Below are positions 1-64,000 of a stretch of DNA of 64,000 nt, in pieces. Position numbers and translations under genes: made by a program. The stretch lies in assembly GCA_015178975.1 (NCBI GenBank), contig WHVD01000071.1:124001-188000 (forward strand), read 5' to 3'. Position 1 is the first letter of the stretch. Each line of letters begins with the position of its first letter. The stretch is from Hysterangium stoloniferum. Lineage: Eukaryota > Basidiomycota > Agaricomycetes > Hysterangiales > Hysterangiaceae. The notes beneath the pieces are model-generated. The model did no database searches. It saw only the letters and a list, made by a program, of their open reading frames with translations, and was not told the origin of the DNA.

Positions 1-705
1 TTCAACTCTCAAATACACGTTCTGTTTGAAATCATTGTCTTTTATAAATCGGATGACAGTCTAGACACTGGTGGTGTCCGCAAGTGTATTCAACGGATGT
101 ATGGCATAAACGCGAGGAACGTTCTAAGCTCGCGGCGAGGGTGAAAAGCGACTGTTTGCGCTCTTATACGTCGCGACCCATGGCAGCTTTGCTTTCAAGT
201 ATTCAATGAAGTAGAATTAGCTTCAATAGTGCCACCCACAGTGTGAAGGACGTCGGTTCTAGGATCATGGATCCTGTCGATTCAACACTGGCGTGAAGGG
301 ACCATGAGCGTGAAGGAGACATGCATCGAAATGGAGATGGGGGAGGCTTTTTTCTGACCTTCTACAATATCTTATTTAAATCACATGTCGTTCTTTCGGA
401 GGTTAGTCCAAGCATGACTAGTCCGCTCAAATGTATTTAACACATGTATGGGGACAACAGCAGAACTCCCAGAGATGATACAAAGTGACTATATGCGCTC
501 TTATATCGGCTCAAATCATATATCTTTATAACATCTGCAACCCCGGCTGCAAAGTGGGTTGAATACAGGGCGACACAATTGGGCTCCTCCTGATTTGGCT
601 GAGATGTGTCGCATTATCGAAGAGAAATGAGTAGGAAGGGCATCCAATCGATGGTGCAGTACCTTCGTCAGGGCAGCCGTGCTTCCCCAACACTCATATC
701 GGCGT
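1..705 (-). repeat. Downstream flank of copy 1: diverged tandem monomers
   Basis: This stretch holds no gene. It is the 3' flank of the family gene that ends at 706. Two diverged monomers are visible, with cores near 86-190 and 424-545, about 338 bp apart. Each core has a 'TATTCAAC..ATGTATGG' start, a 'GCGA' middle and an 'AAG(T/C)GACT.T.TGCGCTCTTATA' end. The same flank follows the other family copies. It is probably non-coding; a role in 3' processing is possible but not shown. Confidence 0.6.
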
Positions 706-2567
706 CTAATTAAACCCTACCGACACACGAGTGGAAGGTGTCGCGACGACACAAAGGAAGGAACGCACGGTGAAATCCACACACTCAAGGCGGGAACTGA
801 TGTATTCGTCATTGGTCGAGCCGCGCATTATGTCACAATGTGGAAGGAGTAAAATGAGACTGGCGATGGGATCGAGGCTGCGCACGGTGGTACACGCGGA
901 TTCGGGCTCGGAAGATCCAGCTATCAGCTTCAGAGTCAACGCGATTATCTGCTCCCCACACCACAGGAGATCCAAATTTGGAATGGTGTGCGTCAGAATC
1001 AGGCTGTAGGAAAATTTCATAGGCGGATGTAAGACAGTGCTGGAAGGTCTAATATTTTGAACGTACCTTACGATGGGCCCAATGAACGAAGAAACGACAT
1101 TCAGCTGGTTGATGTGATCGGAGAGAAGCGTGCTGTCGTCGAAGAAGGCTTTCAAGGAGTAAATACAAATTAGGGAAGGTGGTGTCCTCAAACCCACATG
1201 ACGTGAGAATGAGGCTATATGCATATTTGTGTCGTGCACTAACACCTTCAACACAGCTCCAGCAATATCTCGAAACCATGCATCTTGGTGGATGCAACAC
1301 ACAAGAAGGCGGATAGGGTATCTATAAGACGGATATGCTCGCCGATGACTTTCTCTGTGATGGTTTTTGGTGGGTTGGATGAAATGATGTGATATCGCGA
1401 CGCACGGTTGTAACCAGAATTCAATGCACCCTCTGATCGCCGTGAGCTCCTCTACAGATAGTTGACGCACGTGGCAGATCGCTTCCACGATATAAGCAAG
1501 GCCGAACACGGGAAAGGGATGATCAAATAATTTTCGATAGTTGGCAATAAATGTTGATGCAACCTCTTCAAAGTTGGTGTGCAGCGGTGACTTGACTAAA
1601 ACGTTGTAAAGTGATGACGTAATCGCAGGTGACGCGTCTCTATCTGACCAATAGACACCGGGACACCATACGAAGGCCTCAGCCAAAGATGCCAAAAGCC
1701 AATGGGCAGTGTGACGTTTCCCACTCCGCGGTAAATACACCGGAAAATTGTCTAAAACTATCATCGCTCTTCTCCGAATGTGCCTTGGATATGTGGGTCT
1801 GCGAAAACGTCGGTATTTCGAGTGTATTCAAGATTGACGTTGCGTTATCCCTACCTCAATAGATCCACACTCTCTTGAACTAATCTTCCCAGTCTTGCAG
1901 GCGTGAGATGCTGGTGTGGAAACTTTCTAAAGGCCCCGTCGTCTTGATGCAATCGACTCGTGATTTGCTGGTATATTGTCAGCTTCGCGATCAGTGAAGC
2001 TGTCTTGGCAATGTGAAGGACTTTCATGCCAACCCTTTCCATACCGATTCCACAGAAATACCCGGGGCCAATGTCAATCATTGAAGATGTCCCGACATAC
2101 TGTGAGACCATTCCCCAGTCCTCGGGATGACTGCGATATGGGCTGAGGTTGGCTGTCGTGTGGTGGGATATCCAAGACATGTTAATAACACTCGGTGGGT
2201 CATGGTAGGTCGTTTCTCCTTGCCACTGAAACGTGCAGGACGTGACACAAATACCATGGGAATAGCATCATACTTTACTCACCAACTCCTCAACCCAAGC
2301 CTCTATATGATTTGCAGACAGTTGTATGTGCTTCTCGTCATCGGGCGACAGATAACATAAATTATGTCCGGGTTGGCTACACCTCCATCGTTCGTTGAGC
2401 TTCAACCGGAATCTTTTCCTCATCCCCATCTCAAGCATCTGGTCCTGTTGCGTTGAGCTCAATACACCTGGGGAAACTAAGGGCGGTAGTCCCTCAACAC
2501 CTTCAAGGTCCAACTCAGCGGTTGCCAAATCTTGATTCATCAGCGTCATCTCGTTGAATGTAGACAT
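706..2567 (-). CDS. Copy 1 of an unknown five-exon family, intact (544 aa)
   Basis: Function unknown. Exons, in gene order: 2567-2283, 2225-1855, 1798-1406, 1354-1067, 1003-706; introns 57, 56, 51 and 63 nt, all GT-AG, phases 0, 2, 2, 2. The spliced reading frame is 1635 nt with no internal stop. Introns 3 and 4 are multiples of three without stops here, so exons 3-5 also read as one 352-codon frame; the other copies show these are introns. Exon 1 has the family motif W-x-C-x4-GH-x2-C, a possible metal site. Exons 2-5 are rich in hydrophobic and helical stretches, including 'CCIHQDAWFRDIAGAV' (exon 4) and 'LTLKLIAGSS' (exon 5). No signal peptide or membrane segment is evident. The ATG sits in a MSTFNE start shared by several copies. 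Upstream, the CACGTG block seen in other copies has been deleted. Confidence 0.72.
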
Positions 2568-3830
2568 TGGTGGGTAGCAGTCGTACTTAGACTCGAAGGG
2601 ATGTCATGCTTTTATTGTGCAATCAGTCGGAGGGTTAATTCTACAAATGTACATCTTGGGGCGGTGATTACACAGCATTCACATCAATTCAGCCCTGCCT
2701 TCCTGATTCCCTCACCTTCCTTGAACCATATAGGCTCCAGTGTACTGAGTTGCCTCACTACTTTCTCACGCCTCCCCCTGAAGTCGCACGGCATCTAATA
2801 CTGAATTGTCACCATAGTATAGTATTTTTGGTGTTTTTGAGCATCATAGATGAAAGCAATCCGACGTCTCTGATATTCAAGAAGCGAGATTGCCATGGAT
2901 AATATAAATGCCGTCAAGAGCGATGCTTTCTGACTGCTGCCTTCAACTTGGCGCTGTGAACCTTGAACCTTATCAGGCAGGATTGCGCGCTTCCTGTTTA
3001 ATTTTCTTTCAACAGGAATGTGATTTCTTCATTCACCCTTGCCATATCAAGCGGCTTGAACTTTGTTCTGAGGAAGACAAAGGGGAATACCGGAGATCTC
3101 CAGGTAGGTTTGATTTTGTTGAAATCAGTTCTCGAAGCTCATAAGAATCATAAGGAAAGATCAACAGAATTTCCGTTTCACCTCTCCGACGCATAGGAGG
3201 GAAACACATACAGTGATTACAATAAACATATACTACCTATATATGCCATGTGAACACTAGCTGTGTGGCAACAAAGGACTACATTACATTCAAGCAACAA
3301 TGGGGCGGCACATTGCGGGTGTAGAACCTTCTGCATGCTCCCACAGACGTATGTTATAACACATTGAGCTACGTAAGTGTCTAACTTAAATGTCCGTGGT
3401 TGTGGCGGGTCCACCAGTGGTTGTATTAACTCAACACCTTTTCCTTATTATTTTCTGTCTGTCTGAGTGGAATGTTTCCCCAGAGGCTCGCACTATTCAT
3501 GGATGGAGAATTAATGCGCTTCGACCGAACTATGACAAGGTAGATCAACGACTGTGACCCACCCGTAGCTTGACCTATTCCGGGAAAAGCTCTTCCGGTA
3601 TGTCAAGATTCACCATGCTGTGCCATGCTTATACGTGTCCCTCTTCTGGCATCTTACCGCCCCCTTAATTGCTGGTCAGCATACTGTCCTTTGAATTCCA
3701 AACTGGTCTCTGTAACAGTCCCTCTTAGCTCCCACAAGAGAATCGTTCATCGCAGCTCTGAGTTTGTGGCTCCAATGCATCCTTCATTTTCTCATGTTTT
3801 GATGATTTGTCAGTCGGGGAATTAATGAGG
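2568..3830 (-). promoter_or_regulatory. Upstream region of copy 1
   Basis: No gene is seen. In gene orientation a TATA-like AATAAAAG lies about 45 bp before the ATG. The next kilobase matches the upstream regions of copies 6 (30386-31700) and 9 (57327-58250). The segment of about 60 bp that carries CACGTG in copy 6 is missing near 3010, where 'CTTTCAACA' runs straight into 'GGAATGTGATTTC'. Small frames here are not conserved between copies and are not called. Confidence 0.5.
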
Positions 3831-4679
3831 TACTCTGAGTCCACACAAACATCTAATATGATGATTGGCTATCGGTATAACAACCTGGGCTGACGCTATG
3901 ACGCCAAGGTAATGCATCATAATGTCATAACTCTGGGCTCTGGGAATAATCTTCAGTGCAGTAGCATAACAACAAACATATTCTTCCCACTCTCTTTGGG
4001 AAAACTAATAGGCAAATATATTTATTCATAATGCCATTAATGTCACTCTGCACGACAATACAACTTCAGTATGTTGGCACACAACCAGAATTCCGCTCAA
4101 AGACAGTGGCAACGGTCGACCCCGGCATCACCTGATTGAAAAACAATCCAGGAACATGTGCTGCTTGTGATATGCATATATGTAGTCCCAAAACAAATTT
4201 AATTATGCAAGTCACAAAACATAAGCTACAAATTTCAAGGTATCATCGACACAATCCTCGTCACCAATGCACCACAGTTGCAGTGAGCACAAGACATGAC
4301 TGTATGCATTCTCAACCCAAATAATAGTTCCCAGGGAGATGCATACATGTAATCCTAAAATAAATTTAATTATCAAGTCCAAATGACGAGTCTTACAAAT
4401 TCAAAGTGTCATGGACCCAGCGTTTGTCACGGACTCAGCACAGAGCTGTAATAAGAATAAGAAGTGATTGTATGCACTAAGAAATTCCCTCAAGATACCC
4501 ACGTTTATGTAATGCTTAATTGTCCTCCAAAGCGAACTAAAAAAAGGGAAATGACGAGATCCTCCTCGTAATTTGTTCCAAGTATGCAGGCGATATCTGA
4601 TTAAAGATCATGTCAAATTATGGAGCAGGACGTTCACCAGATAAAACCTCGTTTTTCCAACTCTGATATTGAGTTCGAA
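3831..4679. repeat. Dispersed repeat shared with 37.1-37.9 kb
   Basis: No gene is seen. The sequence is a diverged direct copy of about 37120-37950, including the stretches around 'GATGATTTGTCAGTC', 'ATATATTTATTCA' and 'GTAATAAGAATAAGAAGTG'. It joins the distal upstream region of copy 1 to the decayed copy at 4.7 kb. Some parts resemble the tandem monomers of the family's downstream flanks. Confidence 0.45.
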
Positions 4680-5700
4680 GGATATGCTACTCATACATCA
4701 GTGAAAGGTGTGGCGACCACCAAAACGAAGGGAGGCCAGGGGAAACTAAATGTTCAAGACACTCAATGGTAAACCGGTTGTTGATGCATTGTGCATTTTG
4801 TCTTGATGCCTTGATTTATAAGGCGGCAAACAAGAATTGCGACGGTATTGGGATCATGAGCTGCGTTGCACACGAATTCTGGGTCAGAAGATCCAGATAT
4901 TATTGGCTTCAGTTCAATGGCAATTAATTTTACACATCCGACAACCGCGGCGAATATGGACTCCTTTGAGTGAGACTTAGTGATGAGTTAATTTATTGTG
5001 CAAATGTAAGACAATGGTGGAAGACAAAAAATAGAGAATGTAGTGTACAAGGACCCCATGAGCGAGGAAAAAGCATTCATCAGGTTAATCAGCAGCATAT
5101 TTTGGTTGAAGAAGGTATGTAAGGCGACAACATACAATAAATATTTTGTTGGAAAATCATTGTAAATTCTCAAGGCTGCAATATTGATGTCCATTTCGTC
5201 CACAAATATCTTCGAAACAGTTGCAGAAACATTCTCGAAAATACGAATTTTGTTGGATGCAACGTATGAAAAGCTACATCCGGTGCTGAAGTGGATAGAC
5301 AAGAAACGTTGTAATTGATTTTGTCACGAAGTGTCGCATTCAGAACTACTTGACGCGTGTGACAGGTCAACCAACGGTTCTAGCCAGAATGCAAAGCAAC
5401 CTTGAATGACAGTGCGTCGTTCACAGACAGGTCAGGCAAGTCCCATGTGTTTTCTAGGATCAACGCGCAAAGAGCGCAATAAATCCGGTGTCTTCATAAT
5501 TCAAGGCACGATACATGTCGTGCTATATTAAATACATGCGGATGCAACTTCATTTCATTTGGTAGAGGTGATTATGGACGTATAGAGTAATGATGTAACC
5601 GCAGTTTACGGCTGACGCAGTATGTGAAGTCATGACACATATCATGTATACATTCGAGAGTATGACCTGTGATTCTCGGCACCATAGGGTCACGGTTCTG
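4680..5700 (-). pseudogene. Old decayed family copy (exons 3-5)
   Basis: The reverse strand retains weak similarity to exons 4 and 5 of the intact copies. A frame at 5302-4988 contains a stretch resembling exon 4, with 'DINIAALRIYND' in place of 'DINMHIASLTR' and 'LHTFFNQNMLL' in place of 'LKTFFDDSTLL'. The sequence near 4700-4760 matches the end of exon 5 ('GTGAAAGGTGTGGCGACCAC'). Stops and indels are frequent and exons 1-2 are not found. It is much more diverged than copies 1-10, so it belongs to an earlier round of amplification. A parallel remnant lies at 38.0-39.0 kb. Confidence 0.5.
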
Positions 5701-5927
5701 CTACAAGTAAACAAAATCTTCCATCGCCTATCGAACCCAGGGGAACCGGGGTATGTTCCTCCTGGTTTTGCACAGTCGGCAAATACGTATGTTTAGAAAT
5801 TGTGCAAGGTATATGGAATACACGAATAGATGAAGTTACGTTCAGACTAATACACTACTGTACAGTACTGTGTACCCTAGTGTCAAATATACTTTGAACT
5901 ATGAATGTGTTAGATTTCAAGCATCAT
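5701..5927. other. Decayed repeat sequence left of a solo LTR
   Basis: No gene is seen. The stretch resembles 38930-39350 and, inverted, about 17050-17420. It ends in ATCAT (5923-5927), the left target duplication of the solo LTR that follows. Confidence 0.4.
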
Positions 5928-6141
5928 TGTAATCCCATCGTCAATTGGGATCACTGGCGGTCACACAAGTTGACAGGACCACGGTGTATTGTCCAGAGCA
6001 GAACAAGATACAGGCAAGTGTAGCGTACGGTAAGATCTAAGGTCCTGAAAACTTCCTGGCTACTTATACCGTGCAACATGGTGATTATGTAATCACGTAA
6101 AACTAAAGGGTCCGTGCGTAAGACTGGGCACCAGGATTACA
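5928..6141. mobile_element. Solo LTR, 214 bp, target duplication ATCAT
   Basis: The element begins TGTAATCC and ends GGATTACA, a perfect 8-bp terminal inverted repeat with TG..CA ends. It is flanked by ATCAT at 5923-5927 and 6142-6146. The related repeat at 39345-39365 reads through the same point without the insertion, an internal empty-site control. TGTA..TACA ends and a 5-bp duplication fit a Ty3-type LTR left by recombination; the full-length Ty3 LTR at 39654 also runs TGTA..TACA but is otherwise different. A small TIR transposon with 5-bp duplications is the alternative. Confidence 0.75.
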
Positions 6142-6146
6142 ATCAT

Positions 6147-6440
6147 GCAAGCTCGGTGCCCTGTCTACTGTTGGATCTCATTTTCCCATTGTCTCTTTTG
6201 TTTGCCATTTTCATTTTTTTCACTGGTCTCGTTGTCCTCCCCGCTTTATGATTTTATTGTTCATAGTGTTTAAATACATAGCTGTATTAATGAAATTTCT
6301 TTGCACCATTGCGAGGGATCTCCGCTCCGATCATGGTCAATCCAACGGCATTGCTCGCAATTTGGGCTATCTTGGTTTTCTTCAGAAGGATGAGGTGTGG
6401 TGGAGCGACACACTGTTATAATAGTAATTAAACGTAGCTT
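6147..6440. repeat. Dispersed repeat, about 250-300 bp, three copies
   Basis: This block recurs at about 39353-39600 in the same orientation and at about 16855-17090 inverted. Shared landmarks are 'AGCTCGGTGCCC', a T-rich middle and 'GATCATGGT.AAT.CAACG'. No conserved frame spans the three copies, so it is treated as a non-coding repeat. Confidence 0.5.
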
Positions 6441-6700
6441 CTGATTTTTATAAAAATAGCTGACGCACGTGGCAGATGACTTTAACGATATTCACAAAGC
6501 CCTCCAATGAGGGAAGAATTTTGACTATCAAAGGATGATAAATTTCTGTCGACTTGTACAATAAAGGTTGATGCAATACCATCAAAGTTGGTGTGCAGTG
6601 GTGATTGGGTGACAGGATGATCAAGTAATAACGTCATTTCAGTTCAAGGATTACTTCTATCTGACCAATCGATGCCGGGACAGCATGTAAAGCTTGAACC
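6441..6700 (-). pseudogene. Exon 3 fragment of the family
   Basis: The reverse strand of this stretch matches the middle of exon 3. The landmarks are 'AGCTGACGCACGTGGCAGAT' (near 6468-6480), 'ATAAAGGTTGATGCAA' and 'TCTGACCAATCGATGCCGGGACA' (6659-6682). The surrounding exons are missing and the frame is broken. A sister fragment lies at 48822-48980, which suggests the two regions were duplicated together. Confidence 0.55.
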
Positions 6701-8075
6701 CACTGGAAGGAACAGGTGACGACAACTAAGGTTCAAGGGGTCCATGGATCTAGTCTATGAGTTGTCTAATATGTGGTTGAATCAAATCAGTTTTTCGCTA
6801 CTACTAGAAATGAAACAATTTAAACATGATAATGGGTGGAATGAACTCGAGCCAACAGAATGGGAGCAGGAGGGGAAATGGCAGGATAGCGAATACAATC
6901 AATTGTCGTGGAGCTCATTGTGGTGCTAACGACTTAAATATTGAAACGCAACATAAAAGTGATTTCTCGCGGATTGGCTGCTCCACGCGCCGGGCAATCC
7001 TGGCTATTATTCAGGTCTTAGCTGAGAGGTGATTCCACCTGACAATACCACGAACTACCTTTCTCTTATACAATGTGAAAGCTCATGACTGTTGAGAAGT
7101 TCTGGTGTTTTGATCATGATGTTGTCCAATGGCTTAGCCCGGCTTCCTGTTCTCCCAAACAAATAATACAAGAATAAAGGTACCACGGCCTCCTTTGAGA
7201 CGCCCTAGTGGTATTCGATTGATGTCTTTACCGCTTGTAAATTGGAGGTGAGTTCAGCATGGGTAGTGTTCGCAATTTATTCAATACCAGTGTAGAGAAC
7301 TTCGCAGCGATCATTGCAAGTGGCTACCTTCGCTGTTACATTGTGTGAAATTATGTAGCTTCATAGAATTCTCAGTCTGCGTTCAGGTTGAAATGATTGT
7401 TGTTCAAAAATGGGGTGTCAGTCTGGCCATGGGTGGTGTGCACGAGTGTATTCAACCCATGTATGGTATCAATGTGTGCAACCTTCAGGACTCGCGGCAA
7501 CGGTGGCAAGCGGCTGTATGCGCTCTTATATTTTCTCGACTTATCACACCTTTATGGTCACATTTGGAATGGAAGAGAATGATTTCAAGGAATTGGGACA
7601 ACGCAGTGGCTCGCACGGTGTGACGGCCCTCGGTTTTAAGATCATGAATGCTATCGATTGAAGACTGGCCTGAAAGGAAGATGTACCTGAACGAGACTTG
7701 TGTCGAAATGGCGGCGGGGCAGTCCTTGTTGAGAACTTCAATTATATGTTATTTAAAAAGAGTGTCGTTCATCATTCGGATGTTCATCTAGGCACGGCTA
7801 GTTCCCCGAAATATAGCCAACACAGCCAACACATGTATGGGGACAACTGCAGAGCTCGGGGCGATAATACAACATGACTATATGCGTCCTTACATTGGGT
7901 CAAATCAGATAGCATTATACCAGCTACGAATCAGGCTGAAGAATGAGTTAAATAAACGGGGACGCGATTGGGCTCTTCCTGGTTTTGGTTGAGATGTGTC
8001 GGCATTATCGAAGAGAAATGAATAGGGATTGTGTCCAATTGATGGTGAAAACCTTTTTCAGGGCAACGATGCTTT
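6701..8075 (-). repeat. Repeat block and downstream flank of copy 2
   Basis: No gene is supported. The left part (6720-7230) recurs near 48.98-49.45 kb and 54.0-54.4 kb, and inverted near 22.1-22.4 and 26.3-26.5 kb. The right part (7260-8075) is the family downstream flank, with three diverged monomers whose cores lie near 7267-7330, 7439-7545 and 7810-7900. Overlapping short frames at 7345-7661 are products of the monomers in different frames and are not conserved. Confidence 0.5.
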
Positions 8076-9946
8076 CTAGCATTGATATGAAGGTTCTAAT
8101 TGGACCCTACCAGACACATGGGTGGAAGGCTTGGCGAGCACGCAAAGGAAAGAACGTGCGGTCAAATCTAAACGCTCAAGCCAGTAACTGATGGATTGGT
8201 CATTGGTCGATCCCCGCATTACGTCACAATGTGGAAGGAGACAAACGAGAATGGTGATTGTATCGAGCCTGCGCACTGTGGTACACGCGGATTCAGGGTT
8301 GGAAGATCCAGCTATCAGTTTCAGAGTCAACTCGATTATTCCTTCGCCAGACGCCAGGAGATCCCACTTTGGAATGGTGTGTGTCAGAATCAGACTGGTA
8401 GGAAGGTTTAGCGCTGTAAGGTAAAATATTGTAAAGGTACCTTAAGATGGGCCCAAGGAACGGAGAAACCACATTCAGTTGGTTGATGTGATCGGTGAGA
8501 AGTGTGCTGGTGTTGAAGAAGGTTTGCAAGGCCGACACATCTTCCCACAGTAGATCTGATTTCCCCAAATCAATATTAAGCGTCAATGACGCTATGTTCA
8601 TACTTATGTCGTCCACTAAAACCTTCAATACAGCTCCAGCAATATCTCGAAACCATGCATCCTGGTGGATGCAACACCCGAGCAGGCGTATAGGATAGTA
8701 ATGCAAGGAAAGTCGTTGTGTGTGGTATTGCCTGTGATGGTTTTGGTGGCGAGACTGAAATGATGTGATGATGTCGACGCACGGTTGTAACCAGAATTCA
8801 ATCAACCTTCTGATCGCAGTGAGCTCCTCTACAGATAGTGGACGCACGCGGCAGGTCGCTTCCACGATATCTCCAAGGCCGAAAATGGGTAAGTGATCAA
8901 GAAATTCCGTTAGATAATGTGCGATATGTGTGATAAATGTTGATGCAACCTCATCAAAGCTGGTGTGCAGCGGTGACTTGACTAAAACATTGTAAAGTGA
9001 TGACGTAATCGCAGTTGACGCGTCTCTATCTAACCAACAGACACCGGGACACCACGTGAAGGTCCAAGCCAAAGATGTAATGAGCTGGGTGGTGTGACCT
9101 TTGCTACTCCGCTGCATATGAAGTGAAGACACCCGGAAATCATCAAAAACCATCGCCGCTCGTCTCAGAATGTGAAGGGGATATGTGGGTCTACGAGACA
9201 TCGGTATATCGGGTGTATTCAAGATTGACGCTGAATTATCCCTACCTCATTAAATCAACACTCTCTTGAACTAGCCTTCCCAGTCTTGGCAGCGTGAGAT
9301 GCTTGTGTATAAACTTGTTAAATGCCTTGTGTTCTTGATACAATCGGCTCGTGATTTGCTCGTATATCATCAGCTTTGTGATCAGTGAAGCTGTCTTGGC
9401 ACTGCGAAGGACTTTCATCCCAACCCTTTCCAAACCTACTCCACAGTAATACCCAGGGCCAATCTCAATACTTGAAGATGTCCCAAGATTCCGTGAGATC
9501 ACTCCCCAGTCCCCAGCATGACTGCGATATGGGCTGAGCTTAGCTGTCTTGATGGCAGATGTTCTAACAACAGTTGGTGGGTCATGGTAGCTCGTTTCTC
9601 CTTTACACTGAAATGTGCAGGATGTGACACAGATCACATGGAAATAGCAGTATACTTTACTCACCCACTCGTCAACCCAAATATCCATATGGTTTGAAGA
9701 TAGTTGTATATGCTCGTCATCCGGGCCCTGATAACACAAATCATGTCCGGGTTCGTTACAGCTCCATCGTTCTTTGAGCTTTAACCGGAATATTTTCCTC
9801 ATCCCCATCTCGATGATATGGTCTTGTTGCGCTGAGCTCAGTACGCCTGTGGAAACTAAGGGTTGCAGCTCCTCGATGCTCCCAAGGTGGATCTCAGCTG
9901 TTGACAAATTGTGATTCCCCAGAGTCCTCTCGTTGGCAGTCGACAT
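8076..9946 (-). CDS. Copy 2 of the five-exon family, intact (553 aa)
   Basis: Exons in gene order: 9946-9665, 9607-9246, 9190-8783, 8731-8441, 8394-8076; introns 57, 55, 51 and 46 nt. The spliced frame is 1662 nt without stops. The fourth intron is 46 nt instead of the usual 63 and is not a multiple of three, so the reading frame of exon 5 is kept only if it is spliced; this is the best internal proof that intron 4 is real. Intron 1 has no stop, so exons 1 and 2 also read as one 234-codon frame. Exon 1 keeps the C-x4-GH-x2-C motif. The C-terminus is seven residues longer than in copies 1 and 6 because the usual stop is lost. Function unknown; no neighbouring gene helps. Confidence 0.72.
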
Positions 9947-10860
9947 TGATGGGTAGCAGTCACCCTTACACTAAAAGGGGGTTGTGGCGCTTTTATGGGG
10001 TAGTCAGAGTCAATTCCACCAAGGTACAGCCTTGTGGCCGTGCTTACACAGTTTCACAGCAGTCCATCCCTGCCCTCGTACACAAGGTCCCCTCACCTTC
10101 CTTGAACCGCATAGGCTGAAGTGTACTAAGTTACTCCACTACTTGCCGCTGACGTCATGCAGCATCTAATAATAGTTTGGTTGATTGTCACATAGTATGG
10201 CATTTCTGGTGTTATTTAGCGTCAGAGTTAAAATAAAAACGGCCTTTTCATATTAGAGAAGTGACGTTGCCATTTATAATATAAACGCAGTCCAGAGCAA
10301 TACTTCCAGCCGCTGCCTTCAAGTTCGCGCTGTCAACCTCAAGACTTTATCCAGCGATATTGAGTGCTTCTGTTTAATTTTATCAAAACTTTCAATGAGG
10401 ATAAAGCCAGTTCAACTAATAGTTTAACCGTGTTAATGGTAAGTACCGGGGAATCGTCATGCACTCTTCCCGTATCAAAGAGCTTGACTTTTTGTGGAGC
10501 GTCTGAGCAAGACAAAGAGTGAGGCAGGACCAAAGTTTCTCATTGTAGATATTATTGAGGTACGTGAAGGTGTGGGCACGTCCATTACAACTTCTATTAA
10601 TAAGTTGTATGTATAATCCCGTGTCAGGTGATACTAACTTACAGCTAGCCTCACCCTGACTGAGTGGAATGTTTCTCCCCAAACTCACAATATCGATGCG
10701 TGGATATGACTATTCACCACATGTCAATACAATGTCTTAAGATTCCGTGTATTAAATGATGGACATGGGTCAGTATTTAGGGGTGCTCACACAGAGGTAA
10801 TTCGATGACACAATTACAGTTGACTTATTTCTATCTCAGATTGATCTATACACACAACAT
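9947..10860 (-). promoter_or_regulatory. Upstream region of copy 2
   Basis: No gene is seen. A TATA-like CATAAAAG (gene orientation) lies about 45 bp before the ATG, as in the other copies. The proximal 350 bp match the upstream regions of copies 1, 6 and 7, but the block with CACGTG is replaced near 10400 by unrelated sequence. The distal part is diverged from the other copies. Confidence 0.45.
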
Positions 10861-11350
10861 CAAGTTCTTTTTATGAAAAAAGGTTGTGTTATTATGTGAA
10901 CACCACCGTGGCCGTTTTTCACCAGTGGCACTCTTTTTGTCTCATCTTTTTTCCTTCCGACATCATCTTATAGCATGCTTACAGTTTCTACTGCTGCTCT
11001 TTGTGTGGTGACCAGTTTTGGGCTAGAAGGAACAGTTCCACCAGCAGTACTACTTCATCTCACATTTGCAATATATTTGAACATGCACTTCTTTGAACTT
11101 ATCCCAATCATGAGTAGCCCATTTACTCAAAAATGTAACAATACTCAACAATGTTCTAAAGTGTTTGTACCTTGCCACCCCCAGCATGTCTTCCAAGAGA
11201 TGCATGCCTTTACCCAGTTATATTATGGAGTGCACCTGCACCCCAGCATGTCTTCCAAGAGATGAATGCCTTCACCCAGTTATATTCTGGAGTGCACCTG
11301 CACTCTCATCACTTCACACCATTTTACCCTAATATCCACCATGCTGAGCT
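10861..11350. other. Single-copy stretch with a 62-bp tandem duplication
   Basis: This piece is not found elsewhere in the window and separates the copy 2 upstream region from an orphan downstream flank. It contains two tandem 62-bp units at 11179-11240 and 11241-11302, differing at a few positions. A 96-codon frame (10975-11265, +) runs into the repeat but has no recognisable domain and no paralogue here. It may be an inserted element without clear ends; I could not find a target duplication. Confidence 0.35.
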
Positions 11351-12440
11351 TGTTCTCCCTTCAAGAATGAAGGTGCCACGCCCTACTGGTATTCCACTGA
11401 AATTGTTGTCGCTAGTAAATTCGATGTGACTCCAGCCACTGTCAGTGCTCGCAATATATTCAACACCAGTCTAGAGAACCTCGCAGCGATCATTGCAACC
11501 GACTATCTTCGCCTTTCAATTGAGTCAAATTATCTATATCAGGGATTTGGGAATGTCTACACCCATTATGAAGACTCCCTAGCTCCCAAGATCTATAGTA
11601 AGCTTTAATACCGACTAATAAATAGGGATCTCGCGAAAGTAGTGTGTCTAGCCGAGTCTAGCCGAGCTAGCTAGCTCTCCTAGATGGCTCTGGACAATAT
11701 AGACGGCATGTTTACTGATCTTCCCACCTTCCTGAGGTAGGTTCATACAAGTCTGAAATCCGCGTTCTGTGTGAAATTATTGTCGGTTATCAATGGGATG
11801 TCAGTCTACCCACTGGTGGTACCCGCAAGTGTATTCAACGGATGTATGGGATCAACGAGTGGAACCTGCGAGGCTCGTGGCACCGGTGAAAAGTGACTGT
11901 CTGCGCTCTTATATTTCACGACCTATGGTAGCTTTGTTGGCAAGTTTTAAATGAAATAGAATTAGTTCAAGGAAATCGCCTAATAGTGCTTCACATGGTG
12001 TGAAGGTTGACGTAAGATCATGGATCCTGTCGAAGGTACACTGGCGTGAATGGAACATGAGCCTTAACGAGACATGTATCCGAATGGAGACGGGGCAGGC
12101 CTTTTCAGACCTTCAAAAATATCTTATTTAAAACAAGTGCCGTTCATGCGGAGGGTAGTCCAGGAATGACAAGTGCCCTCAAATGCATTTAAAACATGTA
12201 TGGGGACAACTGAAGACCTCGCGGCGATAATACAAAGTGACTACATGTGTTCTTACATCGGCTCAAATCATATATCTTTATAACATCTGGAGCCCCGGCT
12301 GCACAGTGGCTGAATGAAGGGCGACGCAATTGGGCCCCTCCTGGATTGGTTAATAGTGTCATATTTATCACAGATAAATTATTAGGAAGTCCTTCCAATA
12401 GATGGTGAAAGACCTTTGTCAGGGCAACCGTGTTTCCCAC
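11351..12440 (-). repeat. Orphan downstream flank without its gene
   Basis: The sequence matches the downstream flanks of copies 1, 6 and 9, with monomer cores near 11440-11530, 11830-11930 and 12185-12290, ending 'CAGGGCAACCGTGTTTCCC' at about 12420-12437. The family gene that should follow is absent. The sequence passes directly into the distal upstream region of the plus-strand copy 3, starting 'GATTTCAACACAATG'. A deletion or inverted-duplication junction therefore lies near 12440. Confidence 0.5.
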
Positions 12441-12593
12441 AACTGATTTCAACACAATGAAATCTCCTTTGAGAACTCTAGTCTTCTTCTTTGTTTTCTC
12501 GGATGGTCCACAAAATTCACGCCGCTTGATATTGTAAACGGTGAATGAAGAAATCACATTGGCTACAATAAACTCGACAAGGATATATCACGT

Positions 12594-12907
12594 CCACCTC
12601 CTAATCGACGCCTCTCAGGACCTGTCCCCCTCCGCCATCCTCAAGACCCATAAAGGGCTCACCGCTCTAGAACAATTCATGGACGCCTCGAACGCCTTTG
12701 GCAAGACGTAGCCCCCCTCCGTTCTTCTCTTTTTCTTTTCTCTTTTTTTTCCTCTGCCCTCTCACCCTCCCCCCACCTACAATCGACCCGCATACGCACA
12801 CCTACTCGCCCTAGTACCTACATACCCATCCACCTACTATTAGGGTACCTGCTCCCAACCGCTATGTATCTACGTTATGCGAGGCGGTATACAGATGTAT
12901 AAAAAAC
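12594..12907 (+). mobile_element. 3' end of a LINE (non-LTR retrotransposon)
   Basis: The fragment opens with about 38 codons in one frame ending at a TAG near 12710 ('LEQFMDASNAFGKT' just before the stop). This resembles the C-terminal tail after RNase H in fungal LINE polyproteins. A pyrimidine-rich 3' UTR follows and ends '...GATGTATAAAAAAC'. It is flanked by a 15-bp target duplication, AAGGATATATCACGT (12579-12593) and AAGGTTATATCACGT (12908-12922), as expected for target-primed reverse transcription with 5' truncation. Its last 45 or so bases are shared with the SINE-like elements at 19.1 and 22.7 kb. LINE assignment is inferred from the tail; no RT domain is present. Confidence 0.6.
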
Positions 12908-12917
12908 AAGGTTATAT

Positions 12918-12923
12918 CACGTG
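12918..12923. promoter_or_regulatory. CACGTG palindrome upstream of copy 3
   Basis: A CACGTG E-box lies 479 bp before the ATG of copy 3. The same palindrome, usually in 'TATCACGTGACC', lies upstream of copies 4 (19189), 5 (22735), 6 (30740) and 7 (35403) and of the exon 1 fragment at 57326 (57809). CACGTG is the binding site of bHLH factors in fungi; binding here is inferred. It also coincides with retroelement insertion points. Confidence 0.45.
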
Positions 12924-13352
12924 ACCGGGGTTTCCCCGTGGGAAGTTTTGATGTTAAACAGGAAGCGCGCAATGTTGCCTGGTAAAGTTTAGGGTTCACA
13001 GCGCCAACTTGAAGGCGGCAGCCAGAAAGCATCGCTCTTGACAGCATTTATATTATACATTGCAATGTCACTTCTCGAATATCAGAAAAGCCGTATTGCT
13101 TCCAACTTTGATGCTCAAGAACACTGGAAATACTATACTATGGTGTGACAATCGACCAAACTATTATTAGATGCCTTGTGATTTCAGCGGGAGGCGGAAG
13201 AAATTAATGAGGTAACTTAGTACATTGAAGCCTATATAATTCAAAGAAGGTGAGGGGAGCTTGTGTACGATGGGAGGGATGAACTGCTGTGAAACCTGTG
13301 TGAGGACGGCCACAAGGCTGTACCTTGGTGGAATTAACTCCGGCTGGTTGCG

Positions 13353-13360
13353 CCATAAAA
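13353..13360 (+). promoter_or_regulatory. TATA-like box of copy 3
   Basis: CATAAAAG lies 42-49 bp before the ATG of copy 3. The other copies have close variants in the same place: CATAAAAG (copies 2, 7), AATAAAAG (1), CATAAAGG (4), CATAAATC (8) and TATAAAGG (9). With a start context near CCACCAATG it makes up the family's core promoter. The conservation, compared with the freely varying bases around it, supports function. Confidence 0.5.
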
Positions 13361-13401
13361 GAACGACACCCTTTCTAGTGTAAGTACGACTGCTACCACC
13401 A

Positions 13402-15244
13402 ATGTCGACTTCAAACGATCCCACTCTGAGGAATCACGATTTGGCAACGGCTGAGATCCACTCTGAAGGCATAGAGGAGCTGCCCCCCTTAGTTTTCCAA
13501 GGTATATTGAGCTCACCGCCACCGGAACAGATGATTGATAAGGGGAAGAGGGAAAGTTTCCGGTTGAAGCTCAGGGAACGATGGAGCTGTAACGAACCTG
13601 GACATGATTTATGTTATCGGCCCCCCGTTGACGAGCAGCACATACAACTGTCTGAAAACCATATAGAGGTTTGGGTTGAAGAGTTGGTGAGTAAAACATG
13701 ATGCTGCTCTCATATGGTGCGCCTAAAATCCCATACATTCCAGTGTCAAGGAGAAACGAGCTACCATGATCCACCAATGATTGTTAGGGTATCCACCAAC
13801 AAGGCATCCAACCTCAGCCCATACCGCAGTCATGCCGAGGACTGGGGAATAATCTCAAGGAATCTTGGGACATCTTCAAGTATTGAAATTGGCCCCGGGT
13901 ATTACTGTGGAGTCGGTATGGAAAGGGTTCCGATGAAAGTCCTTCACCGTGCCAAGACAGCTTCGCTGATGGCAAAGCTGAGAATATACAAGGAAATCCT
14001 AAGTCGACTGTATCGAGAAGACCAGGCCTTGAGCAAGTTTCTGCAAAAGCATATTACGCTGCGAAAACTGGGAATGATAGTTCAAGAGACTGTTGATTTA
14101 ATGAGGTAGGGATAGCTTAGCGTTAATCTTTGAATACACTCATATCTGGCCGTAGACCCATATATCCAATTCAAGTTCGGAGAAGAGCCGCGTTGGTTTT
14201 CGATGATTTCCCGGCATCTTCACTTCGGAGTAACAAAGGTCACATTTCCCACTTGATGACATGTTTAGCTTGGACCTTCACGTGGTGTCCCGGCGTTCGT
14301 TGGTCAGATAGAGACGCGTCAACTGCGATTACGTCATCACTTTACAACGTTTTAGTCAAGTCACCGCTGCACACCAACTTGGATGAGGTTGCATCGACAT
14401 TTATCATACACATCGCGGGTTATCTACCAGGATTGCATAATACGTTACCGCTTATCGGCTTTACGAGTATCGTGGAAGCGATTTACCACATGCGTCAGCT
14501 GTCTGGAGAGGAGCTCACTGCGATCAGAGGCTTCATTGAATTCTGGTTACAACCGTGCGTCACGACATCATTACATTTCATCCTGCCCACCAAAACCATA
14601 ACAGACAACATCACACACAACGACGTTCCTTTTATCAATATTCTATACGGCTTCTCATGTGCTGCATCTACCAAGATGCATGGTTTCGATATATTGCTGG
14701 AACTGTATTGAGGGTTCTGTTGGACGACATAAACGTGCATATATCACCATTGAGACTTGATCTTAACTTGGAGACATTGTATTCACTGTATCGGAGTATT
14801 TGCTCCTTGCAAACCTTCTTCGACGACAGCACGCTTCTCACCGATCACATCAACCAGTTGATTGTGGTTTCTTCGTTCATTGGGCCCATCGTACGGTACG
14901 TTCACAATAATCATTTTTCAGCCCCAACTTATATCTACCCATTAAACTGTCCTACCAGTCTGATTCTGACGCACACGAATCCAAGTTGGGATCTCCTGGA
15001 GTCTGGTGAGCGCATAATGGCGTTGACTCTGAAACTGATAGCTGGATATTCCGACCCCGGATCCGCGTGTACCACAGTGCGCAGCCTCGATACCATAGCC
15101 ATTCTCGTTTCTCTCCTTCCACATTGTGACACAATGCGCCGCTCGACCAATCACCAATCTATCAGTTGCCGGCTTGAGCGTTTAGATTTCACCGCACGTT
15201 CTTTCCTTTGCGTGGTCGCCACACCTTGTGTCGGTAACGTTTAA
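13402..15244 (+). CDS. Copy 3 of the five-exon family, intact (540 aa)
   Basis: Exons 13402-13686, 13744-14105, 14156-14554, 14605-14895, 14959-15244; introns 57, 50, 50 and 63 nt. The spliced frame is 1623 nt without stops. Intron 3 (50 nt, GTGCGT..AACAG) is not a multiple of three, which explains why exons 3 and 4 appear in different frames in the raw sequence. In the protein, W61, C63, H68 and C71 form the exon 1 motif. The C-terminus ends 'CVGNV', shorter than in most copies and identical to that of copy 7, its inverted partner. Function unknown. The gene lies 479 bp downstream of a CACGTG element that is overlapped by a LINE target duplication. Confidence 0.75.
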
Positions 15245-15640
15245 TTAGACCCCCCCATATCAGTGTTGCGGAGCATGGTTCCCCTGACAAAGGTCTTGCA
15301 CCATCAATTGGACACACTTCCTCAAAATTTCTTTTCGATAATCCCGTGCACATCTCAACCAAACTAGGGGGAGTTCAATAGCGTCGCCCTTTAATTAACT
15401 TACTTTGCAGCTGGAGGTGCAAATTGTACACAGCTATATAGTTTGAGACAATGTAAGAGCGCATATAATCACTTTTTCTCATCGCTGCGAGCCCTGCACC
15501 TTGTGCACATACATGTGTTGAATACATTCGCGGCCATTACCCGTGGTTAGAATAACACCCGAATCATGAACGTACTCATGTTAAATAAAATCTCACTGGA
15601 TCAGGCGCATCGTATCTTCAAGCTAGTGTTCAATCGACAT
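15245..15640 (+). repeat. Downstream flank of copy 3
   Basis: No gene. This is the family downstream flank with one recognisable monomer (about 15430-15540). It matches about 32860-33253 in inverted orientation almost base for base. Confidence 0.5.
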
Positions 15641-16202
15641 GATCTATCATTTCCCAGGTAGGTTCATTTCAATACAAGGAGGGCCTTTACACTGTCGGGC
15701 CTTAAACTAGTTCTCGCCCTTTTAAAACTTGACACAATACTGCAGCGCCGCTTTCCCGTCAACAACAATTCCTCAAAGTTCAACTATACCAACGTTTCAT
15801 AGCATTCAGAGGAACGTCACCAAAGATACGTTTGAAACTGGTATGACATTAAATACAGTTCAATGGTGTGAGGGAGGGCGATGATTGGTTCGGGTACAAC
15901 ACATACAGCTGTCATCCGGAAATAGGCAGAATCGCCCCGTCAGTGGAGGTAAACCGAGACTGTATATATGGGTGATCATGCCACTCTGATTTTGGGAGGC
16001 CAAAATTCGCACTGATGAAGGTAAGTACGCTGCACCTTTATCATCAATGCGTGATGAAGGCTATTCTAGTCATCGCCCACCTGGAGAGAGGGTGTCATCG
16101 CAGGGTTACTACTATCGTATAATTCGGAGAAGAGAGCCTGCTCTCTTCGAAGAAAACTTACATCAAATAGGCATCATTCCCCAGTGATTCTGATGTTAAT
16201 AA
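15641..16202. repeat. Repeat shared with 32.3-32.9 and 58.3-58.5 kb
   Basis: The block recurs inverted at about 32285-32860 with high identity and, more diverged, at about 58270-58510. Landmarks are 'GCCTTAAACTAGTTCTCGCCC' (split between about 15706 and 15725) and 'GATGACAGCTGTATGTGTT' in reverse. No long conserved frame is seen. Confidence 0.5.
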
Positions 16203-16744
16203 TCAATATGGAGAGTCAGCTATTCTATGACTATGTTTATGCCGTCCACTATAATCTTCAATATAGCAAGGCACGAAAGGCCGGTGAGAAGTATACAGTA
16301 ACGACGTGATTGGAGTTGACGTATTACTTCTATCTTGACTGATCGATGCCGGGGGACCATATAACCCAAAGATGTCATAAGCTTGGCAATGAATGTTCGG
16401 TGGGCGGTGGTATTTTGTCTCCTCTTGGGATTGAAACATAGAGTCTATCCACAGTGTACACGATGACGATACTTTATTTCGTGCACCATCCCTTGACCCG
16501 ATTTCCACGTCTTCTTGAGACAGTGGTACATGCTGGTCGTCATTGTGGCCCGGTCACATAACTCATGTACAGGTTTGTTACAGGTCCATGGTTCTCCAAG
16601 CTTCTCTCCCAATATCTCTCTCATTCCCGTCATTATGATGTACTTCTTTTGTTCTGAACTCGATACACCCGGGGAAGCCAACAGTGGTAGCTCCTCAGTT
16701 CCTTCAAGAAGGGTCTCAGCCGTTGCCATCCCGTGAGTCCTCAA
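16203..16744 (-). pseudogene. Truncated, rearranged family copy
   Basis: The reverse strand starts with a recognisable exon 1 (16744 downwards; 'LLEGTEELPLLASPGV'), with the C-x4-GH-x2-C motif altered to C-x4-VH-x2-C. This is followed directly by pieces resembling exon 2 ('KYHRPP') and exon 3 ('TPITSLLYT'), with most of both missing. Stops interrupt it. The inverted duplicate at 31929-32279 holds the same rearranged core in a single open frame, so the rearrangement predates the inverted duplication. Confidence 0.5.
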
Positions 16745-18208
16745 CGTCGTTTAGTTGAGGGTATACATTGGTGTATCACAGGTGTACTCGTACCAAAGGG
16801 ATGGCTGACCTTTTATGGTGCAGTCAGCCAGAGAGTTGATTCCACCGCATTGCATTGACCATGATCAGAGCTGGGTTTTCTCGCAATGGTGCAGGGAACC
16901 TTTATCCATCCAACTATGGATTTAAACACTATGACAATAAAATTATAAAGCGGGGAGTAGACTGGGAACAGTGCAAACACGAATGGAAAACAAACAGACA
17001 ATGGGAAAATGACATCCAAAAGCACACAGGGCGAGCTTGGATGATGCCTGAAATCTAACACATTCATAGTTTATAGTATATTTCACACTAGATTATGCGG
17101 TACTTTACAGTATCGGATTAATATCAAGGTAAGTTCTAAACACGTCTATTGAGTAATGCCCACTCAACAAACCCAGCAGGAACATACTGCCGTCCCCCCT
17201 GGGTTTGAGACGCATTATAGCCAGATTAGTAAATTATCATAGTTGTTACCATATTTTCATCCAGTAATTAAGAACCCATACAGTGAGTTTTAACCGTCGC
17301 TGCGGGCTCTGGAGTTTCAACTTGATGATGTGGTACATTTGGGATACATTCGTAGTCAATGGTAGAATCCTGACCATATGAGGCTGAGAATCATAGGTCA
17401 TACTGTCAAACCTATACATCCTATTTGTGATGCCTTCACATACTGCGTCAGCCGTCAACTGAGAATACATCATTACACTATACGTAAATAACCACATCTA
17501 CCAAGTGGGAGAAGGTTGCATCTACATTTACTTTAAACATCCACAGAAATTTATCGTGCTTTAATCCTTTAAAATTATAAAGATACTTTATTGTCCCTTT
17601 CGCATTAATCGTAGGAAATACATGCAAAGGGGAATGATTTTTTCTTGCCTCATGGAAAGTCCTTTTTAGACTATTCTCTATTTTTTCTCGTCCACTATTG
17701 TTCCACATTCGCACATGAAATTAACTCACCTCTTTAATCCTCACTCAAATGAGTCCGTATTGGCCGCAGTTGTCGGTTGGGGAAAGACTAATTGCGGTAG
17801 CACTGAAGCTAATATCTGGATCTTCTGACCCAACATTCGCATCCACCCCAGCGCACGATCTTAATACCGTCACAAGTATTTTTTGCTCTTACACATCACT
17901 ACATACTTGGAACAAACTAAGAGGAGGAGCTCACTATTTCTGCTTTAGTAGTTCGCTTTGAAGGGCGATTAACCCTTATAAACCTGTATAGTTTGAAGGA
18001 ATCTCAGAGCACATACAATGGCTTCTTATTATAATTACAGCTCTGTGCTGAGTCTGTGACAAATGTTGGGGCGATGATGCCTTCCAATTTGTAGGACTCG
18101 TCATTGGCTATTGTTCTCAGGGTGTATATAAGTAGTATAGGATTCTGGTAATAACGGTATATTTTTGCTACCTATGAGACACAGGTCAAACAGACATTAT
18201 ATTGAGCC
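16745..18208. repeat. Mixed decayed repeats with an exon 5 remnant
   Basis: No intact gene. About 16855-17090 is an inverted copy of the 6.15/39.35 kb repeat. 17250-17720 resembles decayed exon 3-4 sequence on the minus strand. 17749-17961 (+) translates to an exon 5-like stretch ('ALKLISGSSDPTFAST', compare 'TLKLIAGSSDPESACT') that soon breaks. 17980-18200 resembles the downstream-flank monomers. These are remnants of at least two old copies in opposite orientation. Confidence 0.4.
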
Positions 18209-18213
18209 TTCCT

Positions 18214-18482
18214 GTTGGAATTGGTGATGAAACCACCCTTTTCCTAGGGGCGGTTCACCCATTTCCTCACTTTTTCATATGAGGATGCTAATTGTGGGCC
18301 ATTTTTTCTGAGGTTAATGCATGCCAGAACCAGTGTACACCTAAACTAGCATCCTACCTATCATGTCAGAAGGTGATTCACTAACTGACACATTGATTGA
18401 CAAGCAAGTGCTATTATTACAAGTCTATTACCCACTTGTAGATTGTGTATTACAATAAGCCAACTCATACTATTTTTAATAT
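18214..18482 (+). mobile_element. 269-bp non-autonomous insertion, target duplication TTCCT
   Basis: The element starts GTTGGAATTGGTGATGA and ends CATACTATTTTTAATAT. It is flanked by TTCCT at 18209-18213 and 18483-18487. The uninterrupted site is seen inverted at about 3138-3165 upstream of copy 1. A second copy, in the opposite orientation and with its own duplication (ATGAA), lies at 39618-48812, split by later insertions. The ends are neither TG..CA nor a clear terminal inverted repeat, so the class is unknown. It carries no frame. Confidence 0.6.
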
Positions 18483-18487
18483 TTCCT

Positions 18488-18650
18488 TATGATTCTGATG
18501 AGCTTCGAGAACTGATTTCAATGCAATGAAATTTACCTTGAGAACTCTGGTATTCCTCAGATGGTTTACAAAGTTCAAGCCATTTGATATGGCAAGGGTT
18601 AGTCAAGAAATCACATTGCTACAATAAACCCGAGTAGACTATCATGTGAC
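18488..18650 (+). promoter_or_regulatory. Distal upstream region of copy 4
   Basis: The sequence matches the distal upstream region of copies 3, 6 and 9 (for example 'GCTACAATAAACCCGAGTAG'). It ends in AGACTATCATGTGAC (18636-18650), which is repeated with two changes at 19182-19196 on the far side of the SINE-like element. Confidence 0.45.
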
Positions 18651-19181
18651 AAGGCTCTCTTGTTCTGTGACCACCACCTGCCTCTGGGGTTGGGTCCCCC
18701 ATGTTTGTGGTAAAAGGACAGAGAGGCAGATGACAGTGAACAGGCTTGGGGAGCCGAATTCACTGCTCTGTCAAAGTCGGCAGCCTTCAGTGTTGCCTGT
18801 GGACCATCACTGGCACCTCCTAAACCATGACCGCAGCCTGGCAACAGTCTTTTCTTCCTACCCACCCCTGACTCCAGCATTCACTTATGCACTAGCAATG
18901 CAAGACTTCAGTGTGCCTGCAGCCATCATCAACGCCTTTAGCAGGATCTCGGGTTCTTCCTGGGGCTTTGGCCCAAATGGCATGTGCTGTTCACTGGGAA
19001 AGTTCAGCGCAATCACCTCTCTTTATTCAACCATCCTGCCAACCACCACTCGCTCCGATGCATCCGGCCTGCTTCCTCTTCATCCTCCCGTAGATACTAT
19101 AGTAGCTATGCTCTATACGATGCTGCGGAACTGCTATGTATCTTGGTTATGCGACGCGGTATATAAATGTATTAAAAAAAG
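18651..19181 (+). mobile_element. SINE-like retroposon, 531 bp
   Basis: A 531-bp element ending in 'GTATTAAAAAAAG' is inserted in the copy 4 upstream region. It has a 15-bp target duplication, AGACTATCATGTGAC and AGACTGTCACGTGAC, on its two sides. A 5'-truncated relative lies at 22394-22727, and an inverted relative with a different 3' half at about 35412-35935. The last 45 or so bases match the 3' end of the LINE fragment at 12.86-12.91 kb, as in SINE-LINE tail sharing. A 184-codon frame crosses it but is not kept in the other copies. No convincing pol III A and B boxes were found, so 'SINE' rests on length, tail and target duplication. Confidence 0.6.
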
Positions 19182-19188
19182 AGACTGT

Positions 19189-19194
19189 CACGTG
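19189..19194. promoter_or_regulatory. CACGTG palindrome upstream of copy 4
   Basis: The palindrome lies 465 bp before the copy 4 ATG. It is inside the right-hand target duplication of the SINE-like element; the left-hand copy has changed to CATGTG. Confidence 0.4.
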
Positions 19195-19658
19195 ACCTGA
19201 GTGGAAAGTATGAAAATTAAACAGGAAGCGCGCAATGTTGGCTGATAAAGTTTAGGGTTCGTAGCGCCAACTTGAAGGCAGCAGCCAGGAAGCATCGCTC
19301 TTGACAGCATTTACATTGTCCATGGCAGTGTCACATCTCGAATATCAGAAAAGTTGTATTCCTTTCAACTGCGATTCATGAACACCAGAAATACTAGGCT
19401 ATGGGGTGACAATCGACTAAACCATTATTAGATGCTGTGTGACTTCAGCGGAGGCGTAAGAAAGTAGTGAGGTAACTTATACACTAAATCCTATACGGTT
19501 CAAGGAAGGTGAATGGACTACGAAGACAGGGATGAAGTGCTGTGAAACCTTTGCAAGCACGGCAACAAGGCTATACCTTGGTAGACTTAACTCTCCGACC
19601 GACTGTGCCATAAAGGCGCGACACCCTCCTCGAGTGTGAGTACGACTGCCACCCACCA

Positions 19659-21506
19659 ATGTCTATTTTAAATGAGGTGACCTTGGGGAATCGCGATTTG
19701 GCAACGGCAGAGTCGTACCTTGAAGGCGCTGAGGAACTACCACCCCTCGTTTCCCCAGGTGCATTAAGCTCAGCGCAGCAAGACGAGATCTTTGAGATGA
19801 GGATGAGGGAAAGATTCCGGTTGAAGCTCAAGGAACGATGGAGATGTAGCGAACCCGGACATGTCTTATGTTATCGACCCCCCGATGAAGAGCAGCACAT
19901 ACAACTGTCTGCACACCATATAGAAGTGTGGGTTGAGGAGTTGGTGAGTAAAGTATGATGCCATTTCCATGTGATTTGTGTGACATCCCGCACATTTTAG
20001 TGGCAAGGAGAGACGACCTACCATGACCCACCCACTGTTGTTAAGATGTCTTGGAGATCCAACAACACGGCAACCAACCTCAGCCCATATCGCGGTCATG
20101 CCGAGGACGGACGAAGTGTCTCACAGTATGTTAGAACATGTTCCAGTATTGAAATTGGCCCCGGATATTACTGTGGAGTCTGTTTGGAAAGGGTTGGGAT
20201 GAAAGCCATTCACATTGTTAAGACAGCTTCGCTGATCGCGAAGCTGACCATATACCAGCAAATAATGAGTCGATTGTATCAATCCGGGGCCTCTGGCAAG
20301 TTACTACACAAGCATATCACGCTGCCAAGACTTGGAAGACTAGTTCAATACAGTGTTGACTTAATAAGGTAAGGATAGCTCAGCGTCAAGCTTGAATACA
20401 CTCGAAATACCGATGTTTTCGCAGACCCACATATCCACCCCACATTCGGGAAAGAGCGAAGATGGTTTTAAACGAAGTCATCTTTTATCCACCGTGGGAT
20501 AGGAACGGTCACACTTCCCAGATTATTACATCTTTGGCTGCGGCCTTCATTTTTAGTCCCGGTGTCTTATGGTCGGATAGAAGCAATGTGTCAACTACTA
20601 TTACGTCGTCACTTTGCAACGTTTTAGTCAAGTCACCGCTGTACACAAAATTTCATCAGGTTGCATCAACGTTTATCACACAAATCGCCGGTTTTCTATC
20701 ACAATTTCATGATTGCTCACTCATAAGTGGCTTTGTGTATATCGTGAAAGCGATCTGCCACATGCGTGAACTATCTGTAGAGGAGCTCACGGCGATCAGA
20801 TGGTTCATTGAATTCTGGTTACAACTGTACTTCGAGACATCACTTCACTTCATCCTGCCCACGAAAATCATGACAGACAAAATCATCGACAGCGAGTTTA
20901 CTTGGATGAATGTCCTATAAAGCTTGTCGTGTGTTGCATCCACCAAGATGCATGGTTTCGAGATATTGCCGGAGCTGTATTGAATGTTTTAGCGGACGAC
21001 GTAAACATGCATATAGCGTCATTGACACGTCATATTGATCGGTGGACGTCAGTGCCACGTCACGATGATTGCTGGACATCATATTCATTGTATTGGAGTA
21101 TTGGCTGCTTGAACACCTTCTTCCACGACAGGACGCTTCTCACCAATCACATACAATGTTTGACCTTCCAGCACCGTCCTATATCCGCCTTTGAAACATT
21201 CCTACCAGCCTGATTCTGACGCACACGTTTCCACAGTAGTATCTCCTGCAGTGTGGTGAGGGCGTAATCACGTTGACTCTGAAGCTGATAACTGGATCTT
21301 TCGAGCCCGAATCCGCGTGTACCACAGTGCGCAGCCTCGATACCATTGCCAATCTCGTTTCTCTCCTTCCACATTGTGACTTAATGCGCAGCTGGCCCAA
21401 TGACAAATCCACCAGTCACGCCCTTGCGCGATTGGATTCCACCGTGAGTTCCTTCCTTTGTGTCGTCGCGACACCTTCCACTCGTGTGTCCGTGGGGTCT
21501 AATTAG
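19659..21506 (+). pseudogene. Copy 4 of the five-exon family, damaged at the exon 4 / intron 4 border
   Basis: Exons 1-3 are open: 19659-19943, 20001-20368, 20425-20826, with introns of 57, 56 and 50 nt after them. Exon 4 starts at 20877 and stays open until about 21150. There a deletion of roughly 50 bp has removed the end of exon 4 and the GTACGT donor of intron 4. The frame then runs into non-homologous residues and stops at 21213. Exon 5 (21209-21506) is itself intact in another frame. Exon 4 also has a short insertion ('RWTSVPRHDDCWTS'). A C-terminally truncated product of about 460 residues could still be made, so expression is not excluded. Confidence 0.6.
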
Positions 21507-22393
21507 ACGCCGATGAGTGTTGGGAAAGCACGGTTGCCCTGACAGAGGTACTGCACCATCGATTGGAAACACTTCCTAATAATTTATCTTCGATAATGCG
21601 ATACATCCCAACCAAACCGGCAGCAGCCCAATTGCGTCGCCTTTTATTCAACCCACTCTGCAGCCGGGGCTGCAGATGTTATAATAATATATGATTTGAG
21701 CCAATATAAGAACACATATAGTCACTTTGTATTATCGCCTGGAGTTCTGCAGTTGTCCCCATACATGTGCTAAATACATTTGAGGGGACTAGTCATTCCT
21801 GGACTAACTTCCATGATCTTAGACCCGACGATCTTCACACCGTGCAAGGCACTTACTGTTGGGCGAATTACTCAAGGTAATTCTACTTCAACTTTATAAC
21901 AAAGCTGTCATAGGTGGCGCCATATAAGAGTGCATATAGTCACTTTTAATGATCTCTGCGAGGTGCTCTAGACTGGTGTTGAATATATTGCGAGCGCTCA
22001 CCGTAGCTGCAGTCATATCGGATTTACTAGCGATAAAAATTTCTATGGCATACCACTAGGACGTTGTGTCAAAGGAGGCCGTGCCACCTTTATTCTTGCG
22101 TTGTTTGTTTGCGAGAAGAGGAAGCCGGGTCAAGCCATTGTACAACACGATGATCAAAATACCAGCACTTCTCATCAGTCATGATCTTTCACATTGGATA
22201 AGAGAAAGGGAGCTTGTGGTTCCAATCAAATAAGACCTGAAAAATAGCCACGATGACCGGCCGCATGGAGGTGCCAATCCACGGGAAATCTCCTTTATGT
22301 TGTGTCTCAATATTTCAGCCGTTAGTCTCACACGTCACGCGAGGACAATTTATTTTACTCGCTATCCGAACATTTCCCCTACTCCTCCCATTT
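21507..22393 (+). repeat. Downstream flank of copy 4 and adjacent repeat
   Basis: No gene. 21507-22010 is the family downstream flank with monomer cores near 21680-21790 and 21925-22000. 22010-22393 is the dispersed block also seen at 25.7-26.5 kb and inverted at 6.8-7.2, 49.1-49.45 and 54.0-54.4 kb. The uninterrupted 'CCTGAAAAATAGCCAC' at about 22236 is the empty site for the solo LTR at 25941. Confidence 0.5.
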
Positions 22394-22727
22394 CAGTTAC
22401 CCACCCCCGACTCCAGCATTTACTTATGCACTAGCAATGCAAGACTTCGGTGTGCCTGCAGCCGTCGTCGATCGACGCCTGTTATCAGGATCTCGGTCTC
22501 TTCCTGGGGCTTCGGCCCAAAATGGCATGTGCTGTTCACTGGGCAAGTTCAGCGCAATGACCTCTCTTTATTCGACCATCCTGCCAACCACCACTCGCTC
22601 TGACGCATCCGGCCTGCTTCCTCTTCATTCCCCTGTGGATACTATAGTAGCTATGCTCTATACGATGCTACGGAACCACTTTGTATCTTCGTTATGCGAT
22701 GCGGTATATAAATGTATTAAAAAAAAT
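22394..22727 (+). mobile_element. 5'-truncated SINE-like retroposon
   Basis: The sequence matches the last 330 bp or so of the element at 18651-19181, including the A-rich end 'GTATTAAAAAAAATAG'. It is directly followed by 'ACTATCACGTGACC', the same upstream position as in copy 4. The left side joins a different repeat ('CTCCCATTTCAG'), so no matching target duplication is found. Either the copy is 5' truncated at a rearrangement or it was brought in with copy 5. Confidence 0.55.
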
Positions 22728-22734
22728 AGACTAT

Positions 22735-22740
22735 CACGTG
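22735..22740. promoter_or_regulatory. CACGTG palindrome upstream of copy 5
   Basis: The palindrome lies 333 bp before the copy 5 ATG. The shorter spacing than in copies 3, 4 and 7 is shared with copy 6 and reflects a common deletion of about 130 bp in the proximal upstream region. Confidence 0.4.
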
Positions 22741-23072
22741 ACCTGGGTTTCTTGGATAAAATCAAACAGGAAGCGCTCAATCTTGCCGGGATAAAGTTTA
22801 AGGTTCACAGCTTGAATGCAGAAGCCGGAAAGCATCACTTTTGACAGCATTTATGGCAATGTGAACATCAGAAAAGCCGTATTGCTTTGAGCTTAAGAAC
22901 ACCAGAAATACTATACTATCGGGTGACAATCGACTTCACTATTATTAGATGCTGTATGACTTAAGCGGGAGGTGTAAGAACGTAGTGGGGTAACTTAATA
23001 CACTGCATTTGGTATGGCTCATGGCGGTGACGCGATATCCCATTTGAGCGTAAATACGACTACTACCCACCA

Positions 23073-24890
23073 ATGTCTACGTTCAACGAGATGACCCTGG
23101 CAAATCACGATTTGGAAACGGCTGAGTCGCACCTTGAAGGCGTTGAGGAACTACCACCCTTAGTTTCTCCAGCTGTATTGACCTCGGTGCAACAGGACAA
23201 GATGAATGAGGCATGGATGAGGAAAATATTCCGGTTGAAGCTCAGGGAACGATGGAGCTGCAATGAACCAGGTCATGATCTCTGTTATCGGGCCCCCGAT
23301 AACGAGCAGCACTTGCAGCTGTCTGCAAACCATATAGAGGTTTGGGTTGACGAGTTGGTGAGTAAAGTGTAATGCTATTTCCATAGGATCTGTGTCACAT
23401 CCAGCACATTTCAGTGTCAAGGAGAAACGAGCTACCATGACCCACCAACTGCGGTCAAGATATTCACCGACAAGAAATCCAACCTCAGCCCATATCCCAG
23501 TCATGCCAGGGACTGGGAAATGATATCACGGTATCTTGAGACATCCTCAAGTGTTGCAATTAGCCCCGGGTATTTCTGTGGAGTCGGTATGGAGAGGGTC
23601 GGGATGAAAGTTCTTCACAGTGCCAAGACAGCTTCGCTGATGGTAAAGCTGTCAATATACAAGGAAATCACAAGTCGATTGCATCGAGAAGACGGGGCCT
23701 TTAACAAGTTTTTACAAACGTATTTGACACTGCCAAGACTGGGAATACTAGTTCAAGAGAGTGTTGATTTAGTGAGGTAGGGATAACAAAGCGTCATGCA
23801 CGAAATACTCATGTCACAGGCCCTAGACCCACATACCCGGCTCAAATTAGGAAACGAGCGATAATGGTTTTGCAGAACTTCGCAATGTATCCACCGCGTA
23901 CACAGCGGGGGAAGAGATGTACCACTCAGGTTATGACATCTTTGGCGAGACGCGTCAACTGCGATTACGTCATCACTTTACAACGTTTTAGTCAAGTCGC
24001 CGCTGCACACCAATTTTGATGAGGTTGCATCGACATTTATTATACACATTGCCGGTTATCTAAAATGATTTCATTATTTCTCACCCCTTTAGCCCCTTGT
24101 GTATCTCGTGGAAGCGGTCTGCCACGTGCGCCAACTATCTGTAGAGGAGCTCACGGCGATCAGAGGTTACATTGAATTCTTGTTACAACCGTGCGTCGCG
24201 ACATCACACATCATGTCATCCAGGCAGAACCATAACAAACAGAGTGACCGGCAACTATCTCTCCATTATGACGATCCTATACGGCTTCTCGTGTGTTGCA
24301 TCCACCAAGATGCATGGTTTCGAGATATTGCTGGACCTGTATTGAAGGTGTTAGTGGACGATACAAATATGAATATAGCGCTATTGTCACGTCATGTCCG
24401 TTTGAGCACATCACGTTCCCTATTTTGGAGTATTGAGTGCTTGAAAACCTTCTTCGACGACAGCACGCTTCTCTCCGATCACATAAACCAGCTGAGTATG
24501 GTTTCTCCGTTAATTGGGCTCATCGTGCGGTACGTTCACAATATTTGACTTTCCAGCACCGTCTTACATCCGCCTACGACACTTTCCTACAGCCTGATTC
24601 TGACGCACACGATTCCAAATTGGAAACTCCTAGTCTGTGGGGAGCATATAATCGCGTTGACTCTGAAGCTGATAGCTGGATATTCCGACCCCGAATCCGC
24701 GTGTACTACGGTGCGCAGCCTCGATCCCATCGCCATTCTCATTTTACTCCTTCCACATTGTGACATAATGCGAGGCTCTACCAATGACGAATACATCCGT
24801 TCCCGCCTTGAGTGTTTGGATTTCACCGTGCGTTCCTTCCTTTGTGTCGTCGCGACACCTTCCACTCGTGGGTCGGTAGGGTCTAATTAG
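23073..24890 (+). pseudogene. Copy 5 of the five-exon family, frameshifted in exon 3
   Basis: Exon 1 (23073-23357), intron 1 (57 nt), exon 2 (23415-23776) and intron 2 (50 nt) are intact. Exon 3 starts at 23827 but lacks 41 bp near 23954 relative to copy 6, which shifts the frame; further stops occur near 24065-24095. Exon 4 (its 3' end at 24529), intron 4 (24530-24592) and exon 5 (24593-24890) are intact. The closest relative is copy 6, its inverted partner, which is open throughout, so the lesions are recent. Confidence 0.65.
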
Positions 24891-25935
24891 ATGCCGATAT
24901 GAGTGTTGGGGAAGCACGGCTGCCTTGACGAAGGTACTGCACCATCTATCGGATGCACTTGCTACTCATTTCTCTTCGATAATGTGACACATCTCAACCA
25001 AGTCAAGAGGAGCCCAATTGCGTCGCCCTTTATTTGACCCACTTTGCAGCCGGTGTTGCAGATGTTATAAAGGTATATTATTTGAGCCGATATAAGAACG
25101 CATATAGTCACTTTTTATCATCTCCGGGACTTCTGCTGTTGTCCCCATACACGTGTTAAATAAATTTGAGCGGGTCATGCTTGGACTAACCTCCGAATAA
25201 GCGACATGTGATTTAAATCAGATATTGTAGAAGGTATTAAAAAAGCCTTCCACGTCTCCATTTCGATGCATGTCTCCTTCAAGCTCATGTTCCCTTCACG
25301 CCAGTTTTGAATCGACAGGATCCATGATCTTAGAACCGACGTCCTTCACACTGTGCGAGACACTGTTGGGTGAATTCCTTAAGCTAATTCTACTTCATTG
25401 AATACTTGAAAGCAAAGCTGCCATGGGTCGCGACGTATCACAGCGCATACAGTCGCTTTTCACCCTCACCGCGAGCTTAGACGTTTATGCCATACATCCG
25501 TGCAATACACTTGCGGACACCACCAGTGTCTAGACTGTCATCCGATTTATAAAGGACAATCATTTCAAACAGAACGTGGATTTGACAGTTGAATGAAGCT
25601 ACATAATTTGACTCGATTCAAAGGCGAATGTAGTCACTTGTAATGATCGCTGCGAAGTTCTCTAGACTGGTTGTGAATATAATGCGAGCACTGACCGTAG
25701 CTGTAGTCATATCGGATTTACTAGTGATAAAAATTTCAATCGTATACCACTAGGACGGGTTGTCAAAAGAGGCCGTGCCACCTTTATTCTTGTGTTGTTT
25801 CCTTGCGAGTACAGGAACCTGGACAAAGCCATTGGACAACACGATGATCAAAATACCTGCACTTCTCATCAGTCATGACTTTTCACATTGGATGAGAGAA
25901 AGGTAGCTCGTAGTTCCAATCAAATAAGCCCTGAA
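24891..25935 (+). repeat. Downstream flank of copy 5
   Basis: No gene. The stretch has the three diverged monomers of the family flank (cores near 25080-25165, 25430-25520 and 25640-25700) and then the start of the dispersed block that holds the solo LTR. It pairs with 27780-28523 in inverted orientation. Confidence 0.5.
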
Positions 25936-25940
25936 AAATA

Positions 25941-26313
25941 TGTTGAGGAACAAAGACACCGCATATATGGATATATGGATCAGGGTCGACTGTTACCAGG
26001 ATCAAGCGAACAATGGTAACAAAGGTACAAAAATAGCACACCCCTTGTTGTGCCACTATTCCCTTGTTCCCATGTCTTACCTCTGTGCCACTCACCTACC
26101 CATTGTTCGTCTTTCATATATATATCGTGCAGATACCATAGTTTTACCTCAGTCCATTGTACTATCATACGAGACTGAGGTAAGCTAATCTTTTCCCATA
26201 TTGACTGACTATTATATTAATCACACATGTATTAGATATATTCTAGGTACTTAGTATAGTCCGTTGTACTATCATACGAGACTGAGATATATTCTAGGGA
26301 TTTATTTTTAACA
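25941..26313 (+). mobile_element. Solo copia-type LTR, 373 bp, target duplication AAATA
   Basis: The LTR begins TGTTGAGGAAC and ends TTTTTAACA. It is flanked by AAATA at 25936-25940 and 26314-26318. The paralogous block near 22236 has the empty site 'CTGAAAAATAGCCAC'. Start, end and internal landmarks match the LTR of the copia element at 60549-60909 (inverted there): 'CACCGCATATATG' and the stem 'CCTCAGTC..GACTGAGG'. It is a second, recombined member of that copia family. Confidence 0.8.
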
Positions 26314-26318
26314 AAATA

Positions 26319-26969
26319 GCCACAATGACCGGCCCCATGGAGGTGCCAATCCACAAGAAATCCTGTTTATGTTGTGTCTCGATATTCCAGTCGTTCACCT
26401 CACACGACATGCGAGGAAAATTTATTTTACTCGCTATCCAAACATTTCCCCTACTCCTCCCATTTCAGTTGACTGGAGATAATTCCACCAATTGACATTT
26501 CGAATTAGTTCATTTCGAGTCTGAACAAGAGAGACAATAATACGACTTAATCGTTTTACTATGTGTACCCAAGCATGAATAATTAAATGCGCGGTTTACT
26601 AATGCGACCCTGACCACTTCGCATCACCAAGGATATTCAAGTTCGACCCTCAGCCACATGGAGAAAGTCCGCTCGGAAATCCTCTTGGATATTCCAACCG
26701 ACTTGCCAACTCTAGTGATCTTCCTGTCTTTGCTCATGTCTCCCAGAAGATGTAAGTCGCTTGATATGGAAAGGGTACACGAGGAATCCAGTCCTCATTT
26801 GCGCGATAAATAATTCTTTAAACTCAATGTCTTGTAGAAACAATATTGATTGTATGGATGAGGTCAAGAGCAGCCGATGAGGACCGGTGAAGATGGCATC
26901 TCTGTATTTATACTTATTATTATTATCCATGTCAACATTATTACTCAAATGACAGCCTGATTGACTGTA
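26319..26969. other. Decayed repeat and unassigned sequence
   Basis: 26319-26480 continues the dispersed block interrupted by the solo LTR. From 26480 to 26969 I find scattered similarity to 53.85-54.0 kb (inverted) and to the distal upstream region of the family near 26740-26790. No gene is supported. Confidence 0.3.
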
Positions 26970-27500
26970 TAATTATAGCATTTATGAACGCTAGAGAGTC
27001 ATCGCACAGACGTACTATTATCTGCCATGGGTGTACCGGAATGTCGCGGAGGCTACGAAATTGGTGTGATAAATTAGGACGATGCTGTGAGAGTATCTTG
27101 GGGGCTGGAATATTAAATGAGGGTCAATGGTCACATTTAAACGTGAAGGGAATGGCATGCAGTATATCCTCTGCAAGTACAGTCCCAGCATTCTAGCTGG
27201 AAATTGACTCTCCCTCTGCCTGAATCATGCAAGTGCAGCATGCCCTCCTGCTGAGAGTGTACAGAGAAGCTGTATTACGTTGAAATATAACATCAAGAAC
27301 TCGACAGCTGCTATATTATGCCGTGAAAATTCACCAAAATGCTCCTAGCTGTCATGTGTCCGCTTCGAAGTAGACGATCTCACTTGTGTAGCAGTAGCAT
27401 CTTCTTCGAACTCCATATCAGGGTTGGAAAAGAGGGTGTTTGACCTGGCGAACGCCTTGCTCCATCACTCGACACGATCTCAAATCACGTAACGCCGACA
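26970..27500 (+). repeat. Repeat with a possible Cys-rich exon, copy A
   Basis: The block matches about 53400-53850 in inverted orientation. Near 27078-27196 both copies translate to a conserved end, 'GRCCESILGAGILNEGQW' and then a stretch rich in G, C and S ending 'AF' and a stop. Upstream of this the two copies differ by small indels that change the frame. A preceding AG could be a splice acceptor. It may be the decayed last exon of a small Cys-rich protein, but no start exon was found. Confidence 0.3.
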
Positions 27501-28523
27501 TGCTTGGAACAAACTAACTGGAGGATATTATTATTTTCCTTTTTTCAATTACTTTGGAGGGCGAATAAATATTGAATAAACCCGCAAAGTTTGAGGCAAT
27601 TTGAGAGCACTTCTTCAGTGCTGAATCCGTGACGAAAACTGCATCGATGATACCTCAGAATGGTTTTGAGATTATTGGTTTTTGACTAATAGCTATATAT
27701 ATTGTAGGATTACATGTGTACATCTCAGCGGCAACAATTATTCCTGGACAATTTTTGAGCCGAACAGAGATGGCTGGTATTTTAATCATCGTGTTGTCCA
27801 ATGGCTTGCCCCGGGTTCCTGTTCTCGCAAGCAAAAAACACATGAATAAAGGTGGCACGGCCTCCTTTGACAACACGTCTTAGTGGTATGCGATTGAAGT
27901 TTTTATCGCTAGTAAATCCGATCTGACTGCAGCTACGGTCAGTGCTCGCAATATATTCAACACCAGTCTAGAGAACCTCACAGCGATGATTACAAGTGAC
28001 TATATTCGCCTTTAAATCGAGTCAAATTACGTAGTTTCATTCAACTCTCAAATCCACACTTTGTTTAAAATCTTTGTCTTTTATAAATTGGATGACAAAA
28101 TGGATCCTGTCAATTCAACACTAGTGAATGGGACATGAGCGTGAACGTGCATCTACATGGAGACGGGGGAGGCTTTTTCAGACCTTATATAATATCTTAT
28201 TTAAATCATATGTTGTTGATTCGGAGGTTAGATGACTAGTCACCTCAAATGTATTTAACACATGTATGGGGACAACAGCAGAACTCTCAGCGATGATATA
28301 AAGTGACTATATGCGTTCTTACATCGGCTCAAATCATACATCTTTATAACATCTGCAACCCTAGCTGCAAGGTGGGTTGAATAAAAGGCGACACAATTGG
28401 GGTCCTCTTGATTTGGTTGAGATGTGTCGCATTATCGAAGAAATATGAGTTGGAAGTTCATCCAATCGATGGTGCAGTACCTTCGTCAGGGCAGCCGTGC
28501 TTCCCCAACACTCATATCTGCAT
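27501..28523 (-). repeat. Downstream flank of copy 6
   Basis: No gene. The right part is the family downstream flank (monomer cores near 27938-28020 and 28250-28345, with the middle monomer partly deleted). The left part holds the 'GGCACGGCCTCCTTTGA' block. It forms the inverted partner of the copy 5 flank. Confidence 0.5.
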
Positions 28524-30385
28524 CTAATTAGACCCTACCGACCCACGAGTGGAAGGTGTCGCGACGACACAAAGGAAGGAACGCACGCTGAAATCCAAAG
28601 ACTGAATGTGGGAACGGATGTATTCGTCATTGGTAGAGCCGCGCATTATGTCACAATGTGGAAGGAGTAAAATGAGAATGGCGATGGGATCGAGGCTGCG
28701 CACCGTGGTACACGCGGATTCGGGGTCGGAAGATCCAGCTATCAGCTTCAGAGTCAACGCGATTATGTGCTCCCCACACCAGAGGAGATCCGAATTTGGA
28801 ATCATGTGCGTCAGAATCAGGCTGTAGGAAAGTGTCGTAGGCGGATGTAAGACGGTGCTGGAAAGTCAAATATTGTGAACGTACCGCACGATGGGTCCAA
28901 TAAACGATGAAACCACATTCAACTGGTTGATGTGATCGGAGAGAAGCGTGCTGTCGTCGAAGAAGGTTTTCAAGCAGTAAATACTTAAAAATAGGGAATG
29001 TGATGTACTCAAACCGACATGAGGTGACAATGACGCTATATCCATATTTGTGTGGCCCAATAAAAACTTCAATACAGCTCCAGCAATATCTCGAAACCAT
29101 GCATCTTGGTGGATGCAACACACGAGAAGCCGTATAGGATAGTCATAATAAAGAGTTAGTTGCCGGTAACTCTGTTTGTTATGGCTCTGGCTGGATGACA
29201 TGATCTGTGATGTCGTGACGCACGGTTGTAACCAGAATTCAATGTAACCTCTGATCGCCGTGAGCTCCTCTACAGATAGTTGGCGCACGTGGCAGACCGC
29301 TTCCACGATATACACAAGGTGCCAAAGGGGTGAGTGATAATGAAATCCTTTTAGATAACCGGCAATGTGTATAATAAATGTCGATGCAACCTCATCAAAA
29401 TTGGTGTGCAGCGGCGACTTGACTAAAACGTTGTAAAGTGATGACGTAATCGCAGTTGACGCGTCTCTATCTGACCAATAAACGCCGGGACACATTCCGA
29501 AGGCCGAAGCCAAAGATGTCATAACCTGGGTAGTGGTACATTTCTTCCCTCGCTGTGTACGCAGTGGATATATTGGAAAGTTCTGCAAAACCATTGTCGC
29601 TCGTTTCCGAATTTGAGCCGGGTATGTAGGTCTAAGGCCTCTGACATGAGTATTTCGAGCATGACGCTGTGTTATCCCTACCTCACTAAATCAACACTCT
29701 CTTGAACTAGTATTCCTAGTCTTGGCAGTGTCAAATACGTTTGTAAAAACTTGTTAAAGGCCCCGTCTTCTCGATGCACTCGACTTGTGATTTCCTTGTA
29801 TATTGTCAGCTTTACCATCAGCGAAGCTATCTTGGCACTGTGAAGGACTTTCATCCCGACCCTCTCCATACCGACTCCACAGAAATACCCGGGGCTAATT
29901 TCAACACTTGAGGATGTTTCAAGATACCGTGATATCATTCCCCAGTCCCTGGCATGACTGGGATATGGGCTGAGGTTGGATTTCTTGTTGGTGGATATCT
30001 TAACAACAGTTGGTGGATCATGGTAGCTCGTTTCTCCTTGACACTGAAATGTGCTGGATTTGACACAGATCCCATGGAAATAGCATTACACTTTACTCAC
30101 CAACTCGTCAACCCAAACCTCTATATGGTTTGCAGACAACTGTAAGTGCTGCTCGTTATCGGGGGCCCGATAACAGAGATCATGACCTGGTTCATTGCAG
30201 CTCCATCGTTCCCTGAGCTTCAACCGGAATCTTTTCCTCATCCATGCCTCATTGATCTTGTCCTGTTGCGCCGAGGTCAATACAGCTGGAGAAACTAAGG
30301 GTGGTAGTTCCTCAACGCCTTCAAGGTGCGACTCAGCCGTTTCCAAATCGTGATTCCCCAGGGCCATCTCGTTGAACGTAGACAT
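28524..30385 (-). CDS. Copy 6 of the five-exon family, intact (545 aa)
   Basis: Exons in gene order: 30385-30101, 30043-29682, 29631-29224, 29169-28885, 28821-28524; introns 57, 50, 54 and 63 nt. The spliced frame is 1638 nt without stops. An earlier in-frame ATG at 30445 exists, but the family start is the MSTFNE methionine at 30385. Intron 4 contains an in-frame TGA, so the last 99 codons are reached only by splicing. Intron 3 uses an AG two bases further on (CAGAG) than in copies 1-3, to keep frame; with length 54 it could also be retained. The exon 1 motif C-x4-GH-x2-C is present. Function unknown. A CACGTG lies 355 bp before the ATG, with no retroelement beside it. Confidence 0.72.
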
Positions 30386-31928
30386 TGGTGGGTAGTAGTC
30401 GTATTTACGCTCGAATGGGGTATCGCGGTCACCGCCATGAGCCATATAAAATGCAGTGTATTAAGTTACCCCACTACGTTCTTCCGCCTCCCGCTTAAGT
30501 CACACAGCATCTAATAATAGTGAAGTCGATTGTCACCCGATAGTATAGTATTTCTGGTGTTCTTAAGCATCATCAAAGCAATACGGCTTTTCAGATATTC
30601 GAAAAGTGACATTGCCATAGATGCTGTTAAGAGCGATGCTTTCCGGCTTCTGCATTCAAGCTGTGAACCTTAAACCTTATCAGGGAAGATTGAGCGCTTC
30701 CCGTTTGATTTTAAACTTTCAACAAGGAGAAACCAAGGTCACGTGATAGTCAAGTCGGGTTTATTTCAGGTTTATTCTGGACAATGTGATTTCCTCATTC
30801 ACCCTTGCCATGCTAAGCGGCTTGAATTTGTGGCACCCCTGAGGCAGACAGAGAGGAATCCCGGAGTTCTCAAGGTAGATTTCATTGTGTTGAAATCAGT
30901 TCTCGAACCTCATAAGAATAATGAGGAAAGATAAATATAATTCACATTTGACCTGTGTGTGTCATAGGAGGCAAAGATACCATGATTACAAGACACGTAT
31001 ACTACCTATACTACCAATATCCGTCTTGACAATAATCCCCGTGTGGCAACAAAGGATTATACTAAAATCAAAGAACAAGGGTGTGGGACATTGCCGGTGT
31101 AAAACCTCATGCATGCTTGCACAACCCTATATTCTAACACATTCATCTATGTAAGTGTCGGGATTAAATGTCTCTGGTTGTGGCGTGTCGATCGCGGTTG
31201 TATTAATTCAATCCTTTCTGGCAGATCTCCCTATTATTATCTACCTGCTTCATTGGAATATTTCCCCCTAGCCTGACAATATTGATGCGTAGAGAATGAT
31301 CTTAGAAGTCACAATGACAAGTCAGATGAATTATTGTGACCTACCCGTACCTAGACCTATTCCAGGCAGAACTCTTCCGGGATGTCAAGAGTCACCGTGC
31401 TGGGCTATCGTATATGTGCCCCTTGTCTGCCATCATCCCATCCCCTCCATTTCTGGTCACTCCACTGTCCTTTGAGCTCCAAAAATGTCTCCGTAATAGT
31501 CTGTTTTTGTTCCCACACAATAGTCATTCATCGGAGCTCTGAGTTGTTGCCCCAATCCATCCTTCATCGTCTCATGTTTCAATATTTGTCAGCCGGGGAA
31601 ATACTGAGCCACTCTGAGTCCATCCAAAATCCTAGGCTGATCATTGGCTATTGTTATAGCAAGATGGGGCGAAGCTACGACGCTTTTTAACATAATGCAT
31701 TATAATGCCATGACGCTGAACAACAAGGATATTTATTTAGACTGTCCTCGGTATCACTCAACACCACAATACAACTTAGATATGATGGATTACAACCGGA
31801 ATTCCGTTCAATGACAGTGCCAACGGTCGACCCGGCATCAGACTGGTTCAAAAGCAGTCCAGGTCATTTGCTGCCTGTGAGATGTAGACATGTGGTCCCA
31901 CAATATATTTAATACCTAGTCAAAAAGC
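30386..31928 (-). promoter_or_regulatory. Upstream region of copy 6 and distal repeat
   Basis: No gene is supported. The proximal part has CACGTG at 30740-30745 in 'CTATCACGTGACC' (gene orientation) and continues upstream without a retroelement, so it is the unoccupied version of the insertion site used in copies 3, 4, 5 and 7. From 30800 to 31700 it matches 3030-3900 upstream of copy 1. Short frames here are not conserved between the copies. Confidence 0.5.
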
Positions 31929-32279
31929 ATGAGTTCTTCCACTCAAGAAGACGTGGAAATCGGGTCAAGGGATGGTGCACCAAGTGAAGTATCGTCATCG
32001 TGTGCACTGTGGATAGACTCTATGTTTCAGTCCCAAGAGGAGACAAAATACCACCGCCCACCGAACATTCATTGCCAAGATTATGACATCTTTGGGTTAT
32101 ATGGTCCTCCGGCATCGATCAGTCAAGATAGAAGTAATACGTCAACTCCGATCACGTCGTTACTGTATACTCCTCACCGGCTTTTCGTGCCTTGCATCCA
32201 CCAAGGTCCATGGTTTCGAAATATTGTTGGAGCTATATTAAAGATTATAGTGGACGGCGTAAACATAGTCATAGAATAG
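31929..32279 (+). pseudogene. Truncated, rearranged family copy (partner of 16.2-16.7 kb)
   Basis: A 116-codon frame holds residues resembling exon 2 ('KYHRPP'), exon 3 ('TPITSLLYT') and exon 4 ('CIHQGPWFRNIVGAILK') joined by deletions. It lacks most of the family protein. It is the inverted duplicate of 16203-16508; here the frame extends further into exon 4 than on the left. It may be a truncated remnant or, less likely, a short gene of its own. Confidence 0.45.
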
Positions 32280-33253
32280 CGACGCTTAATATTGATTATG
32301 AACATCAGAATCACTGGGGAATGATGCCTATTTGATGTAAAGTTTCTTCGAAGAGAGCAGGCTCTCTTCTCCGAATTATACGATAGTAGTAACCCTGCGA
32401 TGAGACCCTCTCTCCAGGTGGGCGATGACTAGGATAGCCTTCATCACGCATTGATGATAAAGGTGCAGCGTACTTACCTTCATCAGTGCGAATTTTGGCC
32501 TCCCAAAATCAGAGTGGCATGATCACACATACATACAGTCTCGCTTTACCTCCACTGACGGGGCGATTCTGCCTATTTCCGGATGACAGCTGTATGTGTT
32601 GTACCTGAACCAATTATCGCCCTCCCTCACACCATTGAACTGTATTTAATGTCATACCAGTTTCAAACGTATGTTTGGTGACGTTCCTCTGAATTCTATG
32701 AAACGTTGGTATAGTTGCACTTTGAGGAATTGTTGTTGACGGGAAAGCGGCGCTGCAGTATTGTGTCAAGTTTTAAAAGGGCGAGAACTAGTTTAAGGCC
32801 CGACAGTGTAAAGGCCCTCCTTGTATTGAAAAGAACCTACCTGGGAAATGATAGATCATGTCGATTCAACACTAGCTTGAAGATAAGATGCGCCTAATCC
32901 AGTGAGATTTTATTTAACATGAGTACGTTCATGATTCGGGTGTTATTCTAACCACGGGTAATGGCCGCGAATGTATTCAACACATGTATGTGCACAAGGT
33001 GCAGGGCTCGCAGCGATGAGAAAAAGTGATTATATGCGCTCTTACATTGTCTCAAACTATATAGCTGTGTACAATTTGCACCTCCAGCTGCAAAGTAAGT
33101 TAATTAAAGGGCGACGCTATTGAACTCCCCCTAGTTTGGTTGAGATGTGCACGGGATTATCGAAAAGAAATTTTGAGGAAGTGTGTCCAATTGATGGTGC
33201 AAGACCTGTGTCAGGGGAACCATTCTCCGCAACACTGATATGGGGGGGTCTAA
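32280..33253 (-). repeat. Repeat and downstream flank of copy 7
   Basis: No gene. 32285-32860 is the inverted copy of 15641-16200. 32860-33253 is the family downstream flank, almost identical to 15245-15640 inverted. Confidence 0.5.
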
Positions 33254-34919
33254 TTAAACGTTACCGACACAAGGTGTGGCGACCACGCAAAGGAAAGAAC
33301 GTGCGGTGAAATCTAAACGCTCAAGCCGGCAACTGATAGATTGGTGATTGGTCGAGCGGCGCATTGTGTCACAATGTGGAAGGAGAGAAACGAGAATGGC
33401 TATGGTATCGAGGCTGCGCACTGTGGTACACGCGGATCCGGGGTCGGAATATCCAGCTATCAGTTTCAGAGTCAACGCCATTATGCGCTCACCAGACTCC
33501 AGGAGATCCCAACTTGGATTCGTGTGCGTCAGAATCAGACTGGTAGGACAGTTTAATGGGTAGATATAAGTTGGGGCTGGAAAATGATTATTTTGAACGT
33601 ACCGTACGATGGGCCCAATGAACGAAGAAACCACAATCAACTGGTTGATGTGATCGGTGAGAAGCGTGCTGTCGTCGAAGAAGGTTTGCAAGGAGCAAAT
33701 ACTCCGATACAGTGAATACAATGTCTCCAAGTTAAGATCAAGTCTCAATGATGATATATGCACGTTTATGTCGTCCAACAAAACCCTCAATACAGCTCCA
33801 GCAATATCTCGAAACCATGCATCTTGGTAGATGCAGCACATGAGAAGCCGTATAGAATATTGATAAAAGGAACGTCGTTGTGTGTGATGTTGTCTGTTAT
33901 GGTTTTAGTGGGCAGGATGAAATGGAATGATGTCGTGACGCACGGTTGTAACCAGAATTCAATGAAACCTCTGATCGCAGTGAGCTCCTCTACAGACAGC
34001 TGACGCATGTGGCAAATCGCTTCCACGATACTCGTCGCCGGGACACCACGTGAAGGTCCAAGCTAAACATGTCATCAAGTGGGAAATGTTACTCCGAAGT
34101 GAAGACGCCGGGAAATCATCGAAAACCAACGCGGCTCTTCTCCGAACTTGAATTGGATATGTGGGTCTACGGCCAGATATGAGTGAATTCAAAGATTAAC
34201 GCTAAGCTATCCCTACCTCATTAAATCAACAGTCTCTTGAACTATCATTCCCAGTTTTCGCAGCGTAATATGCTTTTGCAGAAACTTGCTAAAGGCCCGG
34301 TCTTCTCGATACAATCGACTTAGGATTTCTTTGTATATTCCCAGCTTTGCCAACAGCGAAGCTGTCTTGGCACGGTGAAGGACTTTCATCGTAACCCTTT
34401 CCCCACCGACTCCACAGTAATACCCGGGGCTAATTTCAATACTTGAAGATGTCCCAAGATTCCTTGAGATTATTCCCCAGTCCTCGGCATGACTGCGATA
34501 TGGGCTGAGGTTGGATGTCTTGTTGGTGGATACCCTAACAATCATCGGTGGATCATGGTAGCTCGCTTCTCCTTGACACTGGAATGTGCGGGATTTTAGG
34601 CGCACCGTATGGGAGTAGCATCATATTTTACTCACCAACTCTTCAACCCAAACCTCTATATGGTTTTCAGACAGTTGTATGTGTTGCTCGTCATCGGGGG
34701 GTCGATAACAAAATCATGTCCGGGTTCGTTACAGCCCCATCGTTCCTTGAGCTTCAACCGGAATATTTTCCTCGTCCCCTTCTCAATCATCTGGTCCGGT
34801 GGCGGTGAGCTCAATAGACCAGGGGGAACTAAGGGGGGTAGCTCCTCCATGCCTTCAAGGTGGGTTTCAGCCGTTGCCAAATTGTGATTCCTCAGAGTCG
34901 TATCGTTTGAAGTCGACAT
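33254..34919 (-). pseudogene. Copy 7 of the five-exon family, two deletions
   Basis: Copy 7 is the inverted partner of copy 3, with the same last exon and the same 'CVGNV' end. Relative to copy 3 it has lost one base in exon 1 near 34709 (inside the GHDLCY codons, so the frame ends early at 34656) and 167 bp in exon 3 near 34035. Exon 2 and exons 4-5 remain open and introns keep GT-AG ends. Because the rest is nearly identical to copy 3, the damage followed the inverted duplication or happened with it. Confidence 0.68.
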
Positions 34920-35402
34920 TGGTGGTAGCAGTCGTACTTACACTAGAAGGGGTGTCGCGCTTTTATGGCGCAACCAGCCGGAGAGTTAATTCCACCAAGG
35001 TACAGCCTTGTGGCCGTGCTCACACAGGATTCACAGCAGTTCATCCCTCCCACCGTACACAAGGTCCCCTCACCTTCTTTGAATTACATAGGCTCCAATG
35101 TACTAAGTTACCTCATTAATTTCTTCCGCCTCCCGCTGAAATCACAAGGCATCTAATAATAGTTTGGTCGATTGTCACACCATAGTATAGTATTTCCAGT
35201 GTTCTTGAGCATCAAAGTTGAAAGCAATACGGCTTTTCTGATATTCGAGAAGTGACATTGCAATGGATAATATAAATGCTGTCAAGAGCGATGCTTTCTG
35301 GCTGCCGCCTTCAAGTTGGCGCTGTGAACCTTAAACTTTACCAGGCAAGATTGCGCGCTTCCTGTTTAACTTTATCAAAACTTTCAACGGGGAAACCCAG
35401 GT

Positions 35403-35408
35403 CACGTG
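35403..35408. promoter_or_regulatory. CACGTG palindrome upstream of copy 7
   Basis: The palindrome lies 484 bp before the copy 7 ATG. Similarity to the copy 3 arm stops here: copy 3 continues into a LINE 3' end and copy 7 into a SINE-like element with an AT-rich tail. Confidence 0.4.
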
Positions 35409-35411
35409 ATA

Positions 35412-35935
35412 TATCTTTTTATTTATTTTATATATATATATATTTGTATCCCGCTTCAAGCAACAATGGCTAACTGCGGCTAGGGGGTGAAAAGGCCCCC
35501 AGAGAAACTATGCTACGGTGGTACGAAGTTCCGAGTGAGCTACGTGTGCGGAAGGGATTTTAGTAAGCAAAGGGGGGGGCATGTTGATATATACATGGTA
35601 TAGAGCTGAGGCCTTGAGGCCTTGGGCCGAAGCCCCAAGAAAAGCCCGAGATCCTGCTAGCAGGCGTCGACAAGGGCTGCAGGCACACCGAAGTCTTGCA
35701 TTGCTAGTGCATAGGTGAATGCTGGAGTCGGAGGTGGGTAGGAAGGGTAGACCGCTGCCAGGCAACAGTCATGGTTGGTAGGTGCCAGTGACGTTCCGCA
35801 GACGACACTGGTGCGCGGCTGAAGGCTGCCGACTTTGACAGAGCAGTGAATTCAGAGGTCCCCAAACCTGTTCACTGTCATCCGCCTCTCCGCCCCTCAC
35901 CACGAGCACTGGGGGCCCCAACCCCAACTACTTAT
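35412..35935 (-). mobile_element. SINE-like retroposon with a different 3' half
   Basis: In minus orientation the 5' half (about 35935-35620) matches the body of the element at 18651-19181 ('GATGACAGTGAACAGG' and 'GCAATGCAAGACTTC'). After 'TTCGGCCCAAG' the sequence changes completely and ends in a TA-rich, A-rich tail that abuts 'ATATATCACGTGACC'. It is thus a chimera of the same body with another 3' end, placed at the same upstream site. No matching target duplication was found at the far end. Confidence 0.45.
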
Positions 35936-37000
35936 AGAAGATTACTCGTCGTACCGAATAAAATGTTCGCCCACAAGAACAATCCTGAGTAGCGAACAAA
36001 AGAAGATTGATGGACGATCTCACAAACGCATTTGACATCATAGACGCCTAGCTAGATATAGACTATAAAACACATCAGAAACCACACGGCGTGTTGAAAG
36101 AGTTTCGGTTGAAATGAAAGAAAAGGCTTATTCAAATTAATAGCTCCTCCTTTTTCGTGATTTTCGGAATACTTGGTGCTCGTCTTCTTCTCCATAGTTC
36201 AAGAATCATTCGAGTCGCCACAAAGTTGTTATTCGACCATAAATCAACTATATTTGTTATCAACAACATTAACTCAAGGCGCCCCCACACAAGGACTATG
36301 ATAGAAGTCAGCTGCAGAATAAACCCTATACAACACTTTCAACTTGAAATTTGCAGTTTATTGACATTTTACAATGTAGGATGAAAACCGGACCACCTTC
36401 ACCAGGACTATTTTCTATCAAGTGACCATGATCTCGGTTATTGGATTCCTTCCTATTCTACAGCACCAACAGGCATCAGTTACACCCATTTCAAGAACAC
36501 TTTGGGGCTGCGTCTCACCTCGTATGACATATTTGTGGAAGAAAATTGTGAGAATTGTCATCATTTCAAGTCGGATCCCAAGGGATCAGGCCAAGGTTTA
36601 AAAGGAGAGAAATACTGTAAGGAATCCGCCCAAAACTGTCCCTACATTAATCAAAGGGTGTCGTTTATTGTGGGGTCTTGGGCTATGAGATCGCCAATTC
36701 TGAAGAAAGAATTTGCATTTGAAGAGAGGTTTAGCTTGACCGAGACAACTATCTGCACCCTAGTGGATTGATCAGCGATTGTTGCGGTGTTCTTTGTTGG
36801 TATTCAATAGCTTGCTTCATGCCATACCAATTGATATGATAATAACAAGCGCGAGGCTTGCTTCGACACCCTCCAGTGGGATTCTATTTGAAATGATTGT
36901 CGGTCATAAATCAAATGGAATTCTAGCCACGACCAGTGCCTGCCAATATATTCAATGTGGCATTAACGAATAAGAGGTACATAGAATGCTCGAAGGTAAA
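35936..37000 (+). other. Mostly single-copy sequence, one doubtful frame
   Basis: A frame at 36502-36771 (89 codons, +) contains 'CENCHHFKSD' and two further Cys residues. It has no paralogue in the window and matches no family I know; it could be chance. 36840-36970 resembles the first monomer of the family downstream flanks. Nothing else is recognised. Confidence 0.2.
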
Positions 37001-37949
37001 AGTAACTATATTCCAAAAGTCTCTGTAACAACCTCTCTTCGTTCTCACACTATAGTCATTCATCGCAGCTCTGAATTTGTTCCTGGAATCCATCATTCAT
37101 TTTCTCATTTTTGATGATTTGTCAGTCTGGAAATCAATAAGCCATTCTGAGCCTATAAAAACGTCTAAGCTGATAATTGGCTATTGGTATAACAACCTGG
37201 GGGGAAGCTATGATGCTGCGAAGGTAATACATCATAATGGATGGCTGGAGATAATCTTCAGTGCAGCAGGATAACATCAAACCTTTTGTTCCAAATGTCT
37301 TGGAATACCTAATAGGCGATATATTTATTCAGAATGTCATTGGTGTCACTCTGCACGACAGTACAACTTCGGTATGATGGCACAACCAGAATTCCGTTCA
37401 AAGACAGTGGCAAAGGTCGACCCGGAATCAGACTGGTTCAAAAACAATCCATGAACATGCGCTGGCTGTGAGATGTATATATGTAGTCCCAAAATATATT
37501 TAATTATATAAATCACAAAACACAAGGCCTACAAAGTTCAAGGCATCATCGACACAATCCTAGGACATCACCAATGCACCCCACAGTTGCAGTGAGCACA
37601 AGACATGACTGTATGCATTCTCACCCTGAATAATAGTTGCCAGTGAGATGCATACATGTAGTCATACAATATATTTAATGATTAGTTACAAATGGTAAGT
37701 CCTACAAATTCGAAGGTATCATCGACTTGGCATTCATCACGGACTCAGCACAGGGCTGTAATAAGAATAAGAAGTGTATACACACTGAAATTCCCTCAAG
37801 CTACACACGTTTAGGCAATGGTTAATTGTCCTACAAAGCCAACTATGAGATCCTCCTCTTCATTTGTTCCAAGTATGCCAGCGATATCTCATCAGAAATT
37901 CTGTCGCATTATGGAGAAGGAGGTTAATCAGATCAAACAGCGTTTTTCC
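37001..37949. repeat. Dispersed repeat shared with 3.7-4.7 kb
   Basis: No gene. It is a diverged direct copy of about 3700-4680, with the same order of landmarks. Confidence 0.45.
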
Positions 37950-38970
37950 AACTCTGATATAGAGTTTGAAGGCGATTCTACTCATATATTAGTGAAAGGT
38001 GGGCCACCACAAAAAGGAAAGGGAGGGACGGCTGAGGGAAACTAAATGTTCAAAATACTCAACGGTGGAGCGGGCGTTGATGCGTTGTTCATTGTGTCTT
38101 AATGTCGTGACGTGTAAGGGAAAAAAAAGGATTTTCGACGGCATTGAGATTGTGAGCTGCGGTGAATGGGAATTTCGGGTCGGAAGATCATGATATTAGC
38201 TTTGGCGCAATCCCAAATAGTCTTTCCCCAACCGACAACTGTGGCCAATATGGACTTATTTGAGTGAGAATTAGGGAATGAGTTGGTTTAATGTGAAAAT
38301 ATAGAACAATAGTAGACGAGATAAAATAGAGAATATAGTGTAAAAAGGACTCCGTGAGCCAGGAAAAATCATCCCCTGGTTAATCAGCAGTGTATCGTTG
38401 TTGAAGAAGGTATGCAAGGTGATAAAATTCAGTAAATAATTTGTCGGAAATTTATTATGAACCTTGAAGGGGAGTATTAATGTCCCTGTCCTCTACAACG
38501 TTTCTTTGATGCATAGACAAGAAACGATGTTCTTCATTTTTTCACCAAGTGTGGTATTTGAGGCTACTTGAGGCTTGTGACAGGACAACGCACAGGTCTA
38601 ACTAGAACTGAAAGCCACCGCAAATGACAGTGAGTCCGTTCACGTTCACAGACAGGTCAGGCACGGTATATGTATTTCCTACGACAAATGCAAAGGGGAT
38701 AATAAATCCAGTGTCTTATAGTTCAAAAGGGTCAAAGCATGATATATATTGGGGGTATTTAAGGGAGATGTAGATGCAAGCTCATCCTACTTGGTAGATG
38801 TGATTATGGACTCATATAGTAATGATGTACTCGCAGTTGACGGCTGACGCAGTATGCAAAACCATCACAAGTAATATGTATAACTTTGACAGTATGACCG
38901 CTGATTATCGGCCTCATATGGTCAGGATTCTGCTACAAGTCAAACGGAATCTTCCAGCCTCATTCAGGAT
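37950..38970 (-). pseudogene. Old decayed family copy, sister of 4.7-5.7 kb
   Basis: The order of remnants is the same as at 4680-5700: the exon 5 end near 37990, exon 4 traces near 38340-38530 ('GTTGAAGAAGGTATGCAAGG' at about 38400) and exon 3 traces to 38900. The frame is destroyed. Together with the flanking repeats this shows a direct duplication of the 3.7-6.4 kb block to 37.0-39.6 kb, or the reverse. Confidence 0.45.
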
Positions 38971-39612
38971 TTGACCCGGGTATGTGGGCCTACCGCTCAC
39001 CGCGAATATATCCCGTAAGTACCACATCGTCGAGTAGAAGCTGCAGAGCTCGGGGCGATGGGGAAAATAACTGTATACGCTCCTCACTAACCTGGAGAAA
39101 ATATGGTAACAACTATGATAACTTTTCCAATCCGGCTATCAGGCGTCTCAAAGCCAGGGGAACGGCAGTATGTTCCTGTTGGGTCTGCTGAGTGTGCAAT
39201 ACTTACTCTATAGACATGTTTATAAATTGTGGTAAGTATACGATATATACGAGTAGATGAAGTTATGTTCATATTATTAAGCTACTGTAAAGTCCGGTAT
39301 AGCCCAGTGCGAAATATACTTTAAACTACGAATATGCTATATTTCAAGTATCATCCAAGCTCGGTGCCCGGTGTTCTTTGGATATCATTTTACCACAGTC
39401 TCTTTATTTTCCATTTTAACTGTTTACACCGTTTCCATTGTACTCCACGGTTTATAATTGTATTTTCATATGAACAAAAATTCCCTGCACGATTCCAAGG
39501 GAGCCCGGCTCTGATCATGGTTAATGCAACGTCGTTGCTGACAATTTTGGTTATCATGGTTTTTGTTTGCAATATGAGGTGTGATGGAGGACTGTTATGA
39601 CACAGCCAATGC
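38971..39612. repeat. Dispersed repeat left of the transposon nest
   Basis: No gene. About 39240-39600 matches 5820-5922 plus 6147-6420, reading through the point where the solo LTR sits in that copy. It ends at ATGAA (39613-39617), the target duplication of the 269-bp insertion. Confidence 0.5.
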
Positions 39613-39653
39613 ATGAAATATAAAAAATAGTATGAATTGGCTTATTGTAATAC

Positions 39654-39932
39654 TGTAACGGGAGCGGACCTGGTGGCAGACTTGGCACGGAGCGGTCTAC
39701 CGCCGTTGTCTCAGGGGGTAAAGAGAGGGTAGATAATTTTCCGATCATTACACTGTGTCATTTCTATTATCTGTCGCTAGGGGGTTTAGTCTACGAATGC
39801 TAGCATAAATAGGGAAGTCACCCATTAGCTACAGTAGTTATTTCGAATTGGAGCCTATTCCTACTCTGCTTGTTCCTCTTCGTAAGGAGCTCCAACCGAA
39901 GGATTACGCTATCTTTAAAGCCGAACCTTACA
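39654..39932 (+). repeat. 5' LTR of the Ty3-type element
   Basis: 279 bp, TGTAACGGG..CCTTACA. A TATA-like 'CATAAATAG' lies near 39805-39813. It differs from the 3' LTR at nine sites, five of them in CpG contexts. Confidence 0.9.
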
Positions 39933-40018
39933 CTTTTTGAGTATTTTGGCTTCAATTTCGTATTCTTTTATATTTTCTACTAGTGGACTGATCACCCACT
40001 AGGTTTTAACAATAACAC

Positions 40019-41410
40019 GTGTGCACACAATCAAACCAAATACCTACCATTACCGCCAAAATGTCCGAGATTAATCAACCCGTCACTCGCCGTGGCACAG
40101 TCCGAAGCGCAATCCCCATGTGGAGCAAGAGAATTGTTCGAAAAACGGTGGTAGTTGATCAGTTGAACGATCCGGCTGGTGCATCGGTGAGTAGTACTTC
40201 TTCGCCTCTGAATGCCACGGGTCCCAAACCAATCCTCCCTACTCATCAAGGGGGAGAGGGAAGGATGGACCGTGATGCCGAGACGGAAGAGGTATCGACC
40301 ACAACCTCTGATTCCTCGATGGCCACATCTGGTGGACACGACCATGCTCCCAGTAGTGAAGCCTTGAAAGAGTCATCTGAAAGCGAGAGAGAGAGAGAGC
40401 CATTTCCCCTCATGAATGAATACCCCTGTACTCCAGTTACTCTTCATAACTGGACATACCAGTATAACCTATTGTATCCCGAAGAGCTAGCAGCCCCTCG
40501 AAAGACCTTCAGGAGGATGCTGCAAAAGGAGAAACCTCTCATCTGCACAAAGTCGCTCTTTTTTCCAGAGTGGTTTGAAATGGAGAGCAGTGGTGATGAC
40601 AATGAAAGACAGGAGGGAGTGTCCAAGGCTATGGCACTTGAGCGCAGCCAGGCTGCTCAGTTTAGATGGTCCGATTGTTCAGAGTCTGATGAAGATCAGC
40701 TGGGGCCGTTACCGGAAACGTGGACCTTACCTACCACCAGGAGAATGATGAGAGGGTTGGAGAGTCCAGTTACCTTTCCCCATGTATCTCTCAATCTAAG
40801 TGCCATTGTCATTGAGGTAGATGAAAATGAACCCATGACACCCGAACCATCCTCCTCTAAGTTAGAGCCTGCAAAAGCAGCTGGATCTAAAAACAAGTCG
40901 TCAACCCAGTCCCCTAAGGGAAAGGAGAGAATGGAGGGTGAACGTCCCTTAAAGAAACCTACTAAGGCTTCCCCGAGTTTAAACACTAGCGGGGAGAGCA
41001 AGAAGCGAAATCTTCAGCTGCTGAGAAAGCAGATGGATAAGAATGTGATGAACCAGTATGTATGAGAACCCTCACAAGTGCCTGATGGCGGGTACTTTGC
41101 AGTAGGAGGGCAAGGAAAGTTCAGACCACCATCCGATTCCAGCAGCCCATCTAGTAGTGATGGATCAGATGATTCAGCCAGCAGTATATCCACCGATTCG
41201 GAAATCAGTAGAAGGAGCACAGACGCACCTGATTCAGGATCGGGATCAGAAGATTTTACGGAAAGCAATTTGGAAACAGGGAAAAAGAAGCATGGAAAGA
41301 AAAACTCACCAAGCTCTAATCGCATAAGACATGAAAAGCGAAAAAGGTCGAAGGCTGATGCTAAGCGGACCAAGAAATTGTTAGCTGGAGTCAAACAAAG
41401 CAGGCTGTGA
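40019..41410 (+). pseudogene. Ty3 element: N-terminal, low-complexity Gag region
   Basis: A 348-codon frame (a likely start is the MSEINQ methionine at 40061) is followed in the same frame by a TGA at 41063-41065 and another 110 codons to a TGA at 41408. The product is rich in Ser, Glu, Lys and Asp, with no fold I recognise, as is usual for the N-terminal part of such Gag proteins. The frame changes by one base near 41400 into the capsid-like part. Whether this is a natural frameshift or a mutation cannot be told from one copy. Confidence 0.6.
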
Positions 41411-42792
41411 TATATAACGGCATAGCTGAAATTGATGTACTTGAAGCCTTCATCTACGCCTATGATCTTTGGGCAGAAATTAATGGGTTAGATCATAAAT
41501 GGGCTGTTAAGCTCATCATTTACTTCCTGGATGGCAAGGCTAGTTCATTCTATATGAAACATGTGGCACTGAGCAAGTGGAAGTGGACTTTAAAGGCTGT
41601 GTACAATGGTCTTTTCGATTATTGTTTTCCTGCAGATTACAAGTTGCAGTTGCGTAAGCGATTGACCACTTCCTGACAGGGTGGAAGGTGCTTTTGGGAT
41701 TTCGCTCAAGATGTTGAACATAATGCGATTCGGTTTCCTGACATCCAGGAGCGTCAACTTAAGCAGATTGTATAGAATGGGGCGTATGATTACCTTAAGG
41801 AAAAATGGTTAGACAAGGGGTTAAACCCTGACAATACATCATGGAAGAGACTCATCAAGACAGCTACTCGATTTGAAGCAGCTCAAGAGTTTCATAAGAT
41901 AGACAAGGGACGAAGGGAGACCTCATTTGTTAAATCAAACCAAGGATGGCCACAAAAAAATGAACAAGCCAATCAGGTAGTGGGACAAACTGATGAAAAA
42001 GGAAAAAGAACTCATCCCTCGACATCTTCTGGGTTCGAAAACACCACTAAAGTACCTCACTTGAAATTGAGTCGTACAGAAATGAATCAACTTCGAGCAG
42101 AAGGACGATGCTTCAATTGCAAGAAGGAGGGTCATGAATCCCGCAATTGTCCTCAAGGAAAATTCCTTTCAGCACCCAAAAAGGGTACTGTGGTGTCTGC
42201 TGGATCTGTCAGAGTTAAACAACTCACAGATTTGGAGAAAAAAAAGGAGCGTGCAGAGATACCACTCCACATGGCATCCTTTGTGTTGAGAAATATGGAA
42301 GACCAACAGGAGTTTAATGTTTTGCATGAGCGGATTTATGCAGCTTGGCTGCAAAAATCAATTACTGAATATTTTGGGCCGGATACTGCCATCGCTGAGG
42401 GGCAAAATCCAAAGACCCGCTTTGAAGTGTCCTTGTCAATTGCAGATTTTGTGATTAAAGATAACATCTTACCTGGGCCTCTGCTGCACATTGGAAAGGT
42501 AGAATGTAGGGAACCTGGGTATCGCATGAATCAAAGTATATTAAGTAACTCCGAATGGTCTGGGAAAAGACTTACCAATAACTGTGCCGACCAAATTGCT
42601 GTCGCAACCCTAATACAACATCAGTGTTGTCTGTATTTTTCAAATGTTGAGTCCATTGATGCCGGGATGCATCATACCGAGTGGTTTCAGGTGATATTTG
42701 ATCATTGTCACTGGACATATGAAATAGTAGATCACCTCCGACCCCACTTGTATATGGCGATATCAAAACAGGCCCTCCTAAGTGGGGACTGA
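41407..42792 (+). pseudogene. Ty3 element: Gag capsid-like region and zinc knuckle
   Basis: The frame runs from about 41407, with stops at 41674-41676 (TGA) and 41773-41775 (TAG), to a TGA at 42790-42792. The first part ('AFIYAYDLWAEINGLD', then 'WAVKLIIYFLDGKA') is the retrotransposon Gag-type domain. A CCHC knuckle C-x2-C-x4-H-x4-C is at about 42109-42150. Downstream is a poorly conserved linker. It packages the element RNA in the live form of the family. Confidence 0.75.
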
Positions 42793-43278
42793 ATGATTGC
42801 TCAAATGGCTAGTACAGCTATTTTAATGGAGGACGGGACAGATTAAAGGGAGTCTTTAGAGGATGACGAACCAATGAGAGAAAACAGGCCCACTCCAGGG
42901 CAGTACCTCCTGGCCGCTTTGAAAGAGTATTTCATGCCAGAGGAGGCATTGCAGGAAGGGATTTCCCCCGAAGCTTGGTTTCAGGTACATACAGAAGAGT
43001 CTGGCTTGCGGATTTGGGATGAGTCCAATACTGACTTGCCATTGTTTATGCCCTGGTCTGTGTTCAGGGTTGATGAAGCCATAGAGGATAAAATACAAGC
43101 CGTGTATGAAGAACACATACCCAGGTTCACCGAAGATATGCCAGCTTTTCGACGACACTGCCAGGAGGCAATGTGTAAGTTGTTGGAGATTCGTTTTCGA
43201 GTCTATTATAAGACAGGCATCTTGACGGATATAATTGGGGTGGAGCGACAGTGATTTATCATCCAATTCACTGCAGGA
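42793..43278 (+). pseudogene. Ty3 element: linker with three stops
   Basis: The same frame continues with TAA at 42844-42846 and TGA at 43252-43254. The 126-codon piece 42874-43254 repeats a motif from the preceding linker ('YFMPEEALQEGISPEAWFQV' compared with 'YFGPDTAIAEGQNPKTRFEV'), so the linker contains an internal duplication. Function unknown. Confidence 0.5.
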
Positions 43279-46011
43279 TTGTATCAGATTCGTGACTGGG
43301 AGTTATTAGTAACATACCTGGTTACGAAGGACCATCTCCAACATGATAAATGGACCATGCCACAGATTGTGGCCAGGGGAGAAGTCACAGAGGACTTATC
43401 AGGGGCAGTTGTGTTTGTCAACGCCGCTCATATGCCTACGAAAAAGGTGTTAGTACATAGGAAGAAGAGTCAGTTGCAAAATGACGGGGTTGAAATGGTC
43501 CAGCGTACCTCAATGCAACCAAAAGACTTTACTCGTTGCTTACCGAAACCTGTGGTCATTGAGGCATTCATCAATGAACGACCGGTGAAAGCCCTGATCG
43601 ATAGTGGATCACTTGCAGACTTCATGTCGACGATGTTAGTCGATCAGCTGCAAGTAGTCAAGGATCCACTAGTAAAACCACTTACAATCCAGTTGGCTGT
43701 TCACGGATCACGGTCAAAAATTAATTATTCAGCTACTGCTGAGTTTTCATATCAGAATATAAAGTGTACTTGGCGTTTCAATGTTGCTAACCTTGAGTCA
43801 TACGACTTGATATTAGGGACCCCTTTCATATTTCAACATCAAGTTATGATGGGGTTGAATCCTACAAGGGTCAACATTGGGTCAGCTCTGCCACTCCCCA
43901 TGGAAGGAGATACCATCGAGACTCTCTGTTCTGCGGTAGCGGAAATTTTTGATGATGAGTTAGAGAGGTTAAGGGCAGATTTACGTGCTGAAGTGGCTGA
44001 CCTGGACCCAGACACCACATCAACAGCACTGCCTCCATTAAGGGCTGTTAATCATACCATTCCAATAATTGATGACGCCAAAGCTTACTCATGGAGACCA
44101 TCCAAATGCCCTGAAGCAATGAGAGATCTATGGCATGAAAAGAAAACCATGTATATCAAGAATGGGAGGTGGAGAGTAGCCACGGGAATGAATGCATGTC
44201 CTATGCTCATTATTCCTAAACCTCCAAAGGCAGATGGCACCTTGCGAATACATACCGGAGTGTATAAGCGGGAGCAGAATCCTAACACATATAAGCTGGC
44301 GACCCCCATTGAAGCCATTCTACGACATGTTGTGCATCATAAGTATCGGAGTTTAATAGACGGGAAGGATGCCTATGAGCAGATCCGAGTGGTTCCCGAG
44401 CATGTCCAACGGATATTGTTCATCTCTCCTGATGGCACTATGGAAAGCCTGACGTTACAAATAGGGGATTGCAATGGTCCGTCGACCTACCAGACATTGA
44501 TGAACCACATATTTGCACCATACATTGGCATCTTCATGGATGTATATTTGGATGATATTGTCGTATACTCTGACTCCATCAGTGATCATGTCAAGCATCT
44601 ACACACTGTGTTTACAGTGCTCCGTCGGGAAAAATTATACCTCACTGTCAACAAGATGCACCTGTTTGCTTCGGAGTTACCAGTTTTAGGGCATGTGATT
44701 AACAATAAAGGTATAAAAATGGACCCACATAAAGTTGATACAGTGGGCAACTGGAAGATTCCGATGAATAAGCAACTTCTGGCGGGATTTTTGGGGGCAG
44801 TGGGTTATCTTGCTAACAACTGTGAGGGAGTTCGAATCCCAATGGCTATTTTAGCAGCGCAGACAGGAGTAAACAGGCAGTGGCATTGGGGTGCAACAGA
44901 GCAGTGTGCCTTTGAAGACGTCAAGCATATTGTTCAGGCCCATCGTGACAGTTATAGAATTGCATTGGACTACTCACGAGGTCATCAAACCATTAATTTG
45001 GTGACAGACACTTGTTTAACAGGTGCAAGTGGCATTCTCAGTCAAGGGGAAGATCTCTGCACTGCCACAATAGTGTCATTCTGGTCGGGGAAATTCAATT
45101 CGGCACAACAGAACTACCCTGTCCACGAACAGGAGTTGTTGGCTATCATGGAATCATTGAAACGATTCCGGTCACAACTGTTGGGGGTAAAATTTCGAAT
45201 CTGTACTGACCATAAAGGGATAGAATATATACTTACGCAGAAGAACCTTTCTCCGAGGCAGACGCGGTGGCTGAATCTGCTAAATGAATTCCACTTTGAG
45301 ATTCACTATATCCCTGGAAAGTCGAATACATTTGCAGATGCTCTATTGAGAATCTATAGCGATGAGCCCTTGGGCACCATTAGAGCTGAATCCGAGTACG
45401 TAACTGACATTCCAGGGATGGAAGAGGATACTCGGGGGGTGCACTACATTTCAGGCGTTCCTGACTTCAACAGTGTGTCAACACCACTGTATACAGGGTC
45501 TGCAGCGGTAGCATTGGAGGAAGCACCAAGATGGTCAAGAAGGTTGGCTACGCAAACACGTCCGTCATATGCAACACTCGCAGGGTTGGGCACAAAGAGG
45601 AAAGGACGTATTGAAGGACCACGAGAGACGACCAAAAAGACACACATTGGTCATAGTAAGTCATCTGGATCACCCCTGGAGCATCCATCACAAGGGGCGA
45701 GGGGCAAAACACCAACTACATCTACTCATCAAGATTACGTTGAACGGCCTTCTTCACGAGTGACAATGGAGGGTGCGTTACCTGAGTTGCCTTCAGATTT
45801 TTTACTAGCAGAAATCCCATTGGAGGGCCACATAGGATTGGACATCCCAGAAGTCCTACGACGACAGTATGGATCAGATGTTTTCTTCTCTAGGATATGG
45901 GCAACACCGCAGGAGTATAAGGGCTTTACGTCGCAGGACAGGTTTCTGTTCTTAAATCTGGAGGGCATCAAACTACTTTGCATCCCTGATATTACCATTG
46001 GCACTCGATGA
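43279..46011 (+). pseudogene. Ty3 element: protease, reverse transcriptase, RNase H
   Basis: A 910-codon open stretch. Aspartic protease: 'ALIDSGSLADF' at about 43591-43623 (DSG active site). Reverse transcriptase: 'YRSLIDGKDAYEQIR' at about 44343-44387 and the catalytic 'YLDDIVVYS' at about 44545-44571. RNase H: 'VTDTCLTGASG', 'HEQELLAIMES' (about 45124) and 'CTDHKGIEYIL' (about 45204) supply the acidic residues. The piece ends at a TGA (46009-46011) just before the integrase zinc domain in the same frame. The usual conserved Asp of the early RT motif seems replaced ('RIHTGVYKREQN'). It would make cDNA from the element RNA in cytoplasmic particles if restored. Confidence 0.88.
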
Positions 46012-47928
46012 GTGCAGGAAATTGTTATCTCGCATGCCCATTCCATCTTGGCCCATCTAGGGGCAAGGAAAACTGCCACGTATTTGCAAACCAATGTGTG
46101 GTGGCCATCATTAACCAAGGATGTCGAATTATTTTGCAAGTCATGCAGTGTGTGTGCCACTTCGAAATCTGAAACACAGACACCGCAGGGACAACTTCGC
46201 TCAATGGAAGTGCTATCACAGCCGTGGGAGGCAATTGGGATTGATTTTGTAGGACCCTTGCCAGCGTCTAGGAATCGCCTTGGAGAGTTCGATAGCATCT
46301 GTGTTATAATCGACCACTTAACTTGCATGGTCCATTTGGTACCGGTGCGCAGCAACTACACTGGTATTCAAATGGCTGAGGTGATTTTCGACCATGTTTA
46401 CAAGTTGCATGGGCTGCCCGACAAAATCATTAGCGATCGAGATTCGTTATTTACCAGTATCTTTTGGAGGGAGCTTCATCGGTTGATAGGAGTCAAATTG
46501 CAGATGTCTTCATCATACCACCCCCAAACAGATGGCGCTACCGAACGTGCAAATCAGACAATGACACAAATGCTTAGGCAATGTGTAGCACCAAACCAGA
46601 AAGATTGGGTGTTGAAGCTGTCAGCTATTGAGTTCGTGATGAATAACACTACATCAGAAACAACTGGATTCTCACTGTTTTTTTTGAATTATGGTTGACT
46701 ACCACGGCCACTGCTCTGGGACAACAATACGAAGTATCCGGGTGTCTTTGAATTTGCAGAACGGATGAAGCTAGCAATCATGAATGCACATGATGAGATA
46801 CTTACAGCCAGGGTTAAGCAGACGTGGCAGGCAAATCAACACAGGAGGTCTGCTGAATTTAACATCAATGATTTGGTTTATCTATCCACGAAGAACTTAC
46901 GCTTACCAAAGAATCGGGCAGGTAAACTGCTGCCAAAATATATAGGACCTTTTAGGATCAGCCGGGTACTGGAGCCAGGAGTGACATACCAGTTGGAACT
47001 GTCAAAGGAGCTCAAGCAACAGGGGATTAACGCAAGTTTTCATGCTTCATTGCTTTGTATACACATTCCGAATGACGATCGTCTGTTCCCAGGGTGGCAG
47101 TTGCAGCAGATTCCTGGTTTTGGGAGTCAGCCTTGTGTTACAAGTGTTCGACCATTGCCCAGGGGCCAAGGGCGGCTCTCGAATCACATCGAAATCGCCA
47201 AGATGTCTTTGAGCTCGGAGTGTCATCAGGAAGTGTCTTGCAAATCAAGTGCTGAAGACTTGCCTTCTATTTATGTTGGTTCAGCTATTCCAATCGCTGG
47301 GCAAGAATCACCCACTATGGATGCTCAGGATTATCCAACGCAAGTATCCACCGAGTTTTTGACGACTACAATGGCTGCCATTCACGATAGTGCTCTTCGA
47401 GGCATCAAAGTGGCATGGGACTTGCGTATGGAGCAGTTCGAGACTGTGCAGCATCAACTCCTTGAAGCACAGCAGAGGAATAACATACTGCAACCCAAAT
47501 GTACAGTCAACCCTCGTGTAAGGGAAAGGACCCGTGCCTGGAGGGAGAGACAACAACCTGCATCGCTGATTGACAGGTTGTCTCCACAGCGGGACGGACC
47601 AGGGAGCCTGCCGTCCCCACAGGCCTCAAGTGCTATACGTCGCCAGAGAAGGAGGCGGCAGCAGGGTACCTCCAGACCAGTGGCATCATCTTCAGTGCAC
47701 TGCCTTGAAACTCGGCCTGTGAAGGGCATGCCAGTCTTAAGTCCACTGCAGGCCACTGAGGGATGTGTAAGGGCATCAGCACAATATCAGGTGATGAAGA
47801 AGGACAGGTCAGATGCATTGACTCAACAGATTGGTCACGGTCAACAGGAGGAGATGGACCTCGATGGCAGTTACGTGAGTGACAATTTAGATGAGCTGGA
47901 GCAGGGGGTGGGAGAATTGCCTCGTTAA
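46012..47928 (+). pseudogene. Ty3 element: integrase and C-terminal tail
   Basis: Same frame as the polymerase. The HHCC zinc domain spans about 46024-46154 ('HSILAHLG' to 'CKSCSVC'). The core has D in 'IDFVGP' (about 46240), D in 'ISDRDSLF' (about 46429) and E in 'TDGATERAN' (about 46530). A TGA at 46696-46698 splits the core from the C-terminal part, which has a GPY/F-type motif ('LLPKYIGPFRISRV', about 46927-46968). No chromodomain is seen. A tail of over 200 residues, rich in Gln, Arg and Ser, ends at 47928, about 50 bp before the 3' LTR. Confidence 0.85.
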
Positions 47929-47976
47929 ACCAGTCCGCTGTTAATTGCACACTGCGTTGCAGCGTGGGAAGGCGGG

Positions 47977-48255
47977 TGTAATGGGAGCGGACCTGGTGGC
48001 AGACTTGGCACGGAGCGGTCTACCGCCATTGTCTCAGGGGGTAAAGAGAGGGTAGATAATTTTCTGATCATTACACTGTTTCATTTCTATTATCTGTCGC
48101 TAGGGGGTTTAGTCTACGAATGCTAGCATAAATAGGGAAGCCACCCATTAGCTACAGTAGTTATTTCAAATTGGAGCCTATTCCTACTCTGCTCGTTCCT
48201 CTTCATAAGAAGCTCCAACCGAAGGATTACGCTATCTTTAAAGCCGAACCTTACA
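47977..48255 (+). repeat. 3' LTR of the Ty3-type element
   Basis: 279 bp, TGTAATGGG..CCTTACA, followed by the target duplication AATAC. Confidence 0.9.
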
Positions 48256-48279
48256 AATACACAATCAACAAGGTGGTAA

Positions 48280-48594
48280 TGTTAAGGTAATCTACAAGCC
48301 TGGAGATCACAGTGCAAGGACTCTCTACATTGGGGAGTGTAGCCACTAAGAGTAGAGCGGTGTAGGTATAAAACCGGTGATATTGCTAGGCTTCTCGATG
48401 AGGATCCCAGTCCTCAGCTAGACTAACTATATACTATGTACATGGTCTTTGCACTGTCTGTACATGATGGCATGCTATAGATCTAGTGAACACTAAACTA
48501 AATATACAGAATCACATGATATGAACCAGTCAGGTCTATACAATCACAAGATGAGATATGAGATTAGACTAAGCATCTATCCCATATTCTAACA
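48280..48594. mobile_element. Solo LTR, 315 bp, target duplication GGTAA
   Basis: It begins TGTTAAGGTAATC and ends ATATTCTAACA, giving TGTTA..TAACA ends. It is flanked by GGTAA at 48275-48279 and 48595-48599. The related repeat at 18.4 kb has the uninterrupted site ('CTATTACCCACTTG' on the plus strand). TGTTA ends point to a copia-type LTR, but the sequence differs from the 25.9 and 60.5 kb LTRs. Confidence 0.75.
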
Positions 48595-48817
48595 GGTAAT
48601 AGTCTTGTAATATCAGTATTTATGTCTCATTAATGTGTCAGTTAGTGAATCACCTTCTGACATAGTAGGTAGGATGCTAGTTTAGGTGTACACTGGTTCT
48701 GGCATGCATTAGCCTCCAAAAACATGGTCCACAATTAGCATCCTCCTATGAAAAAGTGAATAAATAGGTGAACTGCCCCTAAGAAAAGGGTGGTTTCATC
48801 ACCAATTCCAACATGAA

Positions 48818-50253
48818 ATATCTTGACTATCAAAGGATGATAAATGTCGGGCGACTTGTATGATAAATGCTGTCAACATCGTCAAGGTTGGTGGTTTTGT
48901 GACCGGATTATAAAATGATGGTGTCATTTCAGTGTAGGGGTTACCACTAACTGACCAAAAGGAAGGAACAGGCGACGACAACCAACGTTCAAGGGCCCCA
49001 GGGATCTAGTCGATGAGGTCTCCAATATTAGATTGAGTCAAATGAATTATTCGCTACTACTCTAAGGGAAATATTTCAAACATGACAATGGATGAAATGA
49101 ACTCTAGTCAACAGAAACGGGAGCAGCAAGGGAAATGGCGGGATAGCGAGTGAAAGCAATTGTTGTGGTTCAGTGACCCTAACGACTGAAATATAGAAAC
49201 AAATTATATAAACGATATTTATCGTGGATTGGCTGCTGCACGGGACGGGTCGTCGTCGCTATTCTTCAGCTCTTACTTGATAGTGGATTTCACGTGAAAT
49301 GACCACGAGTTACCTTTCTCTTATCCAATGGACAAACTCATGACTGTTGAGAAGTACTGGTGTTTAGGTCATGGTGTTGTCCAATGGCTTGGCCTGGTTT
49401 CATGTTCTCACAAAGAAATCACACAAGCACAACGATGGCACGGCCTCCTTTGAGACTACCTAGTGGTATTCCATTGAAAGTGTTATTGCTAGTAAATCCG
49501 AGGTTATTTCAGCCATGGGTAGTGCTGACAGTATATACACCAGCAGTTTAGAGACCCTCGCAGCGATCATTACGAGTAACTGACTACCTTCGCAATTAAA
49601 TTGGATCAAATTATGTAGCTTCATACAACTCTGAGTCCGCGTTCGGTTTGAAATAATTGTCGTTTATGAATAGAATGTCATTCGACCCATTGGTGGTGCG
49701 GGAAAGTGTGTTCAATGCATGTATGGAATCAATGCGTGCAGCTTGCAGACCTCGGGGCGATGGTGAAAAAGTGACTGTATGGGCGCTTATGTTGTCTCGA
49801 CCTATGGCAGCTGTATGGTCAAGATTTCAATGGAAGAGAGGTATTTTAAGGAATTCACCCATCACAGTGGCTCGCGCGGTATGACGTCCCTCGGATGATT
49901 CCTGTCAATTGAACACTGACCTAAATGTAAGATGAGCCTGAACGAGATCGAAATGGCTACGGTGGAGGTCTTTTTCAGACTTTCAGCGCTTCTTTATTTA
50001 AAACCAGTGTCGTGCATTATTCGGATGTTAGTCTAGGCACAGCTAGTTCCGCCAAATGCATTCAACACATGTATGGGGACAACTGCAGAGCCTGGGGCGA
50101 TAATGCAAAGCGACTATATGCGTTCTTACACGGGCTCAAATCATATATCGATATAACATCTGCAACCCCGGCTGTAAAGTGAAGTGAATAACGGGCGACG
50201 CTTTTGGGCTCCTCCTGGTTTGGTTTATCTGTGTCGCCGTGATGGAAGAGAAA
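48818..50253 (-). repeat. Exon 3 fragment, repeat block and downstream flank of copy 8
   Basis: No intact gene. 48822-48980 (-) is a decayed exon 3 fragment, sister to that at 6.5 kb. 48980-49450 is the dispersed block seen at 6.7-7.2 and 54.0-54.4 kb. 49450-50253 is the family downstream flank with three monomer cores near 49500-49600, 49690-49800 and 50055-50155. Confidence 0.5.
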
Positions 50254-52172
50254 TTATGAGGAAGTGTATCCAATCGATGGTTCAAGACCTTTGTCAGAGC
50301 AAGCATGTTGCTGCAACACTAATATGGTGGTATAATTAGATCCTGCCGATACACCAGTGGAAGGTGTGGCGACGACGCATAAGAAGGAATTGGCGGTGAG
50401 AACGAGGCCTTGGTAAATCTTGGATTCTTCGTTCATTGAGCTACGGATCACGACACAACGTGTGAGGAGAGAAACGAGAATGGGAATGGTATCGAGGCTG
50501 CGCACTGTGCTACACGCCGATTCGGGTTCGGAAGATCCAGCAATCAGTTTCAGAGTCAGCTCGATTATGCCCTTACCAGAATCTAGGAGATGCCAACTTG
50601 GATTGGTGTGCGTCAGAATAAGGCTGGTAGAAGGTTTCATAGGCGGATGTAAGACGGTGCCAGAAGGGAAAACATTGTGAACGGACCTTAGGATGGGCCC
50701 AATGAACGAAGAAACGCCATTGAGCTGGTTGATGTGATGGGTGAGAAGCGTCGTGTCGTCGAAGAAGGTTTTCAAGCAGTAAATAGTCCAAAATAGGGAA
50801 TTTGATGTCCTCAAATCAATGTGACGTGACAATGACGCAATATGCAAATTTGTGTCGTCCAATAAAACCTTCACTACAGCCCCAGCAAAATCTGGAAACG
50901 ATGCATCTTGGTGGATGCAACACACGAGAAGCCGTATAGGACCTTCATACCAGTAAAGTCGTTGGGGGTGATTTTGTCTGTTATAGTGTTGGTGGGCAGA
51001 ATGCAATGATGTCATGTCGTGACGCACGGTTGTAACCAGAATTCAATGAACCCTCTGATCGCCGTGAGCTCCTCTACATATAGTTGACGCATGTGGCAGA
51101 TCGCTTCCACAATATACACAAGGCCGATCATCGGAGAGATCATGATAACCGGCGATTTGTATGATAAATGTTGATGCGACCTCATCGAAGTTGGTGTGCA
51201 GCGGCGACTTAAAACGTTGTAAAGTGATGACGTAAGCGCAGTTGACGCGTCTCTATCTCCCCAACGAACGCCGGGATACGACTGGAAGCCCCAAGCCAAA
51301 CATGTCATGACCAGGGTAGTGTGTCCTTTGTTACTCCGCTGAATCTTGATGCGTGAATAAAACGGGCACGATTCCAAAACCATCCACGCTCGTTTCTGAA
51401 TTTGAAGCGGGTATGTAGGTCTACGACTCAGATATGAGTATTTCAAGGTTCAAGGTATTAAATTATTGACGCCGAGTTATCCCTACCTCACTAAATCAAC
51501 ACTTTCTTGGACTAGTCTTCCCAGTCTTGGCAGCGTGAGATGCTTGTGTAGAAGCTTGCTAAAGGCCCTGTCGTCGTCTTGATCCAATCGACTGATGATT
51601 TGCTGGTATATTGTCAGCTTTGCCATCAGCAAAACTGTCTTGGCACTGTGAAGGACTTTCATCCCGACCCTCTCCATACCGACTCCACAGTAATACCCGG
51701 GGCTAATTTCAACACTTGAAGACGTCTCAATATACCGTGAGATCATTCCCCAGTCCGTGGCATGACTGGGATTCTTCTTGGTGGATATCTTAACAACAGT
51801 CGGTGGGTCATGGTAGCTGGTTTCTCCTTGACACTGTAATGTGCAGGATGTAACAAAGATCCTATGGAAATAGCTTTGTACCTCACTCACCAACTCGTCA
51901 ACCCAAACCTCTATCTGGTTTGTAGACAGTTGTATGTGCTGCTCGTCATCGGGGGTCCGATAACATAAATCATGGCCGGGTTCGTTACAACACCATCGTT
52001 CTCGAAGCTTCTCCCTGAATATCTCTCTCATCCCCGTCCTGATTATCTGGTCCCGTTGCTGTGAACTCAATACACCTGGGGAAACTAAGGGTAACTCCTC
52101 AACGCCTTCAAGGTAGGCCTGAACCGTTGCCTCATCATGATTCCCCATAGTTCTCTCGTTAAAGGTAGACAT
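50254..52172 (-). CDS. Copy 8 of the five-exon family, open but with an altered exon 3 (560 aa)
   Basis: Exons in gene order: 52172-51891, 51833-51487, 51420-51028, 50977-50687, 50623-50254; introns 57, 66, 50 and 63 nt. The spliced frame is 1683 nt without stops. In exon 3 a 4-bp deletion near 51210 shifts the frame and a second indel near 51140 restores it. About 35 residues in the middle ('SRRCTPTSMRSHQHLSYK') therefore differ wholly from the family consensus, which keeps 'VKSPLHTNFDEVASTFI' there. Intron 4 has a GTCCGT donor instead of GTACGT. The C-terminus is extended by about 24 residues past the usual stop. It may be a pseudogene in an early stage. No CACGTG is found upstream. Confidence 0.55.
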
Positions 52173-53399
52173 TTGTGCGTAGCAGTGGTGCTTACACTAG
52201 AAGGGGGTACCAGGGATTTATGGCGCAGTCAGTCGGAGTGTTCTACAGAGTTGTGGCTGTGCTTGCGCAGGATTCACAGCATGGTCATACCTGCCTTCGT
52301 ATGCAAAGTCCCCTCACCTTCCTTGAACTGAATAGCCTCCAGTGCACTTAGGTACCTTACTACTTTCTTTCACCTTCCGCTGAAGGCTCACACAGGATCT
52401 AATAATAGTTTAGCCAACTGTCACCCTATAATATAGTATTTCAGGCATTATTGAGCGTCAGAGTTGAAAGGAAAACGGTCTTTCTGATCTTCAAGAAGTA
52501 GCATTGTCATGGATAATATGAATGCAGTCCACAGCGATGTTTACCCGCTTCTGCTTTCAAGTTGGCATTGTCAACCTCAAACCTTTTGCAACGAGTGCGC
52601 GTGTCACTGTGGTCGGACATATAGCTGCTCTCACTTACTTCTAGAATCATCGCACCCGCTACGTGAGGTTCGTGCTGCCTGTTTAATTTTCCCTCATTTT
52701 CTCGTTTTCATGATTGTTAGTCAGGGAGATAATAAAGTTTGTGGGTCCATACGAACTTCTTAACTGATCAATTGCTATTGTCATCATCAAATGGGTGTAA
52801 GATACGGTGCTTGCCAAGGTAATGAATCATAATCTAATGACTCTGGGGTTACTCATAAGTGCAGCAGCATAGCAACAAAAATATTTCTTCAAATTACCGT
52901 TGGGATCACTCTCGACTACAAGTAAACTTCAGTTTCCTGGGGCAAGACCGACAAAGACACCAATTCCCTTGAAAAGCAATGGCAATGGTCGCACCTGGTA
53001 TTGGATTGGTTTAAACATTCCTGACCAAGTCGTCTACGTTCGGTTCCAAAATGGTCCAGGAATAATTGCTGCCGCTGAAATGTGCAAATGAAATCCTACT
53101 ATACATATATATAGCTATTAGTCAAAAAACACGAATATCACAATTCCCGAGGTATCATCCACGCAGCTTTCGTCGCGGACTCAACACTGACCAGCAATAC
53201 GAAGAAGAAGTGACTGTCCGTACTCTTAAATTGTCTCAAACCTTGCGGGTTTCTCCCTCCATAGCGATTGAAAAAAGGGGAATGATGATATCCTCCTGTT
53301 AGTTTGTTCCAGGTTTGGCGGCGTTCTCTGATTAGAAATCGTGTAGAGTGATGGAACAGGAAGTTCGCCAGGTCAAAGAACCTCTTTCCAACGCTGATA
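52173..53399 (-). promoter_or_regulatory. Upstream region of copy 8 and decayed repeat
   Basis: No gene. The proximal 300 bp have the family layout (TATA-like CATAAATC, then 'CCTCACCTTCCTTGAA' in the plus sense). The position where CACGTG is expected holds a diverged sequence with 'GCTACGTGAGG' near 52660. 52700-53400 resembles the distal repeat of 3.8-4.7 and 37.1-37.9 kb and includes a weak flank monomer near 53180-53250. Confidence 0.4.
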
Positions 53400-53850
53400 T
53401 TGAGTTCGAAGAAGATGCTACTGCCACACCAGTGAGATAGTCTACTTCGAAGCGCACACATGACACCTAGGAGTAGTTAGGTGAATTGGCACGGAAAAAT
53501 GTAGAAGCTGTCGAGTTCTTGAGGTTATATTTCAACGTAATACAGACTCTCTGTACATTCTCAGCATGAGGGCATGCTGCACTTTCATGATTCAGGCAGA
53601 GGGAGTCAATTTCCAGCTAGAATGCTGCGACTGGGCTTGCAGAGGATATACCGCATGTCATTCCCTTCATGTTAAAATGTGCCCATTGACCCTCATTCAA
53701 TATTCCAGCCCCTAAGATACTCTCACAGCATCGTCCTGATTTTACACTAATTTCGTAGCCTCCGTGACAGCCCAGTACACCTGTGGCAGATAATAGTATT
53801 GTCTGTGCGATGACCCTCTAGAGTTCATAAATGCTATTGTTAAAAAGTAA
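53400..53850 (-). repeat. Repeat with a possible Cys-rich exon, copy B
   Basis: This is the inverted partner of 26970-27500. In minus orientation the frame 'GCHGGYEISVKSGRCCESIL' begins near 53775 and continues to 'SPVAAF' and a stop near 53632. Upstream the frame is open for about 20 codons to a TAG that may be a splice acceptor. It is better preserved than copy A. No start exon was found. Confidence 0.3.
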
Positions 53851-55159
53851 ATCAGAGTGGCCTTTCTCGAGGTGAGGGACCGTCGAACTTCAATATTCTT
53901 AGTGATAGGGAGCCGTTAGGGTCGTCTAAGTAAACTGCGCACCTAATCCTTCATATTTAGACACAAATAGTGAAGCGATTAAGTCGGATTATTGTATGTC
54001 TTTCTCAAACTCAAAATAAAATAATTCTAAAATGACAATTGGTGGAATGATCTCCAGGGAACTGAAATGGGAGCAGCAGGGGAAATGTCCCGATAGCGAG
54101 TAAATAAATTGTTGTGGCGTGTCGTCTGACGCGGGCGACTGAAATATTGAGACACAACATACACAGGATTTTCCGTGGATTGACTGCGCCATGGGGCGTG
54201 TCGTCGTGGCTATTTTCAGCTCTTATTTGATACGAACCACGAGCTACATTTTTCTTATCCAAATGTGAAGGCTTATGACTGATGAGAAGTGCTGGTACTT
54301 TGATCAACGTGTTGTCCAATGCTTGGCCCGGCTTCCTGTTCTCCCAAACAAATAACACAACAATAAAGTTGGTAAGGCCGCTATTGACACCCCCTAGTGG
54401 TATTCCATTGAAATTGTCCTCGCTAGTACATTCGATGGTATTAAATTGAGTTAAATTATGTACCTTCATACAACTCCCAATTTGCGTTCTGTTTGAAATG
54501 ATTATCGTTTATAAATAGGATGTCAGTCTAGCCACTGGTGGTGCCTGCACGTATATTACCCGGATGGATGGCATCCACGCGTGGAACCTGCAAAGCTCGC
54601 AACCACGGTGAAAAGTGACTGTATGTGCTCTTATATTTCGCGACCTATGGCAGTTTTTTTGTCAAGTTTTCAATGAAGTAGAATTAGTTTAATGAATTCA
54701 CCCAACAGTGCCTCACACGGTGTGAATGTTGTCGTTTCTAAGAGCATGTATCCTGTCGGTTGAAGACTGGCGTGATGGTAGCATGAGCCTGCACGAGACA
54801 TGCATCGAAATGGGGACGAGAAGCCTTTTTCAGACCTTCAATAATATCTTCTTTAAAACATGTGTCGTTCAACCGGAAGTTAGTTCAAAAATGACTAGTG
54901 CCCTCAAATGTATTCAGCACATGTATGGGGACAACTGAAGAACTCAGCATAATAATACAAAGTGAGTATATGCGTTCTTACATCGGCTCAAATCCAATAT
55001 CTTGATAACATCCGGAGTGCGTTGAATACAGGGCGAGCCTTCTTGGTTTGGTTGAGAGTTGTCCGCATTATTGAAGCGAAATGATTAGCAAGTGTTTCCA
55101 ATCGATGGCGCAAGACATTTGTCAGGGCAACCGTGTTTCCCCAAGACTCATATGGGAGT
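53851..55159 (-). repeat. Repeat block and downstream flank of copy 9
   Basis: No gene is supported. 54000-54400 is the dispersed block also at 6.8-7.2 and 49.1-49.45 kb, and a 152-codon frame there is not conserved. 54450-55159 is the family downstream flank with monomer cores near 54530-54640 and 54905-55000. Confidence 0.5.
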
Positions 55160-57029
55160 CTAATCAGACCATACCGACACACGAGTGGAAGGTGTTGCGA
55201 CGACACAAAGGAAGGAACGCACGGTAAAATCCAAACACTGAATGCGTAAACTGATGGATTTGTCATTGGTCGAGCCGAGCATTATGTCACAATGTGGAAG
55301 GAGAAAAATGAGAATGGCGATGGTATCGAGGCTGTACACGCGGATTCGGGCTCGGAAGATCCAGCTATCAGCTTCATGGTCAACGCGATTATGCGCTCAC
55401 CACACCACAGGACATCCCAAATCGGAATCGTGTGCGTCAGAATCAGGCTCGTAGGAAAGTTTCATGGGCGAATGTAAGACGGTGCTGGAACGGAAAATAT
55501 TGTGAACGTACCTTACTATGGGCCCAATGAACCAAGAAACCACATTCAGCTGGTTGATGTGATCGGTGAGAAGCGTGCTGTCGTCGAAAAAGGTTTTCAA
55601 GCAGTAAATACTCCAAAATAGGGAATGTGATGTCCTCAAATCAATATGACGTGACAATGACACTATATGCATATTTGTGTCGTGCACTAAAACCTTTAAT
55701 ACAGCTCCAGCAATATCTCGAAACCATGCATCTTGGCGTGTGCAACACACTAGAAGCCGTATAGGATTATCATACAAGTAAATTCGGTTTGGGTGACACT
55801 GTCTGTTATGGTTTTGGTGTGCTGGATGAAATGATGTGATGTCGCGACCCACGGTTTTAACCACAATTCAATGCAACCTCTGATCGCAGTGAGCTCCCCT
55901 ACAGATAGTTCCCGCACGTGGCAGACCGCTTCCACGAGATACGGAAGCCCGATAATGGGTAAGGGATTATGAAATTCTGTTATATAACGTGCGATGTGTA
56001 TGATAAATGTTGATGCAACCTCATCCAAGTTGGTGTGCAACGGTGACTTTACTAAAACGTTGTAAAGTGATCATGTAATCGCAATTGACATATTTCCATC
56101 TGACCAATAGACACCGGGACACCATATGAACGCCGAAGCCAAAGAGAGCATGAGGCGGGTAGTGTGAGCTTTTCTACTTCGTATATAAAGTAGAGGCACC
56201 GCGAAAAGATCATCTAACACCATCGGGGCTCTTCTTCGAATTTGAAGTGGATATGTGGGTCTACGAAGACGTCGGTATGTCGAGAGTATTCAACATTCAC
56301 CCTGTGTTATCCCTACCTCATTAAATCGACAGTCTCTTGGAGTATTCTTCCCAGCCTTGGTAGCGTTAGATGCTTGTGTAGAAACTTTCTGAGCGCCCCG
56401 TTGTCTCCCTGCAATCGAGTCATGATTTGCTGGTATATTGTCAGCTTTTCCATCAGCGAAGCTGTCTTTGCACTGTAAAGGACTTTCATCCCAACCCTTT
56501 CCAAACCCACTCCACAGTAATATCCGGGGCCAATTTCAATGCTCGAAGATGTCCCAACATACTGTGGGTTTATTCCCCAGTTATCAGCATGACTGCGATA
56601 TGGGCTGAGATTGGATGTCCTGTTGGTGGATATCCCCGACATCTTCACAACAGTCGGTGGGTCATGGTAGCTCGTTTCTCCTTGACACTGAAATGTGCCG
56701 GATGTGACACAGATCACATGGAATAGCAATTATACTTTACTCACCAACTCCTCAACCCAAACCTTTATATGATTTGCAGACAGCTTTAAGTGCTGATCGT
56801 CATCGGGGGCCCGATAACATACATCATGACCTGGTTCGTTACATTTCCATCGTTCCCTGAGCTTTAACCGGAATCTTGTCTTCGTCCACACCTCATTGAT
56901 CTTGTCCTGTTGCGCTGAGAGCAATACAACTGGGGGAACTACGGGCGGTAGGTCCTCAACGCCTTCAAGGGAGGACTCAGCCATTTCCAAATCGTAATTC
57001 CCCACAGTCATTTCGTTGAACGTAGACAT
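55160..57029 (-). pseudogene. Copy 9 of the five-exon family, stop in exon 3 and frameshift in exon 5
   Basis: Exons by homology: 57029-56745, 56687-56317, 56260-55853, 55802-55512, 55447-55160; introns 57, 56, 50 and 64 nt. Exons 1 and 2 are open. Exon 3 has an in-frame TGA at 56073-56071, where other copies have a Ser codon. Exon 5 has lost 10 bp near 55336, which shifts the frame before the conserved 'LLPHCD' block. The acceptor of intron 4 is CTACGAG instead of CTACAG. The TATA-like TATAAAGG is kept. Directly upstream lies a second, truncated exon 1. Confidence 0.65.
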
Positions 57030-57159
57030 TGGTAGGTAGCAGTCATATTTACACTGAAAGATGGTGCTGAGCCTTTATAGCGCAGTCAGTCGGAGAGTTA
57101 ATTCCACCAAGGCACAGCCTTGTGGCCGTGCTTACACAGGATTCACAGCTTGTCATACC

Positions 57160-57326
57160 TAGCTCCATGGTTCCTTGAGCTTCAAAGAATCTTTTCCTCG
57201 TTCTGTTGCACTGCGCTCAACACACCTGGGGAAACTAAGAGTGGTAGTTCCTCAACGACTTCAAGGTACGACTCAGCCGTTGCCAAATCGTGATTCCTTA
57301 GTATTATTTTGTTGAAAGTAGACATT
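57160..57326 (-). pseudogene. Extra exon 1 fragment upstream of copy 9
   Basis: In minus orientation the family start codon lies at 57326, followed by exon 1 sequence with two small deletions up to the 'CTCAAGGAACCATGG' codons near 57165. The sequence then jumps into the proximal upstream region of copy 9 ('AGGTATGACAAGCTGTG'). The distal upstream region, with CACGTG at 57809 (483 bp away), therefore belongs to this fragment and not to copy 9. An unequal exchange between two copies explains the structure. Confidence 0.6.
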
Positions 57327-58923
57327 GGTGGATAGCAGTTGTACTTAGACTCGAAGGGTGTGTCACACTTTTATGCCGCAGTCATTTGGAGAGTTCATTC
57401 CACCAAGGTACAGCCTTGTAGCCGTGGTTACACATATTTCACAGCAGCTCATCCCTGCCTTCGTAGCCTTCATCTTCCTTGAACCATATAGGCTCCAGTG
57501 TTCTAAATTACCTCACTACTTTCTTACGCTTCCTGCTGAAGTCACACAGCATCTAATAATAGTTTAGTGGATTGTCACCCCATAATCTAGTATTTCTCGT
57601 GTTCTTGAGCATCAGAGATGAAAGCAATACGACTTCTCTGATATTCGAGAAGTGACATAGCCATAGATAATATAAATGCTGTCAAAAGCGATGCTTCCTG
57701 ACAGTTGCCTTCAAGTTGGCGTTGTGAACCCCCCTTAAACCTGATCAGGCGAGATTGGGCGCTCCCTATTTAATTTTGCCCAAACTTTGATCAGAGAGAA
57801 ACCTAGGTCACGTGATAGTCGAGTCAGTCGTATTTATTGTAGCGACGTGATTTCTTCATTTACCCTTGCCATATCAAGCGGCTTAAACTTTGTGAAATGT
57901 CTGAAGAAGACAAAGGGGAACGTCGAAGTTCTCAAGGTAGATTTTATTGTATGAAAATGGGTTCTCGAAGCTCATAAGAATCATAAGAAAAGACGAATGT
58001 AATTTTCCATTTGACCTCTGTCTTATTGGAGGCAAACGGATAGCGTAATTACAAGCAACCAATCCTACTATACATACCCTCATAACACTAGCTGTGTGGC
58101 AACAAAGGATTATGCTACAATCAAACAACAATAGGGTGGTACATTGCCGGTGTAAAACCTTGTGCATGCTTTCACGGCCCTATATTCTAGCATATTGAGG
58201 TATGTAAGTGTCGAACTTGAAGGTACCTGGCTGTGGCAGCTCGATGAGTGGTCATATTAATTCACCACTTTCTGGAACATAGCCGGTGTATGTGTTGTCC
58301 CTCAACCAACTATCGCCCTCCCTCACCATTCAACTGCATTATATGTCATATCAGCTTCAAATGTATCTTTGGTTTACGTCTAACCGTCCTCTGAATCCTA
58401 TAAAACGTTGGGATAGGTGCACTTTAGGAATTATCGTTGATGAGAAAGCGACCCCGGAGTTTGCGTCAAGTTTTGAAAGGGAGAGAACTAGTTTAAGGCC
58501 CAACACTAGCCGGAAGATAAGATGAGCCTGAATGAGACATGTATCGGAACGGCGCCGGCAGCGCCCTTTTCAGACGTCCCGTGATATTATACCTAACACG
58601 AGTACGTTCATTATTCGGTTGTTAGCTTAACTAGAAGTAGTTCCGGAAAATGTATTCAACACATGTATGGGAAGAAGCTGCAGAGGTCGCGAGGATGGCA
58701 AAAAGTGATTATATGCGCTCATATATTGGCTCAAACGGTATAGCTGTGTAATTTGCAAATCCAGGGGCAAAGTGAGTTAATTTAAGCACAACGCTATTGA
58801 ACTCACCCTGGTTTTGTTGATATGTGTCGGGATTATCGAAGAGAAATGAACAGCGATTGTGTTCAATTGATGGTGGAAGACCTGTGTCAGGGCAACCGTG
58901 TTTTCCAACATTGATATGGAGTT
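57327..58923 (-). promoter_or_regulatory. Upstream region of the exon 1 fragment, repeat, and downstream flank of copy 10
   Basis: No gene is supported. 57327-58260 is the long family upstream region, with CACGTG at 57809-57814 and no retroelement at that site. 58270-58510 is the repeat of 15.7-15.95 and 32.6-32.85 kb. 58510-58923 is the family downstream flank with one monomer core near 58645-58760. Confidence 0.5.
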
Positions 58924-60548
58924 CTAATTTGACCCTGCCGACACACGAGTGGAAGGTGTGGCGACCACGGAAAGGAAAGAACGCGCGGTGAAATCTAACC
59001 GCTGAAGCCGGGAATTGACGGAGTGGTCATTGGTCGAGCCGCGCATTATGTCACAATGTGGAAGGAGAGAAACGAGAATGGCGATGGTATCGAGGCTGCG
59101 CACGGTGGTACACGCGGACTCGGGGTCGGAATATCCACCTATCAGTTTCAGAGTCAACGCGATTATGCGCTCACCAGACTCCAGGAGATACCAACTTGGA
59201 TTCGCTTGCGTCAGAATCAGACTGGTAGGAAAGTTTCATGGGCGGATGCAAGACAGTGAGGAAAGGCAAATATTGTTAACGTACCGCACGATGGGACAAA
59301 TGAACGCAGAAACTACATTCAGCTCATTCATGTGATCAGCGAGAAGCGTGCTGTCGTCGAAGAAGGTTTGCAAGGAGTCAATACTCTGACACAGTGAATA
59401 TGATGTTCCCAAATCAATATGGCGTGCCAATGACGCCATATCCACGTTTACATCGTCCACTATGCACTTGAATACTGCTCCAGCAATATCTCGAAACCAT
59501 GCATCTTGATGGATGCAACACACGAGAAGCCGTACATGATATTCATACCAAAAATCTACGTTTTGACAATTTTTTCTATTATGGTTTGTGTCGGCGGAAT
59601 GTAAATTTGTGATCTGGCGACGTACGGTTGTAAAACCCACAATTCAATGCAACATCTGATCGCAGTGAGCTCCACTACAGACAGCTGACGCACGTGGCAG
59701 ATCACTTCCACTATAGAGGCAAGGCCGATAATGGTGATCACAAAATTCTGATAGATAACGGGCGATGTGTATGATAAATGTTGATGCAACCTCATCAAAA
59801 TTGGTGTGCAGGGGCGACTTGGCGAACACGTTGTAAAGTGATGACGTAATAGCAGATGACGCGTCTCTATCTGACCAATGAACGCCGGGACACCATATGA
59901 AGGCCGAAGCCAAAGATGTCATGAGGTGGCAAGTGTGACCTTTCTTCCTGGGTGAATAAAACGCGTACCACTCCAAAACCATCCACGCTCGTTTCCGAAT
60001 TTCAGCCGGGTATATAGGTCTACGACTCAGACATGAGTATTTCGAGTGTATTCAATGATTGGCGCTGAGTTATCCCTACCTTAATAAATCCACACTCTCT
60101 TGAACCAGGTTTCCCAGTCTTGGCAGCGTGAGACGCTTGTTTAGAAACTTGCCAAAGGCACCGTCGTCTTGATGCAATCGGCTCATTATTTGCTGGTATA
60201 ATGTCAGCTTGGCGATCAGCGAAGCTGTCTTGGAAATGTGAAGGACTTTCATCCCAACCCTTTCCAAACAGACTCCACAGTAATACCCAGGGCCAATTTC
60301 AATCCTTGAAGTTGTCCCGACATACTGTGAGACCATTCCCCAGTCCTCTGCATGACTGGGATATGGGCTGAGGTTGGTTGTCGTGTTGGCGGATATCTTA
60401 ACAACAGTCGGTGGGTCATGTAGCTCGTCTCTCCTTGACACTGAGACAAGTGCGGGATGTGATGCAAATCGCATGGAAACATCATTATACTTGACTCACC
60501 AACTCATCAACCCAAACCTCTACATGGTTTCCAGACAGTTGAATGTGC
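58924..60548 (-). pseudogene. Copy 10 of the five-exon family, cut by a copia element
   Basis: Only the last 49 bp of exon 1 remain (60548-60500), next to the copia LTR. Intron 1 is 59 nt. Exon 2 (60440-60080) lacks one base in the 'SYHDPP' codons. Exon 3 starts at 60019 and has a frameshift near 59745 plus a small insertion near its end. Exon 4 is open, intron 4 is the usual 63 nt (59284-59222), and exon 5 (59221-58924) is intact with the standard length. The rest of exon 1 should lie beyond the copia element, outside the window. Confidence 0.65.
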
Positions 60549-60909
60549 TGTTAAAATATATAGTCCCTAAGAAGAGCTCAGTCTCGTATAAGTATAACGG
60601 ACTAATATAATGTGTACCTAAGAAGAGCTATTGTATACAGTAAGCGCATATACTAAGAGAGAAAGGATCGTTCTGTGCTCACCTCAGTCTCGTATAAGTA
60701 TAACGGACTGAGGTTAAGCTATGTAGGTTATCCCTTTATATATTCTACATAAACAAAAGGACCATGTGCTCATATGTGAGACGTGTGGATGAGTGGAGCC
60801 TGATCGTGACGACCGATCATGTTGTTACCGCACCGGTATCACCGTTATTCAGACAGTCCCCAAATATGTTGACCCTGCCACATATATGCGGTGCCTTTTG
60901 TCTTCAACA
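60549..60909 (-). repeat. 3' LTR of the copia element, 361 bp
   Basis: TG..CA ends. It contains two related hairpin-like motifs; the clearer one, CCTCAGTC..GACTGAGG, is at 60682-60713. The solo LTR at 25941-26313 is its close relative in opposite orientation. The target duplication cannot be checked because the 5' LTR is outside the window. Confidence 0.75.
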
Positions 60910-60946
60910 CTCCTCCTCACCGCAGTACTCCTCCTGTATTCTATAC

Positions 60947-63058
60947 CTATTGTAGGCCTAGGAGTCCTCGAAGTCGCACAAATTGTGGGCTCTCTAGTGC
61001 CTTAGTGAATATGTCAGCCAGGTTGTTCTTAGTGTTTATGTACTTGAGTTTTAGTGCTTTGGACTCTACACATTCTCGAATAAAGTGGTATTTTATGTTG
61101 ATGTGCTTGACTCGATCGTGTAGTAGTGGATCCTCTGAGAGGCAAATGGGGGCGTTATTGTCACAATGGATTACTGTAGGGTCCATAAAAGGGAGGTTAA
61201 TACCAGAAAAGACTGACCGCAACCATGCATTTTCTTTTGCGGCAGTGAAGGCTGCGATGTACTCGGCTTCGCAGGAAGACGCAGCAACTGTTTTTTGTTT
61301 TCGGGCATTCCAAGACACGACGCCAGAGCCCAAGGAGAATGCAAACCCCCCCACACTCCTACACGTGTCGAGGCAGTTGGCCCAATCTGAATCACTGTGG
61401 CCCACCAGCTGTATGGGGGAAGGGCCCCCAAGGTGGAGTTGCATGGTCCGAGTGCCTTTGAGGTAGCGTATGACCCGAACGGCAGCATTCCAGTGTTCGT
61501 ATGAGTAGCAGTCAAGGTACTGGGAGAGTTGCTGGACAGCATAACAGATGTCGGGCCGGGTGGAAATAGCTAAATAGAGGAGGGACCCGACGAGAGAGCG
61601 ATATGGGAGTTTATAGAGGTGCTCCTGATCATCTGGGGGAAGGGCAGATCGAAGGACGCGCCGCAATTTCAGGCCAGGGACCATGGGGATGGAGAGAGGA
61701 GAAGAGTCAGACTGGCCAAACTGGGAAATAATCCGATCGATAAGTGCAGTCTGGGAGAGTTTAACGGTGTGACTTGACCGGTCCCATTCAACCGCAATAC
61801 CGACGACGAAACTGACTTTCCCGAGGTCAGAAATGGTCCAAGCTTCTCGCATCTGTGCTTTGAACCGTTCATTCTCAGCCTGGGAGGATGCAATGGACAA
61901 AAAATCGTCCACATGGACAGCAGCGATTATTGTGCCCTGCGAGGTGTGGCGGTAATATATACATGATTCACTGGACAATTGTGTGAACCCCCACTCCACC
62001 ATCTTGTCATGCATGGTCCGATTCCAGATGCGGCCAGCTTGTTTCATGCCATACAAACCCCGGATAAGATGCCAAACCCAAGACTCCTTTCCTGCTTCTT
62101 CAAAGCCCGCTGGTTGATACATGTATTGAGTCTCATCGTCAGGGAGTAGGCCATACAGGAAAGCGGTCTTGACATCAATCTGTTGTGCATCCCAACCAAA
62201 ATGTGCTGCGATATGCAGGAGAAGTCGCCACGACTCCATCCGAGCTGTAGGTGAGGTCGTTTTAGTGTAATCCCGGCCATGAACCTGCTCGTACCCCCGA
62301 AACACCAGCCTAGTCTTGCGCCGAGTCACCTCACCTAGGGCATTCCGTTTGACATGAAAAATGGGCTTGCCCTTATGGATCTTGGTGCCCGAGGGGACAT
62401 CAGACAGTGGAACTAACCTGTATACTCCCATACTTTTCAGAGATGCAAGTTCCTCCTGGTAGCTGAGACGCCAAGCATCACCATGAGGTGAATCCCTGGC
62501 CTCCTCCCAGGTAAGTGGGTCCATCTCATAGGGCACTGAACCACTAGAGATCGCAGCTAATACATCCTCATGGGACTCGGCCAGCCCCCCCGGCTCCTCT
62601 GTGTCCTCGGGAATGTCAGCAATGTCTGCATGCAATTGCTGAAGAGCAAGGCGACGCTGTTCTTTCTGTGCACGCACATGGGCTGCACTGTCAATGGAGG
62701 CCTGGACAGCAGTAGCTACCCGGGAGGGGCGATCTGCAATGCGTGTGGCTATGCGATTGGACCAACGGATGTTAATATCAGTGGGCACAGGGAGTGCTGG
62801 GACAGGAGGGACAGGGGGTATCGAATCGGTACCTGGGATAGGGAGAGCTGGTGGCACATTGGAGGTACTAGGTGTAGGAATGATCGGCTCAGAGTCATCC
62901 AACAGGGGTGGTGAGGGGTTCATATCATGAGTCAATGGGATGTGCGGTGGTGGTAACGTACCATTAGAGCCTGGGCTTGGCCTAATGTGGCCATCGTGAC
63001 TTTCAAGGAATCGCACGTGGTAAGAGACATAAATCAAATTCGTCTTTGGGTCGTAGCA
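60947..63058 (-). pseudogene. Copia element: reverse transcriptase and RNase H
   Basis: About 700 open codons. The copia-type RT includes 'QIDVKTAFLYGLL', 'YGMKQAGRIWN' and the catalytic 'AAVHVDDFLSIAS' (about 61927-61889). RNase H includes 'GHSDSDWANCLDTCRSVGG' and 'SSCEAEYIAA', then 'KHINIKYHFIRECV' and the terminal 'ADIFTKAL'. The N-terminal third is a Pro- and Ser-rich linker after integrase. The frame is continuous with the integrase part except for the TGA at 63061-63059, so the two belong to one polyprotein. Confidence 0.88.
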
Positions 63059-63061
63059 TCA

Positions 63062-64000
63062 ATACGCCTTCATGTTGGGTTCGTATCCTAGAAGAATACA
63101 TTCGATTGATCGCTCGTATACTTTGGGGTTATGTTTGCTGAGGATGAGGACGAATGCCCGACACCCTGCCTCCCGTAAATAAGTGACATCCGGTGACCGG
63201 CCATGCCAAAGTTCCCAAGGTGATCATTTTTGAAGTTGAACTGTAGTAGTTTTTGCGTGTACATGAGTCGCAGTAAGGTAAAATTCCTCCCAAAATTGGG
63301 CATGTAAGCCAGCATATATACGCATAGTACGTGCCTTCCCCATTAAAGTACAGTGTATGTGCTCGACACGGCCTATATGCGCAGATGTATAAGGTGCTGT
63401 GTATTCGTGCCGGGTCCCACGAGACTCGAGCCACTGTTGCATTCGATTACTTCTTAATTCGCCATTGTCTGTCCTGTACACTCCGACTTTCAGGCCGGTC
63501 TCCACCTCCCGTGCACGTTCCCAGGTCTGGAGCGCTGGAAAAGCATCACTTTTATGGGTTAGCGGGATTGACCAGGGGTAATGCGAGTAATCATCAATAA
63601 TATTCATAATATATAATGATCCTGTGCGGGATGCAACATCATTAGGACCTGCCAAATCCACCCAGACCTTTTCCAAGCGCCTTGTAGCCTTATGCCCATC
63701 CCCCTGTGCTCTCACCTTGGGTACAGAATTTTTGGTCTGCTTTCCGAGGATGCAAAAATCACACTTGGGTGGATGCTGGTGAGTGGAGAGTGGCACACCT
63801 TTGATGAGACCATTTTTGACCATATCCAGGATGGATTGATAATTCGCGTGACCCAAATGACGGTGCCATGTGGCAAGATCAGGATGACCATGGGAGAAGA
63901 AAACCTGGTCCGAGGCAGTAGACTGTAATGTTAAGGAATATAAGTTCCTGTGGGGAAGTAGTGAGCCTTGCGCAATGGTTGCACCAGAAGGACTCGTGAG
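63062..64000 (-). pseudogene. Copia element: integrase (partial at the window edge)
   Basis: The frame is open from the window edge to a TGA at 63226-63224 and then again to the TGA at 63061. It has the GAG-pre-integrase zinc motif ('WHRHLGHANY', then 'CDFC'), and the integrase core with D in 'VWVDLAG', D in 'YRTDNGE' and E in 'GRVEH' (usually 'GVAER' or similar). After the TGA the conserved 'PWELWHGRSPDV' region follows in frame. Both TGA codons lie where a CGA or other sense codon would keep the family sequence. It would insert the cDNA in the live form. Confidence 0.82.

What the first reader, a model, noticed from the sequence alone, without database searches (positions are those of the whole stretch)
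706..60548. An apparently undescribed, actively amplifying five-exon gene family (ten copies, five of them open)
The sequence shows ten paralogues with the same four intron positions and phases (0, 2, 2, 2). Copies 1, 2, 3, 6 and 8 give uninterrupted 540-560 residue proteins only under this model. I recognise no known domain. No transposase, reverse transcriptase or other mobility gene lies in the unit, yet the units (gene plus long conserved flanks) are duplicated in both orientations and in all stages of decay. It could be an accessory gene amplified by segmental duplication, or the cargo or coding part of an unknown mobile unit.
Basis: partly seen in the sequence, partly recalled or inferred. 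Interest (0 to 1): 0.8.

Follow-up and report, generated by a model that had tools for sequence, protein, structure and literature searches.

The report
Huge diversifying five-exon fungal gene family
The ten copies in this window belong to a family of hundreds of spliced genes in one fungal genome, whose proteins keep a constant front end while selection keeps changing the back end, as if they recognise something; no described protein family matched them in the libraries searched.

Summary
Ten related genes lie at 706-60549, with four introns of phases 0,2,2,2; the same introns recur in 62, 58, 55 and 57 of 62 loci modelled. Of the five copies called open, w1 and w6 are clean, w2 and w3 differ at their last residues, and w8 is open but frame-shifted inside exon 3.

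The family exceeds the window: 271 places at least 2.2 kb apart on 28 contigs, broken copies included (capped searches). Pfam (7 members) and the PDB gave no match.

New result: exons 1-2 are constrained, with W61, C63, H68, C71, H80 and W91 invariant in 30 of 30 models. Exons 3-5 hold 39 positions that look diversified by selection, exon by exon on separate trees, at shared positions in two disjoint gene sets, and beyond six recombinant null simulations. Front and back halves have different histories.

Best reading: a birth-and-death family of two-part recognition-type proteins, spread by segmental duplication and recombination. No transposon signature was found, but ends could not be excluded. 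Function, fold and metal binding are inferred; structure predictions failed.

The parts
706..2567 (-). copy w1, open (544 aa); exons 2283-2567, 1855-2225, 1406-1798, 1067-1354, 706-1003
8096..9946 (-). copy w2, open (553 aa, stop near 8076) but frame-shifted at its extreme C-terminus; exons 9665-9946, 9246-9607, 8783-9190, 8441-8731, 8096-8394
13402..15248 (+). copy w3, open (540 aa, ends a little early); recent inverted duplicate of w7 (94-98% identical segments)
19659..21506 (+). copy w4, broken (in-frame stop, intron 4 not found)
23073..24890 (+). copy w5, broken (deletion and frameshift in exon 3)
28524..30385 (-). copy w6, intact (545 aa); reference for residue numbering; exons 30101-30385, 29682-30043, 29224-29631, 28885-29169, 28524-28821
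33250..34919 (-). copy w7, broken (frameshifts, deletion in exon 3); inverted partner of w3
50332..52172 (-). copy w8, open (560 aa, C-terminal extension of 26 codons beyond 50332) but with two frame changes in exon 3 relative to the family
55160..57029 (-). copy w9, broken (stop in exon 3, frameshift in exon 5)
58924..60549 (-). copy w10, broken, lacks the 5' end (homology starts at position 236 of the gene)
30101..30385 (-). exon 1 of w6: constrained front module with W61, C63, H68, C71, H80, W91 invariant in 30 of 30 models
28524..29631 (-). exons 3-5 of w6 (with introns 3 and 4): back half with hypervariable positions in residues 228-275, 307-323, 354-362, 405-416, 458-465, 518-521
4820..5263 (-). 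relic fragment of the family (60% identity, gene positions 1270-1724)
6559..6686 (-). relic fragment (gene positions 899-1023)
16518..16768 (-). relic fragment of exon 1 (gene positions 1-252)
17691..17884 (+). relic fragment (gene positions 1524-1716)
32172..32266 (+). relic fragment (gene positions 1251-1345)
38102..38366 (-). relic fragment (gene positions 1474-1738)
57197..57325 (-). second exon 1 fragment (gene positions 1-129) upstream of w9

Best explanation
This is a very large, lineage-expanded family of ordinary spliced nuclear genes (271 places counted, capped searches) under birth-and-death evolution. Each intact gene makes a protein of about 545 residues in two parts. The front (exons 1-2, residues 1-216) is nearly constant and holds an invariant R-W-x-C-x4-H-x2-C-x(7-8)-H-x2-L...W motif; I infer a small metal-binding or adaptor module. 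The back (exons 3-5, residues 217-545) alternates invariant stretches with six clusters of positions under diversifying selection, spaced 43-67 residues; I infer a mostly helical, perhaps solenoid-like recognition surface. New genes arise by segmental duplication in both orientations, recombination between copies pairs front halves with other back halves, and many copies decay. The most likely mode of action is recognition: the front couples to a common output, and the back binds something that keeps changing, such as non-self or a parasite, or many different partners. Shown: family, conserved intron pattern, two selection regimes, recombination, duplicated segments. Inferred: expression and splicing in the cell, recognition role, helical fold, metal binding.
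For: Size: 271 places at least 2.2 kb apart on 28 contigs, from 42 of the 56 matches, 150 of 151 and 150 of 150; the exon searches scored only 150 of 1162 and 150 of 1389 candidates. Splicing pattern: introns in 62, 58, 55 and 57 of 62 loci; introns diverge more than exons. Constraint in front: M0 omega 0.55 (exon 1) and 0.58 (exon 2); 40-codon windows down to 0.24 around the C/H motif; motif residues invariant in 30 of 30 models, which include three with a frameshift elsewhere (w2, w8, L040). Diversification in back: M2a beats M1a with 2dlnL 176, 153 and 106 for exons 3, 4 and 5, each on its own tree, against 4.9 and 10.3 for exons 1 and 2; seven of seven segments of at most 48 codons on their own trees give 28-97. 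Six recombinant null simulations of 135 codons gave 0.1-17.4. Disjoint sets A (9 genes) and B (21 genes) name the same positions, 15 shared out of 23 and 36, p 5e-11 if sites are independent. Recombination: each half's data reject the other half's tree, AU p 4e-15 and 1e-5. Duplicated segments.
Against: No expression data and no functional assay. No fungal protein database was available, so relatives elsewhere are untested; in viral contigs 99 stretches matched a pattern and none was confirmed. Recombination inflates the selection test: 3 of 6 null simulations passed the nominal 5% line (8.2, 15.7, 17.4), so exon 2 (10.3), the whole front half (17.2) and even set A's exons (31.4, 22.4, 19.9) are less secure than their p-values; real recombination may be heavier than simulated. 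At B-chosen sites, direct counts in set A give pN/pS 1.15 (all pairs) and 1.42 (four disjoint pairs; Fisher p 0.20), fast but not significantly above 1. Profile comparison of six proposed repeats gave no support: 0 of 15 pairs scored above the best of their shuffled controls, one tied. The regular spacing of clusters is weak and post hoc (p 0.02). AlphaFold models are poor: mean pLDDT 32 for exons 3-5 from one sequence, 55 for exon 1 from 8. The codon-model code is my own, not PAML.
Confidence: 0.55

Rival explanations
1. A selfish, killer-type family that works like the wtf spore killers of fission yeast: copies spread because carriers destroy or outcompete non-carriers, and diversify because killers and antidotes must keep matching.
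For: Many copies, half of them broken (31 of 62 modelled loci carry a stop or frameshift), exchange between copies, rapid change, LTR elements in the window. wtf genes share copy-number change, pseudogenes, non-allelic gene conversion and LTR neighbours (PMC6526906, passages seen).
Against: [quoted passage not shown] The best 19-residue hydropathy windows reach only about 1.6 (4 proteins tested). wtf counts are 25-38 per isolate, far fewer than here.
Confidence: 0.15
2. The gene is the coding part or passenger of an unknown mobile unit that inserts gene plus flanks.
For: Hits on 28 contigs, among them large contigs with only one hit listed (C533, C57, C135, C179, C518). The C533 copy shares flanks with window copies from about 0.2 kb upstream, where its homology to them stops although they share more among themselves, to at least 0.37 kb downstream; that stop could be an end of a unit or a truncation.
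Against: No transposase, integrase or reverse transcriptase in the unit: Pfam 0 of 7 members; among all 23 window ORFs of 150 aa or more, mobility domains above Pfam's cut-off occur only in the ORFs of a Gypsy and a Copia element. Apparent ends seen in one copy are not shared. No target-site duplication or terminal repeat seen by eye at two recent inverted pairs. Near-identical stretches of 7.5-9.5 kb extend well beyond one gene.
Confidence: 0.13
3. A substrate-adaptor family (as F-box or BTB proteins are) in which the constant front docks to a ubiquitin ligase and the variable back picks targets; a specific form of the recognition reading.
For: Same division into constant short front and variable long back.
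Against: No F-box, BTB, RING or other Pfam domain at E<=10 in 7 members.
Confidence: 0.12
4. A decaying repeat array of little function, kept open only because most copies are young.
For: Five of ten window copies are broken; recent duplications exist.
Against: 31 of 62 loci are open, and the 30 aligned models differ pairwise by 12-45% in protein, where neutral copies would almost never be stop-free; invariant motif residues.
Confidence: 0.05

Closest known systems
Fungal NOD-like receptors, HNWD family of Podospora (PMC4986451, passages seen)
   Same: Hypervariable C-terminal region under positive selection at particular positions, with exchange between family members; NLRs are abundant in Agaricomycetes (72 hits per species in that paper).
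   Different: No NACHT/NB-ARC domain and no WD, ANK, TPR or HEAT match here; internal repeats not detectable; one architecture in the 62 loci modelled.
wtf meiotic driver genes of Schizosaccharomyces pombe (PMC6526906, passages seen)
   Same: Multicopy, introns kept, many pseudogenes, non-allelic gene conversion, segmental duplication near LTRs.
F-box and other adaptor expansions of basidiomycetes (recalled, not from a call)
   Same: Large lineage-specific expansion with constant front and variable back.
   Different: No F-box or BTB domain found.
Unannotated basidiomycete proteins with a W-x-C..H..C..H..L..W..PP front motif (recalled, not testable here)
   Same: The front motif looks familiar to me from hypothetical proteins of mushroom-forming fungi.
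   Different: No comparison could be run; treat as a lead only.

Membership tests
Fungal NOD-like receptor (STAND) | NACHT or NB-ARC nucleotide-binding domain | tested here: not met
   Pfam, 7 of 7 members without any match at E<=10
Fungal NOD-like receptor (STAND) | C-terminal WD, ANK, TPR or HEAT repeats | tested here: not met
   No Pfam match; 0 of 15 repeat pairs above their shuffled maximum in hhalign
Fungal NOD-like receptor (STAND) | diversifying selection at particular positions of the C-terminal region | tested here: met
   own code, recombination can inflate the test
wtf meiotic driver | alternative in-frame start near the beginning of exon 2 | tested here: not met
   first in-frame Met at residues 107-159 (exon 2 starts at 96) in 30 of 30
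wtf meiotic driver | several transmembrane segments (recalled) | tested here: inconclusive
   top hydropathy windows 1.57-1.63 in 4 proteins
wtf meiotic driver | kills spores that lack it | not testable with these tools
   needs crosses
Transposable element | encoded transposase, integrase or reverse transcriptase | tested here: not met
   (all 23 window ORFs of 150 aa or more; 7 family members)
Transposable element | defined ends with terminal repeats or target-site duplications | tested here: inconclusive
   none seen by eye at two recent inverted pairs; dispersed copies could not be read far enough
F-box / BTB adaptor | F-box or BTB domain | tested here: not met

The most novel reading that the evidence does not exclude
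A NOD-free receptor repertoire of a fungus, probably a mushroom-former: hundreds of genes sharing a C/H front module and a hypervariable helical back half, assembled and reshuffled by recombination, that serve non-self recognition (somatic incompatibility, or defence against viruses and mobile elements), a process whose mechanisms in basidiomycetes were described in 2021 as completely unknown.
Probability: 0.3. Interest if true: 0.88.

Novelty: new variant of a known kind. Interest (0 to 1): 0.62.

Why it matters
The mechanisms of somatic incompatibility in basidiomycetes were described in 2021 as completely unknown (PMC8229728, passage seen). A family with hundreds of members, a fixed front and dozens of apparently positively selected positions in the back is the kind of gene set one would look for, and it gives exact positions and genes to test. 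If the family proves selfish instead, it would be the first large killer-type family I know of in mushroom-forming fungi (recalled). Either way it warns that repeat-rich regions of such genomes can hold large gene families that no domain library names.

Tried and rejected
One search aligned loci in mixed orientation; its table is meaningless and was replaced. The 3' 'boundaries' at positions 4420 and 4466 of L001 are not ends of a unit: other copies share sequence beyond them. The apparent 5' end near window 3005 is a variable stretch inside longer homology. Ends of two recent inverted pairs showed, by eye, no target-site duplication or terminal repeat. Internal repeats in the back half: not supported by hhalign. 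Structure predictions were too poor for a fold search, so none was run. Telomere association cannot be judged: five exact telomere repeats occur only on contigs C97 and C112; the C533 copy lies about 15 kb from its contig end but the C57 copy is internal. Relatives in viral contigs: none. Papers: seven searches; some searches were aimed at such a family and their listings showed no description of it (two returned nothing, 62 one unrelated paper; one listed 15 of 35), at comparisons; only open-licence papers are held. Three papers were seen in passages only.
Full report
WHAT WAS CHECKED. The window is G000:C524:124001-188000 of a 111-Mb assembly in 554 contigs. The genome gives 18 matches to the hydrophobin model, which matched none of 14 control genomes, and 116 matches to Pkinase_fungal, a model that also matched 4 of 14 control genomes, all four bacteria, 2 of the 14 over its cut-off. 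From recalled knowledge I take this to point to a mushroom-forming basidiomycete, weakly; its name is unknown. Self-comparison shows a family of related segments in both orientations.

GENE MODEL. In an alignment of 30 genomic copies one frame per exon is nearly stop-free throughout; the other two collect stops, unevenly. Copy 1 splices to 544 residues with introns of 57, 56, 51 and 63 nt; carried over to the 30 copies, these boundaries show GT in 120 of 120 and AG in 109 of 120. A splice-aware protein-to-DNA alignment (own script, GT-AG introns only) against w6 for 62 distinct loci finds introns within 2 residues of 95, 216, 352 and 447 with phases 0, 2, 2, 2 in 62, 58, 55 and 57 of 62. 31 of 62 have no stop and no frameshift, on 11 contigs; start codons were not checked, and some lack ATG at the aligned place (L005, L008, L012). 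In seven of the 31 the program places one intron differently (L026, L050, L056) or adds a fifth (w3, L006, L016, L054). The 62 are the best hits of two searches plus four chosen fetches, not a random sample. In the window, w1 and w6 are clean; w3 ends a little early; w2 is shifted at its last residues; w8 is open but out of frame for a stretch of exon 3; five are broken. Introns diverge more than exons, but the first 130 bp downstream are as similar as exons (0.19). Neutral change would almost never leave such frames open.

SIZE. DNA search lists 56 matches; searches with exon 1 and exon 5 peptides give 151 and 150 matches, with only 150 of 1162 and 150 of 1389 candidates scored. I entered 42 of 56, 150 of 151 and 150 of 150 places; merged at 2.2 kb they give 271 on 28 contigs, 57 of them on contig C388 alone. 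One search was not used. Broken copies and pieces count; a gene split by an insertion could count twice; and the assembly may hold two nuclear types, so the number per haploid genome may differ. The searches were capped, so more copies are likely.

SELECTION. Pairwise counting (NG86) gives median dN/dS 0.64 (0.47-1.20) for 12 open copies, 0.62 for five window copies and 0.69 (0.43-0.95) for 21 copies from other contigs. This hides two regimes. A window at the C/H motif reaches 0.24; windows near residues 299-335 exceed 1. A codon site model (M1a/M2a, own code, F3x4, branch lengths scaled from a nucleotide tree) gives 2dlnL 17 for the front half and 464 for the back half, and per exon on its own tree for 30 models 4.9, 10.3, 176, 153 and 106 for exons 1 to 5, with 39 positions above posterior 0.95 in exons 3-5 and one in exon 2. 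All seven back-half segments of at most 48 codons are significant on their own trees (2dlnL 28-97). Six null simulations with recombination among three trees gave 2dlnL 0.1-17.4; three of six passed the nominal 5% line, so recombination does inflate the test and small values mean little. Splitting the genes into the C524/C157 clusters (A, 9 genes) and the rest (B, 21 genes), exons 3, 4 and 5 give 31, 22 and 20 in A and 139, 84 and 70 in B; the sets name 15 common sites out of 23 and 36 (p 5e-11 if sites were independent; they are clustered); exons 1-2 in A give nothing, and were not run for B. Leaving out the frame-shifted w8 changes little. Simple counts at B-chosen sites in A give pN/pS 1.15 to 1.42 against 0.66 to 0.68 for other exon 3-5 codons; the excess over 1 is not significant by itself (Fisher p 0.20).

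RECOMBINATION AND SPREAD. Front and back halves give conflicting trees; each half rejects the other's tree. Three contigs share 7.5-9.5 kb at 99.2-99.7% identity around a family gene (the longer figure is limited by what was fetched), and w3/w7 and w5/w6 are recent inverted pairs. No transposon ends were found and, of all 23 window ORFs of 150 aa or more, only those of a Gypsy and a Copia element carry mobility domains above Pfam's cut-off. Dispersed copies could not be read far enough to exclude ends: a decayed copy on C533 carries family flanks, but its homology to the window copies stops about 0.2 kb upstream.

PROTEIN. No Pfam model matches any of 7 members at E<=10 and no PDB chain matches the profile. 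R60, W61, C63, H68, C71, H80, L83, W91 and P106 are invariant in 30 of 30. The hypervariable positions fall into six clusters, spaced 67, 43, 51, 52 and 58 residues (spacing p 0.02, post hoc). I read this as a helical, perhaps solenoid-like surface; profile comparison of the putative repeats does not support it, and AlphaFold models are too poor to say.

MECHANISM. The constant front and hypervariable, recombining back fit a recognition family best. The nearest parallel is the HNWD family of fungal NOD-like receptors, where hypervariable repeats under positive selection are exchanged between members (PMC4986451, passages); but no NOD domain or known repeat was found, so membership fails. The wtf spore killers share copy-number dynamics and gene conversion (PMC6526906, passages), but the alternative start near the beginning of exon 2 is missing in 30 of 30. 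The recognition reading is inference; the selection and recombination results are measured, with the cautions above.

VERDICT. The family is real, intron-bearing, very large, partly decaying, and shows a clear two-regime pattern of selection. What it recognises, if it does, is unknown.

Noticed in passing
window 39655-48255: A Gypsy-type LTR retrotransposon (gag zinc knuckle, protease, RT, RNase H, integrase and Tf2-like SH3 matches) with 279-nt LTRs 97% identical and an apparent 5-bp target-site duplication, inserted between w7 and w8.
   Followed up: partly
window 60947-63856: A Copia-type element (RVT_2, integrase core) on the minus strand next to the truncated 5' end of w10 at 60549; whether it caused the truncation was not resolved.
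   Followed up: partly
L061, L062, L063 (contigs C316, C63, C547): Stretches of 7.5-9.5 kb 99.2-99.7% identical on three contigs, each with an open family gene: very recent segmental duplication or haplotype copies.
   Followed up: partly
contigs C388, C257 and C11 of the assembly: A matching pair of family hits, about 2.64 kb apart, lies near the end of C388 (611-614 kb), at the start of C257 (1-4 kb) and inside C11 (82-85 kb): overlapping contig ends or one more duplicated segment.
   Followed up: no
window about 12915 (w3), 22735 (w5), 30740 (w6), 35415 (w7): A stretch with TATCACGTGACC (E-box-like CACGTG) 0.34-0.5 kb upstream of the start codon in these four copies and several loci (L010, L011, L012, L014, L015), absent or altered in others such as w1 and w2; possible promoter element.
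   Followed up: no
window 3695-5155 and 37010-38450: A second repeat pair (79% over 1.5 kb) in which only relic fragments of the family were found.
   Followed up: no
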